Shown here in pieces: positions 1 through 64,000 of a stretch of 64,000 nucleotides of DNA. The notes beneath the pieces were generated by a model. The model worked only from the letters and a program-made list of their open reading frames with translations, made no database searches and had not been told where the DNA came from. Positions within the stretch are counted from its first letter, which is position 1; the number at the start of each line of letters is the position of its first letter. The DNA comes from a virus. The translations under genes and the position numbers were made by a program. The stretch covers positions 62,001 to 126,000 of the IMG/VR virus record IMGVR_UViG_3300042511_000879; one strand, 5' to 3'.

Positions 1-527
1 AGTTGAACATTTAAAGCAGCAGGAGGTCCGTCTGTATATAGAGGTGGTACATTACTAGAATGCGAATATATATTTCCAGCCCATCCTCCACCGTCATTAC
101 CGTGTGTTGGATATTTATGTCCATGCTCCGGCATTTCACCAGTAGTTAAAATATGTGTTTTTTCACCAAAAGTAACTGGTACGCCATTAGCATACATATT
201 CGGTTGAGCAATACTAGTACCATTATCGTCGGTAGCTGTAGTTCCCCAACCAACAGAAACTCTACCTGTTCGGTTTTTTGTTAAACCATTATATCCGTTA
301 CAAATCGCCCATCCTAATCTTTCATTAGTTCCTATTCCATTTGCATCGAAGTTATTCGAAATATATGCATCAGTGCAGTCAATTTCTTTTATGTCTCCGG
401 TTAGCCATTGGCTGTTTGCAAAAGCTAAAATAGCTTCTTCAGCATCTATATGCCTCTCTGCTGTTATATTACTTCCAGGAGCTAGCTTTTCGGAAATAAT
501 TTGTAATACTTCATTATATGTCGCCAT
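1..527 (-). CDS. Tail fibre / tail-collar-like protein (C-terminus cut by window edge)
   Basis: The reading frame opens with ATG at 525-527 (MATYNEVLQIISEKL) and runs off the left edge without a stop, so only about 175 N-terminal residues are visible. The segment around residues 70-85 (GWAICNG) and the later GEMPEHGHKYP segment resemble phage tail-collar domains, in which a W-x-x-C-N-G strand and an H-x-H metal or trimerisation site recur at fibre tips. The two genes upstream in the same orientation carry the same W-[VL]-C-N-G element, so three fibre-type proteins lie in a row. The A-rich leader (AATAAAAATAAAAATAAATT) fits its neighbours. Role in receptor binding is inferred. The truncated end cannot be judged. 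Confidence 0.6.
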   Translation of the reverse strand, partial: MATYNEVLQIISEKLAPGSNITAERHIDAEEAILAFANSQWLTGDIKEIDCTDAYISNNFDANGIGTNERLGWAICNGYNGLTKNRTGRVSVGWGTTATDDNGTSIAQPNMYANGVPVTFGEKTHILTTGEMPEHGHKYPTHGNDGGGWAGNIYSHSSNVPPLYTDGPPAALNVQ

Positions 528-545
528 AATTTATTTTTATTTTTA

Positions 546-1934
546 TTAACCTGCATTATAATCTGATAATGCATAGTCAGTTTGATTATAGTCTGTTGTT
601 ATAAGTTGTCCTTCGCCTAATTGTGACCAATATAAATTACTTACTCCTAAATAAACAATTTGAGGTAGTTTTTTAATTTTAAATTGTATACCTGAATTAT
701 TTGATGAGATTTGTGGATCATTTGAATCATTTGAAAGATCAATATCATACAAAGCGCTACTCTCTCCGGATTCATCTGCATCCACAAAAATAAGAGCTCC
801 TCCAATTAATTGAATTTCATCATTAGTTACACTTTTATATCCTTGACTATTAGGATCCGCAGACTGTGGATTATTAATAATTTGATATGAATATGAATTA
901 AGATCAGGAACTTGCCATTTGTAAAAATCAGGATTATTAGGATCAGTAATAACACCATCTGTCCACCTTTGTCCATTACAAACATACCAACCTAGATAAT
1001 CTCCAATTCCAGCTCCCATTTTTATTTTTATAGGATTATTTAGATCTGAATTTGTATCGATGATTTGACTATAAACAAATCTAGACGGGTCACTAAATAT
1101 TGAAGGTAATATAGAAATAATAGTACCTATTTTAACACTACCTCCTAATTCTTCTGTCGTTTTAAAAGTTACATTACCAGCACTGTTAATTGCAGTTACT
1201 ATTTTATTTACATCTGCGCCTTGATTCCCAATACGTAATGCTGCATTAAAAGTAACCTGTTTTTCAAAAAAAGTATTTCCTAGAGTTGATCCACCAGATG
1301 TTGAAATATTAAATAAATCAACTGCAGTATTTCCAGTACTTTTAATAATATGAGATTTTGCTTTTAAATTTAACTGTGAATTTTGATTATCAATAAAACC
1401 TAGATATAATTTAGATAATCCATCAGAATTATCCATGGTAATATCAAACGCATTACCAAAAACACCTGAACTTTTAAATCTTAAATTAGAAGCAACATTG
1501 CTACTACGTCTATTAACAACCCATTGATATTTTGGTAAACCATTGGGTTGCTGCTGTGCTTCATATCCAGTATCTTCATCTGTGTAGCCGGCAGCAATAA
1601 CAGAAGCATATAATGGAGCAGGATCGATATTGTCAATAGGATGCTTTGAAAACATAGTTGCCATTACATTTCCACCATCTATTAAATTCTGAGAAACGAC
1701 TACCCAATATGAATCAGAACCTCCTACGTCCGGTCCTTTGGTTCCTTGACTTCCTCTACCACCCTGAACTCCTAATGCTCCTTTAAATCCTTGAGCACCA
1801 TCATTTCCATTTGATCCTATATAACCTTTAGGACCTCCACCATTTGCAATAAGCTGATCAAAATTATAGTTAATTTTGTCCAGCTTAATATTATCAGTAT
1901 CGAGTACTCTTATCTGTTTAAGGTTAATTGTCAT
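546..1934 (-). CDS. Collagen-like tail fibre protein with collar-type C-terminal region
   Basis: A 462-residue protein. Residues about 5-30 contain D-K-I-N-Y-N-F-D-Q-L, a helix-like start shared with the next fibre gene. A run of Gly-X-Y triplets follows (about residues 33-68), typical of phage fibres that trimerise as collagen-like triple helices. The middle is beta-rich and unrecognised. Near residue 315, G-W-Y-V-C-N-G-Q-R-W matches a tail-collar strand. It is 28 bp downstream of its 770-residue paralogue and upstream of another collar-type gene. A distal tail fibre or adhesin is the best reading. The structural role is fairly secure, the position on the virion is not. Confidence 0.65.
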   Translation of the reverse strand: MTINLKQIRVLDTDNIKLDKINYNFDQLIANGGGPKGYIGSNGNDGAQGFKGALGVQGGRGSQGTKGPDVGGSDSYWVVVSQNLIDGGNVMATMFSKHPIDNIDPAPLYASVIAAGYTDEDTGYEAQQQPNGLPKYQWVVNRRSSNVASNLRFKSSGVFGNAFDITMDNSDGLSKLYLGFIDNQNSQLNLKAKSHIIKSTGNTAVDLFNISTSGGSTLGNTFFEKQVTFNAALRIGNQGADVNKIVTAINSAGNVTFKTTEELGGSVKIGTIISILPSIFSDPSRFVYSQIIDTNSDLNNPIKIKMGAGIGDYLGWYVCNGQRWTDGVITDPNNPDFYKWQVPDLNSYSYQIINNPQSADPNSQGYKSVTNDEIQLIGGALIFVDADESGESSALYDIDLSNDSNDPQISSNNSGIQFKIKKLPQIVYLGVSNLYWSQLGEGQLITTDYNQTDYALSDYNAG

Positions 1935-1962
1935 TTAGATTTATATATTATTTTAATTATAA

Positions 1963-4275
1963 CTAACATTCCAATACGTCTATTATTTGACCAGTTGCCG
2001 ACGCTCCTCCTACGTTTAATTTTCCATAATCAACAGGAGATTCACCAAAAAGAGGACCATTCAAATATACTTTAGTATATTTACCAATTGTATTTGGTCT
2101 GTTTTGGTCTTTTATATTAATTAACGGAGGTGTAGCAGTTAATTCTCCAGTAATTAGTGAATATTCACCTTCATCCCATCCAACTGTAACATATAACGCA
2201 GATCCATAAGCCATAACATGTTCAGCTAGCGTTGTTCCAGATGGAGGAGGTGTTAACTCAGTATTTGCAGCAACATATGTTATGTGAATCATCTGCGTTG
2301 CATCACAAACAGATGCCGGTTCTGGCACTAATGGAGTAGGAGTAAGTTGGATTGCGCTATTATAACCCGGGTCATATAGATTGCCATTGCTTGGTTGGTA
2401 TATTTCTACTCTACAAACATAATCTCTAGTAAATGAAAAACCAACAAATATACTTCCATTCCAATATCTTCTAACTCCGGATGTACCTTCACGGTACCAT
2501 CCTTTAGGTGCATTAGTTCCGACAGGATACTCCGGTTGATCGTCAGACCATTTTAAAGTAGTCGCATTAATAAACAATGGTGCATTATACTGAAGATATA
2601 AATCACCAACAAAATTGCTAGGTCCATTTAATTCTTCAACAAGTAGGCTAGTTATCAAATTATTAGTTGTTCCTCCGCCACTACATGTAGCTCCTCTTTG
2701 AGTAAAATCAGTTCCATTCCAAAATATTGGATATCCATCAATATTTTTATACCATCCGGATGACACATAATCTGTTGTTCCATTATTAAACAATTTATAT
2801 GTTGAAGGAATTGTAAACGTATTCCAATCTGTGTTTCCAGTCCAACTATAATACATATCAACTGGAAGAGAGCACGACATAAGAGCTCCAATAGTTCCTG
2901 GTTTCATTATTGGTTCTGTTAGCGTAATTGCATTTGTAGTAATAGGAGGCACATAAACTCCAGTATTCGACCATTTTAAATCATGATTTTCTAAGTAAAC
3001 TATATGAATCATTCTACTAGTTTCGTAGAGTCCAGAAGTACCCATAGTAATAGAACTAATTCCAGGAGATGTATTATTATTTAGAAATTCATTAGTATAT
3101 CCTACGGTATATATTCCAGCTGCACTTGGTACTGCTGAAATTCGCATATCATATCCTCCAATTAATATTGGAGCATCTTCTAGAATTGTAATTGGATTTT
3201 GAGCATCACCATTAGCACCTATAGTATAACTAAAGTTATTTAGATTTGGAGTTAAAAATTGATTAAAACCGCCAACTGTTTCCCATGTCTCTCCATTGCA
3301 AAGATACCATCCTTCATAATCAGTACCTGCCTTTCCTCTTCCATAAATATTATTTAATGGAGAACCGGCAGTTACGTTTATCGAATCATTTAACCAAAAG
3401 TGATCAGTGATAAATTCATTTGCTCTAATTGAAACTATAGAACCTATTGGAAATGTTCCAAAAACGTCTTTAACGCTTTTCCATTCAACATCACCATTAG
3501 TATTTGTCGATACAAGAACCCTATCTTCAGCAGCACCTGGTGTAAATCTAAATACATCTTGAGATGTTACTATTGTTCCAGCTGCACTGCCTAAATTAAA
3601 TGGCCCACCAATCCCACCATTATTGATAGTAATTTGGGAGTCAGTAATAACGATTGAATTATTTAATAAAGAATTAGTAATGCTACCTGTTTTGAGCACT
3701 ATAGTCTGTGCAACATATATAATCTTAAAATTTGAATCTGTTAAATCCGGAGTAATCTCAAAATTTGGATTACTACTATTAGATCCAAACTTAAAATTAT
3801 AACCATTAAAACCTCCGTTATCTTCGACTCTTAGATTAACCCAAGAACTATCTTTAGTTTTTATAACTTGAATCGGCGTGTCAATTGGATTAACTCCATC
3901 ATTATATTCGCTATCATTACCTAGAAATCCAATTCTTAAAGCAACTGGCGCTGATTGAATATCAGTAGCAGGGTTTTTTCTAGGAAATAAATATCCCGGT
4001 AAACCATTACCTTCTGGAAAATAATCCCAATCATTTAAACTCTCTGCTCCTTGAGGACCTTGGTAACCTTGAAGACCCTTATATCCAGTGTCTCCTTGAG
4101 CTCCCATATTTCCATCTCCACCATCTGCTCCGATAGTACCCTGAGGCCCTGGCATTCCTCCATTTGAAAGCTGATCAAAATTATAATTAATCTTATCGAT
4201 TTTATCTTTAGACCACCAGACTCCACTATTTGGATTAAGATCGGTTACAAAAAGTTCTTTTATATTAATAGCCAT
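1963..4275 (-). CDS. Collagen-like tail fibre protein, long paralogue
   Basis: A 770-residue protein. It shares its plan with the neighbouring 462-residue fibre: N-terminal K-I-N-Y-N-F-D-Q-L, a Gly-X-Y stretch (about residues 38-76, ending GPQGAES), a beta-rich middle, and a collar-like strand G-W-Y-L-C-N-G-E-T-W near residue 324. The last 300 residues are extra and contain repeated W-Y-[KR]-x-G-[ST] and Y-W-N-G elements that suggest tandem beta modules, possibly carbohydrate-binding. The start is 3 bp after the stop of the giant upstream virion gene, so the two are probably co-translated. Duplication followed by diversification of a host-recognition fibre is the likely history. The exact receptor role is inferred. 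Confidence 0.65.
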   Translation of the reverse strand: MAINIKELFVTDLNPNSGVWWSKDKIDKINYNFDQLSNGGMPGPQGTIGADGGDGNMGAQGDTGYKGLQGYQGPQGAESLNDWDYFPEGNGLPGYLFPRKNPATDIQSAPVALRIGFLGNDSEYNDGVNPIDTPIQVIKTKDSSWVNLRVEDNGGFNGYNFKFGSNSSNPNFEITPDLTDSNFKIIYVAQTIVLKTGSITNSLLNNSIVITDSQITINNGGIGGPFNLGSAAGTIVTSQDVFRFTPGAAEDRVLVSTNTNGDVEWKSVKDVFGTFPIGSIVSIRANEFITDHFWLNDSINVTAGSPLNNIYGRGKAGTDYEGWYLCNGETWETVGGFNQFLTPNLNNFSYTIGANGDAQNPITILEDAPILIGGYDMRISAVPSAAGIYTVGYTNEFLNNNTSPGISSITMGTSGLYETSRMIHIVYLENHDLKWSNTGVYVPPITTNAITLTEPIMKPGTIGALMSCSLPVDMYYSWTGNTDWNTFTIPSTYKLFNNGTTDYVSSGWYKNIDGYPIFWNGTDFTQRGATCSGGGTTNNLITSLLVEELNGPSNFVGDLYLQYNAPLFINATTLKWSDDQPEYPVGTNAPKGWYREGTSGVRRYWNGSIFVGFSFTRDYVCRVEIYQPSNGNLYDPGYNSAIQLTPTPLVPEPASVCDATQMIHITYVAANTELTPPPSGTTLAEHVMAYGSALYVTVGWDEGEYSLITGELTATPPLINIKDQNRPNTIGKYTKVYLNGPLFGESPVDYGKLNVGGASATGQIIDVLEC

Positions 4276-4278
4276 TAA

Positions 4279-7200
4279 TTATGCTTGTATTTTAACATGT
4301 ATTTTAAAGTTATATGAATATCCATATTTTTTATTATATATTAGTCTAAAACTTAAACCGTCATTTTGATAACTTTGAATATTGAAATTAGTTAACTCTA
4401 CATAATTATCAGCAGTTAATTGTGATGTTTGAGTAACCGACACGAAACTCGTTTCTAATCCCTTACCTTCAATTCCATAAATTTTAATTGAATCAATAAT
4501 AAAACGAGGGGATATATTTGATTTTGAATAGATTTGCAAATCATCTTTTATCGAAGATTTATCTCCATATGAATTTGCAGCTTTAACGTATCTTCCGAAA
4601 TATCTTTCAATTCCATCTTCAGTTAATTCATTTAATATTGCAGTTGATAAATAAAAATCTGCAATTACTTGAGATTCATCTTCAATCCAATGTATGGATG
4701 CTGTATTAGATTGTACAAACCTAATTTTATCTAAAACTTCAATTGAAAGCTCTTGAACATTATCAAATTTAGTTATATCATAAGTATCTCTGACCTTCAT
4801 GATTGTTGATGCCATGAATGTTTTCTTTTCTACAGGACTTAATGTTCCATTTGTTGTTTCAGATTCTCCACCACTAAGGGCTCTTGTGAAATAATCTTTA
4901 GAATACTTAGATTTAAAAACATTAATCTCTTTTTTATCAATTGCAATCTCTCCAATCATCGGATATAATGGTAATTTATCAGTTGTTTGAGAAAGTTTTA
5001 ATATATTTTTCGAGTCTTGCTCATTAACTTTATGATAAAAATAGTTACTAATAAAACCATAGTTGTTTGTATTTTCTTTAAAAGAATCAAAAGAGATTCC
5101 TTTACCATTTAACTTGTTGTACGCAATTAAAACAGATTCTTTTAACGCAGTTGTTGGAACTAATGGATCCTCTTCTATTTTAAGTACTTTTTTATCTGAA
5201 TTAATATCTGAAAAAGTTATAATATCATTAAAAATAGGATTATAATCTCCATTCATTCTTCTCAAAATAGATACATATCCTCCATCTTTTCTATCTTCTA
5301 CGATATTACCAATTTGATTTGAAGATAGTCTAAACGCTTTTGGTCTTTCTGGATCTGAAGTTGGTTGTATAATAGAAGGTTTAACAACATCGACACCTGA
5401 TTCTACCGAAAGAACAAAATCATTTTTTGATAGAGTTCCATCTTCAGCAATTGTAACATAGTTTACTTGTCCAAATGAATTAAATCTTTTAGAATATTTA
5501 TAAGCACTAATTGAATCTAATAAATTTGCAAACTCATTTTTACCTCCTTGTGAATAATCAAAAGGTCCAGTTTCAGCTACCAAAGACATAAATTGTGGAT
5601 CTAATCGACCCTCTAGAGGATATGGAGCAATAGGCGGATCATTAGGATTTATTGGTTGCGTCGGATTCGGTACAAATTTATACGGGTGTCCACTTACTAA
5701 TATTGAAGTGTCATCAATAACATCGATAACTTTTACTGCGTATGTATCTCCTGTCACTGTGAAATATATCCATGAATATTCGCCAATAGAATTTCTCTTA
5801 ACAAACTCAGTAAACTTCGCAGTGCCATTATTTATTGATATAATCGATGCCTTAATAATAAAAGGAGTATCAGGGTCTGAATCTGGCTCTGGAGTTGATC
5901 CAATAAAATCAATACGAAATGGAATTCTAGTATCTATAATATCACCGCCTAATGTTAAATCGTTTATAGTGTATAGCAAGTATCTATTAATATCTTCTTC
6001 TGTTATGTCATTTTCAATAATCTTTAATTCTATGTTAACACAAATAAATTTAAACTTGTCATTTTTAACACAATTAAAAACAATTGAATTTGATGGAATA
6101 GTATCATCGCTACTGTATGACAGATATGCTCCAAACTTATAATCACTTATGTCAATTCCTTTCAAGAACTCAGTTGGAATTTCATTTGTAATTTCTTTTC
6201 TTTTTTGGAAAACATATCTAAGACCTCTAAAAACTGCCGATGAATTTTTTTCAAAATTACCTATATCAAATTTAGACCATAATCTTTTTGATTTATTATC
6301 AAACCACGACTGTGCAGAGTTGCTTGTATCAAAATAACCAGTCCAATTAAAATGTTTATCAAAATAATTAAACGTAGTACTTTTTAATTTATCAATGGTT
6401 AATCCTCCATCACCTGCAAAATCTAAATAATTATTTAAGTCTTTTCTAGAGCCTAAAATGCTAGTTGGAATTCTATTTAAGTGAAAATGTTCCATATTCA
6501 AGGATTCAATATTTCTTTTTGAATCCAATTCTATATTTGGCGATAAATTATCATCTCCAAACGCCTCGTTTACATTTAAAACATAAGGTAAATTTCTACC
6601 ATTTGATGAATTCTTAAGTTCATATTTACAAATAGTCGGAACAACTCTACTTAAAAGAGCAGTTTCCTTAAGACTATTTTCTTTAAGACGGTCATATTCA
6701 TTTAAGAGTTGAGTTTTTGCGACTGTTTCTGAAGTTTCCGCGGATAAAATATCTCTAAGACCTGAATAGAATAATGATGCAGTAGTTGTTGAAGACTCAT
6801 CAAAATCATAAACCAAATCTCCTAGGTCTGAGTTTCTTGTTGAGTAAAAATCAAAATCAAAATCTTTAAAATCATATGCAGCAAATTTACCATGAACCGT
6901 TTTATATTCATCATAAACCTCATATACTCTATCATTTGAAAGTTTTGTAGCTCTATCTAAAATAACTCTATAGTAATTTGTATCAAATGGGTCTTGGTTA
7001 ATCTCTATAATTCTAACAAATTTATCAGAATCTTTTTGTTTTAAGTATTCTCCAACTTGAACATTTCCAATTTCTGAAGATTTAACAAGAACTGATTGTC
7101 CTTCAGATGATCCAGCAATAGTTGTCCATATATTCCAAACATTTGGAATATTAGCGTTTAGTCCAATATCATCAAATTCACCATTATCAACATTAATAAA

Positions 7201-8781
7201 ATCAACTAAATTAGTATTGTATACTCCGAATGCGGTTTGTTTTCTTTTATTTCCAGCAACTATCTCTTCAATAATTATCGAAGTGCCAATAACTTTTGTT
7301 TTATAAGTTATAATTTCTCCATTGTTAATTGCAGAAGCTAAAGCAATTGCTATTTGTTGTAGACTTCCATCGCTTGAGAATCTATTTCCTACAGCTCTAG
7401 CGACTGGTAAGGTTGGATCTGCAATAACAATATAGTCTCCTAAATTGTATTGTGAAATTTGAATTTCAGTTTTATCTCCAATAAAAATTCTATCATTAGC
7501 ACTTGGAATATCTTTTATTGTAATCTTAATAAATCCTTTATAACTTGGCTCTTTAAGATCTGCCGTTATTTTCTTACCATTTTTTGCATATCCAATAAAA
7601 GATTTTTCATTACTATCATTTTGAGATATTAAAAATTTATAAGACCAAACTTCTGGTATAGATAGTCCAGGATTTCCAGCATTTATTAATTTACTTGATG
7701 CATTTTTGATATTATAAAAAGTACCTGATTTATCTTTAACATATTGTAAGGTTGGAATTTGAAATTGGTCACTTCCAGGAAACATATCAATATCAACCAA
7801 AGGAATTGGAGCTTGAGATATATCATAAAAAGTTTTATAACTATTGTATTCGGCATTTAATTGACTATTCGTAAGTCCAATAGAACCAAAACTACCTTCA
7901 TCAATATCATCGGCATAAATACCAAAGTATCTATAGATTTTATAGTTTTCTGCAGTATAATCATCGAACAAAAATTCTAAATTAATTATATTAGCAGAAA
8001 CAATACCATTCCTTTCAAATCCATTAGTTATGGTTTGATTGCTAAAAATCTCAGGATAATCAACTTGAACATAATCTCTGTCTAATTGTTCTGTTTTAAC
8101 TGTAAATCCACCGTTAACGATATCAATACCATTAAATGTTGATTGAGAACCTTCTTTAAAGTTTATAGTAAGCGCTGAGTTTGGAAATCTTTTATCGTTA
8201 ACATGAGTATTTAAGTACTCTCCAATTTTTGAAGATTTACCCAAATCAAACGTTTTAATTATTGTAGCATTTTTAAGAAGTTCTAAAATCCTAGAATTTT
8301 GTCCAGTAGTATTTTCAGTATAATCTGTGTTATAATCAACATCTTCAATTCTATAAATTACAAATTTAGAAGGTACTTGTTTTTCAAGCCAAATTGGAGC
8401 AAATATTTTATATTGCTCATCATATAATTTAGTAATATTTTGGATTGCGCCATATTGATACTGATCTTCATATTGAAATTCATAATCAGAAAATAGAGCA
8501 ATATCAGAAGATGCTCTAAGAGTTTCGTATCTTTGCGTTAGCGGAAGCTGTTTATAAAAATTAGCAATATCGATAGAATATATCCCGGAAGATTTAATCT
8601 CATATTTTTGAAATTCAATTTTAGAAAGTTCTTTGTTTGCTCTAAAAGAACTTAAAAACAAGTCGCCATTTGAGTTAACAAGCAACTTTGAATTACTCGT
8701 TAACTTTGGATTTGTTCTTAATAAAGCAAAAGATTTATTATCTATTGAATTGTTTACAGCATCAGTATTAATTATAGCCAT
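4279..8781 (-). CDS. Very large virion/baseplate-associated protein, unrecognised
   Basis: A 1500-residue acidic, Asn/Ser/Asp-rich protein without a family I can name, one of three consecutive giant proteins between the baseplate wedge genes and the fibres. No signal peptide, membrane segment or enzyme motif is evident. Many short strand-forming blocks (for example F-K-I-H-V-K-I at the C-terminus) suggest a beta-rich structural protein. The leader reads AAAAAGAGGTGTCCTAG before ATG and contains one of the few purine-rich Shine-Dalgarno-like stretches in the window. By position it could connect baseplate and fibres or form a baseplate-rim plate. Function is inferred from neighbourhood only. 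Confidence 0.5.
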   Translation of the reverse strand: MAIINTDAVNNSIDNKSFALLRTNPKLTSNSKLLVNSNGDLFLSSFRANKELSKIEFQKYEIKSSGIYSIDIANFYKQLPLTQRYETLRASSDIALFSDYEFQYEDQYQYGAIQNITKLYDEQYKIFAPIWLEKQVPSKFVIYRIEDVDYNTDYTENTTGQNSRILELLKNATIIKTFDLGKSSKIGEYLNTHVNDKRFPNSALTINFKEGSQSTFNGIDIVNGGFTVKTEQLDRDYVQVDYPEIFSNQTITNGFERNGIVSANIINLEFLFDDYTAENYKIYRYFGIYADDIDEGSFGSIGLTNSQLNAEYNSYKTFYDISQAPIPLVDIDMFPGSDQFQIPTLQYVKDKSGTFYNIKNASSKLINAGNPGLSIPEVWSYKFLISQNDSNEKSFIGYAKNGKKITADLKEPSYKGFIKITIKDIPSANDRIFIGDKTEIQISQYNLGDYIVIADPTLPVARAVGNRFSSDGSLQQIAIALASAINNGEIITYKTKVIGTSIIIEEIVAGNKRKQTAFGVYNTNLVDFINVDNGEFDDIGLNANIPNVWNIWTTIAGSSEGQSVLVKSSEIGNVQVGEYLKQKDSDKFVRIIEINQDPFDTNYYRVILDRATKLSNDRVYEVYDEYKTVHGKFAAYDFKDFDFDFYSTRNSDLGDLVYDFDESSTTTASLFYSGLRDILSAETSETVAKTQLLNEYDRLKENSLKETALLSRVVPTICKYELKNSSNGRNLPYVLNVNEAFGDDNLSPNIELDSKRNIESLNMEHFHLNRIPTSILGSRKDLNNYLDFAGDGGLTIDKLKSTTFNYFDKHFNWTGYFDTSNSAQSWFDNKSKRLWSKFDIGNFEKNSSAVFRGLRYVFQKRKEITNEIPTEFLKGIDISDYKFGAYLSYSSDDTIPSNSIVFNCVKNDKFKFICVNIELKIIENDITEEDINRYLLYTINDLTLGGDIIDTRIPFRIDFIGSTPEPDSDPDTPFIIKASIISINNGTAKFTEFVKRNSIGEYSWIYFTVTGDTYAVKVIDVIDDTSILVSGHPYKFVPNPTQPINPNDPPIAPYPLEGRLDPQFMSLVAETGPFDYSQGGKNEFANLLDSISAYKYSKRFNSFGQVNYVTIAEDGTLSKNDFVLSVESGVDVVKPSIIQPTSDPERPKAFRLSSNQIGNIVEDRKDGGYVSILRRMNGDYNPIFNDIITFSDINSDKKVLKIEEDPLVPTTALKESVLIAYNKLNGKGISFDSFKENTNNYGFISNYFYHKVNEQDSKNILKLSQTTDKLPLYPMIGEIAIDKKEINVFKSKYSKDYFTRALSGGESETTNGTLSPVEKKTFMASTIMKVRDTYDITKFDNVQELSIEVLDKIRFVQSNTASIHWIEDESQVIADFYLSTAILNELTEDGIERYFGRYVKAANSYGDKSSIKDDLQIYSKSNISPRFIIDSIKIYGIEGKGLETSFVSVTQTSQLTADNYVELTNFNIQSYQNDGLSFRLIYNKKYGYSYNFKIHVKIQA

Positions 8782-8860
8782 CTAGGACACCTCTTTTTAT
8801 TTATATTATATATCCCAGATTATGGAACAATATAAAGAGTATATGCCTTAGTAGAACTAA

Positions 8861-11800
8861 TTAATAATTATTAATATCTGGAAAGGAAAGATTTAAGAAG
8901 TCATCAGATAAATATCTACGTCTTCCTCTTCCCGGTTGATAATTATTTTGATATTTAGTTAACATAGTACTTGTTACATTGTTAATATTTCTACCTTCAG
9001 CCGCATATTTAGATGTTACTTCAATATCAAATTTAAAATCATTACTTCCAAAATCAATTATATCAATACCTATTTTTTTAGCATAACTTAAGTTTGTAAA
9101 AGTATTATCTAAAACTCCACCAACTCTACCAGTTCCAGTAGCCTTAGGTCCATAATAATCAGTCATACGGTACTGATAAACCAAATCAACTGACACAGCA
9201 TTTGCACTTCCACCTGGAATTAGCTTTTTACCACTTTTATTAGAAGCATCTACCACTAACGAATTAGTGTTTAGTGGAGAAATATAAAGGAATGAACCGC
9301 ATGATCGACCGCCTAATAAGTATTGGTCTTCTGGAGAGAATCCTGCTTTACCAGTTTGTCGTAGACCTGCAATATTGGTATTACTTATAGTATCAATTAT
9401 TCTAAGAGGTGTTTGTTTTTTACCATTTAGATCTGTTGCTCTTAGAGAAGCTGTTTTTGGCATTCCAACCGTTCCATTACTTGCAATATTTCCTAAAGAT
9501 GGAGAATTTGTACCACTCTGTAAAAGAGGGTGATCGACATGCAAATAAATACCATTTGTATATTGTAAATATGACATCGTGGTTGGAACTCCAATTGCAA
9601 TTTTTTCAGGAATTCCTGTTGATGCTGCATAGCTTCCAGACCAAACAAAATCATTTGGACTAGAAGATAATGGAGCAAATGGAGTTCCATTTATACCATT
9701 AAAGTTTTTAAATCCATTAGTTCCAGATGGAGGAACTGTAGGAAATGTATATGAAATTCCATATTCATATAAATCATATGCACTATTAGTACCTGAATCT
9801 ATTGCAGTATTAATATTACCGTCAACTCCTTCAGTGATTACATACAAATTATCATCATTTGCGATATTTCTAAATCTAGAGTAAATAAATTGCCCTTTTA
9901 ACTGAGAAGACTGATCAGGACCACTATTAAGATAGTCTTTGGTAAGATCAGTGATATTTTGATACATTACCGGAACTAAATCATATCGACCTTCTACTGT
10001 ATAATACGAGTTACTACCATATATTGGATCGATTGATGCAATTCCAGTTCCAAGTCCAAATTTTGTATTACTCGAAGAAACTGGAGCGGGAAGAGTAGTG
10101 TCTCCTACAATTCTAGATATTAACTCAAGATCAGTTGCTTTAGTATTTGATAATTCAATTTTAAAGTTTTTAGTAACAATTGCTCCTTTTCCATTAACCG
10201 CTGGAATTTCTTGGCTATAATAACCTGCAAACAACTGTACTGTTGAGTTATTTGTTACTGGTGTAACGTTTCCGTTTTCATCAATAATTCTTACAAGTAA
10301 TTCTCCAGTTGTTTTCTCAATAACCGCTCTTAAGCTCAGAACCTCATTTTGAAGAGCTAATAACTTTTCATAAACAGTAATCGGTGCTTGGGTGTCTGTT
10401 ATAAATCCAGAAGCTATTGTATTTGCACTATGGGCAAATGTTTGGCTGCCGACTGTAAAAGATTCTCCAACATGTTTGTATACACCTGCAGATTCTAAGT
10501 CTTGCTGAATTTGTACTTTTAATAAGTCAAGCTCATTAGCTTTAATAACATTTCCTAAATTGTCAGTATTAATTTCACCTTGTGGAAATTCTATTTTTTG
10601 AATTTCCGACCAGTCAGATTCTAAAGGATTCGCAGGGAATCCAGCTTCTGAAATTGATTTAATCATAAACTCAACGACTTCTCCAGGGTTAATTGAGATA
10701 TCGAAAGAGTTAAAGTTTACTGCATTAGCATCCTCTTCGCTCTCTAGAATCCAACCATATTTTCCATTAGCATCCATTGCTCTCTTTCTAACAGGTCCAC
10801 TAACTTCTACCCAATTTGAAAAAGCAGCTGTTTTTTCAGTTTGATTTGTAGCATCTACAAATTTTATTTGATCGATTGTTGAAGTTTTTCCTGAAGTAGA
10901 AACATATCTGTATCTAATTTTAAATTGTACAACTTCTTGCGATACTTGGTTTCCAATTGTTTTTGGTTCTGGTACCGCCCAAAATCCTCTAACTTTATAC
11001 TTTGGAGATGCTGTTTGTAAATCTGCAGATTCTGCTGAAGATTTAATTTCACTAACAGTTGATGAAAAAAGTTTTGATTCAGATTCTCTTTGAGAAATTA
11101 ATGAACTTAATTCATTTTTATGAGTATCACTTTCTGCTTGAGAAGCAAATTTCTTAGTATTAATTAAAGATTTTTTCTGTTTGATAGATTCATCAAGTTG
11201 TTTTAATGATTGCTCTGTAGATGATTTATCAGACTTTAATTGTTTAATTTTATCGGTTGTAGTATTGTCAGTTAAGTGTTTATTAATTTGAACAACTTTA
11301 AAGTTTTCAACATTAATAACAGGGGGTGTTGGAGTAATTCCAGACGCTGCAGGTGGAATATAATCTACCTTTAGCGATTTAAGGAATTGTCCAAAATCCG
11401 CAACTTCATTTTTATAATATTCAGCCAAGGTCATTTTATTACCGGCTTCATCATTCATTTCTAAACTATTAGAATAGAATCCAACTCCTGGTGAGAAATT
11501 CTCAGCAGGTATTTTTGAAATAGGATCGATTGGTTTAACAAAGATAACTTGTCTTTCATTAAATGCGACATTGATTTCGATATTCAAATCAGTATCAACT
11601 GCTTTATAAATTCCAAGCGAGTTAACTCCAAGCTTAATAGATTCAGAACCTTCGAGTAATAGTAACTCAACTTGTGTTGTTGAAGTATCTATAGAAAGAA
11701 TTTGGTATCTTGTTCTATAATTACCAGAGTTAACAATAAGAGAATCTCCAGTCTTTAGCGTTTCAGTATCTTTAAGGGTTTTAGTTGAATCAGTAAACGT

Positions 11801-12535
11801 TAATTTGTTAAGCGTAAATAATTTAACAGTTTTAGTTTGGGTTGTTCCATCAATAACAACATTCTTTTGAGCATTGTCTATTTTAATAACATCAAAAAAC
11901 CCAGTGTATTGGATCTTTCTAATAGGCATATCAATAACTTGAGAATCTAAATAGTACACAAAGTTATTATTGGTCAATTGCGTTTTAAAATCAGAGTAAA
12001 CAAGTTCACTTCCTCCTTTATAAAGTTCATCAAATGCAGTGATTGAAGCCAGATCATTTTCATTGAATATGAATCTTTCAACATATACCTTTTCAGTTTC
12101 TACTGGAATTTGTTTGCTTACATCTAAATTAATTGTAAGTAATGGATTTAAAAAGTTTTCAAAGAAATCATTTAACTTAGTTGAAAACTGGGTAGGAGAT
12201 GCAAGAGTTGTAATAGAAGGAGATGGTCCTTTTAATCTAGAAGTATGGATAGTTCTAAAAGAACCGTCTTTTAATCTAACATTTGCATTTGAACCTTCAA
12301 GCCCACTAATTGAACTCAAATTACTATTCAAACGATCAATTTCTCTTTTCAAGTACCCAAATGCAGGTATTTGAATAGTTTCCATTGTATTCGTTTTACT
12401 ATTGAAAAGGTCAATACTAACAGTTTCCTTATCAGTAGTTATAGCTTCATTAATTCTTTTAAATGTTTCTAGTGAGTTAGTGTTTAACTCAAGAAACTGT
12501 TCAAGTAATTGTGATATTGAATTGCTAGCGCTCAT
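8861..12535 (-). CDS. Very large virion protein with central coiled coil, unrecognised
   Basis: A 1224-residue protein. The first 100 residues are helix-rich (SISQLLEQFLELNTNS and so on). Residues about 418-498 form a Lys/Ser/Gln-rich coiled coil with regular leucines, followed (about 510-650) by a segment that reads like a fibronectin-III-type beta sandwich, then a second short helix near 710-740. The C-terminal third is Gly/Asn-rich and ends in a basic Arg-Gly cluster (PGRGRRRYL). Its stop is 1 bp from the start region of the upstream 650-residue gene, indicating one operon. A tail-fibre adaptor or baseplate-peripheral protein is plausible. No catalytic motif is seen. Confidence 0.5.
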   Translation of the reverse strand: MSASNSISQLLEQFLELNTNSLETFKRINEAITTDKETVSIDLFNSKTNTMETIQIPAFGYLKREIDRLNSNLSSISGLEGSNANVRLKDGSFRTIHTSRLKGPSPSITTLASPTQFSTKLNDFFENFLNPLLTINLDVSKQIPVETEKVYVERFIFNENDLASITAFDELYKGGSELVYSDFKTQLTNNNFVYYLDSQVIDMPIRKIQYTGFFDVIKIDNAQKNVVIDGTTQTKTVKLFTLNKLTFTDSTKTLKDTETLKTGDSLIVNSGNYRTRYQILSIDTSTTQVELLLLEGSESIKLGVNSLGIYKAVDTDLNIEINVAFNERQVIFVKPIDPISKIPAENFSPGVGFYSNSLEMNDEAGNKMTLAEYYKNEVADFGQFLKSLKVDYIPPAASGITPTPPVINVENFKVVQINKHLTDNTTTDKIKQLKSDKSSTEQSLKQLDESIKQKKSLINTKKFASQAESDTHKNELSSLISQRESESKLFSSTVSEIKSSAESADLQTASPKYKVRGFWAVPEPKTIGNQVSQEVVQFKIRYRYVSTSGKTSTIDQIKFVDATNQTEKTAAFSNWVEVSGPVRKRAMDANGKYGWILESEEDANAVNFNSFDISINPGEVVEFMIKSISEAGFPANPLESDWSEIQKIEFPQGEINTDNLGNVIKANELDLLKVQIQQDLESAGVYKHVGESFTVGSQTFAHSANTIASGFITDTQAPITVYEKLLALQNEVLSLRAVIEKTTGELLVRIIDENGNVTPVTNNSTVQLFAGYYSQEIPAVNGKGAIVTKNFKIELSNTKATDLELISRIVGDTTLPAPVSSSNTKFGLGTGIASIDPIYGSNSYYTVEGRYDLVPVMYQNITDLTKDYLNSGPDQSSQLKGQFIYSRFRNIANDDNLYVITEGVDGNINTAIDSGTNSAYDLYEYGISYTFPTVPPSGTNGFKNFNGINGTPFAPLSSSPNDFVWSGSYAASTGIPEKIAIGVPTTMSYLQYTNGIYLHVDHPLLQSGTNSPSLGNIASNGTVGMPKTASLRATDLNGKKQTPLRIIDTISNTNIAGLRQTGKAGFSPEDQYLLGGRSCGSFLYISPLNTNSLVVDASNKSGKKLIPGGSANAVSVDLVYQYRMTDYYGPKATGTGRVGGVLDNTFTNLSYAKKIGIDIIDFGSNDFKFDIEVTSKYAAEGRNINNVTSTMLTKYQNNYQPGRGRRRYLSDDFLNLSFPDINNY

Positions 12536-12536
12536 A

Positions 12537-14489
12537 TTATCTTATTATTTCAAGTTCAAATGTCTTGTTTATTTCATCTACACATATTAATTCAAAGTAA
12601 GGTTTTTGGCTTAAAATATTACTACTATCTATAGAAGCCTTTAAAACATAACTATTGTTTTTATCCGTGTATATATTTATTTTGTAATTTCCTAAAGTTG
12701 GAATTCCAATCGGTATTTGATTTTTAAAAGAAAACTTAATAGTTTGCCCATTTTTCCAAGTATTAATACTATCATCTAGGTATATATTCAAGTCTCCGGT
12801 CATTGTATTATTATCCGTATTAATTCTAATTAGATTCTCAAATGGTCGTATTCTTGTAATTAAACCAGTAGATGCAGCAAGATTTAAGTTAAATAAATTA
12901 CTTGGAGCAATTAAAGAACCAGATATTCCTGGGATAAATTCATAATTAAAAATAGAATTTAATGTATATCCATTATTGTCATTAACTATCTTAATCATAC
13001 TAGGGTTTGATTTGTCGATTTTTACCCCATCACCTGCTGCAAGTACATTAGTATTATATTGTATTTCGGTTGGAATAACTCCACTAATCATTTGATTCAA
13101 CCTAGTGTTTACCGAAGTAATCATATCTAAGATTGAAGTTGACGATGCATAATTTAAAGATGCATTTTCAATTGTAGTTTCAAGTGATGAGATTCTTTCA
13201 GAAAAATCAGTTGAAGTGCTATATGCCATTAAATTTTCTAGTTCAGCCACTCTTTGTGCAATTGCAGCATAAGAATTTCCAGCATCAACCAGTAATTTAG
13301 CAGCATTTTCAAGAGCAGTTGTCGTATCCAAGAAAATATCCATGGAAAACGTAGAATAGTCATTTATATTCATTTCAACTCCTACATTATCTAATGAAGA
13401 GTTAAATTTTACATTTAACTTAAGAGCAAACGCATTTCCATTTAAACCAGTAACATCGTTTGGTTTGTATTTAGAAAGTTCAGGTATGTACATGCCTGAA
13501 CTTGCTGGATCGTCTTTAAAGTTATCTAATATTAATATACCATAAAGATTTGTAGACTTATTAGAAATATTTGATTTTGAATATAGGTCATAATAAACTA
13601 ATATTGCATTAAATCTAAAGTCTCCTCCTCTTTTAGAAAATTCTTGAAAATTATTTAATTTAGGGTCATTTGCAATTTTAGAATATACTGTTGAATTCCA
13701 TTCAATACCATAATTGTATAAGTCAACCGGATCTATATTGATTTTGCCATTTGCATTATCAGCAAGAGCATCTAAATTTAAGAAAGCATCAGGATGTGTT
13801 TGTCCACCTCTTCCATTAATAACACCGGTTCCTAAACTAACATCATATGATGTTGCAGTTGTATTATAAGGAGTTGATTTGAATAATATTTCTGGAGTAT
13901 ATCCTACTGAAGATGGTACATTTACAAATATTTCATTGTACGTATTTCCTTGATAATTTTTATCATTTGAAACATCGATATTTCCAATATACTTTACAAC
14001 TCTAGAATAACTATTACCAGTATCTGTTGTATCTTCATTTTCTATAGCTCTAGAATACCCACTTACAACTTGCTGTGAATTCGCAGTTTTAACTTCGAAT
14101 GCACCTAAATGATGCAACCACTTAAATAATATCTTTTCAGCATCGGTAGAATAAATTGCACTATCAAAATCATCATCCGTTAGGATAAAATTCTCAAAAT
14201 TAAGTGCATAGTTTTGTAAAGTTTGCGCGAAATGAACATTTGCATCTGAAGATGTTACTGGAGTATTATACGGATCTCCGGAAGCTTGATATAAGTTTTC
14301 AAATTGAATAAAGTTTGCTCCGGTGACTCCAGGATCTGATACAACTGGGATATCTATCAATGCAAACTTAGAGTACTCAAAATTTATATCAGGATTATAA
14401 TAAGCCCTTGTTAAATCTCGAGCAGCACTTGAAAATGCATACATAGTACCTCCCTGTTCTTGGGGTATTCTTATTAATGGTGTTGCCAT
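12537..14489 (-). CDS. Virion/baseplate-associated protein with coiled-coil segment
   Basis: A 650-residue protein between the 187- and 1224-residue structural genes. Residues about 395-470 contain heptad-like helices (AAIAQRVAELENLMAYST and following), followed by a short repetitive beta C-terminus of the kind seen in fibre-base proteins. The N-terminal half is unrecognised. It is preceded by a 19 bp gap after the stop of the upstream gene. The alternation of a globular N-terminus, trimeric-looking coiled coil and beta C-terminus supports a tail-fibre-network or baseplate role. The specific identity is unknown. Confidence 0.5.
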   Translation of the reverse strand: MATPLIRIPQEQGGTMYAFSSAARDLTRAYYNPDINFEYSKFALIDIPVVSDPGVTGANFIQFENLYQASGDPYNTPVTSSDANVHFAQTLQNYALNFENFILTDDDFDSAIYSTDAEKILFKWLHHLGAFEVKTANSQQVVSGYSRAIENEDTTDTGNSYSRVVKYIGNIDVSNDKNYQGNTYNEIFVNVPSSVGYTPEILFKSTPYNTTATSYDVSLGTGVINGRGGQTHPDAFLNLDALADNANGKINIDPVDLYNYGIEWNSTVYSKIANDPKLNNFQEFSKRGGDFRFNAILVYYDLYSKSNISNKSTNLYGILILDNFKDDPASSGMYIPELSKYKPNDVTGLNGNAFALKLNVKFNSSLDNVGVEMNINDYSTFSMDIFLDTTTALENAAKLLVDAGNSYAAIAQRVAELENLMAYSTSTDFSERISSLETTIENASLNYASSTSILDMITSVNTRLNQMISGVIPTEIQYNTNVLAAGDGVKIDKSNPSMIKIVNDNNGYTLNSIFNYEFIPGISGSLIAPSNLFNLNLAASTGLITRIRPFENLIRINTDNNTMTGDLNIYLDDSINTWKNGQTIKFSFKNQIPIGIPTLGNYKINIYTDKNNSYVLKASIDSSNILSQKPYFELICVDEINKTFELEIIR

Positions 14490-14508
14490 TTAAGCGATTT
14501 TGTTTTTA

Positions 14509-15072
14509 TTAGTATGTTATAGTGCAACGAACAGCAGATACTATGTAGAAATTTCCACTTATATATCTTAAAGTAATTGAACCATTTTGTAATATCACAA
14601 CATTCTGAGAAGGTCCAACTATATTAGTCTTGTCAAGCGTAATACTTCCTCCCTCTGCAATTAAGGTAATTTCTTGACCTTCATCTGCTGCTGCTAAAAG
14701 AATAGTAGTACTAAGCACAATTGCATTTAATACATAAGTTGTTTTATCATATGCAAGGGCAAGAGGAAGAGATATTGCATTATCATAAACAGAATGGATC
14801 AAGGCATTTCCAAGAACAACCTCTTTTGTAAACGTAGCTGATACGTTTGATATAACTTCTGTATTATTTACTTTAAATGCTTCTATACCACTATTAGTAA
14901 TACTTAAACTACCGCCTGTAATTTGTCCTGTTAATGAAAGAGTTTGTGATGTTGTATTAAATAACGAAGCAATATTTGCCAATTCTCCATTAAGGGCAGC
15001 AAAATTATTATTTAATACGATTCTAGATGAAGAAACGCTGTCGGTTCCTAAGATTGTTGTTATACTTGCCAT
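14509..15072 (-). CDS. Small tail-fibre-like protein
   Basis: A 187-residue protein. Its N-terminus (SSRIVLNNNFAALNGELANI) resembles the short N-terminal helix of the collagen-like fibres in this window (K-I-N-Y-N-F-D-Q-L), a pattern in which an N-terminal helix with N-x-N-F precedes a fibre shaft. The remainder is rich in Thr, Ser, Ile and Leu strands (GSITLRYISGNFYIVSA) typical of trimeric fibre heads. It sits 1 bp after the stop of the 987-residue baseplate-associated gene. The likely role is a short fibre or a fibre-attachment protein. No chaperone or enzymatic motif is seen. Confidence 0.5.
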   Translation of the reverse strand: MASITTILGTDSVSSSRIVLNNNFAALNGELANIASLFNTTSQTLSLTGQITGGSLSITNSGIEAFKVNNTEVISNVSATFTKEVVLGNALIHSVYDNAISLPLALAYDKTTYVLNAIVLSTTILLAAADEGQEITLIAEGGSITLDKTNIVGPSQNVVILQNGSITLRYISGNFYIVSAVRCTITY

Positions 15073-15073
15073 T

Positions 15074-18037
15074 TTAAATGATTTTTAATATATTTTTATT
15101 TATTGTGTTTTTATTTCCATTCACGTCGGTCAATTCCAATTCAACAGTATAATCACCTTTGTGTTTAAATAGATATGTCAGCCATGTATTACTATAATAT
15201 ATATCATTTACATTCTCGTTATTATTTTTAAGTGTCCATTTCTGGGCAACGATTCCTGGCATATTCGTAGTATCGTATGAGAATGTAACGTGATTTAATC
15301 TTTTAACTTCCATGTGAGTATCAATAACGCATAGGTCTTGATAATTAGGATTAAAACTTTCAAAATGAATTTCAGAATCTGGAAGTATTTCACCACCTAA
15401 CGGATTATTAAAGCCAACACTAAAATAGTCATGCGTTCTTGAAGGTTCTTCAGATACTACTAACATATAGTTACATACATCTTCGGTACCATTAACATCA
15501 ACATCAACTAATATTGGGTTGTAATTAAATTTAGTTAATATTGGATGCACTACTGGGTCTAATTGAGAAAGCTCATTTGCGATAGCATTCCACGCGGTTA
15601 AATTTGTATTTGATGTAGGATATGCTGCTTGGATTTCATATGAATCAGTAATTAATAGATTTGAATTAACATCATATTGAGTTATATAAAAATTGTAACC
15701 ATTTGTGTATCCGTTAGATTGCAATAAATCCATCTTAAATGATGAGTTTATGTCGGCTCCAACTCTCGTCATATTCCAATTAATCTCGTCTCCATCTTCC
15801 CATAGTTGGGTTCTTAATTCTCTCCATTGATATGGCCCTGGAGTTTCAGCAAACCCAGATGTAGTAGTCGGATCGACATATCTTCTTACTGTAGAAAATT
15901 CCGGACCATCTTCTTCGTCGTGAACATAGTTTGCTCGGTCTAGAGTTAAATAATATGTTGCGATAACACTATCAACATCGATTGTATTCTCCCTAGCCCA
16001 ATCCCAGTCACTACCTGCAACATTATAAGAGTACTTGTACTCATTCCAGTTTAATTGAGGTAACATTTTTTGGAATATTCCGTAAACTTCAACATTTTTG
16101 TTTTTAACTTCAAAGTAGTCAGGTTTTCTATAAGAGCTTCGAACATTATATAGGTCAAATATAGACAATTCAACGGAATAGGTTCCAGCGTATGGAAGTA
16201 CTATAGGAAACTGTTGATATTGAGGGTGCCAAATATTTTCTTCGATAGGACCATTAAATACAGTTTCATAGTAACCGACAGGTCCTCTGAAGGATTTTGA
16301 ATAACCTCTAGGTCCAAGTATTGTCCATTCTAATTCATAAATTCCCTGTCTCCACCAGTTATCCCATGTTAATAAGTTATATTGCTCATTTGCATATAAA
16401 TAATCATAATTAGTAAAGTTTATGGTTGGAGGTGTACCTACAGGTACGCCAGTAGGGCATGAATTTCCAAGACATGTTGTATTAGGTCTAACTCCAGTAG
16501 CATTTGTAGGATGCGGTGGAAAATCTTCGAAAAAATTATATCCAACAGCACCGCCTACGTAATCTTTACCTGAATCTAACCATGTAAATTCCGCAGAATC
16601 CCAACTTCCTATAAATGAGTCCGCATTTAAAATAATAGGACAACCTACTGGAATTCCAACAAGAGTATTAAAACTTGATAGTTCATCAATATAATATCCA
16701 TTATAGAAATTTATTATAGATTCCGAAATGATTTCTCTATCATCAATACCAATAGCACTAAAGTCTTGATTAATTCCTGTTAATTGCCAATCAACCTTTC
16801 TTAAGTCTTCAATATACAACTGTCTATCCTCAGGGTATCTACTAAAGTCAACCTTCTGTCCAGCGGTTTGGTCTTTAATAACATGCTGATTATTCCAAAC
16901 GTTTAAATTAAATTGTGCAAAGTAATCACCTTCTCCAGTAATATCTACGATTTTAGCTTGAAGAGGTAAATATGTCGCTTGCAGTTTATTCTTAAGTCCA
17001 TATAGTTTTATAAGTACTTCATCTGGGCTATAATCAACAGACTCAACTACAGTTGGAATATCCCACTCGTCGACATTACCATCAGCCTCATTTAATCGGT
17101 AGACAAGAGAAAATCTGCTAGTCTTTTTTAAATTTGAACTTGGTAATTGGTTTCCATTATTTTTATTTGCAAGAAATCCAACAGTATCTTGATTTGGAAG
17201 GGCAACTGCTTGCAGTTTTCCAAAGTTTTCTGCTTGTTCATTAATATTCAACCAATATTCTTTGATTGTTATTTTATTGTAACCGTAAAAATCGATAGCA
17301 TTTAAGAGAGCTTTATAAGTACCGACAAATGGTTGTATTTGAGATGCTTGTAATAGGAGTTCTTTTCTTTTTTGATTCATTAAAATCCAGTCTGGAGACA
17401 TCTCCAAAATGTTTGAATCTTTAAGTATGATATACTCTTCCTCGGATAGGGACATTCCCATATTTGATAAAAGAACCGATAATCTTTCGTCTTCAGATTC
17501 CGTCTCTCCATAGATTCTTATGCTTGCAATTAATACTTCTGGATCGCCATCTGCTATTTCATAAATATCAAGGATTCTTGTATGGTAATTATCTTCCTCA
17601 CTCATAAGAGCAATGTTACACTTAACGGGAATCATTGGAATATTACTACTAATAATTTTAAAACCATCAGAGTTTGTTCCTACTGCAGTATTTGCGTTTA
17701 ATATAGTATGAGTTTGAATATCATCTTTTTGAATTTCAAGAACTCCATTATTATTTTTAGCACTGTACATAAATATGTCCTCGCTAAATTCATAACCGCT
17801 AAAAAATTTGAATTTAAAAGTACTGGTAGTATTTCCAGTTCCGATTGGAGTAATAAACTTATCGCCTCCTAATTCACCTTGAACCTGCTCTAATATGTAT
17901 ATTGTTAGGGTTTCATATAGTCCAGTAGACACTTTCGGTAAATAACAAACTCCCTCCCATATATTCGTATCTGAATTATATAGGAGGTTTAGGTCATTTG
18001 ATTCACTATCAAAAAATCTTAAATTTTGATTTGCCAT
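15074..18037 (-). CDS. Large baseplate protein with Ig/PKD-like modules (positional gp7 candidate)
   Basis: A 987-residue protein directly downstream of the gp25-like and gp6-like wedge genes, with one 89-residue gene between. The N-terminal about 250 residues end in a helical segment followed by strands. Later there are two stretches that read as PKD/Ig-like beta modules: one at roughly 610-645 (AGTYSVELSIFDLYN) and one at the extreme C-terminus (KGDYTVELELTDVNGNKNT). In T4, gene 7, another large wedge protein, follows gene 6, so position makes this a gp7 counterpart candidate. I see no direct sequence similarity that proves it. The Ig-like modules could bind host surface sugars. Confidence 0.5.
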   Translation of the reverse strand: MANQNLRFFDSESNDLNLLYNSDTNIWEGVCYLPKVSTGLYETLTIYILEQVQGELGGDKFITPIGTGNTTSTFKFKFFSGYEFSEDIFMYSAKNNNGVLEIQKDDIQTHTILNANTAVGTNSDGFKIISSNIPMIPVKCNIALMSEEDNYHTRILDIYEIADGDPEVLIASIRIYGETESEDERLSVLLSNMGMSLSEEEYIILKDSNILEMSPDWILMNQKRKELLLQASQIQPFVGTYKALLNAIDFYGYNKITIKEYWLNINEQAENFGKLQAVALPNQDTVGFLANKNNGNQLPSSNLKKTSRFSLVYRLNEADGNVDEWDIPTVVESVDYSPDEVLIKLYGLKNKLQATYLPLQAKIVDITGEGDYFAQFNLNVWNNQHVIKDQTAGQKVDFSRYPEDRQLYIEDLRKVDWQLTGINQDFSAIGIDDREIISESIINFYNGYYIDELSSFNTLVGIPVGCPIILNADSFIGSWDSAEFTWLDSGKDYVGGAVGYNFFEDFPPHPTNATGVRPNTTCLGNSCPTGVPVGTPPTINFTNYDYLYANEQYNLLTWDNWWRQGIYELEWTILGPRGYSKSFRGPVGYYETVFNGPIEENIWHPQYQQFPIVLPYAGTYSVELSIFDLYNVRSSYRKPDYFEVKNKNVEVYGIFQKMLPQLNWNEYKYSYNVAGSDWDWARENTIDVDSVIATYYLTLDRANYVHDEEDGPEFSTVRRYVDPTTTSGFAETPGPYQWRELRTQLWEDGDEINWNMTRVGADINSSFKMDLLQSNGYTNGYNFYITQYDVNSNLLITDSYEIQAAYPTSNTNLTAWNAIANELSQLDPVVHPILTKFNYNPILVDVDVNGTEDVCNYMLVVSEEPSRTHDYFSVGFNNPLGGEILPDSEIHFESFNPNYQDLCVIDTHMEVKRLNHVTFSYDTTNMPGIVAQKWTLKNNNENVNDIYYSNTWLTYLFKHKGDYTVELELTDVNGNKNTINKNILKII

Positions 18038-18039
18038 TC

Positions 18040-18309
18040 TTATTTAACTTTTTTATCGTCTTTTCTAATTGTGTATGATTTATATGCCTTTAAATACGTT
18101 ACAGAATCAACCCAATCAGCGACAACATGTTGCATCATCACTATAAAATCATACATTGTATTATTTCGTTGTATGTATTTTGATAACGAATTACTTAATA
18201 TATTTGTTCGATAATCATTACCTTCATGTAATCTTTTGTCCATTGCTGAAAGTCGAGTATCATAACTTTTTACTTTACGAACTTTAAATAAATTACTTAA
18301 AATACCCAT
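18040..18309 (-). CDS. Small baseplate-cluster protein, unrecognised
   Basis: An 89-residue, basic protein (MGILSNLFKVRKVKSYDTRL at the start, ending in RKDDKKVK). Its ATG overlaps the stop of the gp6-like gene by 1 bp and its stop lies 2 bp before the 987-residue gene, so it is translationally locked into the wedge operon. It is predicted helical with a central hydrophobic segment (MYDFIVMMQHVVADWV) too short and polar for a membrane span. It could be an assembly factor or a small wedge subunit. No family is recognised. Confidence 0.5.
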   Translation of the reverse strand: MGILSNLFKVRKVKSYDTRLSAMDKRLHEGNDYRTNILSNSLSKYIQRNNTMYDFIVMMQHVVADWVDSVTYLKAYKSYTIRKDDKKVK

Positions 18310-20129
18310 TACAATGCTTTTCTATTTTGAGCTTGAATTCTACTGAAAACAGTGTTTGGAACTGCAGGTTCATCAAAATAAACCGATAGTGCTGCCATCT
18401 CTCCAACTTTAGCATCATCTAAAACTGGTGCACCATCTCGATCTACCCATCCTCCTCTGAATAGAGCAACTTCTTCTTTCTCTAAAAGAATATCTCCAAA
18501 AGAGTCTAAATTAATTACATTTTCTGGAAGTGCGGCATTTGGTTCAAAGTTAACCAATGTTGTTTTTACATTTCTTTTAAAGAAAACGTATTTTTGTTTT
18601 CCATTTCCAATATCCTCAAGAGTTGTAGTTGATGGAGTTACCGTAACCGTGTCACTTACATAATATCCTAGTCTTCTAGCTGTCTCCTCCTTTTCAGAAA
18701 CAAATCTAACATTCACTGAGTCGATTCCTTCAATTCCTTCTAATAGGGCAATAATGTCCGATTTTGGTAAACGGTCTCTTCGCGTGATACTAATTAAGTA
18801 TTGAGATATTTTAGTTCTTATTTCTCCAAATAGGTTAATCTTATTAAATCCTTCAAAATATCTTACCTTAACATCCATTCTAAAATATTGAACTTTAGGT
18901 TCTACAATTTTAACTTCAGTAGTTACCATTTGTCTACCTGAATTTTCTAAAGTTCTAAGAATTCCATTCTTTTCCTCTTCTGAGAAAAAGAACTCCTCTT
19001 TATGCAGATTAAAATAGTCATTATTTTTAGTTAACTTTCTTTTTGTATCTGGCAACATGAATAGGTAAATCACATTGTCGTCATCAATATATCCGTCATC
19101 CGTAGTATTGTAAGCATCTAGGTATGAGAACATACCATATTTCGATAGAAATGACTCATAATTGTCTGGAGTTGCCAATACAAATGAGTGACTTTGTAAA
19201 GGTGCAATTAATTTTGTAAGTTCTATACTTTCAGGGTCAGAGCCCATTGTAGGTGAAACTGTAAATGAAGACTCTAATAATTTATTTAAGTCACACGAAT
19301 TTCCAAGAGAATCAAACCCTTCAGTTTGAAATTTAAAATTAAGGTCTTTAGAACCTGTTAAATTACCTTTGATACCGTCTGAGACAATATATTCAACATC
19401 AATAGAAGAGCCTAGAGGTGGAATCATTCCAAATGAACCATTACCAAAATAAATATCTAGACCTCCAGTGATTCCTGTTTTAACAAGATACCCCTTAGTG
19501 CCGACTTGCATGTCATATAGTGAATCATATTTACTCCACAATTCGCTATTAACGCTAATTCGAACAGAGTCATTGTCTGTGTTCTTTTTGATAATTACAT
19601 TAAACGATTGTAGTTTTTCACCGGAACCTGTTAGAGTTTGTTTTTCAATTTTACCCTGGATAACCGGTATGTATATATAATCAGGACTACTTTTTTGAAT
19701 TATAAACTGATCATTGTTTGTTCTTAAGATATATTCCAGACCGTTTTTACTTGCCTTAATTACTGAATTTGCAGGAATATTTAAAGTATCTCCTTCAATA
19801 TCATTAAATGCGCTAGTATTTAATCTTATTTTTAATTCACCTAAGGCAGATGAACCTCTAAATGCATCATGTCCTGCAAGTCTTGCAAGTCCATATATAG
19901 ATTCTGGGTCTTGAGCGGTTAATATGTTTTGTTCAACAGTAGCATCTTCAATATAAAAGAATACTAAATTAGTAATTTCGGCTAGTACTTCAAGTATTTG
20001 AGAATATGGCGAAGCTGTTGTAAATAAATCGCTTGATCGCCCATATACTCTCGAAATATATGTTCGAGTATCGGCAATCATTTCAGTAGCCTTAATTCTG
20101 GCCTTTGATAAAAATTTTAATTCAGTCAT
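18309..20129 (-). CDS. Baseplate wedge protein, T4 gp6 / baseplate J-like
   Basis: A 606-residue protein. The N-terminus has the typical wedge pattern of helices leading to V-F-F-Y-I-E-D-A-T-V-E-Q-N and a following Y-G-L-A-R-L-A-G-H segment, which in gp6/J-family proteins precedes the beta domain. Residues 80-280 are a beta-rich region containing I-P-A-N-S-V-I and D-I-Y-F-G-N-G-S-F-G, the latter like the F-G-D-G-x-x-G turn of baseplate J proteins. A C-terminal helical-strand domain (V-K-V-R-Y-F-E-G) follows. It sits next to a gp25-like gene, as in T4 (gp25-gp6-gp7-gp53 wedge). Six dimers of such a protein form the inner ring around the hub. Confident family call, orthology inferred. Confidence 0.75.
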   Translation of the reverse strand: MTELKFLSKARIKATEMIADTRTYISRVYGRSSDLFTTASPYSQILEVLAEITNLVFFYIEDATVEQNILTAQDPESIYGLARLAGHDAFRGSSALGELKIRLNTSAFNDIEGDTLNIPANSVIKASKNGLEYILRTNNDQFIIQKSSPDYIYIPVIQGKIEKQTLTGSGEKLQSFNVIIKKNTDNDSVRISVNSELWSKYDSLYDMQVGTKGYLVKTGITGGLDIYFGNGSFGMIPPLGSSIDVEYIVSDGIKGNLTGSKDLNFKFQTEGFDSLGNSCDLNKLLESSFTVSPTMGSDPESIELTKLIAPLQSHSFVLATPDNYESFLSKYGMFSYLDAYNTTDDGYIDDDNVIYLFMLPDTKRKLTKNNDYFNLHKEEFFFSEEEKNGILRTLENSGRQMVTTEVKIVEPKVQYFRMDVKVRYFEGFNKINLFGEIRTKISQYLISITRRDRLPKSDIIALLEGIEGIDSVNVRFVSEKEETARRLGYYVSDTVTVTPSTTTLEDIGNGKQKYVFFKRNVKTTLVNFEPNAALPENVINLDSFGDILLEKEEVALFRGGWVDRDGAPVLDDAKVGEMAALSVYFDEPAVPNTVFSRIQAQNRKAL

Positions 20130-20142
20130 CTCATTTATTTTT

Positions 20143-20496
20143 TTATATAGCGATTGTTATTCCAAACCTATAGTCAATAGATATATCTATAAAAACCATA
20201 TTTTTTTCGGTTAATTCGGCAAATTCAACAGTAACATGAACTGGTATTTTTGCAGCTAGTGGAATATATCGCGAAATAGCACTTTGAACTACCCCTTGTA
20301 ACATTGTATCATTATACATAAAAGAATATACATAATCTTCAAGATTAAGGCCAAATTCAGGGTCTCCCATCACATCGCCTTTTTCGGTAAATACCAATGT
20401 TTCGATTTGAGATATTATTAATGCAATATCTTCGTCGATCTGTAATTGGTCTTCGTCGTAATTAGGGTCTTCTAGTGATTTTATGTACAATTCCAT
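20143..20496 (-). CDS. Baseplate wedge subunit, GPW/gp25 family
   Basis: A 117-residue protein from the chosen start. Family features: an acidic N-terminal helix with D-I-A-L-I-I-S-Q-I-E-T-L-V, the central G-D-P-E-F-G-L-N-L-E-D-Y-V motif (gp25-type P-x-F-G-x-x-L), and a final strand F-I-D-I-S-I-D-Y-R-F. gp25 proteins join wedge to hub and help trigger sheath contraction. An upstream ATG at 20562 would add 22 residues but would overlap the preceding gene by 50 bp. The ATG at 20494-20496 leaves a 16 bp gap and gives the usual family length, so it is preferred. The gene lies 13 bp before the gp6-like gene. Confidence 0.75.
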   Translation of the reverse strand: MELYIKSLEDPNYDEDQLQIDEDIALIISQIETLVFTEKGDVMGDPEFGLNLEDYVYSFMYNDTMLQGVVQSAISRYIPLAAKIPVHVTVEFAELTEKNMVFIDISIDYRFGITIAI

Positions 20497-20512
20497 AATA
20501 GTATATATTTGT

Positions 20513-21343
20513 TTAAGAATGGAACATCCAGTCGGTACCTTCGTCGCTTTTAATTTCTTCAATTAGTGAAGATAGTTCATCTTCACCGAGCCCTTTAATT
20601 AGGTCAGGATTAATTTGAATATTTCCAGGAAGAGAGAATCCAAATATTCCAAGTTTTTGTCCTAGCGAAATTTTAATCTTTGCAGAACAATATCTAAAAA
20701 ATGCCTCATCTCCAAATAAAGCACATTCTGGAATTGTTTGATAAACTTTTAGAATTGTATCTTTTTTAGGAGTTTCTCCTGTGAATTTTAATTCATGCGT
20801 AAGTTGACTATAATGAAAACTATAAGGATTGTTAAAAATCTGTCGTGCTAAATCAAAAAACGATTCGTTGATTACGTAGTATTGTAAATTTTCTGCAGCC
20901 TGTCCCGTTTTAGAACCTCCATAAATTCCACCCATTAACATTCTTTCAATTGCAAAATCTCCTTGCGTAAAGTTAATATCCATACTTCCACCCCAAGAAC
21001 TTCCTCTTTCCATGATTGCAAATACTGAAAATACTTCACCACCACCCGATGTAAGGTCCATTCCTGGAAGAGTAAAACTTCTAGTTAATTTAAAATGAGG
21101 GGATTGAAACATCGCCGCTGGAATTACCAAGAAGTTTTCTTGAACTGAATACTCGTAATTTTTATAAAACCATTTCTTTGCTCTTTTAACTATATTCTGA
21201 ACCTCTGTTTTTGGAAGATTCATTGGAATCATACATGAACCTGTTATGTCAGCCGCAAGTTCATCTACAAATTTATTAAAACAGTCCGTATCCCATGTCG
21301 GATCTAGTAGACTTGAATTTCCAATCGCTGTTATATTACTCAT
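20513..21343 (-). CDS. Virion protein in baseplate cluster, unrecognised
   Basis: A 276-residue protein located just upstream of the gp25-like gene. It carries aromatic-rich blocks (AKKWFYKNYEYSV near residue 55) and Gly/Met-rich beta loops (RGSSWGGSMDINFTQGDF, about 112-130). The C-terminus is acidic (EDELSSLIEEIKSDEG) and helical. No enzyme motif or membrane span is visible. Short spacing (15 bp to the amidoligase-like gene upstream, 16 bp to gp25) places it in the wedge operon, so a neck, tail-completion or baseplate component is likely. I cannot assign it to a T4 protein. Confidence 0.5.
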   Translation of the reverse strand: MSNITAIGNSSLLDPTWDTDCFNKFVDELAADITGSCMIPMNLPKTEVQNIVKRAKKWFYKNYEYSVQENFLVIPAAMFQSPHFKLTRSFTLPGMDLTSGGGEVFSVFAIMERGSSWGGSMDINFTQGDFAIERMLMGGIYGGSKTGQAAENLQYYVINESFFDLARQIFNNPYSFHYSQLTHELKFTGETPKKDTILKVYQTIPECALFGDEAFFRYCSAKIKISLGQKLGIFGFSLPGNIQINPDLIKGLGEDELSSLIEEIKSDEGTDWMFHS

Positions 21344-21358
21344 CTTTTTATTTTATTT

Positions 21359-22651
21359 TTATATTGCTCTAGATTTAACGATTTCAACATCATTAAATTT
21401 AGCTAGTTTTTTATCGAATGAACCTTCTCTAAAGATTCCTCCATTCATTGTTCCTTTAAAGGTTCCTTTTCCATAAACATAACAATCATTTGCAGTGCAC
21501 GTACCATGTACATATGAACCATCTAATTTAGAACTATTAAGCTGTGTTGATTGGTAGAAATTACAATAATGAATATCAGAACCATTAACGTCGCATCCAT
21601 ACATATCACATTCAGTAAATTCTCCTCGTAAAAAACAACTTACAAACTCATATCCTCTAAGGTCAACACAATATTCTAGACGACCTCCATTAACTTGAAT
21701 TTTACCAGCATCGGTGTCATAATTAATATGTCCTTTGCTAAGGTCTCCATGTGTAAATAATTTCATAACTCTTTCTTTAACAGAAGGCCAGTATAGGTCA
21801 ACTACCTTAGGATCGTCATTCATGTCGACGGTGAACTTAACATTTTTCCAATTATCTTTAATTGTCTTCCAGTCCTTTCTAGCATCGATTATTCTTTGGT
21901 TATCTGCAACTATTTTTTTTAATTCAATTGCATTTAACTCTGTGAAGTCTGGGTTTTCGGTTGATTTCCATAATTGAAGTAAAAAACGGTCGACTAAATA
22001 AAGAATCGTAGTTGTTTTCTTTTCCCAGTCCTCTCCTCCAATATAACGAAATTCAAGATAATTTTTATGTCTTTTGTCAAAATTTATTCCGTAGTATTTT
22101 GTATCTGGGTAGATAAAATTCTGTTGATTGATATGCTTTCCATCAAAGAAGTATGTGTCCTCTTTTGGTAGGACAAATTTGATAGATTTTGCGTATGCTG
22201 AGTTTTCTCTTTTAGGAAAGAATTTGAATACTTGTTCTTCATTAAAATCCAAAATGAATTTAAGAACGTTCATTTTAGAGATACGATACTTGTTTTCAAT
22301 TTTTGATTTATCAAATGAAAGATTTAAGTGAATCGAAGACCTATCATTTGTATATCCATTCTCTTGAATCCATTGACAAACATTAATTATCATTAGACGA
22401 GCTGCAGTATATGGAAGGGCTCCAGTAACTAACTCAAGAAGTTTAGCTCCACCCGACATGTCAGGTTCTATTTTAAATTCATCGCGAGTTACTTCAAAAT
22501 CGCTATGTGCTTTATCCTCGACGTGAATCTTTTTGCCAAGCAGTTTTTCAAGTTTTTTTGCAGTATCTTCAGCACTAAAATTTGAGTAGAACTCAAACTC
22601 TACGCCTACTAGAGCATTTTGCAAAATTTTAGATTCATTTAGATTATTCAT
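21359..22651 (-). CDS. Amidoligase-like (COOH-NH2 ligase) protein with pentapeptide-like C-terminus
   Basis: A 430-residue protein. The N-terminal about 260 residues show the ordered motifs of the amidoligase family (a glutamine-synthetase/COOH-NH2 ligase-like fold): V-G-V-E-F-E-F at 15-21, L-E-L-V-T-G-A-L-P at 72-80, S-S-I-H-L-N-L-S at 105-112 and Y-L-E-F-R-Y-I-G-G-E-D near 198-208. Known members ligate amines to carboxylates, often on peptides. Residues about 318-415 have spaced Cys/Phe/Tyr hydrophobics every five residues (C-D-M-Y-G-C-D-V-N-G), suggesting a right-handed beta-helix like pentapeptide repeats. It is odd among baseplate genes. Substrate unknown: cell wall peptide, a virion protein or a host factor are all possible. 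The first residues, MNNLNESK, also contain an L-N-E. Confidence 0.6.
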   Translation of the reverse strand: MNNLNESKILQNALVGVEFEFYSNFSAEDTAKKLEKLLGKKIHVEDKAHSDFEVTRDEFKIEPDMSGGAKLLELVTGALPYTAARLMIINVCQWIQENGYTNDRSSIHLNLSFDKSKIENKYRISKMNVLKFILDFNEEQVFKFFPKRENSAYAKSIKFVLPKEDTYFFDGKHINQQNFIYPDTKYYGINFDKRHKNYLEFRYIGGEDWEKKTTTILYLVDRFLLQLWKSTENPDFTELNAIELKKIVADNQRIIDARKDWKTIKDNWKNVKFTVDMNDDPKVVDLYWPSVKERVMKLFTHGDLSKGHINYDTDAGKIQVNGGRLEYCVDLRGYEFVSCFLRGEFTECDMYGCDVNGSDIHYCNFYQSTQLNSSKLDGSYVHGTCTANDCYVYGKGTFKGTMNGGIFREGSFDKKLAKFNDVEIVKSRAI

Positions 22652-22703
22652 TCAATTTGGATATATTAACTTAAGTTAAAGTATATATCCAAGTAAAAAA
22701 TAA

Positions 22704-23492
22704 CTATACCATAGAATCTCTTTTCGCTATAAGTTTTTGAAGTGATTTGTTAACACTTACTAACCATGTTTGTATTGAAGTAACATTAATTCGTTTCCAA
22801 CTATCGATTTGAGCTTGGATGCTTCTTTCTTGTTCTTGATAGTAGTATGCTTCGTCATTATTATAATTTTTAGCAGCATCTCTCTTTACAATTTCTTTCC
22901 AAGTCGGCCATACATAATCACTTTTTGCCTTAATCTCATCATCTGTTAATTTAGAGTTAACTTCAAGTTTTTCTTGTTCTGTTTTAATACGTTGCTTGTA
23001 ACTATTTATTTCTTTATTAATTTGTTCAAGCTTAGACATTTTCTTAATTTTGTCTGCATATTCTTTAGCAATTTCGGTAGCTCCAGTTTTTGGAATGCTG
23101 GTCTTAACAATATATCTATAGTGAAGTCTCTGAATGTTATGTCCTCCTGCATAAATCGCTTCAGTTTGGAAACTATAAGTGTTTTCTCCTCTTTGGATTT
23201 GAGCATCAATTTGAATATTTCCTTTAACGCTCTTACGCACGTTCATTGATAATAGTGAATCGGTTGGTAAGGTATACATTTCAATAGATTTAACCATATC
23301 GTATGTTAAATTGATTCTAGCATACTCTCTGTCGTATTTAGTGAACTCCTGTTTAAAGGTCTCAACAAACCATTTTTCTGTTGCAGCTAGCATTTCAACA
23401 ATTGTAGGTTCTAACGAATCTAAAATAACATTAACAATATTATCTTGATTTGACTCATTTAAGAATTGTCCGTATGTTTTAAATTTGTTCAT
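22704..23492 (-). CDS. Tagged protein 1: candidate internal head protein (N-terminal FLNE tag)
   Basis: A 262-residue protein whose first 13 residues (MNKFKTYGQFLNE) match the tag shared by five other genes in this window. In T4, a similar N-terminal peptide directs internal proteins into the prohead and is removed by the gp21 protease after Glu. The body is mostly helical with long Lys/Glu/Gln-rich segments (about 150-260) and no recognised enzyme motif. It has its own promoter (23520-23552) just after a terminator, so it is expressed independently of the S1-like gene upstream. Packaging and injection are inferred from the tag only. Confidence 0.6.
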   Translation of the reverse strand: MNKFKTYGQFLNESNQDNIVNVILDSLEPTIVEMLAATEKWFVETFKQEFTKYDREYARINLTYDMVKSIEMYTLPTDSLLSMNVRKSVKGNIQIDAQIQRGENTYSFQTEAIYAGGHNIQRLHYRYIVKTSIPKTGATEIAKEYADKIKKMSKLEQINKEINSYKQRIKTEQEKLEVNSKLTDDEIKAKSDYVWPTWKEIVKRDAAKNYNNDEAYYYQEQERSIQAQIDSWKRINVTSIQTWLVSVNKSLQKLIAKRDSMV

Positions 23493-23519
23493 GTTTTATA
23501 TATCTGTTTTAATTATAAT

Positions 23520-23552
23520 GTAAATATAAACAAAAAAACCCAGATCCGAAAA
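23520..23552 (-). promoter_or_regulatory. Promoter, TTTTC-N19-TATATTTAC
   Basis: On the minus strand a TTTTC box (548-552) is followed after exactly 19 bp by TATATTTAC (520-528), then ATTATAATTAAAACAG and the tagged gene start at 23492. The -33 box falls inside the loop of the terminator at 23537-23560, so termination and initiation signals are interlocked. The same box pair and spacing recur eight more times in the window and resemble the Bacteroidota promoter. Confidence 0.7.
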
Positions 23553-23560
23553 TCTGGGTT
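23537..23560 (-). terminator. Rho-independent terminator of the S1-like gene
   Basis: A 9 bp stem (AACCCAGAT / ATCTGGGTT) with a 6-base loop, followed in the minus direction by seven T. It lies 28 bp downstream of the S1-domain gene stop. An almost identical copy is at 39820-39843. Confidence 0.85.
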
Positions 23561-23588
23561 GTTAATTTTATGTTAAAGTTATTAACAA

Positions 23589-24803
23589 TTATAGTTTCAA
23601 GAAAACCTTTCTAGTAGCTACGTCCATTCTTGTTATTTGAACGGTAATATTATCGTTCTTTGTAAGTGAATCAACCTTAACATTATCAGGAAGTTCGGAT
23701 ACGTGAAGTAATCCAACAATTCCATCTCCAACATCTACGAACACTCCATAATCTTTAACAGATTTTATTGTCCCTTTAACTTCAACTGGAAAACTTTTAT
23801 ACTTAGTAGCAACATCAGTCCATGGGTCAACAATTTCAACATGCTCTAATTGAGTCAACGTTATTTTATCGTTATTGATTATCTCTTTAATCTTAAATTC
23901 AATAACATCGCCTGGATTAATTTCTCTAGCCTTATGTTTTCTTGCCATTTCTGTGTTTAAATCATTTGCATGAATCATTCCAGTTAAACAATTATCAAAT
24001 TCAACAAATACTCCGTATTTTGTAGAACCTGTTACGTTACCTTCTTTGGTTTCTCCAGGGGTATTTCTAAGGTCTTCAATAGCATTTGGAATAAGCGCTT
24101 GAAGATATTTTCTATGGGATACTATTACTGTTCCTTTTTCCGGAGAGAAACTCATCGGTACTACGTACATTTGTGTGTTAATTACAGAACCAAAGTCTGC
24201 AAGTTTATTAATACCAGCTAGGGATCCTGGCATAAAGCAATCAACTCCTTGAACATTAACAAAGTAACCTCCACCTGGAATCATACTTGTTACAGTTCCC
24301 ATATATGCAGTATTTCCAGTTTCAGCAGATGCTAAAATTTCTCTTAATGTAGCAGCTTTGATACCAGCTTCAACAGAACCTAATACAAATCCTCTAGTAC
24401 TTTTACTTTTTTCTGCTGTAATTTCAACAGATATTTCAGTTCCAGGAATTAATTTTGCTCTTGAGATTGTAGATTCTTTTGACAATTGAACATACACCAT
24501 TTCACGATATCCAATATCGATAGATGCCCATTCCATGTCTACTGCATAAACTTTACCAGTATGCGTTTCTCCAGCATGTATTACATGTGTTTGATTATTT
24601 TCACTCCAGTGACTTTCCATTAAATTAAGAAGTTCTTGAGCATATGGTTCTCTAGAATAAACCTTAACACCATCTGGCGCTTTTACATGCTGGTTTATTT
24701 TTCTAAGAGTAGATGGGCAATCTGCAGAATATGCTTCCCAATCGAAGTTAGAGATATCGTTTGATAAATTCTCTGTTTGTTTAGTTAAAACGTCTTGTGA
24801 CAT
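23589..24803 (-). CDS. S1-domain RNA-binding protein (ribosomal protein S1-like)
   Basis: A 404-residue protein with four S1-type OB folds at about residues 80-146, 176-240, 251-320 and 340-404. The third and fourth are canonical (T-K-Y-G-V-F-V-E-F and V-K-D-Y-G-V-F-V-D-V with G-L-L-H-V-S-E-L). Bacterial S1 has six such repeats and binds mRNA on the 30S subunit, so four repeats plus an 80-residue unique N-terminus suggest a shortened, S1-like regulator. Bacteroidota use few Shine-Dalgarno sites, so a phage S1 could help load A/U-rich phage leaders, or compete with host S1. That role is inference. It is bounded by its own terminator at 23537-23560. Confidence 0.8.
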   Translation of the reverse strand: MSQDVLTKQTENLSNDISNFDWEAYSADCPSTLRKINQHVKAPDGVKVYSREPYAQELLNLMESHWSENNQTHVIHAGETHTGKVYAVDMEWASIDIGYREMVYVQLSKESTISRAKLIPGTEISVEITAEKSKSTRGFVLGSVEAGIKAATLREILASAETGNTAYMGTVTSMIPGGGYFVNVQGVDCFMPGSLAGINKLADFGSVINTQMYVVPMSFSPEKGTVIVSHRKYLQALIPNAIEDLRNTPGETKEGNVTGSTKYGVFVEFDNCLTGMIHANDLNTEMARKHKAREINPGDVIEFKIKEIINNDKITLTQLEHVEIVDPWTDVATKYKSFPVEVKGTIKSVKDYGVFVDVGDGIVGLLHVSELPDNVKVDSLTKNDNITVQITRMDVATRKVFLKL

Positions 24804-24846
24804 TGTTTTTATTTTTAAAAGGTTAATAAATTATATATTTGTTTTT

Positions 24847-27012
24847 TTAGAATGCTAGCGGTGAAAATCCTATCATAGGTGCAGTACTTGTACCTACTGG
24901 TATTTTTCCATTGTATATGAATTTTAGGTCTAAAAGATGTTTTGAGCATGCAACTGCAACCGCAGTTGCAACTGCTTTAGTAGCTGTTTTTAATGTTGGT
25001 TCAATTTTAAATCTTTTACCAGTATTCCATGCTCTTCTTAAGTCTGCTCCTAGTTTTGCCTCATCTCCGTAATATATTGGAATGTAACTTCCAGGTTGGG
25101 GTATTAAACAAGGTAATATTGGAGGTGACGTTGCAAATGGTTGAGCTGCTGTAGATTTCCAATAATCAAGTATACATTTTGACATTACGCAATATGCATC
25201 ATCCGCACCGCATGCATTTCCAGCTTTTTTGTTATCTTCTGCTATTTGATTAATATGACGGATTTTTAGGTTTCTATATCTAACCTTTTCAATATCATAT
25301 TTAGCTAGTTTTGCCTTTAAACGAATTGGTTCGGTTTTCATAGACCATTGTTTAAACGTTTCATTTTTTGTACTTGATGCGGTCGCTGCAACTATTGGGT
25401 TTTTGGCTGGAGCTCCTGCTTGATCGTTGTCAATCCCTTTAACATAAGTAAATATGCAAATAAAAGTTGAAGTTATCCATTTTGGAATACTATTAGGCCT
25501 ATCATCGTACTCTTCTTGGAATAATCTATCATTAGTTGCTACTTCTTTTTTAATCTTATTCTTAATCTTTATTACACGAAGAGATTGCACAGTTAACTCT
25601 CTATTTAATGTATCTATTTTTTTATCATCTTTTTTGAACTTTGCAATTGCTAATTCATTTTGGTATAACCTAATTTTTGCCATTATATAATCAATTGAAT
25701 CAACTTCTTTAATTTCATTGATATTTTTTTTAACAATATCGATGTTAATTAACTGTAATTCTACTGTAAGTTTCTGATTCAACCTTTCAATTTTATCAGA
25801 TACTGAAGTAGCACTTCCATTATAATTATTAAAATTTTTATATGCTAATTCAATTTTTTCTAGCGAAATTTCTGATTGAAGTAATTCAACATATGCATAT
25901 CTTTTTTCAATTGATTTGAGATTAATTTTTGTATTTAATTTATCATACTTTTCTTTCGCTTTTCTAATAGATTCACGAGCTGAATCATATTGATTTCGAT
26001 AATTATATCTAGTAACATTCGTTGAGTTATCGGCGTTTGTTTGAGGCAATCCATTAATTCCAGTATTAGTTTTTATAGATTCAGCTTCTTTGTCAAAAAA
26101 TTCTAAAACCTTCTTACTTACTTTTTTGGCGAAATCTCCATGATATGGAAGTCTTTCAACCCAATCTAAATATTCTTCTGTTCCATCATTTTCATGTATT
26201 ACTTTATTTGTAAGTTCATCAACTTGTTGAGCCTCTGTCATAGGTTTTACAAGTTGAAAAACAATAGGTGGATCCACTTTAATTTCAACTGCCTTTGTAT
26301 CTTCTTTTATTTCTATTGAAGCGCTTCTATCTATATTTTTAATTTCTGCCTTTTTAGATGCATCCATTGCACTAATAAAAACATACTCATATTTACCAGG
26401 ATCTGTAGGAGCCAAAAACTTTACAATTCCTGCGCTATCAGATGTCAATGCAGGTTGTATTAATCCATTTAATGAATATGTAAATTCATATGGAGAAGTT
26501 CCATCCCCGCCAACAACTGACATTGTTACATATCGAAGTTCTGGTTGATTGTCTACATTTTCAGAAGTTATATCAATATCTCCAAAAAGATTAGTTAATG
26601 GAACTATTGGTTTTGGAATTATACACGTAGTAGGAAACAATGGGTAAAATTCAAAAGGGTCTATTGTTTCCTTATTCTTAAGGGTCCACTCTTCAAATTC
26701 ACAATCTGGATTCATGCTTAAATCTACTCCAGGAAGTTTTTCAAACATATCTTCATATAATGAGTTTCCAAATTTATCTTCTAATTGAGGTTCAAGAGAT
26801 TTGAATAGCATATTGAATGCTTTTTTAAATCCTTCTTCAAGTATTGGTTTTTGTCCAGATTTATGGATATTTCCAAATGGAGTTTGTGAGGTTTTAACAG
26901 CATTAAAATATTCATTAGCAACAAACATACCGAAATCGTCTGGACCTTTAGAAGTTCTACTGGCCAGTTTTTTGGAAACGTTATTAATAAATATTGGCCA
27001 CTGTGCAGGCAT
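24847..27012 (-). CDS. Tail/baseplate-module protein with long coiled coil, unrecognised
   Basis: A 721-residue protein. Residues about 1-130 are a mixed domain (MPAQWPIFINNVSKKL), about 135-260 contain a beta module resembling an Ig-like domain (SVVGGDGTSPYEFTYSLNG), and about 330-510 form a long Lys/Glu/Asn coiled coil (IEKRYAYVELLQSEISLEK). The C-terminus is Cys-containing and compact (CGADDAYCVMSKCILDYW). It sits between the S1-like gene and the gp5-like spike, so it is likely a virion protein. A tape-measure protein would usually be longer and more helical, so I do not call it one. Confidence 0.45.
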   Translation of the reverse strand: MPAQWPIFINNVSKKLASRTSKGPDDFGMFVANEYFNAVKTSQTPFGNIHKSGQKPILEEGFKKAFNMLFKSLEPQLEDKFGNSLYEDMFEKLPGVDLSMNPDCEFEEWTLKNKETIDPFEFYPLFPTTCIIPKPIVPLTNLFGDIDITSENVDNQPELRYVTMSVVGGDGTSPYEFTYSLNGLIQPALTSDSAGIVKFLAPTDPGKYEYVFISAMDASKKAEIKNIDRSASIEIKEDTKAVEIKVDPPIVFQLVKPMTEAQQVDELTNKVIHENDGTEEYLDWVERLPYHGDFAKKVSKKVLEFFDKEAESIKTNTGINGLPQTNADNSTNVTRYNYRNQYDSARESIRKAKEKYDKLNTKINLKSIEKRYAYVELLQSEISLEKIELAYKNFNNYNGSATSVSDKIERLNQKLTVELQLINIDIVKKNINEIKEVDSIDYIMAKIRLYQNELAIAKFKKDDKKIDTLNRELTVQSLRVIKIKNKIKKEVATNDRLFQEEYDDRPNSIPKWITSTFICIFTYVKGIDNDQAGAPAKNPIVAATASSTKNETFKQWSMKTEPIRLKAKLAKYDIEKVRYRNLKIRHINQIAEDNKKAGNACGADDAYCVMSKCILDYWKSTAAQPFATSPPILPCLIPQPGSYIPIYYGDEAKLGADLRRAWNTGKRFKIEPTLKTATKAVATAVAVACSKHLLDLKFIYNGKIPVGTSTAPMIGFSPLAF

Positions 27013-27043
27013 ATTGTGTTAATTTATAGGATATTTATCCCAA

Positions 27044-27763
27044 TTATTTATTCTTTTGCTGATATGTTATATGCGAACTTTTAAGACTTGAAATTGTCGA
27101 AGGAGTCGGTGGTGAAGGAGGTCCTGAAGGTCCTGTTGGAGTTGGATGGATATGTGCTTTATAATCATCCAATAGTTTATTTAACCATTTTTCTAAAGAG
27201 ACTCCACGAACTGTAGGTTCATCTTCATTTTCACTTCCCTCTCCAGTATTACTTAAGAATACATTTCCAGAGTCTAGGAATATCTTGTCTTTAGTTGAAA
27301 TTTTAATAAATCCCTTCTCATCAATTTGAATTAATGGACGTTCTTTAGCTCCAGTTCCTCTGGTAATTACCAATCCATCTTCAGGAGAATGATAGATTCT
27401 TATATTTCTTACTTCATCATATATTAATGAAACAACATCATGTGCGGCTCCCGACTTATCAAGAACATCTGCTTTAAGAGCTTTACTTTGATTGACTTGA
27501 AACCAATATTCAGGGTGATAGATATTACCATTATCAAAACGAACAGCAACTATAGTTCCAATATTTGGAGTATTATGAGAACCAACTAAATCTCTATTCA
27601 TTGGTGTTGCCCATGGAATAGCATCATTGGGAAGTTTATCAAACTTCCCATATACTTTAACTCTGCATCTTCCCCAATTCTTAGGATCCGCATTATCTAC
27701 AACCTCACCTATCCAATGGGTCTCCCTAATGTTATCCTTTTCTAATTCAGTATCTGTTGCCAT
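27044..27763 (-). CDS. Baseplate central spike protein, gp5/gpV-like OB-fold
   Basis: A 239-residue protein. Residues about 12-110 match the N-terminal OB-fold of T4 gp5 and P2 gpV spike proteins: I-G-E-V-V-D-N-x-D-P-K-N-W-G-R-C-R-V-K-V-Y-G, then I-P-W-A-T-P-M and I-G-T-I-V-A-V-R-F. A short beta-repeat region (about 125-180) leads to H-I-H-P-T-P-T-G-P and a Pro/Ser/Gly C-terminus (about 207-225), typical of the tip of piercing spikes. No lysozyme domain is present, unlike T4 gp5, so wall digestion must come from another protein. Its ATG overlaps the stop of the upstream 401-residue gene by 1 bp. Confidence 0.75.
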   Translation of the reverse strand: MATDTELEKDNIRETHWIGEVVDNADPKNWGRCRVKVYGKFDKLPNDAIPWATPMNRDLVGSHNTPNIGTIVAVRFDNGNIYHPEYWFQVNQSKALKADVLDKSGAAHDVVSLIYDEVRNIRIYHSPEDGLVITRGTGAKERPLIQIDEKGFIKISTKDKIFLDSGNVFLSNTGEGSENEDEPTVRGVSLEKWLNKLLDDYKAHIHPTPTGPSGPPSPPTPSTISSLKSSHITYQQKNK

Positions 27764-28968
27764 TATTTATTATAAATGTTACCTAAGTTATTAATCGCCG
27801 CTTTATTAAGTCCTTGTCCTATTGTAGAACCTGGTAAGATTCCATACACATTAGCTTGAATGGCAGCTCCTATATTTCTTCCCGCAATTACATCATTTGC
27901 GGCACTTGTGACTGCTTGGTCTGCTCTTCTTATAACATTCGAAAATACATTTTCGAATTTAGGAATTCTGTTAAGCGTCTCATCCTTTAACCTTTGTAGA
28001 GCTTCTGCTTTCTTTTTTTCTGCAAGAGCTTTTAAGTCTCGTGCGGCACTTTCCTTTACTTTATCAACTTTACCTTTAAGTTTATCTTTAGCAAATTCAA
28101 TAGGAGTTTTTGATGAGGATGAAAACATTTCTTGGTCAGGCGCGGGAGACAATTGAGCCTCTGCGTAACTTTGTTTAATGATTCCGTTTAACACTCTTGC
28201 TTCAACCTTTTCGATTTTTTCATATTTTATCGTAAGAGCTTCTTTTGCCATTTCAGGGTTTTTACTAAGATCTGCAAAAACAGTAGTTCCTGATGCTAAA
28301 TCAAACTCACAGTATTTTGCACCTATTAAAAAGTAGGGACGACCTTCTGGTCCAGAAATACCTGCATTTTTATTTTCGGTATCAATTTTTGGTTTCATAT
28401 TATCTGGAAATCCGGCAATAGCACTTTTATCTAGTTTTTTGGGAATCCCATTTACCTTTACATCTTCTACAATTGCAATCGATCGTACTTCAGTAACATA
28501 TATCCACATTCTAAACTTTCTTAAGTTAGCAGGGATTATGTAACTCCACTTTCTCTCGTCAAATATTGCTCTTCTATATAAGTGCATTAAACCAGAAATT
28601 GTAAGATTTAAAGATTCTAATGTTTCAATTTCAAATTTTGCATCATCACCTCCAATGTATGCATTTTGAGGATTATATTGTTGCAGTCTTTCTAGTCCCT
28701 TAAATGATTGCCAAAACCATGGCAATTCTTTATTAATAGTTTCTAGTGTTTTTATAAAATTTTGTAAGTCATTGAGTCTTTCTGCATAAAAAGAGTCTTG
28801 CGCTGCCAATGGTTTTAAAAAATTAACAGCCCCACCTGCAAGAAGTGGAGAGCTTTCTATATCATAAAAATCGAATAATAAAGCAAAAGAAAGATACGTC
28901 GGATCTTGGTAAGGGTATTTCCTGTAGGAACCTTTTCTAAAATCCATTGGTGTTTTAAAATCTGACAT
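27763..28968 (-). CDS. Baseplate/tail-tube-associated protein, unrecognised
   Basis: A 401-residue protein between gp27-like and gp5-like hub genes. The segment W-S-Y-I-I-P-A-N-L-R-K-F-R-M-W-I-Y-V-T-E-V-R (about 145-166) resembles the strand-turn-strand of tail-tube-type proteins and hub adaptors in T4-like phages, where P-x-N-L-R-x-F is common. Residues about 255-350 are a Lys/Ala-rich helical region (AKDKLKGKVDKVKESAARDL), followed by a small hydrophobic tail. It may connect hub to tube (gp48/gp54 or tail-tube-initiator role). The identity is inferred from context and that one block. Confidence 0.5.
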   Translation of the reverse strand: MSDFKTPMDFRKGSYRKYPYQDPTYLSFALLFDFYDIESSPLLAGGAVNFLKPLAAQDSFYAERLNDLQNFIKTLETINKELPWFWQSFKGLERLQQYNPQNAYIGGDDAKFEIETLESLNLTISGLMHLYRRAIFDERKWSYIIPANLRKFRMWIYVTEVRSIAIVEDVKVNGIPKKLDKSAIAGFPDNMKPKIDTENKNAGISGPEGRPYFLIGAKYCEFDLASGTTVFADLSKNPEMAKEALTIKYEKIEKVEARVLNGIIKQSYAEAQLSPAPDQEMFSSSSKTPIEFAKDKLKGKVDKVKESAARDLKALAEKKKAEALQRLKDETLNRIPKFENVFSNVIRRADQAVTSAANDVIAGRNIGAAIQANVYGILPGSTIGQGLNKAAINNLGNIYNK

Positions 28969-28989
28969 GTATTATATATTATTTTTATT

Positions 28990-31155
28990 TTAACCTTTCA
29001 TTAATTCAGCTTCATTCGCTGCTTCTGTATCCTTTAAAACATCTTCAAGTTTTTCACCTTCCACTTTACCATTTTTAGGAGGACTTGAATTCTTTTTCTG
29101 AGCATCAGAGCTTAATGTATATGAACCTACAAATGTTCCATAATCAGGTCCGTATTTAACATCCCATATATAAACTTTCTTACTTTCAGAAGAGGTAATT
29201 CCACTTTGATTAATAATATCTCCAGTTTTCCATGGATTCCATTTAAACTTAACATCTTTTTCAACCTTCTGCTCCTTATATGTTAATGTCACTTTTATAG
29301 TATACGCACCTTCTTTATCTTTAAACGTTGCTTTAGGGACTTCAAATATAGCATTGTATTTGTCCCCTGGATCTCCTTGGTCTTCTAATGTAACGTTAGC
29401 ATCATATTCTTTTTCAAGAGGTCCTACAAATTTAACCTTAATTTTAGGAGTTTCTGTAACTAGCGTTTTATCATCAGCAGTCCACTTGAATCTTGGTTTA
29501 AATTCATACCAAGAACCTAACCTATCCGCGTATTTAAAGTAACTTAAGTCCAAATCTAATACTGGTTCTTTTGGTGGTTCTGGTGGTGGTGGCGGTTCAA
29601 CAGGTTCTGGAGTAGGTGGTGGTACAGGAGGAGTAGGCGCAGGTGTAGCAGGTGTTGGTGCCGCGGCAACAGTCTCTGGATTAATATTATTAATTCTACT
29701 TGGCCATTCTCTTCTTAGCAATTTTAATTTTTGTTTAACAGAAGGATCCCCTGTCTTAAAGGTATATTCAATACCTCCAACAACATAATATGACGATAAA
29801 AATTCGTCTAGTACATATTTACCAGGTTCTACTGTTGATGCATCCGGATCTACTGTAGTATCGAACCCTTTTTCTTTTTTAGCATCTTTAATAACTTTAT
29901 CTGCTCCTAATTTGTCCTGTTGATTTGTATAAATAGCAACCGGTATTTTTTGGTATAAATGGATCGCAGGATTAAAAGATGCCAATGAAACTTCCAATGA
30001 CATTTTTTTAACCTCATCTAAGTTTTGAGCATTGCTTATTGCAGAATACTCGTAATTTAGATGAGTATGTGATGTTTCTGGATCTGCGTTTTTTCTACCA
30101 GTATATTTTGTCTTTGTTTCACCTTTATAACGATCTTCATCTCTTCGACCCTTCATAGGTTCCTCAATATCCGACATTTTCTTGCTTGCAAGAGGTTCAA
30201 TTTCATGACTTACTAGTCCCTCATCTGAATCATCTTCAAAATATTGAAGAGTTCTTTTGTAACCATTTTTTTTGGTTTTACTTCCAGCACTATTTGCTAG
30301 AGACTGTGCCTCAATAAATAGGTTGGTACCTGCATCTCTTTTATGATTGGTTAATATAAGTGGTTTTTTAGTTTGATTTGCTGAATCATCTGATCCATTT
30401 CCAGGCATATCATTAAGTTCTCTATCATAAGAAGCAATAATGTCGTCAATAGATTCTTCTGATTCTAATAAAGTATTTAAGTTAACATAATTAACATAGT
30501 AGTATTGATCGATACAATACGTCTGGAAACTATCCTCATCAATGTACGAGTGTTTTACCAAATCTTCCAATGTATCAAATCTACTATTATAAGGTAAAAC
30601 CAGGGTACATGAATCATCAGCAGAATCAATATTGGTTGCAACTCCAAGCTTTAAATCATTAGCAATTGCTTCAAGATGGTCTAGAGAAGTACCTTTCCCA
30701 TAAGATTTGCATTCATCAGCATATAAACCGGGAACTTTAATCCTTCCTGAAAAATTATATTTTCCTCCTTTGACATTTGAGTTTTGTCTAGGTTGGTCAG
30801 CACTTGTAATATCGAAATCGATTCTAATATCTTTATACGATGTTTTGTCAAGGGTACCCATTCTAAAGTTAATAACATCACCATCTCTAGGGAATGTGTC
30901 AATTGTAAATAGACCTTGAGTATCTGCAAGAGTAAGGTCTATTGTTGGGAGAGACCCATTACAATCTAATACCATTTTCAAAACGTCTCGGTCACTAAAA
31001 ACATATCCATTGATAGAAACCATTAGTATATAACCTTTACTAGTGTTAGCTTTAGTTGCATCACCTTCACCTTCACCGAACGATTCAAAAGTAACCTTGT
31101 CTAACTTAATAGTAGGCTCTGTTATTGTAAGAATATGATTATTAATTGATGCCAT
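28990..31155 (-). CDS. Baseplate hub protein, gp27/gpD-like
   Basis: A 721-residue protein. The N-terminal about 230 residues follow the hub pattern of gp27-like proteins: beta strands with L-K-M-V-L-D-C-N-G-S-L-P-T-I-D-L-T-L and a later segment L-D-H-L-E-A-I-A-N-D-L-K-L-G-V-A-T-N, which in T4-type and P2-type hubs precedes the tube-docking beta domain. A Pro/Ala/Thr/Glu linker (about 488-520, P-x-P-P repeats) separates it from a C-terminal Ig-like region (about 525-640, YTIKVTLTYKEQKVEKDV) that may bind cell-surface ligands. The linker fusion is unusual for a hub. It is adjacent to the gp53-like gene (1 bp overlap). Confidence 0.65.
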   Translation of the reverse strand: MASINNHILTITEPTIKLDKVTFESFGEGEGDATKANTSKGYILMVSINGYVFSDRDVLKMVLDCNGSLPTIDLTLADTQGLFTIDTFPRDGDVINFRMGTLDKTSYKDIRIDFDITSADQPRQNSNVKGGKYNFSGRIKVPGLYADECKSYGKGTSLDHLEAIANDLKLGVATNIDSADDSCTLVLPYNSRFDTLEDLVKHSYIDEDSFQTYCIDQYYYVNYVNLNTLLESEESIDDIIASYDRELNDMPGNGSDDSANQTKKPLILTNHKRDAGTNLFIEAQSLANSAGSKTKKNGYKRTLQYFEDDSDEGLVSHEIEPLASKKMSDIEEPMKGRRDEDRYKGETKTKYTGRKNADPETSHTHLNYEYSAISNAQNLDEVKKMSLEVSLASFNPAIHLYQKIPVAIYTNQQDKLGADKVIKDAKKEKGFDTTVDPDASTVEPGKYVLDEFLSSYYVVGGIEYTFKTGDPSVKQKLKLLRREWPSRINNINPETVAAAPTPATPAPTPPVPPPTPEPVEPPPPPEPPKEPVLDLDLSYFKYADRLGSWYEFKPRFKWTADDKTLVTETPKIKVKFVGPLEKEYDANVTLEDQGDPGDKYNAIFEVPKATFKDKEGAYTIKVTLTYKEQKVEKDVKFKWNPWKTGDIINQSGITSSESKKVYIWDVKYGPDYGTFVGSYTLSSDAQKKNSSPPKNGKVEGEKLEDVLKDTEAANEAELMKG

Positions 31156-31646
31156 TAAATTACTATTTTACCGTTACCGATTTTAATATTAGTATCTCCT
31201 TCTTTTAAGATATTTGGAGGTAAAATTTGTTTTGCTCCATTTGGTTTTTGTGCTGCTTTTCTTTGTAAATATTCAAGTCGTTTAGCATCTTTAATTGGAA
31301 GTCTTTTAGTATCGACAAACTGGTCTCTAATTGAAGGTTCATTTGTTGTATTTAAAATTTTAATTTCTTTGACAACTTTAAGAGCTTCTCTATGGTTTGG
31401 AATATTAAGAACATCTCCTAATTTTATAGAAAATGGATTTGAAATGCCATTCCATTTTAATATGTAATCACAGTAGTTTGCATTTCTATAATATAGTAAT
31501 GAAATTAAATCAATTCTACCAACCTGATCCTCAGTAACAGTATGTTCATTTATTGTTTCATTGTTTTCAATAAATACAAGAGTAGGCTTGGTAAATTTAT
31601 ATCTACCATCTACTAATTTCTTTTTATTTAGTGTATCAAACTGCAT
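31155..31646 (-). CDS. Baseplate wedge protein, gp53-like with LysM-type segment
   Basis: A 163-residue protein. Residues about 42-82 (R-I-D-L-I-S-L-L-Y-Y-R-N-A-N-Y-C-D-Y-I-L-K-W-N-G-I and K-L-G-D-V-L-N-I-P) follow the LysM-like fold seen in T4 gp53 and in other baseplate LysM proteins. gp53 clamps adjacent wedges together. The rest is a basic tail. Its start overlaps the stop of the 615-residue tube-cap-like gene by 1 bp and its stop overlaps the hub gene start, a fully coupled arrangement. The family call is probable, orthology to gp53 inferred. Confidence 0.55.
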   Translation of the reverse strand: MQFDTLNKKKLVDGRYKFTKPTLVFIENNETINEHTVTEDQVGRIDLISLLYYRNANYCDYILKWNGISNPFSIKLGDVLNIPNHREALKVVKEIKILNTTNEPSIRDQFVDTKRLPIKDAKRLEYLQRKAAQKPNGAKQILPPNILKEGDTNIKIGNGKIVI

Positions 31647-33493
31647 TATCCGTTACTTAATTTTCTAAAGTTATTTACAAAGGTATCTTTACCTGCTCCT
31701 TTTCTATCCTTGTTTCCATATTCATTAACATCAACTGTTTTGTTAATATCTGCAACATCATCAGGTTGAACATAGAATCGTCCCCTTCCTGAGTTAAACA
31801 TTGATTCAATTTCTGCTTTATCTCTTGGTCGGCCTGGTTTTAACTTAATAACTGCAGTCATGTGTTCTGGAAAATCTTGAATTCCCATACCACCTTCAAA
31901 TGTTATCTCACAGTCAGTCATACATAGGTTACCAATTACCATTATTGGATTAAGCGGATTCCCTACAGTTAAGTGCCAGTTTCCAGTAGGATCCCCTGTA
32001 AGTAATGAAGCTGCTGCCTGTCCTCCCTGTGGAGTATTAAACATATCCATCGCCATACCTCCAATAAGATTATTTAAAAACTTATTATCTTTAAGAGCTC
32101 CTAATGCACCTCCAATATCTCCGCTCATTAACGCTCCTGCAGCACCTGCCATTCCGGTTCCTGCTCCTTTGAACATTTTACCCATATCATCAACAATACT
32201 TCCTGCAAATCCAAGATAATCTCCTTCTCGAAGTTTACTTAAATTACCTAAAGGTTTTGCAACTGACCCATCTCCAATGTATCTAACAGAGCCTCCCCAA
32301 AAAGGAGCATTATTATATGTTAACGCTAGAATATTTGCAAGTTGGTCTAACATCATGATTTTAGGATTTGCTCCTTCAAATGCTCTAAGTTCATATTCAA
32401 ACTTAATAGTAAATTCTTGTTCAAATTTAAGACCCTGTTCTCTAACTAATACGTTCTTAATAACATTCATTGGACCGAAAACATGGTTAGGATATGTAGC
32501 ACTGAATGAATCAAATCCAGCATTTTGTTTATTTGCGTTTGCAGCAACTGCGTCTCTACCTGCTCCTCCATTTGCCATGGCAGAAAGAATTTTATTCCCT
32601 TCAACAATACTACCAAATTTTGCAGAAGCAGCTCCTTGCTGTGAATTTAATGTTTGCACTGTTGATTCTGCATCTTTCCATCCGTATCCATTTGTGAATT
32701 TTAATATATCTCCCATGTTATTTCCAGGAGTTTCGCCAAGCCAAGTTACTGCACGGGCAATATCCGGTTGTTGTATGCTTTCCATAGTTTTTCCATCTTG
32801 GGCAAGAGCCTGTGGAGTTACAATATCATCAGCAGCTGGATATGAGAATCTACGAAGTGTAATAAGCATATTGTTAGGGATTTTACCATAATATTTTGCC
32901 AATGCAAAATCTGAGTATTGGTATCTATATGCATAATTATCAGTAAGAGCCGAAGTTCTTTCTATAATCTGAGTTACTGTTGGATTTTTAAGGTCATTAA
33001 TATTTATTTTTTGATAAACAGTATTTCCATCAATGTTAGATATAAATCCGTTTTTAGAAGAATCTAATGGATTTCCTCTATAATTAATTAGCGAATACTT
33101 ATTAAAAGCAGAATATGGTCTTGCACCAACTGTTATCTTTTTACCTTCATTTCCAGGTTGAGTTGACTTATATACTTCAGAATCTACAATATCACTATAG
33201 TATTTGGACTTTCCGGTTTCGGCACCTAATATTGTAAAGGGTTGATCAGATGAAGCAGCTCTTTTTTGCGTTTGATCCTCTGTTTTTGGATCTTTTGCAA
33301 CAGGTTTTCCGCTGCCCTTTGAACCCGAATGTACACCATCTGGATTTGAACCTTCAATATTTGCAGCATCTAATCCAGCTACATTTTTAACAGCACTAAT
33401 AAATCCTTTTCCTATCGAGGATTCTTTAGTAGTTTTAAATGCAGATCCAGCCTTTTCCGTTACTTTATCAAACCAGCCTTTTTCTCCAGCCAT
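31646..33493 (-). CDS. Tail-tube cap / baseplate-tube junction protein, gp48/gp54-like
   Basis: A 615-residue protein. The N-terminal about 80 residues are low-complexity, Gly/Lys/Ser-rich. The rest is beta-rich with a Gly/Ala/Met helical patch (about 430-485, MFKGAGTGMAGAAGALM) that could be a flexible or membrane-seeking insert. Near the C-terminus, W-H-L-T-V-G-N-P-L-N-P-I-M-V-I-G and L-K-P-G-R-P-R-D-K-A-E-I-E-S-M-F-N have the tube-like signature of T4 gp48/gp54, which cap the tube and start its polymerisation. It is the first gene of a tightly overlapping baseplate set (31155-33493). The placement in that subfamily is an inference. Confidence 0.6.
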   Translation of the reverse strand: MAGEKGWFDKVTEKAGSAFKTTKESSIGKGFISAVKNVAGLDAANIEGSNPDGVHSGSKGSGKPVAKDPKTEDQTQKRAASSDQPFTILGAETGKSKYYSDIVDSEVYKSTQPGNEGKKITVGARPYSAFNKYSLINYRGNPLDSSKNGFISNIDGNTVYQKININDLKNPTVTQIIERTSALTDNYAYRYQYSDFALAKYYGKIPNNMLITLRRFSYPAADDIVTPQALAQDGKTMESIQQPDIARAVTWLGETPGNNMGDILKFTNGYGWKDAESTVQTLNSQQGAASAKFGSIVEGNKILSAMANGGAGRDAVAANANKQNAGFDSFSATYPNHVFGPMNVIKNVLVREQGLKFEQEFTIKFEYELRAFEGANPKIMMLDQLANILALTYNNAPFWGGSVRYIGDGSVAKPLGNLSKLREGDYLGFAGSIVDDMGKMFKGAGTGMAGAAGALMSGDIGGALGALKDNKFLNNLIGGMAMDMFNTPQGGQAAASLLTGDPTGNWHLTVGNPLNPIMVIGNLCMTDCEITFEGGMGIQDFPEHMTAVIKLKPGRPRDKAEIESMFNSGRGRFYVQPDDVADINKTVDVNEYGNKDRKGAGKDTFVNNFRKLSNG

Positions 33494-33536
33494 TCCTATT
33501 AAATATATTTGTTTAGGTATATATCATCGAAACTGG

Positions 33537-34124
33537 CTATTCTAAATTATCATAGTCAATAGATAGAGGTCTATACAATAATTTATCAAAGTAATCTTTT
33601 TGAGTTCCTGCTCTTTTGTCTAAGAACTTTTTAATATGAGCTTCAAATACTCCTCGACTTTCATAATAATATGTGCCCTTTGAATATGCTGACCTTGTAG
33701 TAAGTTCATAAAGGTCTCTAATAGATTTTTCAACTAAGAAGTCTTGGATATTGTTCTGTAACTCATTAAGTTCATCGTATGTTCTAACGCACATTACCGA
33801 GTCAACAACAATCAAAAAAGTTTCCCATTTTGAATCAATATAGTTCTGAAGTTCTTTTACGTTTGGTATGTTTGTTCTAGAAATTCTGAAAATAGTATTC
33901 CCTCCCTCAAATGAGCGATCAAATTTCATATCAAACATATATCTTTTAAGAAAGTCTATGTCATCATAAAATTTAACAATTCTGATCTGGTATCTAGGCA
34001 TTTTATCGTTAAACTCAATATCGTGGATTATTGCTTTAACAGGAAAAACAATATTGCTATATCTATTATTAGTTATTAGTACATTGATATATTCACCTTT
34101 TGAAAAAAGTTTATGTCTAATCAT
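33537..34124 (-). CDS. Conserved-looking small protein upstream of baseplate genes, unrecognised
   Basis: A 195-residue protein, the last of a run of short overlapping genes leading into the baseplate set. It has a beta-rich first half (YQIRIVKFYDDIDFLKRYMF) and a helical second half with acidic Asn/Glu/Leu segments (YDELNELQNNIQDFLVEK). No membrane segment or catalytic motif is visible. It overlaps the next gene upstream by 8 bp, suggesting co-translation. A tail-assembly or sheath-terminating function is possible by position, but nothing in the sequence proves it. Confidence 0.45.
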   Translation of the reverse strand: MIRHKLFSKGEYINVLITNNRYSNIVFPVKAIIHDIEFNDKMPRYQIRIVKFYDDIDFLKRYMFDMKFDRSFEGGNTIFRISRTNIPNVKELQNYIDSKWETFLIVVDSVMCVRTYDELNELQNNIQDFLVEKSIRDLYELTTRSAYSKGTYYYESRGVFEAHIKKFLDKRAGTQKDYFDKLLYRPLSIDYDNLE

Positions 34125-34524
34125 TTGGAATTAATTTAACACTGTCAAATTGAGAGAGTATCGTCTCGTCAATCTTTTTATATTTATCGATAATTATTAA
34201 AGAGATTAAGAGTTCTCTTTCAGTATTAGTTTGAATTAATTTTTTGAAGTTACTTACAATGTCAGAATCGAGGCTTCTAAATACATAAATTACGCGATCT
34301 ACGTCCTTTGTGTCAGAGCGTAAGCATCGCGTAATTTCATTTATTATAGTTAATCCAATTATTGAGTCATTCGGGTCCCCACAATATGGGTCAGCTTTAA
34401 TAAGTTTATTTTTAATACTAAAAAAGTCGATTATTTTAGTCGATTCTTTTATTGTACCTTTAATAAACTTGTTAAAATCTCTTCGTGACGGACACCAAAC
34501 GCAATCAATTTGTAAGTTATTCAT
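34117..34524 (-). CDS. Small protein, unrecognised
   Basis: A 135-residue protein with an N-terminal C-V-W-C-P-S-R pair of cysteines followed by alternating helix/strand blocks (DVDRVIYVFRSLDSDIVSNF, LLISLIIIDKYKKI). The pattern resembles a small Rossmann-like or receiver-like alpha/beta fold but no motif confirms it. It overlaps both neighbours by 8 bp. It is presumably expressed with the baseplate operon. Function unknown. Confidence 0.45.
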   Translation of the reverse strand: MNNLQIDCVWCPSRRDFNKFIKGTIKESTKIIDFFSIKNKLIKADPYCGDPNDSIIGLTIINEITRCLRSDTKDVDRVIYVFRSLDSDIVSNFKKLIQTNTERELLISLIIIDKYKKIDETILSQFDSVKLIPND

Positions 34525-34840
34525 TAACTGTTAGCTTTCCACCCGATAATCTTTTAAGATCGGATTTGATAGCTTCTATTTTTTCATTTTTATCTTTATC
34601 ATTTGGAATATAATCATTTCCCCATGACTCGATAATTTTGATTTGGTTTTTACTTTTGGAATTACCAAAAGAAAGACCTATGTCGATGCAAAGGTCTTCA
34701 ATGAATTTAATTTTGGAAATTTGGTCAGAAAAATCATATACTACTGTTGATTCATAACTTTCTCCTCCAGCATTAATATTATCATCTACTACCGTTTTAA
34801 TAACACCGTTATCTGCTAGTGTTATCTTAACTGTTTGCAT
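34517..34840 (-). CDS. Small protein, unrecognised
   Basis: A 107-residue protein, acidic and soluble, with a beta-hairpin N-terminus (MQTVKITLADNGVIKTVVDD), a central helix (ISKIKFIEDLCIDIGLSF) and a Lys/Asp/Glu tail. It overlaps the downstream gene by 8 bp and the upstream gene by 14 bp, so expression is coupled. No family is recognised. Confidence 0.4.
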   Translation of the reverse strand: MQTVKITLADNGVIKTVVDDNINAGGESYESTVVYDFSDQISKIKFIEDLCIDIGLSFGNSKSKNQIKIIESWGNDYIPNDKDKNEKIEAIKSDLKRLSGGKLTVNE

Positions 34841-35219
34841 TAAATCTCTCTATTAGTGAATCTTTAGCGTCCTTCATTAATTTTCTAGCAGCTTTTTTAT
34901 CTTCTCTAAGAGTTTGTTTATTTTTAACAGCTAGTGTAAAAAATGCCTCGCTTAACATTTCAATTTCTGCGTCATTATATCCTATCTGTTTCCAAGTCTC
35001 TTTTAAACTTTCAGCTTTTTGAGCTAATTGTTCTTCTAATTGGTCCATGATTCTTTTTTCATGGGCTTCTTGTGCTGCTTTAGAACTTGCACGCAGACTT
35101 TCTCTTAGTTGAATACCTTCAGCAGAAAGTGGACTTAACATGTTTTTGATTTTTAAATAACCCATTGCGCTCAATTGAGCTCTTCTTTGTCTTCTAGAGA
35201 CAGTTGCTGTTTTAGCCAT
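34827..35219 (-). CDS. Small helical basic protein, unrecognised
   Basis: A 130-residue, Lys/Arg/Ala/Glu-rich, almost entirely helical protein. Residues 5-30 are basic (VSRRQRRAQLSAMGYLKIK), and about 40-100 form an amphipathic coiled coil (ASSKAAQEAHEKRIMDQLEE). Phage proteins of this size and helicity near tail genes are often assembly chaperones, and this would fit here. No sequence match supports a particular one, so the role is inference only. Confidence 0.4.
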   Translation of the reverse strand: MAKTATVSRRQRRAQLSAMGYLKIKNMLSPLSAEGIQLRESLRASSKAAQEAHEKRIMDQLEEQLAQKAESLKETWKQIGYNDAEIEMLSEAFFTLAVKNKQTLREDKKAARKLMKDAKDSLIERFNANS

Positions 35220-35727
35220 TATAGTAATTGTTTATAAAAATTGATACTTCTTCAGTTAAATATTCTTGTAGTTTATTTATCTCAATTTGAGACACTGCTA
35301 CTTTTGCAATAGTTTTGATTAGTTCTTCTCTGTCCTCGTCTGCATTATCTATTAACATATCAAATACCTTTTTATTTGGTATATTTAGATTAATTTTAGC
35401 TTCGAAAGGCTCAACATTTTTTTTGGAAAGTTTGTTAATCAATTGTTCTAATGGAGATTCCTTAGGTGCAATATATGCTGCTTTAGGTTCTTCATTTTTT
35501 ATTACATTAATTCCTTTTGCTATACTAGATAATTGATCAGCTCCCGGAAATGGAATTTCACCATTTATAATCTCTTCTAAAAATTCAGGTAAAACTTCAT
35601 TGTATATCTGAGATCCGTCTGTAAAATATGTAAATTCAGAATCTCTTTCTTTTACTTCAACTATTTTACCGAAGTTATCTCCGGCTTTCCATTGGTATTT
35701 TTTTACATCTTCTTTCACTAGTTCCAT
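35212..35727 (-). CDS. Acidic mid-size protein, unrecognised
   Basis: A 171-residue protein from the preferred ATG at 35725-35727. An upstream ATG at 35808 would add 27 residues but would overlap the preceding gene by 35 bp, and the internal ATG is preceded by an A-rich leader (ACATTAAAA) like most starts here. It begins MELVKEDVKKYQWKAG, then a small beta domain and an acidic helical C-terminal half (about 95-165, EDREELIKTIAKVAVSQIEI). Such acidic helical proteins next to tail genes are often chaperones or capsid-scaffold factors. Function unknown. Confidence 0.45.
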   Translation of the reverse strand: MELVKEDVKKYQWKAGDNFGKIVEVKERDSEFTYFTDGSQIYNEVLPEFLEEIINGEIPFPGADQLSSIAKGINVIKNEEPKAAYIAPKESPLEQLINKLSKKNVEPFEAKINLNIPNKKVFDMLIDNADEDREELIKTIAKVAVSQIEINKLQEYLTEEVSIFINNYYNG

Positions 35728-35773
35728 TTTTAATGTATTTTTATAATTATATTGTTTTTTGAAAAAATGTTTC

Positions 35774-35974
35774 TTAGTCCAATTCAAAAAAGACTGAATC
35801 ACTTTCATTTCGATATTTATTTTTAAATTTATCTATGTAATCTACAGACTTTGAACTTCCTATTAATACATCTGCGTTTCTAACGTATTTTCTAAAAAAA
35901 GAAATACTTCCTTTACATTTAAGAAATTCTTTAAGAGCCTTTTTTTCAGGCACAAATATTTTATTAATACTCAT
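35774..35974 (-). CDS. Small basic protein, unrecognised
   Basis: A 66-residue, Lys/Ser/Phe-rich protein. Its ATG overlaps the 3' end of the dCMP deaminase by 11 bp, so it is likely read from the same message. Predicted helix-strand-helix with V-R-N-A-D-V-L-I-G-S in the middle. No domain is recognised. The overlap supports a real gene rather than a chance frame. Confidence 0.4.
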   Translation of the reverse strand: MSINKIFVPEKKALKEFLKCKGSISFFRKYVRNADVLIGSSKSVDYIDKFKNKYRNESDSVFFELD

Positions 35975-36479
35975 TCCACGCTATTACTTGTTCAACTTCA
36001 ATTTCTGCTTTTTTAAGTAGTTCAACACCGCTCATATCTCTATAATCTTCAGTGTAGTATACTTTTTTGATTCCGGCTTGTATGATTAATTTTGCACAAT
36101 CAAAGCATGGACACGTTGTAGTATATAAATCGGCTCCTTCGCAACTCATTGTAGATTTTGCAACTTTCATAATTGCATTAGATTCTGCGTGTAAGACTTC
36201 TCGTTTGGTAACATGTCGATGAGCACAACATGAATTATCATTTGAAAGGGTCCATCCATTATCTTCTAAAAGTTCAGCGTTGTCAGGATTATCCCAATAA
36301 GTTGTTTCCACCATCTCGCATTCATTTTCGAACCCGTGGGGAGTACCATTGTAGCCAAATGAAATTACTTGTTTGTCTTTAACAATAACACATCCTACCT
36401 TTCTACGTTCAGCATAACTAAGTTTTGCGAACTGATATGCAACTTGCATATAAATTATCTCTGTCGGAATTTTGGGCAT
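35964..36479 (-). CDS. dCMP deaminase (zinc-dependent cytidine/dCMP deaminase family)
   Basis: A 171-residue enzyme that converts dCMP to dUMP, feeding dTTP synthesis. The zinc-binding and catalytic motif is visible: H97-A-E99 and P124-C125-F-D-C128, with C-V-I-V-K-D near residue 30. Additional Cys/His residues (C84, C85, H87, H89) give the extra N-terminal zinc site seen in T4 and human dCMP deaminases. Length fits the family. It lies 69 bp downstream of the tagged gene at 36549 and behind a strong terminator (36482-36519). The presence of a dCMP-hydroxymethylase-type enzyme 13 kb away means both enzymes draw on dCMP. Confidence 0.9.
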   Translation of the reverse strand: MPKIPTEIIYMQVAYQFAKLSYAERRKVGCVIVKDKQVISFGYNGTPHGFENECEMVETTYWDNPDNAELLEDNGWTLSNDNSCCAHRHVTKREVLHAESNAIMKVAKSTMSCEGADLYTTTCPCFDCAKLIIQAGIKKVYYTEDYRDMSGVELLKKAEIEVEQVIAWNEY

Positions 36480-36481
36480 AA

Positions 36482-36519
36482 AAAAAGTCTATATATGTTA
36501 TATTATATATAGACTTTTT
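36482..36519 (-). terminator. Strong rho-independent terminator
   Basis: A 15 bp perfect stem (482-496 with 505-519, core AGTCTATATAT / ATATATAGACT) and an 8-base loop, running into T on the minus strand, placed between the tagged acidic gene (stop 36549) and the dCMP deaminase start (36479). A second short hairpin (CCGGT-CCA-ACCGG) lies at about 36530-36542. Confidence 0.85.
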
Positions 36520-36548
36520 ATTTAGTTTACCGGTTGGACCGGATTTCT

Positions 36549-37031
36549 TTATTTTATATCTTCAGCGTCAGTAGCAACAGTAGCTTCTTTACTTTCATTA
36601 ATTTTCTTACTGAAAGCCTCGCTCATTTTATTTAAACATGCTTCGTATGCTTCAGATTCCATGTCTTTTTTCATTTCTTTTACACAATTAGATGCCATAC
36701 TAGCAACAAGTGATGCATTTTCAGCCATATATGTTTCTACAGTATGCTCATCATGCGCATCTTCTTCCCATGTTTTAGCTTCTGCAATAACTGCTTCATA
36801 ACACTCTTTTAATAATTCAGAAACAGGTTTTGTCTCTTCTTTAATTTCTTCAGCCTCATCTCCGATGTTTGCTTCGCCAGCTTCGTCTAGTCCTTGAACC
36901 TCTTCTGCTTCCTCTTCTGTTTCTTCTTCAGATTTAACATCAGGAGTTCCTTTAGCAACAACGTCTGCTTCTATTTCTTCGGCTCTGTCCATTTCTGAGA
37001 CAAATTCTTCGAATTTTTTAATACTTGCCAT
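36549..37031 (-). CDS. Tagged protein 2: acidic Glu-rich candidate internal head or scaffold protein
   Basis: A 160-residue protein opening with the 13-residue tag (MASIKKFEEFVSE). Residues about 17-70 are Glu/Asp-rich and low-complexity, followed by a helical region (about 70-160) with Cys, Met and Ala. Several further hydrophobic-x-Glu sites (V-I-A-E near residue 83, K-I-N-E near 147) could also be prohead-protease targets. T4's internal and scaffold proteins combine such acidic helical bodies with cleavable N-termini, so a scaffold or packaged role is suggested. The next gene upstream (37058-37459) carries the same tag, forming a pair. Confidence 0.6.
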   Translation of the reverse strand: MASIKKFEEFVSEMDRAEEIEADVVAKGTPDVKSEEETEEEAEEVQGLDEAGEANIGDEAEEIKEETKPVSELLKECYEAVIAEAKTWEEDAHDEHTVETYMAENASLVASMASNCVKEMKKDMESEAYEACLNKMSEAFSKKINESKEATVATDAEDIK

Positions 37032-37057
37032 AATATATTTGTATTTTTATTTAATAA

Positions 37058-37459
37058 TTAATTTTGTGTTGGAGAATTAGAACTATTTGATTTTAAAGTT
37101 TTTATTAATGTAGCAATTGCTGCATCTTGTCTTTTCCATGCTGTAGTTTTTTCAACTTCTTCTCCTACTCTTGGTCTATCCGGATTGTTAGGGTCAAGTC
37201 CAACTTTTTGAAATCTACCTTTAGAGGATACACCAATCATAGAACTAGTGTCATTATCTTCTCCTTCTCTCCAATAAATTTGTACCGCATAATCAAATGT
37301 AATTCCGTCTGACCCATTTTTTTCAATAGTAGTTTCGCTAGTAACTTCTGCCCATGGGCATTTTTTAGCAACAGTATCGATTACATACTTTCTAAATTCT
37401 TCAGAAGTTTGAACTTGTTTTTCGTTTACAAATTGTTCAAATAGTTTAATATGTTTCAT
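37058..37459 (-). CDS. Tagged protein 3: candidate internal head protein
   Basis: A 133-residue protein starting with MKHIKLFEQFVNE, the clearest copy of the shared tag. The remainder looks like a small folded alpha/beta domain (EEFRKYVIDTVAKKC, then ITFDYAVQIYWREGE and a Lys/Ser-rich tail). No catalytic motif is seen. It lies directly upstream of the acidic tagged gene, with 26 bp between them. The combination suggests a packaged effector or capsid protein. Body function unknown. Confidence 0.6.
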   Translation of the reverse strand: MKHIKLFEQFVNEKQVQTSEEFRKYVIDTVAKKCPWAEVTSETTIEKNGSDGITFDYAVQIYWREGEDNDTSSMIGVSSKGRFQKVGLDPNNPDRPRVGEEVEKTTAWKRQDAAIATLIKTLKSNSSNSPTQN

Positions 37460-37481
37460 TGTTTAGATTTTTATTTAGATT

Positions 37482-37799
37482 TTATATATCTTTATTTTTT
37501 AAATAACTGAAACTGTCTGATAAAAAGTAGTCTCGGAGTTTTAGATAGTGTATCAATATAAAGAATATTGAACCTCCTGGCATTACAACTATTGTTGCTA
37601 GACCTAATGTCTTAACCAGATTTATTAATTGTTTTGCAAACTTTTTACCCTCTTCGTCAGTTAAAGGTCTACGTTCTATAACGCATGTTGTTAAAAGTTT
37701 AGACATTGATTTTGTTTCAACGCCCTCTTTTTTAAGAGCCTCTAAAAATAGGTTAACATCCTTTTTTATCTTTTCTAACTCAATTGTTTTATTTTTCAC
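37482..37799 (-). CDS. Small membrane protein with LETM1-like C-terminal segment
   Basis: A 105-residue protein with helical N-terminus (KKDVNLFLEALKKEG), then R-P-L-T-D-E-E-G-K-K-F-A-K-Q-L and one hydrophobic stretch (about 66-84, LGLATIVVMPGGSIFFILI). The order E-E-x5-Q-L-x-D/N-L-V-K then M-P-G-G-S resembles the conserved core of LETM1-type proteins, but the length is far short. It overlaps the UV endonuclease gene by 11 bp. Probably an inner-membrane protein with cytosolic N-terminus. The LETM1 link is tentative. Confidence 0.4.
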   Translation of the reverse strand: MKNKTIELEKIKKDVNLFLEALKKEGVETKSMSKLLTTCVIERRPLTDEEGKKFAKQLINLVKTLGLATIVVMPGGSIFFILIHYLKLRDYFLSDSFSYLKNKDI

Positions 37800-38706
37800 A
37801 GAGTATAAATTCTTTTTGGTATTTTTGAAGAGCCAATTCTTTTGCTTTGGCCTCTATTTCTATATCTATTTCCATTCCATAGGTATCAATAAATTCATAT
37901 AGATAATCGGCGTGTGCTCGTATAATAACACTAGGGTCTTCGTGTAGTTTTTTGGCACTTGAATAGTGACACAATTGGCGAATACCTTTAGGCCACGTAC
38001 GAGCTGCTAAAAGAAGAGCATCTTGTTCGGACATCGGGTCTTCATAGCATCTATGGTGATGGTAGTCGAATGTGATTGGAGTACCAATTGCTTCGTAAAT
38101 TCGGTAAAGGTCATTTACAGAGTATTGTGCAGGTTTATCGTCGTTTTCGAGGATTAAACGGGACTGTGCAGAAGGTGATAACAATTTAAAGTTTTCGATG
38201 AACCTTAGGATTGCTGATTCTTTGTCACCATACGAACCTCCAACATGAATATTCATCGAATAATATGGATTTGCCGGAAGACCCATCATATCTAATATAA
38301 ATGCATGTTGATTAAGTTCTTTGATAGAATTATCGACAGTTTTTTGATTTGGACTAGGCAATACACAAAACTGACCAGGATGGAATCCAATTCGCTGACC
38401 GTATTTTTGTACAAGAGAACCCGCGCCTTTTAGTAAATTTGAAATTGTTGGCCAATTTGGCAAATCAGTAAGCTCATATTCGGACATCCATGGGAACATA
38501 CTAGACGACATACGGTACAAAGTAACGCCGTTTTTATGATTCCATTTAATGATTTCTATCATGTCGCGGATATTTGCCTCTGCAAGTTCTCCAGCGTATT
38601 TGATACCTTTTGCGTCAAAGGTTTTTTTAATCATTGAACGCCCGATTTTAATACCACTCTTGTCAAGAGTCAAATTTATGCAACAATATCCGTAGTTAGC
38701 TCCCAT
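37789..38706 (-). CDS. uvsE: UV damage endonuclease (UvdE/UvsE family)
   Basis: A 305-residue TIM-barrel enzyme that nicks DNA 5' to UV photoproducts and starts alternative excision repair. Recognisable blocks: G-Y-C-C-I-N at the start, Y-R-M-S-S-S-M-F-P-W near residue 63, G-F-H-P-G-Q-F-C-V-L, M-N-I-H-V-G-G-S-Y-G-D-K, L-E-N-D-D-K, and F-D-Y-H-H-H-R-C, which together supply the metal-binding His/Glu/Asp cluster. Full length for the family. Phage copies would protect DNA before or after infection. It is co-oriented with nucleotide and repair genes. Confidence 0.9.
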   Translation of the reverse strand: MGANYGYCCINLTLDKSGIKIGRSMIKKTFDAKGIKYAGELAEANIRDMIEIIKWNHKNGVTLYRMSSSMFPWMSEYELTDLPNWPTISNLLKGAGSLVQKYGQRIGFHPGQFCVLPSPNQKTVDNSIKELNQHAFILDMMGLPANPYYSMNIHVGGSYGDKESAILRFIENFKLLSPSAQSRLILENDDKPAQYSVNDLYRIYEAIGTPITFDYHHHRCYEDPMSEQDALLLAARTWPKGIRQLCHYSSAKKLHEDPSVIIRAHADYLYEFIDTYGMEIDIEIEAKAKELALQKYQKEFILCEK

Positions 38707-38735
38707 GTATATTATATTAAGTTAATTTCAAAAGT

Positions 38736-39263
38736 TTATAGAGATACAAATATTGCCTCATCCTCATTAGGAGCCGATTCTAATCCAATACCATATCGAT
38801 ACATTAGAGTATCATATCTTCTCCAGTTTTTAACAAAAGCTAGTCCCATTGTATGCGCAGAAGGTTCAATATTTAAAAATCCACAATAATCAGGATGAGA
38901 TTTGTTAAATTGATAATCTTCCGCAATTGTTTTGATAAATTGTTCCATGTCATCTAACGGTTCCTCATCGAAATAGGGCATCCCAACGTTATACATTAAT
39001 TGACAGTAGAATTTAAGAGCCTTTACATTAATATTGTCTGCATTTGCAAATGCTCTTTGCAAATCATTATCTACCACAGCTTGGACAAAACCACCACCGA
39101 CATATCCAATTTGCCATTTGGTACATAGGATTGATGTTCCTATTTGAATGATATGATTTGCATCACCATCCGCTAATTCTTTTAGTCCGGCATGCAAACC
39201 ATTTACTGCAAGATAATTTACAACGAGTTCTTTTACAACTTCTATTTTTTTGAAAGTGTCCAT
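38736..39263 (-). CDS. Conserved-looking protein, unrecognised
   Basis: A 175-residue soluble protein with helical segments and a Gly-rich loop (IGYVGGGFVQAVVDND). No catalytic motif is evident. It starts 1 bp before the stop region of the 86-residue gene upstream, so the two are coupled and expressed from the promoter at 39552-39584. Function unknown. Confidence 0.45.
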   Translation of the reverse strand: MDTFKKIEVVKELVVNYLAVNGLHAGLKELADGDANHIIQIGTSILCTKWQIGYVGGGFVQAVVDNDLQRAFANADNINVKALKFYCQLMYNVGMPYFDEEPLDDMEQFIKTIAEDYQFNKSHPDYCGFLNIEPSAHTMGLAFVKNWRRYDTLMYRYGIGLESAPNEDEAIFVSL

Positions 39264-39264
39264 C

Positions 39265-39525
39265 TTAATAATTTGTTTGAGGTTCGTATTTAGGGTAACG
39301 GTTACAGATATCGAAGATTCGCATAACTTTTGAAGCTAATTCGGTAGGTAATTGAAGGGCTTCAATTTGAATTTCAGCATATAAATACCCATCAAATAAA
39401 CCGTACATCATGTTTTCTAAGTTTCTAGAGTAATCATTGTCTCCAATTTCTCTAATGATTTTCATAATTTCGGTTCTAGTTTCTGCAACCATGTTTTCTT
39501 GTCTATCAAATCTTGTGTAACTCAT
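39265..39525 (-). CDS. Small protein, unrecognised
   Basis: An 86-residue acidic, helical protein (MSYTRFDRQENMVAETRTEI at the start, ending YPKYEPQTNY). It is the first gene after a strong promoter (39552-39584), with leader ATTAAAACAAAGAAATATT and no Shine-Dalgarno. It is followed by the 175-residue gene. No family recognised. Confidence 0.45.
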   Translation of the reverse strand: MSYTRFDRQENMVAETRTEIMKIIREIGDNDYSRNLENMMYGLFDGYLYAEIQIEALQLPTELASKVMRIFDICNRYPKYEPQTNY

Positions 39526-39551
39526 AATATTTCTTTGTTTTAATTAGATAT

Positions 39552-39584
39552 GTAAATATAATCAATATTGTTGAAAGGGGAAAA
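39552..39584 (-). promoter_or_regulatory. Promoter, TTTTC-N19-TATATTTAC
   Basis: TTTTC (580-584) and TATATTTAC (552-560) on the minus strand, spaced 19 bp, followed by ATATCTAATTAAAACAAAGAA and the ATG at 39525. It matches the other eight copies, including the downstream transcribed sequence. Confidence 0.75.
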
Positions 39585-39604
39585 TCCGAAGTGTTAATTT
39601 TTTG

Positions 39605-39778
39605 TTAAAAATAAACTTCTGCAGTTTGTTCATAATGCTGGATTTCATTTAAACATTCATCGTAATTAGTAAACGTTAAATCAAAAGGTTCTCTACCATC
39701 GTAGTCTACTACTGTGATTGTAACTTCTCCATTACTTTTCATTTGTCTGTGTAAATCGATTTCTCTGTAAGTTGTCAT
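39605..39778 (-). CDS. Small 57-residue protein
   Basis: An ATG at 39776-39778 opens a 57-residue frame (MTTYREIDLHRQMKSNGEVT, ending in HYEQTAEVYF). It has its own promoter (39803-39835) with leader ATTAAAACAAAGAAAAA, and a dedicated position between two transcription units, which supports a real gene. The product is predicted as a small mixed alpha/beta protein with a beta hairpin (VTITVVDYDGREPFDL). No family recognised. Confidence 0.6.
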   Translation of the reverse strand: MTTYREIDLHRQMKSNGEVTITVVDYDGREPFDLTFTNYDECLNEIQHYEQTAEVYF

Positions 39779-39802
39779 TTTTTCTTTGTTTTAATTAGAT
39801 AT

Positions 39803-39835
39803 GTAAATATAATCAAAAAAACCCAGATTCGAAAA
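39803..39835 (-). promoter_or_regulatory. Promoter, TTTTC-N19-TATATTTAC
   Basis: TTTTC (831-835) and TATATTTAC (803-811) on the minus strand with a 19 bp spacer. As at 23520, the -33 box lies in the loop and arm of the upstream gene's terminator (39820-39843), forming a compact terminator-promoter cassette. It serves the 57-residue gene. Confidence 0.75.
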
Positions 39836-39843
39836 TCTGGGTT
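39820..39843 (-). terminator. Rho-independent terminator, copy of the 23537 terminator
   Basis: A 10 bp stem (AACCCAGATT / AATCTGGGTT) with a CGAA tetraloop, followed by six T on the minus strand. It terminates the membrane-protein/RNase HII unit. It differs from the 23537 copy only in the loop region. Confidence 0.85.
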
Positions 39844-39860
39844 GTTAAAGTTTTGTTAAA

Positions 39861-40205
39861 TTATTTCCAGAATAGCTGGACACATATTATAATAAATGAA
39901 AGTATTAAACAAGTTATTGTCTTTGCATTTAGAGATTCATCCATCATAAAATATGTTAGGATAGAGAACGAAATCATACCCATTGCAAATCCAATAAATC
40001 TTCCTGGCCAAAGTTGACCATCGTAATATTCTGCAATCATTCTAGTTGCTTCTATAAAAACATATGATATTGTAGAACCTCCTATTACAGCAACTAGCAA
40101 TGGGTTTCTTTTAAACCACGGCCACATGAACTGACCATTTGTTTGGAACCATATAAACGATTGTCCAAATAGAAACAAAAGAATTCCATATATTAATGCT
40201 CTCAA
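39861..40205 (-). CDS. Small four-helix membrane protein
   Basis: A 114-residue protein with about four hydrophobic segments (roughly 4-20, 34-53, 66-86 and 94-112) separated by short polar loops (WFQTNGQFMWPWFKRN). The final helix is rich in Ile/Leu/Cys. It overlaps the RNase HII stop by 4 bp. Such small phage membrane proteins can be holins, superinfection-exclusion factors or host-membrane modifiers, but no specific motif decides. No muralytic enzyme is adjacent, which weakens a holin call. Confidence 0.5.
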   Translation of the reverse strand: MRALIYGILLFLFGQSFIWFQTNGQFMWPWFKRNPLLVAVIGGSTISYVFIEATRMIAEYYDGQLWPGRFIGFAMGMISFSILTYFMMDESLNAKTITCLILSFIIICVQLFWK

Positions 40206-40834
40206 AATAAGGTTCCTGTTTCGGTCAGTAGGTGAGAAATAAAACTCATTCGATGTTGCTTACTCGGACCTAATGATTTAATTGCATCAATATGTGCTTT
40301 AGTACCATATCCTTTGTTTGAATTCCAACCATATCCAGGAATCTCAATATCCAAATCTTTCATAACAGCATCTCTTTCAGTTTTAGCTAGAATACTTGCA
40401 GCCGCTATTGAAATATATTTATTGTCTCCTCCGATTATAGTTTCAAAAGGAATTCCTTCAAATCCATGGAACTGGTCTCCATCAACTAATATAAAGTCAA
40501 ATTGGGCATTTTTTTGAACTCCTTCTAAGCATCGTTGCATTCCAATTAAAGTTGCTTTTAAGATATTAGTTGATTCAATATCTTCCGGAGATATATGTAC
40601 AATGCAATATGCAATTGCATTTTCCTCAACAATTCTACGAGCCTCTTTTCGTTGTTGTTCATTTAATAATTTTGAATCTTTGATTAAGGGGTTTTCAAAG
40701 CCAAATGGCATTATGCATGCGGCAACCGTAACAGGTCCACTTAGTGAACCTCGGCCAGCCTCATCAATGCCAATTTCTATAATTGATTCATCTCCAGAAT
40801 AGGAGTGTTTAAGTAGTATTTGTCTGGTTTCCAT
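40202..40834 (-). CDS. rnhB: Ribonuclease HII
   Basis: A 210-residue enzyme that cleaves RNA in RNA-DNA hybrids, removing primers and single misincorporated ribonucleotides. The signature I-G-I-D24-E-A-G-R-G29 is near the N-terminus, followed by S-G-P-V-T-V-A-A, D-S-K-L-L, Y-C-I-V-H-I-S-P-E-D-I and later D-G-D and A-S-I-L-A-K-T-x-R-D. Length and catalytic acids match. It shares an operon with the small membrane protein. In a phage with its own replication enzymes this role is expected. Confidence 0.93.
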   Translation of the reverse strand: METRQILLKHSYSGDESIIEIGIDEAGRGSLSGPVTVAACIMPFGFENPLIKDSKLLNEQQRKEARRIVEENAIAYCIVHISPEDIESTNILKATLIGMQRCLEGVQKNAQFDFILVDGDQFHGFEGIPFETIIGGDNKYISIAAASILAKTERDAVMKDLDIEIPGYGWNSNKGYGTKAHIDAIKSLGPSKQHRMSFISHLLTETGTLF

Positions 40835-40879
40835 CTATATGTTTTATACTTATTATATAGATGGATTCCAGATAGTTTC

Positions 40880-41632
40880 TTATTTCTCAGGGTTTTCAAC
40901 TCTCCATTTGTCGTAACGATCTACCACGTCTTGAAGTATTTTAGCTCTTACAATATCTTTATTCTCAAAAACATGGACTCCAGTTCCTTTAATTCCGCTC
41001 ATCAACTTCATAAATCCTGGAAGACCAGCACTAACCTTTGGTATATCATATTGACTAATATCACCAGTAACTAGAACCTTAGAATTTTTACCCATACGGG
41101 TTGTGAATAACATTAATTGTTTAAATGATGCATTTTGAGCCTCATCTAGAATCATAAATGAATCATCAAAGGTATCTCCTCGCATAAAGGCAAGTGGTTT
41201 AAATTCAATAGCACCTGAAGCGATCAGCCCTTCGGTTAATTCATCACCTACTATTTTTTTAAAATTTGAAATATATGATTGCATGTACGGATCAACTTTG
41301 TCTGCAATATCTCCAGGTAGGAATCCAAGTTTTTCTCCTGATTCTTGAATTGGTTTACATAGGATAATTTTTGAAACTCCTTTTGTTGCTAGCAACCATA
41401 GGGAAGTATAGCATGCAGTAAATGTTTTTGAGGTACCTGCTGGACCTGAACAGAACGTTATTTCATTTTTTTTGATTTTTTCAAAATAATCATATTGAGA
41501 TGGTTTTAATTGTACTCCTACTAAATCTAATTCTTTTACTACTGTTTTTTTAGGACGTCCAATTGGAGCTTTTGTAGTCGTAGGTTTTGCCTTAGTTGTT
41601 TTTGATTTACTTTCCACTGTTCTTTTTTGCAT
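40880..41632 (-). CDS. phoH: PhoH-like ATPase
   Basis: A 250-residue P-loop ATPase. The Walker A motif G63-P-A-G-T-S-K-T70 follows C-S, then I-I-L-C-K-P, G-F-L-P-G-D, F-M-I-L-D-E-A-Q-N (Walker B) and V-L-V-T-G-D, the standard PhoH helicase-like set. The N-terminal extension is basic and contains an AT-hook-like P-I-G-R-P-K-K (23-29), so it may bind AT-rich DNA. PhoH is common in marine and Bacteroidota phages. Its function is unsettled, with RNA-related roles proposed. Confidence 0.88.
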   Translation of the reverse strand: MQKRTVESKSKTTKAKPTTTKAPIGRPKKTVVKELDLVGVQLKPSQYDYFEKIKKNEITFCSGPAGTSKTFTACYTSLWLLATKGVSKIILCKPIQESGEKLGFLPGDIADKVDPYMQSYISNFKKIVGDELTEGLIASGAIEFKPLAFMRGDTFDDSFMILDEAQNASFKQLMLFTTRMGKNSKVLVTGDISQYDIPKVSAGLPGFMKLMSGIKGTGVHVFENKDIVRAKILQDVVDRYDKWRVENPEK

Positions 41633-41649
41633 ACAATTTTTGTATATAT

Positions 41650-41907
41650 TTAATCACCAGTCATCATGACAAGTTCTTTTAATTTCTTGAGTGATTCACA
41701 TTTTTCATATTCCTCTAACTCAACAAAATATTCTATTAGGACATCTACGAATTTACTTCGCTGTCCAATTCCATGTGGAATATCTATCGTGTGACTTCCG
41801 TCGTTATAAACAATAAATCTATTAATGGTTTTTGTAAAATTTCTAGTAAGTATGTAATAGCTGGACCTCATCAGAGAATCTCTTTCCTCCCCTGTTATAT
41901 CTCCCAT
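41650..41907 (-). CDS. Small protein with C-terminal UVR-like motif (1 of 4)
   Basis: An 85-residue protein ending in V-E-L-E-E-Y-E-K-C-E-S-L-K-K-L-K-E-L. This matches the UVR (UvrB/UvrC) helical hairpin pattern, D/E-x-E-K-A-x-x-L-R-x-x-I. Three other small genes share the ending (41997-42260, 43342-43635, 48790-49092). UVR motifs occur in UvrB/C, in McsA and in the middle domain of ClpC, which also has one here (residues 283-297). It could bind the phage ClpC or host UvrB/C. The N-terminal half is unrecognised. Confidence 0.5.
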   Translation of the reverse strand: MGDITGEERDSLMRSSYYILTRNFTKTINRFIVYNDGSHTIDIPHGIGQRSKFVDVLIEYFVELEEYEKCESLKKLKELVMMTGD

Positions 41908-41996
41908 CTTTCAGTGGTGTTTTTAAAAGTGGCTATAGCCACATATAGTATATATTTTAACCAGTAGAATTAAAGATATCCGGGCTAAAAAGGTTA

Positions 41997-42260
41997 CTAT
42001 ATTATATTGCTTGATAACATTTCAATTATCTTTTTAAGTTCTTTACATTTTTCATAATCTTCATTATCTTTAAAAAACTTAAGAACCGTTTGCACTCCTT
42101 CTATTTTCTCTTCAATAGTTCCATCGTGCTTTAAGGCACCCATTTTACCATTAACAATAGAAGAGTACATTGCCTCCATCATATCTTCTTTAGAGGCTTC
42201 GTGTAGTCTTTTTATAAATTTTCTTGATTCCTCCGGGCTTTCTTCTTCAATACTGCTCAT
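41997..42260 (-). CDS. Small protein with C-terminal UVR-like motif (2 of 4)
   Basis: An 87-residue protein with an acidic helical N-terminus (MSSIEEESPEESRKF) and the C-terminal F-F-K-D-N-E-D-Y-E-K-C-K-E-L-K-K-I-I-E-M-L, the closest of the four to a textbook UVR motif. Its 5' end overlaps the DnaJ-like gene stop by 14 bp, linking it to chaperone expression. Adaptor or partner-binding role is inferred from the motif. Confidence 0.5.
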   Translation of the reverse strand: MSSIEEESPEESRKFIKRLHEASKEDMMEAMYSSIVNGKMGALKHDGTIEEKIEGVQTVLKFFKDNEDYEKCKELKKIIEMLSSNII

Positions 42261-43080
42261 TTGGATTTTTTATCTTTTTAAGTAATTCTATTTCAGTTTC
42301 AGTTAAAGTTATAGGAAGAGTTCTAAGTTTCACCATAAGATTTCCGAATCCTTCTGCGTTATATATTGGCATTCCTTGTCCAACAACTCGTAGAAGTTGT
42401 GAATCATGAGAACCTTGAGGAACTTTGATTTTAATAGAATTTAGTTTGGTGTGGATTTCAAATTCTCCTCCGAGTAGAAGGTCAATCCAGTTTAGGGTTA
42501 ATTCAACATAGATATCACTGCCATTAACAATAAGTTCAGGGTCTGGTAAAACATTGACAGTTAATATGATATCGCCAGGAGGCGCAGATGAATTTACAGG
42601 GTGATTTGCTCCTTTACCTGGGACTTTAAGTTTTGTTCCAGTTTGGATTCCTCGAGGTATATTGATATTAAATCCACCAGTACCGACATCAATATATTTT
42701 CTGACACCTTCATATGATTCCTCAACTGTTATATTTAATGTAACTCTAACATCATATCCTCTTGCTTGACCGCCAAAGGATTGATTAAACATGTCGGTAA
42801 AATCACCTCCAAAACCATGGAAAGCGTGTTGCCATGCAGATGTGGTGTCCTGGTTTCTTTGGAAATTTCCAAATGGATTATGTCCTCTAGATGGATTATC
42901 ATACTGTTCTTTTTTGACAGGGTCAGAAAGAGTTTCGTATGCTTCAGATATTTTTTTGAATTGCGAGTCGTCTCCTCCTGTTTTGTCAGGATGGTGTTCT
43001 TTTACAAGCTTTCTATAAGATTTTTTAATCTCTTCTGGAGTAGCACCCTTTGAAACGTTAAGAGTTTCGTAATAATTCAT
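42247..43080 (-). CDS. dnaJ: DnaJ/CbpA-type co-chaperone
   Basis: A 277-residue J protein. Residues 1-65 are a J domain with the essential H30-P31-D32 and the surrounding Y-R-K-L-V-K-E-H pattern. A Gly/Phe/Gln linker (about 66-105) leads to two C-terminal beta-barrel substrate-binding domains (about 108-265; G-F-N-I-N-I-P-R-G-I-Q-T-G and L-L-L-G-G-E-F-E-I). It lacks the Cys-rich zinc finger, so it is a class B (CbpA-like) J protein. It would stimulate the host DnaK, as no phage DnaK is seen in the window. It sits between two UVR-motif genes and near ClpP/ClpC. Confidence 0.9.
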   Translation of the reverse strand: MNYYETLNVSKGATPEEIKKSYRKLVKEHHPDKTGGDDSQFKKISEAYETLSDPVKKEQYDNPSRGHNPFGNFQRNQDTTSAWQHAFHGFGGDFTDMFNQSFGGQARGYDVRVTLNITVEESYEGVRKYIDVGTGGFNINIPRGIQTGTKLKVPGKGANHPVNSSAPPGDIILTVNVLPDPELIVNGSDIYVELTLNWIDLLLGGEFEIHTKLNSIKIKVPQGSHDSQLLRVVGQGMPIYNAEGFGNLMVKLRTLPITLTETEIELLKKIKNPNEQY

Positions 43081-43086
43081 TAGAGT

Positions 43087-43296
43087 CTATTTTTTGGAAT
43101 TTCTAACTCTAACTGTTTGTTTCATTACTGGAATTGGTGCAGATTTAACTTGTTTAATGCTATCTGCTTTTTTCTCGGCAACTAGAGCTGCTTGACCTTT
43201 TTTATAAGTTGCAATTTCTCTTAGTTGTTTGTTTTCCATACAGATTGCAATTCTTTCTAGACTATCTGCAATCTTTTTTAAATATTCTTCGTTCAT
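43087..43296 (-). CDS. Small basic helical protein, unrecognised
   Basis: A 69-residue, Lys/Ala-rich protein beginning MNEEYLKKIADSLERIAICM, almost wholly helical, with a basic C-terminus (QTVRVRNSKK). It lies 6 bp upstream of the DnaJ-like gene. Its helix-rich, basic tail could bind nucleic acid or a partner protein. No family recognised. Confidence 0.4.
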   Translation of the reverse strand: MNEEYLKKIADSLERIAICMENKQLREIATYKKGQAALVAEKKADSIKQVKSAPIPVMKQTVRVRNSKK

Positions 43297-43334
43297 ATCG
43301 ATATACTTTATTAGTACATTATATATTAAAGAAA

Positions 43335-43354
43335 AAAGGTCCTATAGGACCTTT
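43335..43354 (-). terminator. Terminator overlapping a stop codon
   Basis: An 8 bp perfect stem (AAAGGTCC / GGACCTTT) with a TATA loop, followed by TTTTTTC on the minus strand. The TAG stop of the UVR-motif gene (43342-43344) overlaps the base of the loop, so the hairpin forms over the end of the reading frame. Confidence 0.75.
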
Positions 43355-43635
43355 GCTTTCTTAAGTATCTTATTTATTTGGGCGCATTTTTCGTACTCTT
43401 CAAGCTCTTCAAAAAGCTCTAACATATCTCCTAGAATTTTAACAATAGGTTTAATATCAAGTTCTTGTTTTTCCATTAATTTAAAATCAACTCCTTTAGA
43501 AATTATTTCAGCATAATTTTCATTTGCAAGCTTGATTTTTAAATCATACATTACGTTATTCATTTCGGCTTCTTTTTTAATAGTGTCGATTTCGTCTTCT
43601 TGTTCTTCAAATAAATTGTTAAAGTCTTCGTCCAT
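43342..43635 (-). CDS. Small protein with C-terminal UVR-like motif (3 of 4)
   Basis: A 97-residue acidic protein (MDEDFNNLFEEQEDEIDTIK at the start) ending F-E-E-L-E-E-Y-E-K-C-A-Q-I-N-K-I-L-K-K. It has its own promoter at 43659-43690 and terminator at 43335, so it is a single-gene unit. The tail has the same E-E-Y-E-K-C signature as its three relatives. A partner-binding helical hairpin is the likely role, the target unknown. Confidence 0.55.
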   Translation of the reverse strand: MDEDFNNLFEEQEDEIDTIKKEAEMNNVMYDLKIKLANENYAEIISKGVDFKLMEKQELDIKPIVKILGDMLELFEELEEYEKCAQINKILKKAKVL

Positions 43636-43658
43636 AATTATAAGGTTTTAATTTGATA

Positions 43659-43690
43659 TGTAAATATAATACAAATTCCTGACACAGAAA
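43659..43690 (-). promoter_or_regulatory. Promoter, TTTTC-N18-TATATTTAC
   Basis: TTTTC (686-690) and TATATTTAC (659-667) on the minus strand. The spacer is 18 bp, one shorter than the other copies. The transcribed leader continues ATATCAAATTAAAACC before the ATG at 43635. Confidence 0.65.
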
Positions 43691-43718
43691 AACTTTTTAT
43701 CAAAAAGTTATTAACAAT

Positions 43719-44450
43719 TTAAAATGGTACCTCATCTACCATATCCATTCCTGATATTTTAAGCATCACATTCATAGTGGCTTTAACATCTCCTTCACAA
43801 TATGTTTTTATTCTTTCAATACTACCATTCCAATACTCTTCAGTTGTACTACTTGCTTCCATTATAGTTTTAGGAGATGGAATATTAAGAGTGTTACAAA
43901 TTAAATCTAGTGATGCACTATTCCAACCTGCAAATTTCCAAATTTCATAAGTATCTACTAGACAGTTTTCCCAAGGTTTTTTCTTTTGTAAATGAAATTG
44001 ATGAGGTATTGCTACTCCGTTTACAATGGATCTTTTTATTAGATATGGAAAATCAAAGTTTTTAATATTATGTCCAGTAAATTGAACTGAAGGACTTTGA
44101 TTAAAAACAGCTTGAGCTGTACCCATAAACTCTTTAAGAATTTCTATTTCGCTACCTTTATAGAAAGAACGAATTTTTGAGGTTGTAATACCATCTTGGA
44201 ATTTAATTTGTCCCATAGAAATTACAATAACTTTGCTAAATTCTGGACTAAGCGCCGACATATGAGTATACATTTCCGCATCAGTAAGTTTTGCCAAATG
44301 AGATTCAGTATTTCTATGCTGTTCTGCTTTTTTTGCCCAATGCTTTATTCCGCCTGGTCTTTTAATACAGAATTCTTCGTAATTCGGATATTCTGAAGAT
44401 GTTTCAATGTCAATAAATAACATTGACTTTAGTTCGGTAGTATTATACAT
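43719..44450 (-). CDS. 3'-5' exonuclease, PolB-proofreading-like DEDD family
   Basis: A 243-residue protein with the DEDDy exonuclease motifs in order: Exo I F-I-D14-I-E16-T-S, Exo II G-H-N-I-K-N-F-D133-F-P-Y-L, and Exo III Y217-C-E-G-D221-V. It resembles stand-alone PolB-type exonucleases (family DNA_pol_B_exo2) rather than a full polymerase. It would degrade or proofread DNA or RNA 3' ends. It lies downstream of the 82-residue gene with 8 bp overlap. Confidence 0.8.
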   Translation of the reverse strand: MYNTTELKSMLFIDIETSSEYPNYEEFCIKRPGGIKHWAKKAEQHRNTESHLAKLTDAEMYTHMSALSPEFSKVIVISMGQIKFQDGITTSKIRSFYKGSEIEILKEFMGTAQAVFNQSPSVQFTGHNIKNFDFPYLIKRSIVNGVAIPHQFHLQKKKPWENCLVDTYEIWKFAGWNSASLDLICNTLNIPSPKTIMEASSTTEEYWNGSIERIKTYCEGDVKATMNVMLKISGMDMVDEVPF

Positions 44451-44691
44451 TCTTTGAGTCGTTTAAATCTTTAAAAATCTTATAAATTGATATTGGGTAT
44501 ACACATTTTTTTACACTTCTATCTGACTTTTCATTCATCCAATAATATGGGACTCCATGTAATTTAGTCAGTGAATCAATTAAAGAAACTAATTGACCAT
44601 ACATAAGAATCCCTGCAAATTTAAAATAGTAATTCTCACCAATCTTTGGTTTAACTACGTAAATTTTAGGTTCTTTTTTATCTTTTGCCAT
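44443..44691 (-). CDS. Small protein, unrecognised
   Basis: An 82-residue, basic protein (MAKDKKEPKIYVVKPKIGEN) with a beta-rich middle (YYFKFAGILMYGQLVSLI) and a Lys-containing C-terminus. It overlaps the exonuclease start by 8 bp. No domain recognised. Confidence 0.45.
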   Translation of the reverse strand: MAKDKKEPKIYVVKPKIGENYYFKFAGILMYGQLVSLIDSLTKLHGVPYYWMNEKSDRSVKKCVYPISIYKIFKDLNDSKNV

Positions 44692-44722
44692 ATACTAATT
44701 ATACACAAAAAAATAAAAAAGT

Positions 44723-44941
44723 TTAAAGATGTGTAGTGTCAACGTGGTCATGTGACTGTCGAAGTATCATATATCGATCATATGATATACTCATTTCGAT
44801 CCATCCTCCAGTAATAGATTTGGGTACTTCGTGATGGTCAATTATATAGTTTGGTGGGGTAGTAACTCTTTCTAATAAAAAGTCCATCATCAAATCTGAT
44901 TCTCTATTATGAACCCATATTTTTACAAATGTATTATTCAT
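44723..44941 (-). CDS. Small protein, unrecognised
   Basis: A 72-residue protein with a His-rich C-terminus (RQSHDHVDTTHL) and a beta/alpha middle. It overlaps the glycosyltransferase gene by 8 bp at its start. The His cluster might bind a metal. Function unknown. Confidence 0.4.
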   Translation of the reverse strand: MNNTFVKIWVHNRESDLMMDFLLERVTTPPNYIIDHHEVPKSITGGWIEMSISYDRYMILRQSHDHVDTTHL

Positions 44942-46784
44942 GTTCGTTATATATTATATTTGCCGCCATCTCTTCTTGATTAAATCTTGACACTGTATTT
45001 AACGGTGCACCTGGATTTTCGTCATACGCCCAATCTTTTAATCCTAACTCTTCAAACCTGTTTTTGATTTGCTCGTTATAATAATAACCTATTGTACGTA
45101 CTCGTCTTTGAATATCTGCTCTTGATAGATTATGAGTATTCTGTCCATTTGCATTATTATATAAGAATTGAATATACCCTAATTTTGGTATTTTGCAAGT
45201 TATTGCTTTTAAGAAAGTTCTTACAACCAACTCATAATCATCGGCTATTACAAGACTTCTATTATGTCCTCCTATTTCAAAATAAGTAGATCGTCTCCAT
45301 GCTCTTACGTGATTTGGTACACCAACTATATGTCTAATTGTTTTAGGATTAATATTCTGTTGATTAGAAACATTTAGTGTCTTTCCAGCATACTCTTCTT
45401 TTCTATATGATCCGTATCCAAGCGCAAATCCTTCGCTATATGTTAAAGAATTCCAGTTTTCATCAACTTCAACAGTGTCATTAAAAAAGAATCCGGCTTC
45501 TGGATGTTTTTTAGCTGCTTTATAAAGGTCTTCAGTACACCATGGAACTAATAAATCGTCATGGTCTAATTCAGCTAAAATAAAACCTTTAGCCATTGAG
45601 CAACATCTCCATTTAACCTCACCAATATTTCCACCGCTTTTTTCTCTAAAATCATAAAGGCGTACTCTTGGGTCTTTTGCTGCAATAGATTCTGCTATTT
45701 TTAATGTTTTACCACCATCAGTAGAGTCATTTACTAGTACCCATTCCCAATTGTTGTATGTTTGGTCTAGCAGCGATTGATATGTATTAAATAGTTTTTC
45801 ACCAGTATTATATATTGGGGTAAAATATGATATCATTGAACTATCTTCTAATCCATCTGGGTTCAACAGACTTTCCATTAAACACTGATACGCGATTTGT
45901 CCAGCATCTCTAGTGGAAACTTCTTTGTCAAGATTTAACCATTTTCGTCTAAATTGAAGTGGCATGCTTGCCATTTCTGGAAAGTTTTCCCAAGATTCTC
46001 CTCTAGTTATAATAACGTCTGGTTTAAATGAGGCTAGGGATATTGTGATGTCTTTGTCATTTTTTAAATACTTAATCTCCAAACTATCATCTTCATAGTC
46101 AAGTATTTTAAGTGATTTTAATTCAGGCTCATCATGCCCAATATACAATACTTTAGGAACTTTTGCAGTTGATTTTTTCTGTAAGTAATTGTAGTGTGAT
46201 AGTACTCTTCCCGTAAATGTAAACCATTCAGGATGTTCGGCATGAACGGAACTTATAAAGATTCCATCAGCTTGATAATCAGGCAAATATGAATATTCAT
46301 ATTCATTATAAACATCAATACTAACAATATATTGAGCTAAATCAACTCCCTGCACTTTCATAAATTTAGGATATGCTTTTCTATATGTTAAGTTTGTAAA
46401 ATCTCTTCCGGCAACATGTTGTGAAACTACATGGATTTTTTTGTCTGGATTCTTTAAAGAAGATTGCAAAACATATTCATAGAAACCTTCATGCATGATA
46501 TTATCATCATCTAAAAAATAAACCCAACCATCTGATAATTTTGAAATTATGGCAGAACATTGAGGATATAACATTCCTATAGCATCTCCTTTTTCAAAAT
46601 GGTATGTTGTTAGATCGTCTTTTAAATCACATAGTAATTCTGCATCAATATCTTTAAGATTTGTAGTGTCAAATACTATGTGCCAATTTATTTCGCATCC
46701 ATTTGGTATATTGTTAAAGACAGATTCTTTAACAGTCTTTAAATTCTGTAGGCGCGTTGCTCGAGTTATTATACTAATTTTCAT
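44934..46784 (-). CDS. Two-domain GT-A glycosyltransferase
   Basis: A 616-residue protein with two family-2-like GT-A domains. The first (about 1-230) starts I-S-I-I-T-R-A-T and has the metal-binding Y-F-L-D92-D-D94-N. The second (about 318-560) starts I-S-Y-F-T-P-I-Y-N and has L-L-D-Q-T-Y-x-N-W-E-W-V-L-V-N-D-S and L-D-H-D-D. Between them is a Rossmann-like segment. It transfers sugar from an activated donor to an acceptor. Candidates are phage DNA (if cytosines are hydroxymethylated), virion proteins or the host surface. The acceptor is not decided by sequence. Confidence 0.8.
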   Translation of the reverse strand: MKISIITRATRLQNLKTVKESVFNNIPNGCEINWHIVFDTTNLKDIDAELLCDLKDDLTTYHFEKGDAIGMLYPQCSAIISKLSDGWVYFLDDDNIMHEGFYEYVLQSSLKNPDKKIHVVSQHVAGRDFTNLTYRKAYPKFMKVQGVDLAQYIVSIDVYNEYEYSYLPDYQADGIFISSVHAEHPEWFTFTGRVLSHYNYLQKKSTAKVPKVLYIGHDEPELKSLKILDYEDDSLEIKYLKNDKDITISLASFKPDVIITRGESWENFPEMASMPLQFRRKWLNLDKEVSTRDAGQIAYQCLMESLLNPDGLEDSSMISYFTPIYNTGEKLFNTYQSLLDQTYNNWEWVLVNDSTDGGKTLKIAESIAAKDPRVRLYDFREKSGGNIGEVKWRCCSMAKGFILAELDHDDLLVPWCTEDLYKAAKKHPEAGFFFNDTVEVDENWNSLTYSEGFALGYGSYRKEEYAGKTLNVSNQQNINPKTIRHIVGVPNHVRAWRRSTYFEIGGHNRSLVIADDYELVVRTFLKAITCKIPKLGYIQFLYNNANGQNTHNLSRADIQRRVRTIGYYYNEQIKNRFEELGLKDWAYDENPGAPLNTVSRFNQEEMAANIIYNEHE

Positions 46785-46834
46785 ATTATTTATATAATAA
46801 AAATGAAATTAGTTTATATTTTTTTGGGATTTAT

Positions 46835-47536
46835 CTAGATACCATGCTTGATTCGGTTAAAAAGCATGCTCTTCATAATTGGTAACATACAATCAGCGTA
46901 AGGAGGTGGTGTTGTTTTAAATTTTGCATCAAATCTAAAAAATCTATAAGAAGTACTTTCTAATTCTGTTCTTTTAATAAACTCAGAAATCTCTTTGATT
47001 GAATTTTCTAACTCTTCAACTTTCTTTAAATTAAACTCGCTCCAATTTATTTTAAAAGATGAAGGTTCTATATAAGAATAGACGTGAATTTTTTGATTTA
47101 CAATATCGATATAAAAAATGTACCCTTTGGTATTGAGATGCTTTTTCTCTGGAATCTCAGTAATTGTGCACTGTGATTCTACAATTCTCCATTTATCTCT
47201 AATAGTTCGATATAAATCTTCTAGTTTTTCTATTGCAACATCGCAAATATCATACATTGAATTGATACCATTAGTTTCTTCTGGATAATCATACTTTAAA
47301 GACATAGTATCAACATCAATTCCAGTAATTATTCTGGTTTTGCTTTCAATTTCGTCTCTTCCGTATTTAATATTATATAGTCTTTCGAGTTCTGTCTCTA
47401 CTTCTAAAATAGCAGAATACAAGTTATTAGCAGAAATCATTTTTTTAATTTTATCGATTCCGGCTAGTAGCTTGTAATATTTTAACTCATAGTCATGAGG
47501 TGGCTCTATTAGCCAATTTGTTTCAAAGACGTTCAT
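46835..47536 (-). CDS. Helical protein, unrecognised
   Basis: A 233-residue protein, mixed alpha/beta with a helix-rich N-terminal two-thirds (LELYNIKYGRDEIESKTRI region) and C-terminal aromatic/Pro segment (FRFDAKFKTTPPPYADCM). No signal peptide or catalytic motif is recognised. It sits between the glycosyltransferase and a set of small genes. Function unknown. Confidence 0.4.
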   Translation of the reverse strand: MNVFETNWLIEPPHDYELKYYKLLAGIDKIKKMISANNLYSAILEVETELERLYNIKYGRDEIESKTRIITGIDVDTMSLKYDYPEETNGINSMYDICDVAIEKLEDLYRTIRDKWRIVESQCTITEIPEKKHLNTKGYIFYIDIVNQKIHVYSYIEPSSFKINWSEFNLKKVEELENSIKEISEFIKRTELESTSYRFFRFDAKFKTTPPPYADCMLPIMKSMLFNRIKHGI

Positions 47537-47597
47537 ACCTATATCTATCTTAAGTATAATAAATTATATAGGTATTTTTGTTTTATATTACTATAAT

Positions 47598-47909
47598 CTA
47601 GGACTTAGTTCTTTTAGTAATGGTGCTTTGAACTCTGTTTGGAGTTTTTCTAGGATTAACGGTAGTTAGTCCCCATTGTAGAATAAACCAACTTGCCTCT
47701 TTTTCAGCGGCTGCTTTTGAAATTTTAAGCACTTCTCGTATTCTTTCAACAGAATATTTAATAAATGTCTCTTCTTTCTCTGGAGTAGTTTTATAATCCA
47801 TGTACCATGACGGGTTTGTTTTAACATCTTCGTATGTTACTCCATGGTCCTTAAGCTGATGGTTAATCAATTCAACAAAAAGCTCTCTTTGTTTTTCTCG
47901 GTTTGTCAT
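47598..47909 (-). CDS. Small basic protein, unrecognised
   Basis: A 103-residue protein with helical N-terminus (REKQRELFVELINHQLKDHG) and a basic, Thr/Arg-rich C-terminus (RKTPNRVQSTITKRTKS). It overlaps the next gene by 4 bp. It may be nucleic-acid-binding from the tail, but no motif is recognised. Confidence 0.4.
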   Translation of the reverse strand: MTNREKQRELFVELINHQLKDHGVTYEDVKTNPSWYMDYKTTPEKEETFIKYSVERIREVLKISKAAAEKEASWFILQWGLTTVNPRKTPNRVQSTITKRTKS

Positions 47910-48103
47910 AATGAAATTAATGAAATAAATGTATTTTTATCGTTTAGTCTTACAAAATCAGAATATGATATATCCACTAGGAATGAATCTTTAAAGTATG
48001 TCGGAGATATTGTAATTGGATACGTTTCTGCATCTAATTTTCCTTTAATTATTTTATCCAAATATTCAAGCTCGCCAGAATGTACGTAAAAATAGATTTT
48101 CAT
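47906..48103 (-). CDS. Small protein, unrecognised
   Basis: A 65-residue protein (MKIYFYVHSGELEYLDKIIK) with a beta-alpha-beta plan. It immediately follows ClpP, its ATG directly abutting the ClpP stop codon, so it is translated from the same message. It may be a ClpP partner, by location only. Confidence 0.4.
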   Translation of the reverse strand: MKIYFYVHSGELEYLDKIIKGKLDAETYPITISPTYFKDSFLVDISYSDFVRLNDKNTFISLISL

Positions 48104-48790
48104 TTATTTTCTAGATTTTGATTTAACTGGATTAATAATCTCGTCGATTATACCGTACTTAAGTGCCTCTTCTGCGCTTAACCATAAATCTCGGGTAGCA
48201 TCAGACATAACCTGCTCTGGTTTCTTGTCACAATATGAACCTAACAAATTAAATAGTTCTTTGTTGACTTTTTGCCATTCTGCCCAGTCTATTTCGGCAT
48301 CTTGGATATTCCCACTGAATCCTCCTGAGGATTGGTGTAACATAGTAGTCGAGTGTCTTAGTGAACTTCTCTTGCCTTTAGTTCCAGCTCCTAATAGTAC
48401 TGAACCCATCGAAGCTGCCATTCCTGTATTTACTGTTTTGATATCAGATTTAATCCATTCCATAACGTCAATCATAGAAAGCCCTGATTTTACAGAACCT
48501 CCTGGACTATCAATATGCATTGTTATATCTCGGTCATCTGTGCTATCTAAAAACATTAATTGAGCTTGTACAATAGTTGACATATTGTCATTAACAGGCC
48601 CTGCAACCCACAATAATCGATCGATCATCAACCTTGAAAATATATCCATTTGAGTAGCTCTTAATTGTCTCTCTTCTAGAATATAAGGTGTCATTGATGA
48701 TTCAATTTGATTTTTATAGTAGTGCATGTTCATTGAACTTATGCCCTTGTCTAGCATTGCGTATCTTTCGAATTCTTTTCCGTGATTCAT
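48104..48790 (-). CDS. clpP: ATP-dependent Clp protease proteolytic subunit ClpP
   Basis: A 228-residue serine peptidase. The catalytic triad is visible: Ser127 in G-M-A-A-S-M-G-S, His152 in T-M-L-H-Q-S-S-G-G, and Asp201 in A-T-R-D-L-W-L-S-A. The conserved H-I-D-S-P-G-G-S-V segment is present at 92-100. Length and order fit full ClpP, and the N-terminal about 50 residues are somewhat longer than in host ClpP, with no obvious propeptide site. Its start codon overlaps the stop of the UVR-motif gene upstream. It could assemble with the phage ClpC-like ATPase (50907-52880) or host partners. Confidence 0.92.
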   Translation of the reverse strand: MNHGKEFERYAMLDKGISSMNMHYYKNQIESSMTPYILEERQLRATQMDIFSRLMIDRLLWVAGPVNDNMSTIVQAQLMFLDSTDDRDITMHIDSPGGSVKSGLSMIDVMEWIKSDIKTVNTGMAASMGSVLLGAGTKGKRSSLRHSTTMLHQSSGGFSGNIQDAEIDWAEWQKVNKELFNLLGSYCDKKPEQVMSDATRDLWLSAEEALKYGIIDEIINPVKSKSRK

Positions 48791-49092
48791 TATAGTTTCT
48801 TTAATAGTTTTTTAATTTGAGTACATCTTTCGTATTTTTCATGGAATGTATAGAAGTCCAGGCTTTTTAATATTGATTGCTTATAAGAACTTTTAGGAAG
48901 ATCTGCATACTGTATATCTCCATTTTCATGGACAAAATAACATAATAATGTTTCTCTATCTTCTTTGTTAATATTTGCTTCGATAAAATCTACAATTCTG
49001 TCGTGAAATTCGCAATCGTTTGTAATTGAATTAAACCCATCTCCATCTATGTAGAATTCAGGGATATCTGTTCCTTTCATGCACTCAATCAT
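48790..49092 (-). CDS. Small protein with C-terminal UVR-like motif (4 of 4)
   Basis: A 100-residue acidic protein whose end reads F-H-E-K-Y-E-R-C-T-Q-I-K-K-L-L-K-K-L. The gene sits between the dCMP-hydroxymethylase-like gene (4 bp overlap) and ClpP (1 bp overlap), so its translation is tied to ClpP. An N-terminal C-M-K-G-T-D and E-F-Y-I-D-G-D-G-F-N segment is unrecognised. The location makes it the best candidate for a ClpC/ClpP adaptor among the four. Confidence 0.55.
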   Translation of the reverse strand: MIECMKGTDIPEFYIDGDGFNSITNDCEFHDRIVDFIEANINKEDRETLLCYFVHENGDIQYADLPKSSYKQSILKSLDFYTFHEKYERCTQIKKLLKKL

Positions 49093-49943
49093 ATCTCTTT
49101 TATATTAAGATACCCTGATAATAAATTATAATATGTTTCTTTGGTCAACACATTATCTATCGTGGTATTTATATTATTTATCATCGAAATTCCTGAAGGG
49201 GTTAAACTCATAACTCCATTTTCAATATTAAAAATAGGTTCTAATAATTCCATTAAGTATTGTTTCTCGTGAAGAGGCTCGTGAACGATCCTTTCGGCTA
49301 ATTCAAAATGTCTTTCGTAAAAGTGGATGTTATCAGCGTAATGATGGTATACTCCAAGTTCTAATTCTGGGTAAGTTGACTTTAACCAAAGGTAAACATG
49401 TTGTTGGACGAATGCAAAGAATGGAGCATCAAATGTAAGTCCATAAAAAATATCATTAGATCGCATTTGAACTTTCATATCTAGCTTATTGTGTCTGATT
49501 GAAAAGTTTAGGTACATAGTACATACAAAATCTTTATTACCTTCAAACTGGTATTTTGGCTGATTTAAGAAAGCAATTGCTTGTCTAGTGTTCTTGTCTG
49601 CTTTAAGAGAATCGACTACCCATTGTAATTGTTCTCCGAAAAGAAGAGAACCGTAATTTGAATTAATTTCGTTTGTTCCAGGATTTGTTATGTTTTTCCA
49701 GAATCCAGAAAATTTATTAATGTAGTCAATATTGGTATCTTTATTAAGGTACCATGCTAATTCGCCGGCAAAATACTTCCAATTAAACTCTCTACTATTA
49801 AAATTAGCAAATGGTTCTTTTGGATTAATTGGATATCCGGCATAAAGTAATTCGGTAACTTCAAGGTCTCTTGGTTTAGAGACCTCTCCGTGTATTTTTA
49901 TATCTGAAATTATGTGTTTAAATTGGTGTGAGAATGTTTTCAT
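49089..49943 (-). CDS. dCMP hydroxymethylase-like (thymidylate synthase fold, T4 gp42 type)
   Basis: A 284-residue protein of the thymidylate synthase superfamily. The catalytic Cys141 is followed by an R-S-N-D (161-164) that matches the R-S-x-D phosphate site. The position equivalent to Asn177 of E. coli ThyA (Cys+31), which selects dUMP, is Asp172 here. Asp at this site marks dCMP-specific enzymes such as T4 gp42. E-I-N-S-N-Y-G and D-F-V-C-T also agree with gp42 better than with ThyA (P-C-H). It likely converts dCMP to 5-hydroxymethyl-dCMP using methylene-THF. A dUMP or plain methylase activity cannot be fully excluded. Confidence 0.75.
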   Translation of the reverse strand: MKTFSHQFKHIISDIKIHGEVSKPRDLEVTELLYAGYPINPKEPFANFNSREFNWKYFAGELAWYLNKDTNIDYINKFSGFWKNITNPGTNEINSNYGSLLFGEQLQWVVDSLKADKNTRQAIAFLNQPKYQFEGNKDFVCTMYLNFSIRHNKLDMKVQMRSNDIFYGLTFDAPFFAFVQQHVYLWLKSTYPELELGVYHHYADNIHFYERHFELAERIVHEPLHEKQYLMELLEPIFNIENGVMSLTPSGISMINNINTTIDNVLTKETYYNLLSGYLNIKEI

Positions 49944-49956
49944 GTTTATAATTTTA

Positions 49957-50880
49957 TTATATTACGTCAAAAAAGAACATGTGAAAGAATCTTGCGTTCT
50001 CAATAGCATCGCCAAAATATTTACTTGGCGCATGAATTTGTTTAGAATCGAATAGAACTAAACGGTTGTATACATTACCAACCTCATCGATTTTATCAAA
50101 ATTAGTTGAATCATAAAAATTTGCTTGAGCATTCTTGCCTTTAAATGTATCTTCAAACACAGAATAGTCTTCAAAATTATCAAATCTTTTTTTACCAGTA
50201 TTTTTACCAGAATAGAAAGATGTACCTGTTTCGAATGGAGCATCTTTAGTTAAGAATACCATTCCTGCATACATCTGACTGTCAACATGAAATACGGGTA
50301 GATCGCTTGCTACACAATATTGGAATACTCCATTTGCATAACTTTCATAATTCCAGTTTATAATTTCGCGGCCAATTATCTTTTCTAATTTCTCTTTAGT
50401 GCCATCTAGAATAAACCTAGTTTGACTTCTTTTACCTTTGTGATAATCAGAGGGGTTGTATTCTAGATTATTCATTGCAAAATCTCTAATAAAGTCAGGA
50501 TCTGCATAAAAATTATCAACTACAATTAGACTTTTATTTTCATTATAGAATCCAGAATAATAAGCAATAAAATTATCAATGCTTCCTGGATTATAAATAA
50601 GTTCTCCAAATTTAACTTGAATCTTTGCGCCTTTAGAGATATTAAAAACTAATCCAACACTATCATCTTCTAAAGGATAATATTTAGAAACATCTGGACG
50701 ACTAATAACTGTTAATGGTATTTCAATATCATCGACTATCAATGAACTAACTGGTTTAAAGGAATCACCGTCTTTTACTAGAATCCAACCAGTTGCATTA
50801 TAGTTATTATCGGATACTTTGGTAATTGAATCAAAAAACCAAAAAACGTTTGGATCTTTTGTAAAAGTGTTATAAATCAT
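49957..50880 (-). CDS. 2-oxoglutarate/Fe(II) oxygenase-like protein
   Basis: A 307-residue protein. The N-terminal half is beta-rich. V-V-D-N-F-Y-A-D-P-D-F-I-R-D-F (about 120-134) is a common lead-in of this fold. The iron triad is plausible: H198-x-D200, and H283 within Q-I-H-A-P-S. Arg297 may bind the 2OG carboxylate. It lies 13 bp upstream of the dCMP-hydroxymethylase-like gene and could act on nucleotides or proteins. Substrate is inferred only. Confidence 0.6.
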   Translation of the reverse strand: MIYNTFTKDPNVFWFFDSITKVSDNNYNATGWILVKDGDSFKPVSSLIVDDIEIPLTVISRPDVSKYYPLEDDSVGLVFNISKGAKIQVKFGELIYNPGSIDNFIAYYSGFYNENKSLIVVDNFYADPDFIRDFAMNNLEYNPSDYHKGKRSQTRFILDGTKEKLEKIIGREIINWNYESYANGVFQYCVASDLPVFHVDSQMYAGMVFLTKDAPFETGTSFYSGKNTGKKRFDNFEDYSVFEDTFKGKNAQANFYDSTNFDKIDEVGNVYNRLVLFDSKQIHAPSKYFGDAIENARFFHMFFFDVI

Positions 50881-50906
50881 ATGTTTGTTTTTTGTTTATT
50901 ATACAA

Positions 50907-52880
50907 TTATTTAAAAGAAAGTTTCTCATCTCCTTTTTTATATGAAATCGTGTACGTTTTATTTCCTTTAACAATTTCTTTAGCTAAAATACCATCTGCT
51001 AATAAGTCTTCAACATACGTTTGAATTGCTCTTTTAAGAGGTCTAGCTCCATATTGAGCATCATACCCACGTTCTGCTAAAAATACTATCGCCGTTTTTG
51101 CAACTTTAATAATATATTCTTGTTCAACCATTCTTTCAATTACTTTTTGAATTTCGATTTCTGCAATTTTAGCAACATCTTCTTGTTTTAATCCATCAAA
51201 CAATACTATTTCATCCAATCTATTTAAGAATTCCGGAGCAAATTTGTTTTTAAGCTCTTTTCTGATAACAGTTTCCATTTCCATTTTGTGGGTGGCCGTA
51301 GAACTTGAACTTGAGAATCCGATTCCAGCCCCAAATTCTGCAACTCTTTTTGCTCCAACATTACTTGTCATAATAATGATAGTATTCGTAAAGTCAATAG
51401 TTCTACCAAGAGTATCTGTTAAACGACCCTCATCTAAAACCTGTAACAAGATATTGAAAATATCTGGGTGGGCCTTTTCAACTTCATCAAATAATACTAC
51501 TGAATATGGTTTACGTCGGACTTGTTCTGTTAACTGTCCACCATCCTCATGTCCTTCATATCCCGGAGGAGAACCAATAAGTCTACTTACGTTAAACTTT
51601 TCTTGGTATTCTGACATGTCGATTCTGATTAAAGAATCCTCGCTTCCGAAATAATATTCAGAAAGGGCTTTAACAGTTTCAGTTTTACCAACTCCAGTAG
51701 GTCCAATAAACATAAATGAACCGATAGGTTTTTTAGATGAACTTACTCCAGTTCGGCTTCTTTTAATAACTCTACATAGACCTTCAACCGCAGTATCTTG
51801 CCCGATAATCATCGCTTTTAATTCATTTTCCATATCAATAACAATTCTGCTCTCGTCATCGGTCATTCTTGTTACCGGAATTCCAGTAGATTCAGAAATT
51901 ACTTCAGCAATATCTTCATAAGTTACTGCCTTCTTATTTAGTCTAAGCGTCTCCTCCCATTCTTTGGTTCTTTTTGTTATCTCTTCTCGCTTACTAATTT
52001 CAAGGTCTCTTAAATTTCCGGCTTTTTCATAATTAGTAGCATCTGCTGCTTTTAACTTTGCGGCTTTTAATTTATCAGCTTCAATTTCAAGTTCTTTAAT
52101 AATTTCTGGAATTTTTACCTCTTTTAAATGTACTTTTGCTCCAGCCTCGTCCATAACATCAATTGCTTTGTCCGGTAATTCTCTTTGAGTAATATATCGG
52201 TCAGATAATACTACACAGGCTTTAATAGCGTCAGGAGTATATGATACTGAATGGAAGTCTTCGTAATTTGGTTTAATTCTGTCTAGAATTTCGATTGCAT
52301 CTTCAAGGGATGGTGGGTCTATAAAGATTTCTTGGAATCTTCTGGTAAGAGCTCCATCGGTTTCAATATTTTCACGATACTCATCGATTGTCGTAGCACC
52401 AATACATTGTACTTGTCCTCTTGCCAATGCCGGTTTTAAGATATTACTAGCATCTAATGAACCACTTACACCACCAGCGCCTACAATTGTGTGAATCTCA
52501 TCAATAAAGACAATAACATCTGGGTTCTCTTTAAGTTCATCAACAATGTTTTTCATTCGTTCCTCAAATTCTCCACGGTATTTTGTACCTGCAACTACGT
52601 TTGCAATATTAAGAGCAATTATACGTTTATTAAGAAGAGTCATTGCAACTTTCTTTTCAACAATACGTTGCGCAATTGCTTCAACTAGTGCAGTTTTACC
52701 AACCCCAGGATCCCCTAAAATAATTGGATTGTTTTTCTTTCTACGAGAAAGGATTTGACATATTCTATGGACCTCTTTTTCTCTTCCGATGATAGGGTCA
52801 AGTTTCCCATCTGCCGCTAGTTTAGTTAAGTCCTCTCCGAATTGGTCAATGAATGGAGTATTTGTTTTCTTACTGGTCAT
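50907..52880 (-). CDS. clpC: ClpC-like AAA+ unfoldase without N-domain
   Basis: A 657-residue double AAA+ ATPase. D1 Walker A is G-D-P-G-V-G-K-T (56-63) with V-F-I-D-E-I-H (124-130). D2 Walker A is G-P-T-G-V-G-K-T (393-400) with V-V-L-F-D-E-V-E (461-468). A short middle domain carries N-Y-E-K-A-G-N-L-R-D-L-E (283-294), the UVR motif typical of ClpC. A ClpP-docking I-G-F loop is at 520-522, so it should work with a ClpP rather than act as a ClpB disaggregase. The usual adaptor-binding N-domain (about 150 residues) is missing, so substrate selection must differ. Confidence 0.88.
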   Translation of the reverse strand: MTSKKTNTPFIDQFGEDLTKLAADGKLDPIIGREKEVHRICQILSRRKKNNPIILGDPGVGKTALVEAIAQRIVEKKVAMTLLNKRIIALNIANVVAGTKYRGEFEERMKNIVDELKENPDVIVFIDEIHTIVGAGGVSGSLDASNILKPALARGQVQCIGATTIDEYRENIETDGALTRRFQEIFIDPPSLEDAIEILDRIKPNYEDFHSVSYTPDAIKACVVLSDRYITQRELPDKAIDVMDEAGAKVHLKEVKIPEIIKELEIEADKLKAAKLKAADATNYEKAGNLRDLEISKREEITKRTKEWEETLRLNKKAVTYEDIAEVISESTGIPVTRMTDDESRIVIDMENELKAMIIGQDTAVEGLCRVIKRSRTGVSSSKKPIGSFMFIGPTGVGKTETVKALSEYYFGSEDSLIRIDMSEYQEKFNVSRLIGSPPGYEGHEDGGQLTEQVRRKPYSVVLFDEVEKAHPDIFNILLQVLDEGRLTDTLGRTIDFTNTIIIMTSNVGAKRVAEFGAGIGFSSSSSTATHKMEMETVIRKELKNKFAPEFLNRLDEIVLFDGLKQEDVAKIAEIEIQKVIERMVEQEYIIKVAKTAIVFLAERGYDAQYGARPLKRAIQTYVEDLLADGILAKEIVKGNKTYTISYKKGDEKLSFK

Positions 52881-52931
52881 ATTGTGTATATTAATTTATT
52901 ATGGTAGTATTATAATATGTGCGGATCCCTG

Positions 52932-53144
52932 TTATGAATGGGTACCTTTTAAATTGTTAACCGAACGTTGAACACATTCAGGACATAGAGATGCAGTGGC
53001 TTCGGCTCCTACAACAGTCCAGTTCTCGCATGGTCCATCTTCAGGCCCATATTCTGCCCATTTACTCTTTTCCGGTTCTGAATTCTGACAAATCATCGAT
53101 ACGACCTTACGGCCTTTAACTTCAGTTTCTTTAGTTTTCCACAT
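52932..53144 (-). CDS. Small Cys-rich, probable zinc-binding protein
   Basis: A 70-residue protein with Cys19, Cys39 and the C-terminal pair Cys54-P-E-Cys57, a spacing that fits one structural zinc ion. The N-terminus is Lys-rich. It is the last minus-strand gene before the non-coding 53.1-54.6 kb tract. It may be a small nucleic-acid-binding or regulatory protein. No family is recognised. Confidence 0.45.
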   Translation of the reverse strand: MWKTKETEVKGRKVVSMICQNSEPEKSKWAEYGPEDGPCENWTVVGAEATASLCPECVQRSVNNLKGTHS

Positions 53145-54593
53145 AGTATATTTATTTTAGATTTATATTGAGTTATTCCAATTTGTTTCAGGGTAAACTT
53201 AAAGAACCTTTGAGTTAAGTGAAAAATTTTTATTCTGTAATTCAGACCGGGTGCACCCTCCTATTGCGTGGGAAAATTTGGGTTTCAATCATCAAAAAAA
53301 TGAAATAATCTACCAGAACGATTGAACCGTTGAGGCCGTTTGAAATACATAAAGTCACATTGAGGGACTATTGGGCGGCCCTCCCCTAGCCCTATTAATA
53401 CCTATTGGCACATCGGTCGTCACAGTATACTGAGCACTCTATTGGAGGTATCAGAATGGGTGTGTCCTTCCTGTAGATACTCTATATAATAACGGATGTA
53501 CACTATAGGGGTTTTTAAATATCGTATACTATTAGATAGAATAGTTCTCTTTTTAATTAGAATCCCTACAGCACGCCCCCACCCCGCCCCTTTGGGACTC
53601 TATGGGATAGAGGTCAATTTTATTTTTTTCTATAGGATTTTTTTGAGAGCTTAGAGACTTGGAGTACCTCAGAGAGGTGAGAGAGCGGTGAGTCACCCTA
53701 CCTTTCACCTTTGAGACTTGGATACTTCTTATATCCTCATAGGACCTATTAGTTTCAACGGGTTACTCTTTATTTCACAGTACACTTCGTGCCTGACACA
53801 GTACCCTCAGGTCAATCTGAGCCAACCATCGGTAATTGGTAACGGTCTTATTGGTTAATTATAGGTTCTTTATGTTTCTAGTAACGGTGATATCCATTCT
53901 ATCGGTCTCAATTGGTCTTTGGTCACCTTCCGGACCTGGGTAATTTTTTGGGTAGGGCAACATTGAAGTACTCTGAGGGTGGGATGGACCATTGGCTACC
54001 ATCGGAGGACCATCAGAGGACCATTGACGCTGGGAGGGTCTCTCAACATTGAGGTATTGATATTCCCGGACGGGGATAATTCGTCCACTTCTATGAAACA
54101 CATTTATCAAAGGTCTATATTAGTTAGGAAGTCTAGAGCTTTGATCCTACAGTCCTTTGAGAACCTCTAGACCTGGCTTTTATAAGGATCCACCCTGGGT
54201 GCTGACCGCTCCGTAGACCTGCCCAACCGGTATTGAGGGTCAATGCACACGTGCCCTAGAGTCCAGTGGTGACTGGAAGAGTCCTGCTCTACCCTAGTTA
54301 CCCTGTGTCTGTAGTGAACTATTAGTATTATTGTCATTCTTGTGCAGAGCACACCTGCATTGTGCAGGCATTGACCTGCATTGCCTATTGCAACAGTTGA
54401 TCAGTGCACTACAGGTAGATAGGTCTATTGCCCTTACAACAATATTGAGCCTATTGAGCATATTGAACCTTTGAGGACATTGAGTAATCATTGAATTGCA
54501 TTGATTATTGCTACAGGGCATTGAGCCGGGCATTGCTACAGGACATTGATCCTGGACATTGCGCCGGGCATTGATCTGGGGACATTGATCCTC
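53145..54593. other. 1.4 kb non-coding tract, GC-richer, with repeats
   Basis: No convincing gene is found on either strand. The tract has unusual base use compared with its AT-rich surroundings, with runs such as CCCCCACCCCGCCCC near 53575, repeated GAGACTTGGA (about 53653 and 53714), and frequent ATTG-containing elements that become a dense array at 54370-54615. It separates the minus-strand operons from the accessory island. Candidates are a replication origin, a partition or packaging site, or a structured RNA. Nothing visible distinguishes these. Confidence 0.5.
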
Positions 54594-54615
54594 CTATTTG
54601 AATCTGGGAGTATTG
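54370..54615. repeat. Degenerate ATTG repeat array
   Basis: About 20 ATTG cores occur in 245 bp. At the right end the unit is a 12-14 bp tandem repeat, GGACATTGATCC / GGGCATTGCGCC-like (cores at 54520, 54532, 54544, 54558, 54570, 54584 and 54612). The regular step suggests a protein-binding array. It abuts and enters the 3' end of the disordered-protein gene. Confidence 0.6.
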
Positions 54616-55298
54616 ATCCTGGGAGAGTTGAAACGGAGATTAGGCGCGGAGATACTCTTCTGTTTATAAGCTGGGCCTAGGTCCCTTTCTGGTGCCTTAT
54701 AAGGGGACATTGTATTTGTCTTGTCAAAACTTGTTATAGGGAATGGGGCTGGTTCCGATACCTTATTATTAGATGGGTCATATTGTTTTTGGCTAGTACG
54801 TTTTATAGGTGCACTATCTGGTTGTTTATTAACATTTGCGTTAGGGTCTCCATTATCGTGCCCGAAGTCACTATCTATAGAACCTCTATCTCCACCTGTA
54901 TTGTTTGCTATCATATTACCCATTTGTGCATCTATAAGAGATTCTTTAAACCCCTTAGAACGAGGTTGAGGTGTTTGAGCTATATCGGTTTCCTTAGTTG
55001 GTGTTTGGGCCTGATCGCTTGACGATAGTGTTTGTTTATCGTATTGGACATTTTGATTGGCTGGATTATTTTGCTTTCGGGCAGTATCTGAGGTTGCCTT
55101 ATTACCCTGTTGGGTTTGAGCATTAACATCACTTCCAGCCTTATTTATACCCGTTGCATCTATAGGAGATATTGAACTGTCTCCTGGGGATGGATTTAAA
55201 CTACTAGGAACTGATGAGGTATCTGTCTTATTAGAGGTTTGAGTCTTAGCAGCATTTACCCTATCGCTTATACTAATTTGAGTTAGACCTATCTTCAT
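54594..55298 (-). CDS. Low-complexity, disordered Ser/Asn/Gln/Thr-rich protein
   Basis: A 234-residue protein, dominated by Ser, Asn, Asp, Gln, Thr and Pro, without predicted folded domain. A short helix-like block occurs near 118-130 (FKESLIDAQMGNMIANN). The C-terminus repeats N-[ST]-P-R-[IF] and is encoded by the edge of the ATTG array. The frame is long for a GC-richer region, with an ATG at 55298 that overlaps the small 46-residue gene by 26 bp. It could be a linker or scaffold protein. Function unknown. Confidence 0.5.
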   Translation of the reverse strand: MKIGLTQISISDRVNAAKTQTSNKTDTSSVPSSLNPSPGDSSISPIDATGINKAGSDVNAQTQQGNKATSDTARKQNNPANQNVQYDKQTLSSSDQAQTPTKETDIAQTPQPRSKGFKESLIDAQMGNMIANNTGGDRGSIDSDFGHDNGDPNANVNKQPDSAPIKRTSQKQYDPSNNKVSEPAPFPITSFDKTNTMSPYKAPERDLGPAYKQKSISAPNLRFNSPRINTPRFK

Positions 55299-55413
55299 AT
55301 AGTTTTTCTAGTTCCATTTGGAGCTTTCTGATTTTTAGGAAGTTATTTGGATCCGTCATTTTAGTTTCCAATATCTCCTTGTTAAGTTGAGCAATACGTA
55401 ATCTGTTTTCCAT
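55273..55413 (-). CDS. Short 46-residue coiled-coil protein
   Basis: ATG at 55411-55413 opens MENRLRIAQLNKEILETK, ending EKLYEDRSNSN. It is entirely helical and amphipathic, with regular leucines and isoleucines. The stop overlaps the next gene start by 26 bp, a typical coupled pair. It lies 31 bp after the 143-residue gene. A dimerising or regulatory peptide is likely, nothing more can be said. Confidence 0.5.
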   Translation of the reverse strand: MENRLRIAQLNKEILETKMTDPNNFLKIRKLQMELEKLYEDRSNSN

Positions 55414-55444
55414 GATGATATGTGTTTAGGTTATACTCTATATA

Positions 55445-55876
55445 TTATGCTTCCATTGGAACTTGGTAAGGAACGTATGCTCTATCAGCCCAAGTTTTAG
55501 CTCCTACTGCGCTATATTGTGCTTGGTTATAAAGGTTTGTATTTCTATATAGTTGATTAATCGTACCTACTGTTAGGTTACCCATTATTAACTCATCCAT
55601 TAAGACTATTTTGTTCCCTTTACGGGCGAATAATGTTAGGTAATAATCTCCACCATCTGGGCAGAATTCAACTGTTTGTAAGGCACTTTTATTATAACCT
55701 GTGATGATTGATTCTGGGTAGGTCATGAAATATTCGTTTTCATAGTCTTTAGCATCTACTATGGTCATCCAACCCGCTTTACATTTTGTTATGAAACGGA
55801 ATTTACCTTTTGTGTTTGGAAAGGCTCCTAATACGTTTACTGTTCGTACGTCTGTTGTGTTTACTAAATTTGTCAT
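55445..55876 (-). CDS. Small soluble protein under its own promoter, unrecognised
   Basis: A 143-residue protein with a beta-rich first half (GKFRFITKCKAGWMTIVD) and a helical C-terminus (YNQAQYSAVGAKTWADRA). It is the first gene after the minus-strand promoter at 55900-55932, with leader ATTAAAACACACCATT. It is divergent from the plus-strand unit starting at 55996. No family recognised. Confidence 0.5.
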   Translation of the reverse strand: MTNLVNTTDVRTVNVLGAFPNTKGKFRFITKCKAGWMTIVDAKDYENEYFMTYPESIITGYNKSALQTVEFCPDGGDYYLTLFARKGNKIVLMDELIMGNLTVGTINQLYRNTNLYNQAQYSAVGAKTWADRAYVPYQVPMEA

Positions 55877-55899
55877 AATGGTGTGTTTTAATTAGATAT

Positions 55900-55932
55900 G
55901 TAAATATAATCATTATTTGTGATTCCGGAAAC
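55900..55932 (-). promoter_or_regulatory. Promoter, GTTTC-N19-TATATTTAC
   Basis: GTTTC (928-932) and TATATTTAC (900-908) on the minus strand, 19 bp apart, driving the 55445-55876 gene and those behind it. A TTAATAAC element lies about 30 bp further upstream, as at other copies. Confidence 0.8.
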
Positions 55933-55995
55933 TGTTTGCGCAAGTATTTTCAGAAAGTTATTAACAATTGTTGTTCATAAGTTTTTTGAGAAACT

Positions 55996-56028
55996 GTTTC
56001 GGGATTCATATAAATTGATTATATTTAC
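55996..56028 (+). promoter_or_regulatory. Promoter, GTTTC-N19-TATATTTAC
   Basis: GTTTC (55996-56000), 19 bp, TATATTTAC (56020-56028) on the plus strand, back to back with the minus promoter at 55900-55932. No reading frame of useful length follows before the next promoter, so it seems to transcribe a non-coding RNA. Confidence 0.75.
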
Positions 56029-56033
56029 ATATG

Positions 56034-56196
56034 AAAAATAGCAAAATGACATAACGGGTTCGTATAGCACAAAGAATCGAGAGATTCGACACGGGCGGTC
56101 CTTTAAACCAGGGGAGGAAGAGTAGACTCCAGCTCGTCTTCTATTTAGAGGTCTGAAACGCCACTAGAAACTTTAACAAAAAATTAACATAAAATA
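56034..56196 (+). ncRNA. Candidate non-coding RNA between two promoters
   Basis: About 160 bases between the promoters at 55996 and 56197 hold no credible gene (the only ATG, at 56031, opens 7 codons). A hairpin with a GAGA tetraloop is visible (GAATC-GAGA-GATTC, 56074-56087). GGAGGAAGAG with CTCC and GAAGA with TCTTC give alternative stems around 56115-56140, and GGCG/CGCC could close 56094-56162. The region is GC-richer than its surroundings, which suits a structured RNA. Ends are estimated. Confidence 0.45.
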
Positions 56197-56229
56197 GTTT
56201 CGGTTCTTGAAACTATTGATTATATTTAC
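56197..56229 (+). promoter_or_regulatory. Promoter, GTTTC-N19-TATATTTAC
   Basis: GTTTC (56197-56201), 19 bp, TATATTTAC (56221-56229), then ATATCTAATTAAAACAAAGAA and the ATG at 56253. It transcribes the small membrane protein and probably the DUF932-like gene. Confidence 0.8.
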
Positions 56230-56252
56230 ATATCTAATTAAAACAAAGAACT

Positions 56253-56447
56253 ATGAAAATCACCATCAACATCCTTCCAGCCTTAGGTTCCCTAATCGCG
56301 TTCGGGCTTACGTATTCCTTATTAACTGGAACTCTTCAAAAATTCATACCATTCCATGGTACCCTTAATGAAATGACAACTACAATATGTCTATTTTGGA
56401 TAGGTACTCTTTTATTGTTCTGCTCATTCGAAAAATTTAACAAATAA
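56253..56447 (+). CDS. Small two-helix membrane protein
   Basis: A 64-residue hydrophobic protein with two spans at about 6-26 (ILPALGSLIAFGLTYSLLTG) and 41-59 (MTTTICLFWIGTLLLFCSF), joined by a short polar loop with Pro/His. It is the first gene of the plus-strand unit. Two-span phage proteins can be holins or host-membrane effectors, but no lysis gene lies nearby. Confidence 0.6.
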   Translation: MKITINILPALGSLIAFGLTYSLLTGTLQKFIPFHGTLNEMTTTICLFWIGTLLLFCSFEKFNK

Positions 56448-56496
56448 TACTGAAACAAAACCAATTTTTAATATATAAATCTAAAATCTTATAACT

Positions 56497-57633
56497 ATGG
56501 CAATTGCAACTCTTTCTAACACCTTAATTGAACAACGTAAAGTAGCTACATTGGAGGCTCAAAACCTTCGTAAAGTAGTACCATTCCGCGATATCAATTT
56601 AATAGATGGTGAATCTATCGAATATAATGGTCAAAAAATTAACCTTACACCTACTGCATTCAAAAATCTTTTAGGTCTATTAGGTATGAGTAACCAATTT
56701 GCTCAGAAATTCGAATCTCTCTTTACTAAAGAGGCTAAATCTCAGTTTATCAACACTATGAAAAATGCAATGGCATCTAATAGTGGTAAACTTTCTGAAG
56801 TAACCCTTGTACTTAACCCTATTAGTAAATCGGTAGTGGCTATCACCAAGAAAGATCAATTTGGTATATCTAACCAACAATTCATGGGAGTTGCTGAGAA
56901 TATCATAGATAACCACGGTATGAACGTAACAAACTGGTCAGTAGACCCAGGAACTGGTATTGTAACTATTAATGCATTTAATCCTAAAGCGAATTTCGCA
57001 GTTCAAGGTTTATCTGATGAGGTATTTACTGGAGGTGTTACTTTCAAAAATTCACCTAAAGATGGTTTCCAAGTTCTTCCTTATGTTAATCGTCAGTTTT
57101 GTACTAATGGTTTAACTACTGCGTTTGCTGAGGAGTCTTATACTCTTCAATCTTTGGACCAAGGTTCTATGGAAAAGTTCTTTGAAAATATGAACGAATT
57201 ACGTAAGAATAACTTTGCTCCTACTGGTTTTGCTGACCGTGTAAGAATGGCTCATAACACTCCTGCTTCCCTAAGCGAATTACAGTTTGCACATAACCTT
57301 ATTGAACCATATGCTGGAGAACGTTCTAACACTTGGATTCCTTATGCTGAAAACATGAATGCATTCTATAATGCTGGTTTTGATAACATATCTGGTCAAC
57401 AGATGAAACATGCTAAATCAAATACTTCTGTATGGGATGTTATCAATGGTGTTACTCACTTTGCAACCCATGGTGCTGGTATTATCGATACAGACATGCA
57501 AGACTATAATGCATCTGAATTAATGGTAAAATCTGGTAACCTATTCGGTAAAAAAGCTTTTGACCACGAAAATACTATGCCAGACCTTTTTAGAGGTAGA
57601 GACTTAGTACGTAGTGGTTCATTATTAAACTAA
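56497..57633 (+). CDS. DUF932-like protein
   Basis: A 378-residue soluble protein. The segment Y-V-N-R-Q-F-C-T-N-G-L (about 202-212) resembles the conserved R-x-V-C-x-N-x-L core of DUF932 proteins found on phages and plasmids. No catalytic motif is established for that family. Codon use and base composition look like well-expressed genes and a strong terminator follows at 57661-57690. Start and stop are clear. Role unknown, possibly DNA-related by family context. Confidence 0.5.
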   Translation: MAIATLSNTLIEQRKVATLEAQNLRKVVPFRDINLIDGESIEYNGQKINLTPTAFKNLLGLLGMSNQFAQKFESLFTKEAKSQFINTMKNAMASNSGKLSEVTLVLNPISKSVVAITKKDQFGISNQQFMGVAENIIDNHGMNVTNWSVDPGTGIVTINAFNPKANFAVQGLSDEVFTGGVTFKNSPKDGFQVLPYVNRQFCTNGLTTAFAEESYTLQSLDQGSMEKFFENMNELRKNNFAPTGFADRVRMAHNTPASLSELQFAHNLIEPYAGERSNTWIPYAENMNAFYNAGFDNISGQQMKHAKSNTSVWDVINGVTHFATHGAGIIDTDMQDYNASELMVKSGNLFGKKAFDHENTMPDLFRGRDLVRSGSLLN

Positions 57634-57660
57634 TATTTGGTAGTCTGCATATCGGAATTA

Positions 57661-57690
57661 AAGGGACCATTCTCACATAGGTCCCTTTTT
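57661..57690 (+). terminator. Rho-independent terminator
   Basis: AAGGGACC (57661-57668) pairs with GGTCCCTT (57680-57687) with an 11-base loop, followed by T residues, 27 bp after the DUF932-like stop. On the plus strand. Confidence 0.85.
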
Positions 57691-57734
57691 TATGTGAAAT
57701 TGTTAATAACTTTTTGAAAATAATTTGAAAAACT

Positions 57735-57767
57735 GTTTCCAGTGTCGTGGATATTGATTATATTTAC
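57735..57767 (+). promoter_or_regulatory. Promoter, GTTTC-N19-TATATTTAC
   Basis: GTTTC (57735-57739), 19 bp, TATATTTAC (57759-57767), preceded by a GTTAATAACTTTTTGA element about 35 bp upstream. It drives the 157-residue gene. Confidence 0.8.
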
Positions 57768-57793
57768 ATATCTAATTTTAACAAAGAAACACC

Positions 57794-58267
57794 ATGATGA
57801 CTCAAGCACAAATCACCGAACAAAACGAAATCGAATCTAAATTGGCTCATAACTACGAGTTGACTCACAGAGAGAATATGATTTTACTATATTCTGATTT
57901 TCATAAGGATGCCTACGGTTTCCGTCCTCGTACTATTAATGTATATGCCTTAACCACTGAGGAACTGGAGGCTGATTTTGACCGTTTCGAAGCGACATGT
58001 AAGATTAATAGACACGAAGAGGAAATGGCCGAAATGGAGGCTGATATCGCGTTCCGTGCCCTTATAACTAATACAATCGCTATAGGTGCAAACGATGAGG
58101 TTACTGCATTACGTTGGATCGCTGAAGGTGCTGTAGAAGATTATGGTTATGACTATGAGCATTTCCTTTGGAACCAAGGTATAGCATACTCTGCCTACGG
58201 TAAGGAGTTGGCTAAGAGATTTGCTCCTATCTGGGGTAAAGCTCTTCAAACCCAGAAAGTTGCATAA
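57794..58267 (+). CDS. Acidic protein in accessory island, unrecognised
   Basis: A 157-residue acidic protein, mostly helical, with central H-E-E-E-M-A-E-M-E-A-D. The ATG (two consecutive ATG codons) follows the promoter by 27 bp. The aromatic-rich C-terminal half (YDYEHFLWNQGIAYSAYG) may form a small domain. No family recognised. Confidence 0.45.
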   Translation: MMTQAQITEQNEIESKLAHNYELTHRENMILLYSDFHKDAYGFRPRTINVYALTTEELEADFDRFEATCKINRHEEEMAEMEADIAFRALITNTIAIGANDEVTALRWIAEGAVEDYGYDYEHFLWNQGIAYSAYGKELAKRFAPIWGKALQTQKVA

Positions 58268-58294
58268 ACTTTAACAAACTTTTAACATTTAAAA

Positions 58295-58327
58295 GTTTCC
58301 GGTTTCCACAATATTGATTATATTTAC
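58295..58327 (+). promoter_or_regulatory. Promoter, GTTTC-N19-TATATTTAC
   Basis: GTTTC (58295-58299), 19 bp, TATATTTAC (58319-58327). Transcribed leader ATATCTAATTAAAACACCACATT, ATG at 58351. It drives the RadA/KaiC-type ATPase. Confidence 0.8.
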
Positions 58328-58350
58328 ATATCTAATTAAAACACCACATT

Positions 58351-59460
58351 ATGAACAGACAATCTTACTTAATCCGCACACAACCTAACGAATTCATCGT
58401 TTTAGTAAACACGAAAAACCCAATTGACACCCTCTTAATCGAGCCTGGTCATTCAAAATATACTTGGGTCCAAAACCAAGACGCTAACCGTATTATCAAC
58501 ATCACCGAAACTGGTAGATGGACAAGTAATAAGGACTATAATAACGATTACGGAACCTCAACATCTAAACAACCTCAATCGGTTAACCCTTGTGCCCCTG
58601 TTGAGGTTACACTTACCAAATTAGACGACTTAAATATCGATGATTCCCTATTTACCAGCCTTCCAACTGGAACTATCTTTGACCAGTTTTGTTCAACTGA
58701 AGGTGGATTCTTACCTGGAACTAATATAATGGCTGCTGGAGCTCCTGGTGTCGGTAAAACAACAGTGCTATTAGAACTTCTATCTAAGCTATCTGCTCAA
58801 GGTAAACGGGTCTTATTTATATCTGCCGAAATGAACCAGATAGATATGGCACGTTACCTTAAAAGATTCCCACACTGGGGACAATTACCTATCCTTTTCC
58901 TATCTGACTACACTGAGTCTTGTCCAAAAGGAGTAATTGAAGGTGTACTTAACCAAGGATGGGACGTTGTCTTAACCGATTCATATACCGAAGTTAACGA
59001 TACCATCAAGGAGGAATGTAACATGACCAGAGGTAAAACCGAAAAATGGTTCCTAGACCTAATGACTCAGCATAATAAAGGTGGTAACAAGACGAAAACA
59101 TATACAACCTTCGTAACTATCCTGCAATTATCTAAAGGTGGTAATTTCGTTGGTTCTAATAAACTGAAACACATGACAACTGCGATGATGATGTTGGACT
59201 GGGACGGAAACGAAAACTCAGGTAGAAGGTTCATGGAGTTCTCTAAAAACAGAACAGGTCAAGTCGGTAAAAAACTATATTTCGAATTATCAGATGGTGT
59301 TTCCTTCGACGAAGGCCGATATACAAGAGACCTATTTAACGACGAGGTCCTAGCTGAGGAAAGAAAAGCCCTAACAGGAGAAAGTAATGCCTTCGACAAA
59401 CTATTCGGTTTCGACAAGGATGCCGTACCTGAGGAATTAAAAACCCTGGTAGAACTATAA
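58351..59460 (+). CDS. RecA-fold ATPase, RadA/KaiC-like
   Basis: A 369-residue P-loop protein. After a 100-residue N-terminal region comes the RecA-type core: Walker A G130-A-P-G-V-G-K-T-T138, then V-L-F-I-S-A-E, Walker B W-D-V-V-L-T-D210-S, and a Q-L-S-K-G-G-N-F-V-G-S-N-K-L-K-H loop. The order and spacing fit RadA/Sms or DnaB/KaiC-like ATPases. It has no zinc finger of the RadA type and no Lon-like domain. A role in replication or recombination is expected. Low confidence on the subfamily. Confidence 0.75.
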   Translation: MNRQSYLIRTQPNEFIVLVNTKNPIDTLLIEPGHSKYTWVQNQDANRIINITETGRWTSNKDYNNDYGTSTSKQPQSVNPCAPVEVTLTKLDDLNIDDSLFTSLPTGTIFDQFCSTEGGFLPGTNIMAAGAPGVGKTTVLLELLSKLSAQGKRVLFISAEMNQIDMARYLKRFPHWGQLPILFLSDYTESCPKGVIEGVLNQGWDVVLTDSYTEVNDTIKEECNMTRGKTEKWFLDLMTQHNKGGNKTKTYTTFVTILQLSKGGNFVGSNKLKHMTTAMMMLDWDGNENSGRRFMEFSKNRTGQVGKKLYFELSDGVSFDEGRYTRDLFNDEVLAEERKALTGESNAFDKLFGFDKDAVPEELKTLVEL

Positions 59461-59468
59461 CAAATATA

Positions 59469-59557
59469 CGGCTGGCAGCCGAAACTGCCTTAATTAGATA
59501 GAGATTTCCGGGAGTGTGGTGTTCCCGGAATTCTTGTATTCCGAGGCTGGCAGTTTC
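59469..59557 (+). promoter_or_regulatory. Nested hairpin structure downstream of the ATPase gene
   Basis: Three elements: CGGCT-GGC-AGCCG (59469-59481), a GAAACTGCC/GGCAGTTTC 9 bp outer stem (59481-59489 with 59549-59557) and an inner TTCCGGGA/TCCCGGAA stem (59506-59513 with 59523-59530). The 9-mer GGCTGGCAG occurs at both ends (59470 and 59545), so alternative pairings are possible. It may act as a 3' end structure, but no T-run follows the inner stem. Confidence 0.5.
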
Positions 59558-59752
59558 AAAATACCCGCTGGGGCAAGGGACGATTACCAATGGCCGGGCA
59601 AGGCAGAATTGTTTCACCCGCTGCGGCACTAGGAACTGGTAGAAATCTGGTGCTGGGCATGGTTTCGGTTGGTTTTTGTGGTGCCCAGGAGTGTGGAGAG
59701 GGTCCGGAGTGTCTCGGAGGGTGACCCAACTCGACGAGAGGTTTAAGGCCCA

Positions 59753-59812
59753 ATGAGGAACATTGAGGAACATGAAGGGGCCCTTAGAGGAACATTGAGG
59801 TGACATTGCGAG
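59753..59812 (+). repeat. ATTGAGG short repeats
   Basis: GGAACATTGAGG occurs twice (59757-59768 and 59789-59800), with a GGAACATGAAGG variant at 59767 and a TGACATTGCG at 59801. The core matches the ATTG elements of the 54.4 kb array. Confidence 0.55.
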
Positions 59813-60123
59813 CTTGGAGTGCCTGCTATATATCATTTTAATAAAAAAGGTAGAACTGGGGTACCTGGTTGGCTGGAGATTGAAAGGGGTTAGGGAGGGT
59901 TGGTAGGACCATAAGGGGCTTAGAATCTGGACAGGTATGGGGGTCAGGAGGGGTAGAAGGGTTCTTTATAGGGGGTTTATATCCTTATACTGTTATTCTT
60001 ATATCTGTATATCTATATAGAGGTTTAGATGTCTTAGATGTTTTTGTTTTAGGTTTATTAGATTTATTTCTTTTTTATTGTGGGGGAGGGGTGGATTCCG
60101 GACGTGCCGGACCTAAATAAAAA

Positions 60124-60144
60124 AGAGGACCTTTAGGGTCCTCT
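60124..60144 (-). terminator. Rho-independent terminator of the tagged-protein operon
   Basis: AGAGGACC (124-131) pairs with GGTCCTCT (137-144) with a 5-base loop, followed by T on the minus strand, 6 bp after the stop region of the 60151-60396 gene. Confidence 0.85.
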
Positions 60145-60150
60145 GTGTGG

Positions 60151-60396
60151 TTATTTTTGTATGTCTATAATATCGTATTTGTGGAAACCCTTTTCTATGT
60201 TCCGGATGGCAGCATCGATATCAGTATACTTGCCTTTCCACTGGGTTTCAAAATTACCTTTTACTGTAATTCCTTTAAATCCGTCTGGCGATGCACCTTG
60301 GATTGTTGTAGTGTCAAATGGTTTATCATAGATAATTTCAATTTGGTATTTACTGGATTCATTTAAGAACGCTTCAAAGGGTTTGATATGTTTCAT
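60151..60396 (-). CDS. Tagged protein 4: small candidate internal protein
   Basis: An 81-residue protein beginning MKHIKPFEAFLNE, the shared tag, then S. The rest is a small alpha/beta domain (IEIIYDKPFDTTTIQGASPD and a helix at the end). It overlaps the next upstream gene by 4 bp and is the last of an operon of three tagged genes. If Glu13 is cut, the mature body is about 68 residues. Function unknown. Confidence 0.55.
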   Translation of the reverse strand: MKHIKPFEAFLNESSKYQIEIIYDKPFDTTTIQGASPDGFKGITVKGNFETQWKGKYTDIDAAIRNIEKGFHKYDIIDIQK

Positions 60397-60800
60397 AATT
60401 TTAAGTAGTTTACTTTGAGTTTGGTTTCTCCTAGGGCCCAGGCCTTAGTGAGTCTGTGGTGGCCGTCGTAGATTACAGGTCCTTCTGGGTATTCGATAAC
60501 ATTTATTGTTTTGACTTTACCCTCTCTAAGTATCATCTCTGTAACCTTACTAGATTGTATATTCCTTTGAGTGATATGTATATCCTTTGGGTTAATGGTT
60601 TTAGGTTTGGCCTTGTCCTCGTTCTCCTCCCATGTTTGGACTATTTCGCTCCAGGGACGGTTACTGATTTGGAAGATACCATCTATTCGTTTTGCATCAT
60701 CGAATATAGAACCCTTTGGAAGTCCTTCTACCTTTTCGATAGCGGCTTCCTGTTTTTTGGATTCATTTAGGAATTGTTCGAATAGTTTTACAAGTTTCAT
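60393..60800 (-). CDS. Tagged protein 5: ParB-like nuclease-domain protein
   Basis: A 135-residue protein. After the tag (MKLVKLFEQFLNE) there is a ParB/sulfiredoxin-type core: I-T-Q-R-N-I-Q-S-S-K-V near residue 76, then V-I-Y-D112-G-H-H-R116-L-T-K-A, the signature loop of the ParB-like nuclease domain that in other proteins binds DNA, CTP or phosphate. No helix-turn-helix DNA-binding domain follows. It sits between two other tagged genes. Packaging with DNA and action on entry is a possible reading. Confidence 0.6.
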   Translation of the reverse strand: MKLVKLFEQFLNESKKQEAAIEKVEGLPKGSIFDDAKRIDGIFQISNRPWSEIVQTWEENEDKAKPKTINPKDIHITQRNIQSSKVTEMILREGKVKTINVIEYPEGPVIYDGHHRLTKAWALGETKLKVNYLKL

Positions 60801-60803
60801 AGA

Positions 60804-61388
60804 TTAATAGTATGATGGTTCTCCTCTTGTTGCGAATAATGCGGTGATGTATGGTTTACCATCATTAGTGATAATTGCATATCCTCTATCATGTAACCAA
60901 GTTCTAAATTCATTGGCAGTTGAGTTAAAATAGGATTTTGAACTATTCCCAATCTTAAGATCGATAATCGGTTCTCCATCTTCTAGTTTTCCTGCCTTTC
61001 CGCCTTTAAGTGGAATATGGATTAAGGGTCTATTAGGTGTTGTATTACTCTTTTCTGGAGTTAATTTAACGTCCCAATCAAATGATTTTTGTAGGTCCTT
61101 CATTAGGGCACTGAATACTTTTTGTTTTTCAATGTCTTTAATATCAACTACATCATATCCTGCAGCACGGATTCCGTCTTCAAATTCAGCTCTCATTTCT
61201 GGAGTAAAATCAAGTACCTCTAGGTCTTGGTTCCATGCCCATCTAGAGATGAATTTATCAACATCTTGATTTATTGTTACGTATGGCAATCTATCTGTTT
61301 TATCAGTGGTTGCCTTCTTAATCATTCCTTTGATACTATAACTTTTAGCCTCGTTTACGAATTGTTCGAATAGTTTTATTTTTTTCAT
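60804..61388 (-). CDS. Tagged protein 6: candidate internal protein, unrecognised body
   Basis: A 194-residue protein with the tag MKKIKLFEQFVNE, then AKSY. The body has a helical segment (IEKQKVFSALMKDLQKSF, about 85-102), a Gly/Lys turn (LKGGKAGKLEDGEPIID) and a C-terminal beta region with aromatic end (GEPSYY). No catalytic motif is recognised. It is the first of the three tagged genes and is preceded by the 55-residue frame. Confidence 0.55.
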   Translation of the reverse strand: MKKIKLFEQFVNEAKSYSIKGMIKKATTDKTDRLPYVTINQDVDKFISRWAWNQDLEVLDFTPEMRAEFEDGIRAAGYDVVDIKDIEKQKVFSALMKDLQKSFDWDVKLTPEKSNTTPNRPLIHIPLKGGKAGKLEDGEPIIDLKIGNSSKSYFNSTANEFRTWLHDRGYAIITNDGKPYITALFATRGEPSYY

Positions 61389-61411
61389 GATGTGGTTTTA
61401 TTTTCTTTTAT

Positions 61412-61579
61412 TTATTTGATTTTTAGGTAGAGTTCTATGATTGAACTGTGTGTTAGGTATATTTGCAAATGACGAGAATCAAGTGTCATATTGTGCTTGA
61501 TTCTCGTCACTATTTCTTTTATGTATCTTTGAGGTACATATCCAGTGTCAACATACGCTTTCCATTCCTTATTAGTCAT
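61412..61579 (-). CDS. Small 55-residue protein containing an inverted repeat in its coding sequence
   Basis: ATG at 61577-61579 overlaps the stop of the upstream gene (ATGACTAA) by 8 bp. The product, starting MTNKEWKAYVDTGYVPQRYI, is a basic helical peptide. The central part of the frame is a perfect 14 bp inverted repeat (61470-61509), so protein and hairpin functions may compete. The start-stop overlap favours a real gene. Confidence 0.45.
   Translation of the reverse strand: MTNKEWKAYVDTGYVPQRYIKEIVTRIKHNMTLDSRHLQIYLTHSSIIELYLKIK
61470..61509. repeat. Inverted repeat, 14 bp arms
   Basis: TGACGAGAATCAAG (470-483) and CTTGATTCTCGTCA (496-509) are exact reverse complements with a 12-base loop. 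No T-run follows, so it is not a typical terminator. It could be an operator or an RNA-processing hairpin. It is the longest perfect palindromic pair that I noticed in this part of the window. Confidence 0.75.
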
Positions 61580-62747
61580 CTAAATTATGGTCTATTGTAG
61601 GGTCTTTGATGGTTCTCTCTACAAAATATAGAGATGATGTTGATACCTGTGCTGGTACAAAATCTGTTGTGATATTTATTGTATTTTTACGGAAGACGAT
61701 GTAAACTAGTCCAGCATGGATTTGGTTTACAGCCTTCTGCATGTCTACTTCTAAGTCTTTTGGATTTCGGACATATTTTAATCGCTTTAATTCTGATAAA
61801 ACGTAGGTTGCTGTTTGGTCAGTTTTTGCTACGTGAAATGTAATGGTATCTCCTGTTATTAGAGCAGGGTCTAATAAGTCGATACTCAATTCGATTGGCT
61901 TTGAATTTGGTCCTCTTAGAATAACATTAGTATATCCTTGTAGACTATTTTCAACTTTAGCGGCTTGTTCGTAGAATGCATTAATGTTTTTGAAATCGGT
62001 TTTATTACATTCACCTGACATAATGGTTCCTTTTCTTCCCATTAGGTAATTTGCTGCTGCCGTCATTTCAGCAGAGAAGTATTTGCTTATATCAAATTTA
62101 GGTTTTCCAGCAGAATATCCTGTTAGTTTATCGATTCTTGATAGCGTATCACTAATCTCTCTCCAAAATTCAAAGTTACTAACTTTTGATTTTACACCAG
62201 CTCTAATCGCTGAATTTCCATTACTATAATCTTTAACTTCAAAAGCATCTTTGTTGTTAATAATAACATCATAGCTCTCTCCACCACCTTGAATTACTGC
62301 ACCTTTAATTAACCATGCAATAAGGGCTTCTCCTTTTCCAAGTCCTGTTGGCTTTTGGTCGAATAATTTACCAAGTACTGAATTTCTGTTTGAATACATC
62401 GAAACGGTTAAGTCCTTTGGTGCAATTGCTGAATATAAATATTTTGCTAGCTCTACTGACTCTTTTGGATTCAGTGATGCAAAATAATTTAGAATGAAAG
62501 TTGTTGGAATTCCATTTGGATAGTTTTTTGCAAACTCTTTATAATCTACAATTTTTCCTTGTGAGTTAATTGCATTAATTAGAGCCATATTTCCATGAAG
62601 AGAACCTGGATTATCTACCTCTCCTTGCATACTATCTGCATTAACCTTTTCATTTAATGTTAAATCAAAAGAATTCACTATTGCAGAATCTATTGATGTG
62701 TTTAATGCCGCTTCAAAACGGGCTTTAAAATCTCCTACTGTACTCAT
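61572..62747 (-). CDS. PD-(D/E)XK nuclease-like protein
   Basis: A 391-residue protein. G-K-G-E140-A-L-I-A-W is followed by S-Y-D160-V-I-I-N-N-K-D-A-F-E170-V-K172, the E/D-x(n)-(D/E)-x-K arrangement of the restriction-endonuclease-like fold. Structurally this suits an endo- or exonuclease. A hydrophobic-x-Glu site (L-T-L-N-E, about 29-33) lies near the N-terminus. It heads the operon of the tagged genes. A DNA-degrading role on host or competing DNA is inferred. Confidence 0.55.
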   Translation of the reverse strand: MSTVGDFKARFEAALNTSIDSAIVNSFDLTLNEKVNADSMQGEVDNPGSLHGNMALINAINSQGKIVDYKEFAKNYPNGIPTTFILNYFASLNPKESVELAKYLYSAIAPKDLTVSMYSNRNSVLGKLFDQKPTGLGKGEALIAWLIKGAVIQGGGESYDVIINNKDAFEVKDYSNGNSAIRAGVKSKVSNFEFWREISDTLSRIDKLTGYSAGKPKFDISKYFSAEMTAAANYLMGRKGTIMSGECNKTDFKNINAFYEQAAKVENSLQGYTNVILRGPNSKPIELSIDLLDPALITGDTITFHVAKTDQTATYVLSELKRLKYVRNPKDLEVDMQKAVNQIHAGLVYIVFRKNTINITTDFVPAQVSTSSLYFVERTIKDPTIDHNLDD

Positions 62748-62753
62748 AATTTT

Positions 62754-63305
62754 CTAGTGTTTAGCAAGATGTGTCTTGATCGTTGTACCAAGTTCACTCT
62801 CTAGTTGTTTTATTAGTTTTATATTGTTTCTATCGTCGTCGAAGAACGTGATATCCGTGTAACCCTGGTCAATAAACCAGCGCATTGCATCCTGTTTTCT
62901 TTGTTGTATGTTTCCGGTAAGTCCGTGAACTGGGTCATTAACTGCCCAAATTAGTTTTTTATCGATATGGAATCCTAAGTGAAAGCGGAACCATTCATAT
63001 ATCATCGATTGATTATCTCTAGCAGTAATAACTCCAATCGCAACTCCATTCTTGTAGTTTGTTGTAAGTACCTTAAAGTATTTATCGATTAATCGCCCAG
63101 CTTTCATAATCTCTAAGGATCTGAATTGGTCAAAGTTAACCAAGTGGTTTTGACCCTTCTCGTAAGAGTTAAACTCTTCTGGAGTCAGTTCAAAGGATTT
63201 TCCGGTCTTGGTATCAGTGACTACGATTTTAGCGGGTGTAATTGCTATTGTATCATCAATATCAAAAATAAGGATTTTATCAGTAGTATACTTTTCGTTT
63301 AACAT
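62754..63305 (-). CDS. HAD-family phosphatase
   Basis: A 183-residue protein with HAD motifs: I F-D15-I-D17-D-T, II I-T-A-R-D-N (near 93-98), III the Lys-rich region (about 120-140) and IV F-F-D-D-D-R-N-N. Such proteins hydrolyse phosphate esters, as the 3'-phosphatase half of T4 Pnkp does, but no kinase domain is fused. The gene is 6 bp upstream of the nuclease-like gene. Substrate unknown. Confidence 0.75.
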   Translation of the reverse strand: MLNEKYTTDKILIFDIDDTIAITPAKIVVTDTKTGKSFELTPEEFNSYEKGQNHLVNFDQFRSLEIMKAGRLIDKYFKVLTTNYKNGVAIGVITARDNQSMIYEWFRFHLGFHIDKKLIWAVNDPVHGLTGNIQQRKQDAMRWFIDQGYTDITFFDDDRNNIKLIKQLESELGTTIKTHLAKH

Positions 63306-63350
63306 GACATTTGATATTATTTAGTATTATATATCAAATTTTAGTAATGT

Positions 63351-63581
63351 TTAAGCTTGCAAATCGATATTTGGCTCTTCTAAAAAGTCTTCATTGATAT
63401 TTTCAGCGTATTCATTGATATTTTCAATGTATACTATATTAAAAAAAGATAATCTTTGTTTTAATTCATTTAGTGAATTAAAATACTCTAGATGCGGCTG
63501 ACCTGTTTCTACTACCTGGCCTTCTAAAAGTTCTCCATAATGAAAAACATCGGTTTCGTTGTGCGCTAAAAAATATCTCAT
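63351..63581 (-). CDS. Small acidic protein, unrecognised
   Basis: A 76-residue protein (MRYFLAHNETDVFHYGELLE), acidic, with I-E-N-I-N-E-Y-A-E-N-I-N-E near its end. Its start overlaps the BspA-like gene's stop by 4 bp (ATGA). No family recognised. Confidence 0.45.
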   Translation of the reverse strand: MRYFLAHNETDVFHYGELLEGQVVETGQPHLEYFNSLNELKQRLSFFNIVYIENINEYAENINEDFLEEPNIDLQA

Positions 63582-64000
63582 ATTTGTCCTCCATCTATTA
63601 TTGTCCAGTTATTTGGAGCTGATGTTAATATTGCTCTTTCTGGAGCTGCAGCTGCACTATATTTAGTTGTTCCAAAGCTAATTACTTTATTTGCAAGAAC
63701 TGGTCTAGATGACCAGCCTTCAAGTAAATTATCGTAGTCTGTAGTTGATAATCCTATTCCATCTGCGAAGGTTTCGTTTAATATAGTAGAAGAATTAAAT
63801 GAGGTTACCAATGAAACATTCCAAGAATTAAGATTTTGATTAAAACTAGCAGCGTTATAAAACATAGCAGTCATATCTGTAACTTTAGCAGTATTCCAAT
63901 TTCCAATGTTTTGGTTAAACTGGCTTACAGCGTTTCCTGTCTTATTAAAAAACATATATGACATATTAGTAGCCTCCAAAGTGTCCCATGCATTATATGT
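63578..64000 (-). CDS. BspA/DUF285-like repeat protein (N-terminus outside window)
   Basis: The frame is open through the right edge (upstream codons read T-Y-N-A-W-D-T-L-E-A-T-N-M-S). The visible 140 residues contain three BspA-type repeats with N-M-S-Y-M-F, D-M-T-A-M-F-Y-N-A-A-S-F-N-Q-N and W-N-[TV] cores. Such repeats form surface-exposed LRR-like folds in Bacteroidota and other bacteria. In a phage it may be a receptor-binding fibre or an adhesion factor. The true start is beyond the window. Confidence 0.65.
   Translation of the reverse strand, partial: TYNAWDTLEATNMSYMFFNKTGNAVSQFNQNIGNWNTAKVTDMTAMFYNAASFNQNLNSWNVSLVTSFNSSTILNETFADGIGLSTTDYDNLLEGWSSRPVLANKVISFGTTKYSAAAAPERAILTSAPNNWTIIDGGQI

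Follow-up and report, generated by a model that had tools for sequence, protein, structure and literature searches.

A 13-residue N-terminal tag on 28 genes of a huge phage as a probable T4-type capsid targeting propeptide

The 236-kb genome of this phage carries 28 genes that share a 13-residue N-terminal tag, with bodies that are otherwise unrelated. The tag is very probably a capsid targeting propeptide of the T4 internal-protein type, which would load cargo into the head, be cleaved there and have its cargo delivered to the host. We infer the packaging, cleavage and injection of these proteins and the effector activity of most of the bodies.

The tagged genes and the significance of the tag

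The window, that is, the whole 64,000-nt stretch of DNA that was analyzed, contains six of the tagged genes. The original prediction had described their common start, with Glu at position 13 in each; all six ORFs were present with starts exactly as quoted and Glu13 in six of six, and all are encoded on the minus strand, which we add here. A seventh gene nearby may retain the end of a tag.

22704..23492, minus strand: tagged protein, 262 aa; start MNKFKTYGQFLNE, then S; tag codons 23454-23492
36549..37031, minus strand: tagged acidic protein, 160 aa; start MASIKKFEEFVSE, then M; tag codons 36993-37031
37058..37459, minus strand: tagged protein, 133 aa; exact consensus MKHIKLFEQFVNE, then K; tag codons 37421-37459
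60151..60396, minus strand: tagged protein, 81 aa; start MKHIKPFEAFLNE, then S; tag codons 60358-60396
60393..60800, minus strand: tagged ParB-like protein, 135 aa; start MKLVKLFEQFLNE, then S; tag codons 60762-60800
60804..61388, minus strand: tagged protein, 194 aa; start MKKIKLFEQFVNE, then A; tag codons 61350-61388
62754..63305, minus strand: HAD-like protein that may keep a vestige of a tag end; start MLNE, then KYTTDKILIFDIDDT

The 22704..23492 gene is conserved and its neighbors are tail/baseplate genes. All 23 homologues of its product (67-100% identity) have a tag-like start ending in [LIV]NE/S, where the slash marks the junction between tag and body, and their amino acid identity is 0.86 in the tag versus 0.76 in the body. 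The 36549..37031 protein, whose orthologues in G003, G004, G006 and G008 are also tagged, is strongly acidic (net charge -30) and conserved, and is more likely a prohead-core component. Not every one of the six genes need therefore encode an effector, these two being examples. A search with the 37058..37459 protein also matched further contigs, in which this tag precedes bodies unrelated to it. No family match was found for the 60151..60396 protein; the 60393..60800 protein matched phrog_1033 (ParB-like; E 2.8e-4), and homologues of the 60804..61388 protein were found only in near-identical phages. The FDLDDT motif of the HAD-like protein is shared with fully tagged proteins in G005 and G007 (MKQLKTYTTFVNE and MKHLKNYTEYLNE), their kinship being indicated only by this motif and a weak common Pfam match. 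Attempts to assign functions to most of the tagged bodies gave no assignment, and weak Pfam matches (E 0.01-0.1) were disregarded.

The genome-wide search for the consensus yielded many more tagged genes than the six first reported, and the claim that the bodies are unrelated held, since a comparison of 33 bodies with one another gave a single weak match of 40 aa. In shuffled sequence, the best PSSM score among 3,209 ORF starts was -2.0; the six window tags scored 21.5-41, and the two weakest (MNKFKTYGQFLNE and MASIKKFEEFVSE) scored 11.6 and 12.2 in a leave-one-out PSSM. Only five of the proteome's 64,215 windows of 13 residues at internal positions scored above 10, most of these being a mis-called start or further tags; tags were also seen inside ORFs and at ORF ends. 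These scores rule out a chance origin of the tag. A match scoring 8.7 within the protease ORF (5510) was rejected as an internal Met and not a tag.

Four of the 28 tagged genes (7503, 39076, 44778 and 141523) lack Glu at residue 13. When ORFs of seven genomes were chosen by positions 2-10 alone, residue 13 was E in 56 of 69, against a background of 8.1%, so Glu13 is not merely a selection effect. Silent-site identity between paralogous tags was 0.35, compared with 0.39 expected for independent codons. Because silent sites are nearly randomized, the tag is conserved as protein and not as DNA, and recent copying of one DNA module was rejected.

Head genes, the T4 capsid targeting sequence and predicted cleavage

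A likeness to the starts of T4 internal head proteins had been proposed, and an HMM profile of these tags, searched against the whole T4 genome, retrieved ipIII and ipII as the only matches (E about 0.001). T4 ipI was missed, and the profile gave no match in PTm1, pT24, Lak-A1 or MaF61, which indicates that the tag drifts fast and that its homology to the T4 capsid targeting sequence (CTS) rests on a short match. Mutants of the T4 CTS showed that residues 4 and 7 control targeting and that residues 8 and 10 control processing (PMC9026906). In T4 IPIII, replacing Glu by Asp is reported to abolish cleavage. The four CTS positions align with tag positions 7, 10, 11 and 13, the most constant ones, which are F/Y, F/Y, L/V/I and E in 24 of 24 tags, E13 having been a selection criterion in that set. 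A T4-type CTS is the best reading of the tag.

The head genes agree with the expectation of a gp21-like protease. The phage encodes a gp23 MCP (PF07068, 5.5e-41), a T4-type portal, gp20 (PF07230, 4.6e-70), and a gp21-type S77 protease (PF03420, 1.4e-11; phrog_207, 1.5e-40), arranged in T4 head-gene order. Between the portal and protease genes, in the place of gp67/gp68, lies a small acidic ORF (genome 7503-7853) with counterparts in relatives, which is tagged across the group (e.g. MKHVKLFEEFLSE). This ORF had no PHROG and no significant Pfam match; because sequence homology was not found, we treat it as position-analogous to gp67/gp68 and do not assign it as a member.

Three junctions bear on cleavage. 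ESVVLE/SEDTYNDYP in G000 corresponds to the tag FLNE/SEETYNDYP in G004, the polyprotein sequence ESVVNE/RNITIKR corresponds to MSFNEFINE/RNITIKR in G007, and the embedded KLNEGTLNE/AFKS corresponds to the start of a separate ORF in G003, G005 and G006. Inside two large ORFs (genome 40119-42860 and 47431-50520), ESVxNE sites recur; internal sites numbered 18 in the tagged set versus 0.6 in shuffles and were 40-fold rarer elsewhere. One ES..xE match, ESYVAE in genome 14246, was taken as background. Since homologous bodies start right after Glu despite differing leaders, and since the polyproteins repeat ESVxNE, the predicted cleavage at [LVI]-x-E, immediately before the mature body, is supported by comparison; V is also common, besides L/I, at the hydrophobic site. 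The ES-V-x-N-E sites of the polyproteins could descend in part from duplication of one linker. Together, the protease, the ipII/ipIII match, the tagged ORF in the gp67/gp68 place and the homology starting after Glu support the original reading of the tag as a capsid-targeting and cleavage signal.

A tagged Acb1-like protein and comparison with known systems

One tagged protein, encoded outside the window, is Acb1-like (PF23474 at 31.3 bits versus a curated cut-off of 27). Its two HxT motifs (H61/T63 and H136/T138) are invariant in 14 homologues (31-100% identity). An AF2 model built from a 14-sequence alignment had a pLDDT of 86, with the tag disordered and separable; in a fold search, its top five PDB matches were all Acb1 (E 1.7e-5 to 6e-5, TM 0.41-0.57), and it also matched the general 2H fold. 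The protein, which shares these features with T4 57B and FBB1 Acb1, is likely a CBASS inhibitor, a predicted anti-CBASS phosphodiesterase. The Acb1-like protein carries a tag in this phage group and in a 635-kb phage, whereas T4 57B and the Acb1 of Maribacter phage Molly have no tag. The A4 locus search used patterns derived from the tag, so its tagged Acb1 matches are biased; an unbiased search of public phages for Acb1-like proteins found both tagged and untagged versions.

T4 IPI* blocks GmrSD, and IPIII is required on ECOR17. Like T4 IPI, IPII and IPIII, the proteins of this phage combine a short N-terminal propeptide common to unrelated proteins, aromatic targeting residues and a predicted [L/I]-x-E cleavage end with a gp21-type protease, a gp23/gp20 head and probable defense-related cargo. 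However, 28 genes are tagged here and three in T4, the tag is three residues longer, the bodies are not recognizably homologous to the IPs and the phage is very distant from T4; the polyproteins with repeated predicted internal cut sites, the embedded and C-terminal tags and the Acb1-like cargo are further differences.

Sphingomonas phage PAU similarly has about 18 genes with one N-terminal tag (MKTLTQLYEAKLNEA), many adjoining head genes; the tag of its 'internal capsid proteins' (gp142, gp154) differs in sequence from that described here, and their link to packaging is an annotation, a search for PAU proteomics having returned none. SPN3US and phiKZ have packaged ejection proteins (PMC5694885) and a gp21-related protease that cuts head proteins after Glu, but their propeptides are mostly long and unshared and are cut at A-x-E or S-x-E, compared with the predicted [LVI]-x-E of this phage. 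Phage P1 also pre-packages anti-defense proteins, one of which, DarB, bears a packaging signal at its N-terminus (PMC9024508), and the 'polyvalent proteins' are injected, multi-domain proteins, ParB domains being among their domains (PMC5512222). The P1 Dar proteins have no consensus tag, unlike the tagged proteins of this phage. The head and protease of P1 are of another type. Searches of the open-access literature, to which most subscription journals do not belong, turned up neither this tag nor a packaged Acb1 in earlier work.

Alternative readings and a proposed mechanism

The ORF in the gp67/gp68 place and the acidic 36549..37031 protein are tagged, and mutations in T4 IPIII have effects on the assembly of the head (PMC9026906), as would fit a tag that serves only as a prohead-core or scaffold association motif, on proteins that shape the head, are mostly destroyed or expelled and include no injected effectors. 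We consider this improbable: the bodies include enzyme folds with no expected structural role (Acb1-like, ATP-grasp and ParB-like), those of relatives include NUDIX and a P-loop kinase-like protein, tagged bodies differ between close relatives, and injection has a precedent in T4 internal proteins (PMC3012670). Some other sorting signal unrelated to the capsid (membrane anchor, export signal, compartment import or degron) is considerably less probable still. Although many sorting systems can make use of short amphipathic segments at the N-terminus, the sole T4 matches are ipII/ipIII, a tagged ORF adjoins the portal and protease, Glu lies exactly at the body junction and the tag has no signal-peptide-like hydrophobic core; an export signal was rejected. 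Least credible, and nearly negligible, is the reading that the shared start acts in the DNA or mRNA, as a recombination hot spot, promoter or translation enhancer, and is only accidentally translated; the tagged genes are clustered and overlapping, but silent sites are nearly random, residue classes and not codons are kept, and some tags lie within ORFs or at their ends.

As a capsid targeting propeptide, the tag would act late in infection, when its aromatic part (F/Y7 and F/Y10) would draw the tagged proteins into the assembling prohead core. The gp21-type S77 prohead protease would then cut after Glu13 ([LVI]-x-E/) and free the mature proteins, which would remain in the head beside the DNA and be delivered into the next host. 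ORFs 40119-42860 and 47431-50520 would be packaged polyproteins, cut by the same protease at the repeated ES-V-x-N-E sites. The cargo would be mixed, comprising core-type proteins and probable early-acting enzymes, of which the Acb1-like anti-CBASS phosphodiesterase is the clearest.

The precedent is T4; what is new here is the number of genes, the polyproteins, the lineage-specific tags and the tagged Acb1. There is about an even chance that huge phages of the gp23/S77 group are armed in advance with a modular arsenal. In this reading, fast-drifting, lineage-specific tags (MKHIKLFEQFVNE, MKYIKEYEEFINE, MKTLTQLYEAKLNE and MKLKKYKQFIKE) would be joined to interchangeable cargo, as modules at the N-terminus, at the C-terminus or embedded, and also to polyproteins from which the head protease would release several effectors; anti-CBASS Acb1 and other countermeasures would then enter together with the DNA. 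The tag offers a sequence-only list of the likely head-carried, injected proteins of an uncultivated huge phage, which normally comes from virion proteomics, and makes about 28 genes in each genome, most of them uncharacterized, together with the polyprotein pieces, ranked candidates for first-minute counter-defense. Because related lineages repeatedly show tags of their own, whether tag, core and protease co-evolve can be tested directly, and the tagged Acb1 suggests that an anti-CBASS enzyme can arrive pre-made and not be expressed after entry.

Distribution of the tag in the genome and in other phages

All six ORFs of the original prediction exist in the window and start as quoted (22704-23492, 36549-37031, 37058-37459, 60151-60396, 60393-60800 and 60804-61388, each on the minus strand). 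Tagged bodies, described as unrelated, proved so, with a single weak 40-residue match among 33 bodies compared. The window corresponds to 62001-126000 in G000, a virus record of 236,071 bases (hereafter, genome coordinates), and extending the search to all of it yielded 28 tagged ORFs, defined by a tag score >10, all on the minus strand and clustered at ~7.5, 24-25, 35-47, 85, 98-99, 122-123, 141-151, 205-207 and 218 kb. The consensus was M-K-[HKR]-[IV]-K-L-[FY]-E-[QE]-[FY]-[LVI]-N-E. The top score among 3,209 ORF starts of a shuffled-sequence control was -2.0, and 5 of 64,215 internal windows scored >10, one being a mis-called start and most others further tags. Since silent sites of paralogous tags diverge nearly as independently drawn codons (0.35 vs 0.39), selection acts on the tag peptide. 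A clamp-loader-like ORF is near-identical at both record ends (genome 1096-2046 and 235070-236020), which may reflect terminal redundancy or assembly overlap.

Related phage records, which may be incomplete, contain 16 (G003), 15 (G004), 8 (G005), 3 (G006), 4 (G007) and 7 (G008) ORFs above the same score, on partly different bodies, and a search with window 37058-37459 retrieved other contigs in which the same 13-14 residues precede different bodies. LR756500 (462 kb; stretches L268-L275) carries another tag, MKYIKEYEEFINEA, on ~14 ORFs, several encoding leucine-rich-repeat proteins. Sphingomonas phage PAU (JQ362498, e.g. L170:924-8608) bears MKTLTQLYEAKLNEA on ~18 genes, many around the head genes and two annotated as internal capsid proteins; this tag is an independent parallel. 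Neither tag profile matched PTm1, pT24, Lak-A1 or MaF61. Among named phages, those closest by capsid protein are Lak phages of Prevotella, PAU and Tenacibaculum phages, which suggests a Bacteroidota host.

Correspondence to T4 capsid targeting and the prohead protease

A profile built solely from the G000 tags was searched against whole phage records; in T4 its only two hits (E 0.001) were the ipIII and ipII N-termini. In this alignment, tag position n+3 equals T4 residue n. Targeting of T4 IPIII depends most on residues 4 and 7 and processing on residues 8 and 10, and gp21 cuts at L/I-x-E (PMC9026906). The equivalent tag positions 7, 10, 11 and 13 were F/Y, F/Y, L/V/I and E in 24/24 exact-register tags, which were selected partly by Glu13. 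For this reason, Glu13 was re-examined in ORFs picked on positions 2-10 only; E occupied residue 13 in 56 of 69 such ORFs from seven genomes (background, 8.1%), and several of the others had an x-x-E end a few residues further on. The T4 gp23 cleavage site, AFGSFLTE/A (slash, predicted or known cut point), shares the pattern F-x-x-F-[LV]-x-E with the tag.

The original prediction depended on a gp21-type protease, and G000 encodes one in a T4-type head cluster with the T4 gene order of portal, 116-aa acidic ORF, protease and major capsid protein:

Head cluster: portal (PF07230, 4.6e-70)
Genome 5510-7432 (stretch L002): S77 prohead protease with a fused scaffold-like region (PF03420, 1.4e-11; phrog_207, 1.5e-40)
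Head cluster: gp23 major capsid protein (PF07068, 5.5e-41)

Direct reading paired GELDHP and ISSR of the protease with the matching GELNHP and VSSR of T4 gp21. Its scaffold-like half contains [VLI]-A-E at residues 265, 279, 293 and 307, a 14-residue period that possibly marks a coiled-coil repeat or sites of processing. Where T4 has gp67/gp68, the 116-aa ORF begins MKIIKTFEEFTSSLQE/DAIDAGED, and its counterparts in relatives begin MKHVKLFEEFLSE/E, MKTIKTFEQFISE/A or MKIIKTFEDFLTE/DALRAGED. Since neither gp67 nor gp68 matched this ORF in sequence, its position and tag are what point to a core role.

Predicted cleavage junctions and polyproteins

If Glu13 is the cut point, homologous bodies should begin after it despite differing leaders, as was seen in four comparisons of G000 sequences with relatives: internal ESVVLE/SEDTYNDYP with MKRIKLFEEFLNE/SEETYNDYP of G004; polyprotein ESVVNE/RNITIKR with METEMSFNEFINE/RNITIKR of G007; embedded MKTKFIYESFAEFVENKLNEGTLNE/AFKS with the starts of separate ORFs in G003, G005 and G006; and TRQLYE/STINNFKPEVL with MKHIKLFEQFINE/STINNFKPEVL of G003. 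Repeated internal sites or tag-like C-termini occur in these ORFs:

Genome 40119-42860: 913 aa, 4 ES-x-[VLIMTF]-x-E sites
Genome 47431-50520: 1029 aa, 8 such sites
Genome 42885-44756: tag-like C-terminal segment after NE, ESVTNEIMTFEQFINKDI
Genome 217695-218204: tag-like C-terminal segment after NE, YLNEMQRIKMFEEFKNID

The tagged set contains 18 such sites vs 0.6 (maximum 4) in shuffles, and their density outside it is 0.06 per 1000 residues. From these sequence patterns, we read the two large ORFs as putative packaged polyproteins. The tag-like C-termini, behind a predicted cut site, may represent C-terminal targeting; T4 Alt is a known case of processing at the C-terminus (PMC9026906). A DUF3008 protein (genome 37762-38538; L003:18262-19038) has a tag embedded at residue 170, FKSFEQFINE/SVQKIVD, and looks like an untagged protein fused to a tagged one. 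A DUF2828/DUF7788 protein (genome 35984-37408; L003:16484-17908) lies within a cluster of tagged genes.

Tagged bodies as predicted cargo

Genome 204974-205516 (outside the window): Acb1-like protein, the best-defined tagged body
Genome 206018: ATP-grasp body
Genome 24478: Lcl_C body
Window 60393-60800: ParB-like body

The Acb1-like protein matched PF23474 (Acb1) at 31.3 bits (cut-off, 27), and both of its HxT motifs are invariant across 14 homologues. In its AF2 model (pLDDT 86), residues 1-18 (tag and linker) are poorly ordered, followed by a well-folded domain from residue 20 onward; Acb1 accounted for 5/5 top matches in a PDB fold search. Versions without the tag are found in Maribacter phage Molly and T4 57B; the one in a 635-kb phage is tagged, MKLKKYKQFIKE/S. 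Tagged bodies in relatives include NUDIX and AAA_33/zeta-like kinase. Residues 12-44 of L012:10503-11021 (about KKKGLWDNIWAKRKRGEKPAKPGDKDYP) match several PHROGs without known function, and phrog_2859 holds both this domain and the ParB-like domain. A putative amidoligase (PF12224; window 21359-22651) lies directly downstream of tagged gene 22704-23492.

T4 internal proteins form a varied defence set that shares a conserved capsid targeting sequence; IPI* blocks GmrSD, and IPIII is required on ECOR17 (PMC3012670, PMC9391042). Judged from sequence, the tag very probably serves as a capsid targeting propeptide that the prohead protease cuts off. That principle is already known from T4; new here are its scale, the lineage-specific tags, the tagged anti-CBASS candidate, and the putative polyproteins and fusions whose comparison exposes predicted cut sites.

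Follow-up and report, generated by a model that had tools for sequence, protein, structure and literature searches.

Does a phage that carries genes for both a Clp ATPase and a ClpP peptidase possess a complete Clp protease of its own? This question is raised by the window studied here, a stretch of 64,000 nucleotides (positions 62,001 to 126,000 of the IMG/VR record IMGVR_UViG_3300042511_000879). The source is a 236-kb record of a giant (jumbo) phage, with Bacteroidota bacteria as its probable hosts. A first-pass annotation had proposed that two genes of the window could together form a phage Clp protease, and we confirmed both reading frames, respectively at 50907-52880 and 48104-48790 on the minus strand. 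The locus comprises the following features:

48104..48790, minus strand: ClpP peptidase of 228 aa with Ser127/His152/Asp201, an N-terminal extension of the Bacteroidota type, His92 in the place of pocket residue Tyr62 and Thr199 at E. coli position 169.
48790..49092, minus strand: small protein of 100 aa with a predicted alpha/beta domain and a C-terminal helical hairpin bearing the UVR-like sequence YERCTQIKKLL.
49089..49943, minus strand: thymidylate-synthase-family protein (ThyA), lying between ClpC and ClpP in 43/46 arrangements; a passenger or an operon member.
49957..50880, minus strand: DUF6445 protein, between ClpC and ThyA in the closest relatives only; a variable insertion.
50907..52880, minus strand: N-domain-less ClpC-type AAA+ unfoldase of 657 aa, with D1, a UVR-type M-domain, D2 and an IGF docking loop (residues 520-522).
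52932..53144, minus strand: putative zinc-binding protein of 70 aa with four invariant cysteines (C19, C39, C54, C57), directly upstream of ClpC and kept in many relatives.

The 50907-52880 product proved to have the two AAA+ modules, UVR-type motif and I-G-F loop ascribed to it earlier. Both modules are intact, with Walker A motifs at residues 56 and 393, Walker B motifs at 123 and 461, and pore loops of the form KYRG in D1 and GYEG in D2. Between D1 and D2 lies a short M-domain with a UVR motif (YEKAGNLRD, aligned to FENAANLRD of Staphylococcus aureus ClpC), in which Y284, R291 and D292 correspond by alignment to S. aureus F436, R443 and D444, while I520-G521-F522 aligns exactly with the S. 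aureus docking motif AGF 671-673. An [IV]GF loop is present in every full-length homolog of the phage ClpC clade, and a hydrophobic-GF loop in remoter homologs. Residue N507, invariant in the related phage ClpCs, is the equivalent of S. aureus N659, which transmits ClpP binding and is needed for activation by ClpP (PMC12521514). The closest bacterial relatives of the protein are Bacteroidota ClpCs. Its NCBIfam matches comprised ClpA and ClpB models, with no ClpC model among them, and fell below the equivalog cut-offs (721 versus 993 bits for ClpA and 815 versus 1232 for ClpB). As the Clp_N double domain is missing, the protein is, judging from its sequence, an N-less ClpC-type ATPase rather than a full ClpC.

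The alignment to S. aureus ClpC (730 bits) runs from residue 154 of that protein onward, from which the absence of the N-domain follows, as the first-pass annotation had stated; by comparison, 78 of the 80 nearest bacterial ClpCs have at least 130 aa in this region. We rejected a frameshift or a mis-called start as the cause because some 45 distinct clade sequences share the N-less form and a search of the 236-kb record gave no match to Clp_N (PF02861). N-domain loss is a conserved trait of the phage ClpC clade. It had been argued that this loss calls for other recruitment factors. Against this, the engineered S. aureus deltaN-ClpC-R443A, of whose N-domain deletion the phage ClpC is a natural counterpart, degrades substrates without an adaptor (PMC12521514). 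However, that construct has lost the repressing arginine, whereas the phage ClpC keeps it (R291) along with the other residues of the M-domain that have a repressing role in S. aureus ClpC, and therefore adaptor independence of the phage protein is not to be assumed. Because this arginine is retained, an activator may still be needed.

The 48104-48790 product is, as proposed, a complete ClpP, with the Ser127, His152 and Asp201 triad at exactly these residues and invariant across all related phage ClpPs. It matches Pfam CLP_protease with an E-value of 7e-56, exceeding the Pfam S14 cut-off (189 versus 20 bits), and falls below the NCBIfam cut-offs (240.5 versus 361 bits for PRK14514 and 212 versus 249 for PRK00277). 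Its closest bacterial relatives are Bacteroidota ClpPs, and the phage ClpPs form a single clade (100/100). The docking pocket, which had been named as a point on which the proposal might fail, gave a mixed answer: it is present, with F20, F49, L114 and V90 (E. coli numbering) retained, but Tyr62 is replaced by His in 63/63 phage ClpPs, and L48M and L189I/V are further changes of the phage clade. These pocket changes are missing from the Bacteroidota ClpPs that were compared. At position 169 the phage ClpPs have Thr or Ser in place of D/E, with Arg170 retained, and 15 of the 41 clade-fixed columns fall in the handle and ring-interface stretch 121-161. A single phage ClpP clade with fixed docking-pocket and position-169 changes is new here, and the clade-fixed pocket and ring-interface changes suggest docking or gating tuned to the phage ATPase. 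Taken by themselves, the His at position 62 and the Thr/Ser at position 169 in all phage ClpPs count against a ClpCP of the phage's own.

The two genes share a strand in 46/46 distinct related arrangements, with the order ClpC–ThyA–ClpP in 43 of them. At three loci (L099, L102 and L119) the same ClpP clade occurs beside a deeply different N-less ClpC, 33-392 b away, and this retention of ClpP next to a swapped ClpC is, in our reading of the sequences, the strongest indication of a joint function of the two genes. All searched ClpC-bearing records longer than 150 kb also carry ClpP, sometimes far apart, while two ClpP-bearing records (343 and 218 kb), possibly fragments, gave no ClpC. Both genes are under strong purifying selection (dN/dS of 0.006-0.05 for ClpC and 0.01-0.03 for ClpP); with dN/dS of about 0.01-0.05 and retention in dozens of related contigs, the pair is conserved far beyond chance.

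The reading frames of ThyA, the 48790-49092 protein and ClpP overlap (start of the second with the ThyA stop, ATGA; its stop with the ClpP start, TAATG), which suggests that the three are co-transcribed. The linkage of ClpC and ClpP could in part stem from the inheritance of a single ancestral operon and not from function, and ThyA, which has no known proteolytic role, is nearly as syntenic as the clp pair. The 48790-49092 protein is kept between ThyA and ClpP in relatives. A role as a UVR adaptor with homology to the M-domain of ClpC was rejected, the resemblance being one of motif alone: there was no Pfam UVR match and no PDB fold match, and hhalign against the M-domain gave a probability of 0.6%. 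Since the UVR homology fails and its family has about four members within the record, it is not a dedicated partner on present evidence. The Cys4 protein at 52932-53144 was similarly rejected as a detached ClpX/ClpE-type zinc domain, Pfam and fold searches having returned no match. Promoter and terminator scans were at chance level, and Rfam gave zero matches.

Based on gene content, motifs, conservation, synteny and partner replacement, we consider it likely that the phage has an ATP-dependent ClpCP protease of its own, with both components phage-encoded, and from these observations we infer complex formation, activity, mode of activation and substrates. This is the most likely reading because the record contains a single ClpC/ClpP set: apart from these two genes, a search of the whole record recovered neither an AAA_2 Clp ATPase nor a ClpP. 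The original proposal is partly upheld, by the conserved, syntenic genes, by purifying selection and by the retention of the docking loop, triad and N507, and is qualified by the altered pocket; the alteration of host proteolysis suggested along with it is a conjecture. The N-less ClpC hexamer would use its IGF loops to dock on the tetradecamer of phage ClpP, with its pore loops unfolding substrates and then feeding them into the Ser-His-Asp chamber. It would be unable to use host adaptors that bind the N-domain (MecA/McsB/ClpS-type), and would be expected either to engage exposed peptide ends directly or to work through phage-made or M-domain-binding factors. The retained Y284, R291 and D292 contacts suggest a resting state until ClpC is activated. 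During infection the pair would most likely remove or remodel selected host or phage proteins.

A farther-reaching version, which we advance only tentatively, is a phage-private protease orthogonal to that of the host, in which the N-less ClpC is joined by a ClpP re-tuned at the pocket or gate (Tyr62 to His) and at the ring interface (169 to T, handle changes) so as to assemble and open with no ATPase other than that of the phage. Such a protease might be pre-activated and guided by small factors encoded in the operon, and would serve Bacteroidota jumbo phages as a degradation machine dedicated to host takeover. Much less probable than a ClpCP of the phage's own is a mixed partnership, in which phage ClpC docks on host ClpP, or host ClpX/ClpC drives phage ClpP, or both, such that the host Clp system is rewired and none is private. 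The docking loop is still of the generic hydrophobic-GF type, the Bacteroidota ClpC and ClpP nearest to the phage proteins are probably the host's own, and the clade-fixed columns in 121-161 might hinder mixed rings just as well as allow them. Nevertheless, the clp genes travel together even after ClpC exchange, and the fixed pocket changes set the phage ClpP apart from Bacteroidota ClpPs.

That ClpC is a ClpP-independent unfoldase or disaggregase working with the phage DnaJ (42247-43080), with ClpP a separate and possibly self-gated peptidase, seems quite unlikely. This DnaJ is encoded a few kb from the clp genes, but the ClpC M-domain is of the short ClpC type and its docking loop is maintained by purifying selection; to our knowledge, ClpB-type disaggregases lack a ClpP-docking loop. 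As for self-gating, the Tyr62 position is Y63 of S. aureus ClpP, whose Y63A mutant has an open gate and is constitutively active (PMC9035409), and the E. coli equivalent is also activated (PMC6853987); yet the phage residue is His and not Ala, and gain of function is an analogy only. We reject as highly improbable the reading of ClpP as a capsid-pathway protease for head maturation, with an incidental adjoining ClpC, suggested by the best PHROG match ('head maturation protease', phrog_94, 117 bits) and by the annotation of the Escherichia phage 121Q ClpP, because canonical ClpP models score 240 bits versus 68-76 for head-maturation models, the clpP neighbors are ThyA and small genes rather than capsid genes, and separate S77 prohead protease matches lie elsewhere in the record (G000:7028-7372 and 156418-156672).

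In comparison with bacterial ClpCP (S. aureus, B. subtilis, Bacteroidota), the phage-borne pair shares the two AAA+ modules, UVR M-domain, hydrophobic-GF loop, N659 and R443 equivalents, and the ClpP triad and fold, but differs in the lost N-domain, in the ClpP substitutions (Tyr62 to His, L48M, L189I/V, 169 to T/S) and in its setting, with neither Clp_N nor ClpS found in the record; nine sibling records likewise yielded no ClpS. Clp ATPases and ClpP had been reported from phages before (PMC6102473, PMC7824862, PMC9723584, PMC12619734). Among jumbo phages, the Rak2-like Atu_ph07 encodes ClpX, ClpA, ClpB, ClpP and ClpS (PMC6102473), and E. coli phage 121Q also encodes a Clp ATPase and ClpP. Unlike the N-less phage ClpC, the 121Q ClpA, a 771-aa frame, has about 200 aa before the AAA+ region; its ClpP is 40% identical to that of our phage, and its clp genes are about 84 kb apart. 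Moraphages (PMC12619734), to which our phage is likened from literature descriptions only, and bS21 phages (PMC9723584) are large, have ClpA- or Clp-annotated genes and predicted Bacteroidota hosts, as the huge phages LR745206 and LR756502 are likewise large with ClpA- or Clp-annotated genes. We rejected a bS21 identity for the window phage, the S21 gene being absent from the record. In LR745206 the ClpC likewise lacks the N-domain and the ClpP carries His62 as in our phage; the two genes lie far apart. The literature text found on these phages does not describe the N-domain loss, pocket changes or pairing, and the text of Al-Shayeb 2020 does not mention Clp. Phage SPO1 manipulates ClpCP proteolysis through Gp53 (PMC6873191), an adaptor-like protein acting on the host ClpCP, whereas here the protease genes themselves are phage-encoded.

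These observations bear on the question of why giant phages carry Clp proteases. With the compact recurrent pair, the conserved N-domain loss and the fixed, phage-only pocket signature, this question can be put to a direct test using two proteins and a handful of point mutants. Should the phage ClpP be orthogonal or pre-opened, the pair would be a natural counterpart of the laboratory-made Y63A gate mutant and ΔN-ClpC, and would be useful for understanding the biology of ClpP gating.

The ATPase and ClpP genes lie where the first-pass annotation placed them, in a run of minus-strand genes:

52932-53144, minus strand: 70-aa putative zinc-binding ORF (o52932)
50907-52880, minus strand: ClpC, 657 aa
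49089-49943, minus strand: thymidylate-synthase-family protein (ThyA)
48790-49092, minus strand: 100-aa ORF (o48790)
48104-48790, minus strand: ClpP, 228 aa

The ATPase displays Walker A motifs at residues 56 and 393, Walker B motifs at 123 and 461 and an IGF motif at 520, and S. aureus ClpC residues 154-794 align to it without large gaps (730 bits). Nothing in it matches the S. aureus residues before 154, bearing out the proposed absence of the N-domain. By residue mapping, I520-G521-F522 corresponds to the S. aureus AGF docking motif (671-673), N507 to N659, and Y284/R291/D292 to F436/R443/D444; in S. aureus mutation of AGF abolishes ClpP binding, ClpP activates ClpC only if N659 is intact, and R443 keeps ClpC in its repressed resting state (PMC12521514). 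Both Arg291 and an aromatic residue at 284 are invariant in our alignment of ClpC relatives. The N-domain is missing throughout the clade of this ClpC, with at most 46 aa ahead of the aligned core, whereas among the 80 nearest bacterial ClpCs this region is 130 aa or longer in 78, which indicates an old, stable lineage trait rather than damage. ClpC in other phage lineages is mixed, some lacking the domain and others having 154-218 aa upstream.

The ClpP triad, Ser127, His152 and Asp201, is as originally read; the protein matches Pfam CLP_protease (7e-56), and its best NCBIfam model is the ClpP model PRK14514 (240 bits, with head-maturation models at 68-76 bits). In the ClpP tree, whose row L159 is E. 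coli ClpP as reference, the phage sequences cluster on a long stem as a single clade (support 100/100), the exception being L276, from the L074 record, which groups with bacteria. In E. coli numbering, position 62 is His in all 63 phage-clade ClpPs and Tyr or Phe in 21 bacterial sequences; further changes are L48M (62 of the 63), L189I/V and D/E to T/S at 169, which we take to be the S. aureus Asp170 oligomerisation sensor. His62 is also common to the far phages L271-L275 and L277 and the 634-kb phage LR745206, and is absent from the ClpPs of LR756502, Lak-B5, LR756504 and 121Q. A ClpP lacking the docking-pocket residues had been named as evidence against the pairing: most of the pocket is present, but one central residue is consistently changed. 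The S. aureus counterpart of position 62 is Y63; its replacement by Ala leaves the gate open and ClpP constitutively active (PMC9035409), and the corresponding E. coli mutation is likewise activating (PMC6853987). As the phage residue is His and not Ala, a pre-opened gate can only be hypothesised.

Two IMG/VR scans recovered 79 ClpC and 80 ClpP loci. Relatives of the ClpC as distant as 66% identity are followed downstream by a ClpP on their own strand. With duplicates collapsed, the two genes share a strand in 46/46 distinct arrangements and follow the order ClpC–ThyA–ClpP in 43, usually with o48790 before ClpP; stop/start codon overlaps join ThyA, o48790 and ClpP. Against near relatives dN/dS is 0.01-0.03 for ClpP, 0.006-0.05 for ClpC and 0.07-0.13 for ThyA. 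Three loci (L099, L102 and L119) encode ClpPs 81-84% identical to that of the window and placed among window-type ClpPs in the tree, next to ClpCs only ~50% identical, of which those of L099 and L119 fall on a long branch elsewhere; they have no ThyA spacer and a ClpC–ClpP gap of 33-392 b. At these loci the ATPase has been swapped, with the pairing either retained or rebuilt. Furthermore, every searched ClpC-bearing record above 150 kb also has ClpP, in some cases more than 100 kb distant, and the seven without it are all below 150 kb. Among ClpP records without a nearby ClpC, 4/9 have one elsewhere; the main exception to co-occurrence is two ClpP records of 343 and 218 kb with no ClpC. The window's own record, possibly incomplete at 236,071 bases, has a single ClpP and no other AAA_2 Clp ATPase, absence here meaning absence from that record. 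Synteny, ATPase exchange, co-occurrence and this sole set are together evidence that ClpC and ClpP are partners.

Competing with partnership are mixed host–phage Clp complexes and a ClpC acting independently of ClpP. That ClpP is instead a head-maturation protease is disfavoured by the model scores, by the neighbouring genes and by the presence in the record of an S77 prohead protease distinct from it. The latter appears as two separate matches (G000:C1, the whole record, 7028-7372 and 156418-156672), one of which lies within a 647-aa frame; the two may be a scaffold–protease fusion and a second copy.

Some relatives have interrupted ClpC genes. L101 (8190-8260) has one frameshift near residue 492, either a sequencing error or inactivation. 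In L069 (10001-13613; contig shared with L097) ClpC is broken within the D2 Walker A by a 1.6-kb insert (GVGK/CFTGETLITI... stop ... FTNGILSHN/TETV) resembling a split intein whose halves are separated by other ORFs. An intein-like break in L080 (10001-12429) falls at the D1 Walker A (GVGK/CVTSDTEVV ... YYTNGILSHN/TSII), which corresponds to the L069 insertion site but in the other AAA+ module.

o48790 is predicted to fold (pLDDT 81) into an alpha/beta domain followed at the C-terminus by a helical hairpin that is UVR-like in sequence, and has about three paralogues in the record; o52932 has four invariant cysteines. Neither is assignable as a ClpC adaptor, homology of o48790 to UVR being unsupported by any profile or fold method and a fold search with o52932 giving no match. 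Small ORFs with a UVR-like C-terminal tail as in o48790 adjoin a DnaJ gene (J-domain and DnaJ_C):

42247-43080, minus strand: DnaJ
41997-42260, minus strand: UVR-like-tailed ORF
41650-41907, minus strand: UVR-like-tailed ORF
about 43357-43527, minus strand: UVR-like-tailed ORF

Together with o48790 the UVR-like-tailed ORFs make up a small paralogous family. In LR745206 a 100-aa ORF (L295, record 296088-296222) matches the M-domain/UVR columns of ClpC alone (E 3e-5), and is possibly a free-standing M-domain-like protein.

The source record, of which the window is bases 62001-126000, contains baseplate wedge, tail and PhoH genes, identifying a tailed jumbo phage, its tail probably contractile. 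Almost all of the best 80 bacterial ClpC relatives, and the nearest bacterial ClpPs (up to 53%, among genomes searched), are from Bacteroidota, making a Bacteroidota host likely. Phage-encoded Clp ATPases and ClpP are already established: ClpA and ClpP are among the seven Clp proteins of Atu_ph07 (PMC6102473), jumbo phages are listed as having both (PMC7824862), moraphages, whose predicted hosts are mostly Bacteroidota, have a ClpA VOG of occurrence 24 (PMC12619734), and bS21 phages have been noted to carry Clp proteases (PMC9723584). In literature searchable without subscription we found no description of an N-less ClpC, of a conserved ClpC–ThyA–ClpP operon, of the exchange of one partner or of the ClpP clade marked by His62.

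We propose that the N-less ClpC would dock through its IGF loops on the phage ClpP as a phage ClpCP, threading substrates into it. Because the N-domain is missing, it would be unable to use MecA/McsB/ClpS-type adaptors, which bind that domain. The first-pass annotation held that this loss calls for other recruitment factors, which is only partly upheld. S. aureus ΔN-ClpC-R443A degrades substrates without an adaptor, stable GFP-ssrA included (PMC12521514); N-domain loss can therefore mean lower, not higher, adaptor dependence. However, R443 is mutated in that protein, whereas the phage ClpC keeps the repressing Arg291; with this residue and the aromatic at 284 retained, an M-domain-directed activator is still plausible.
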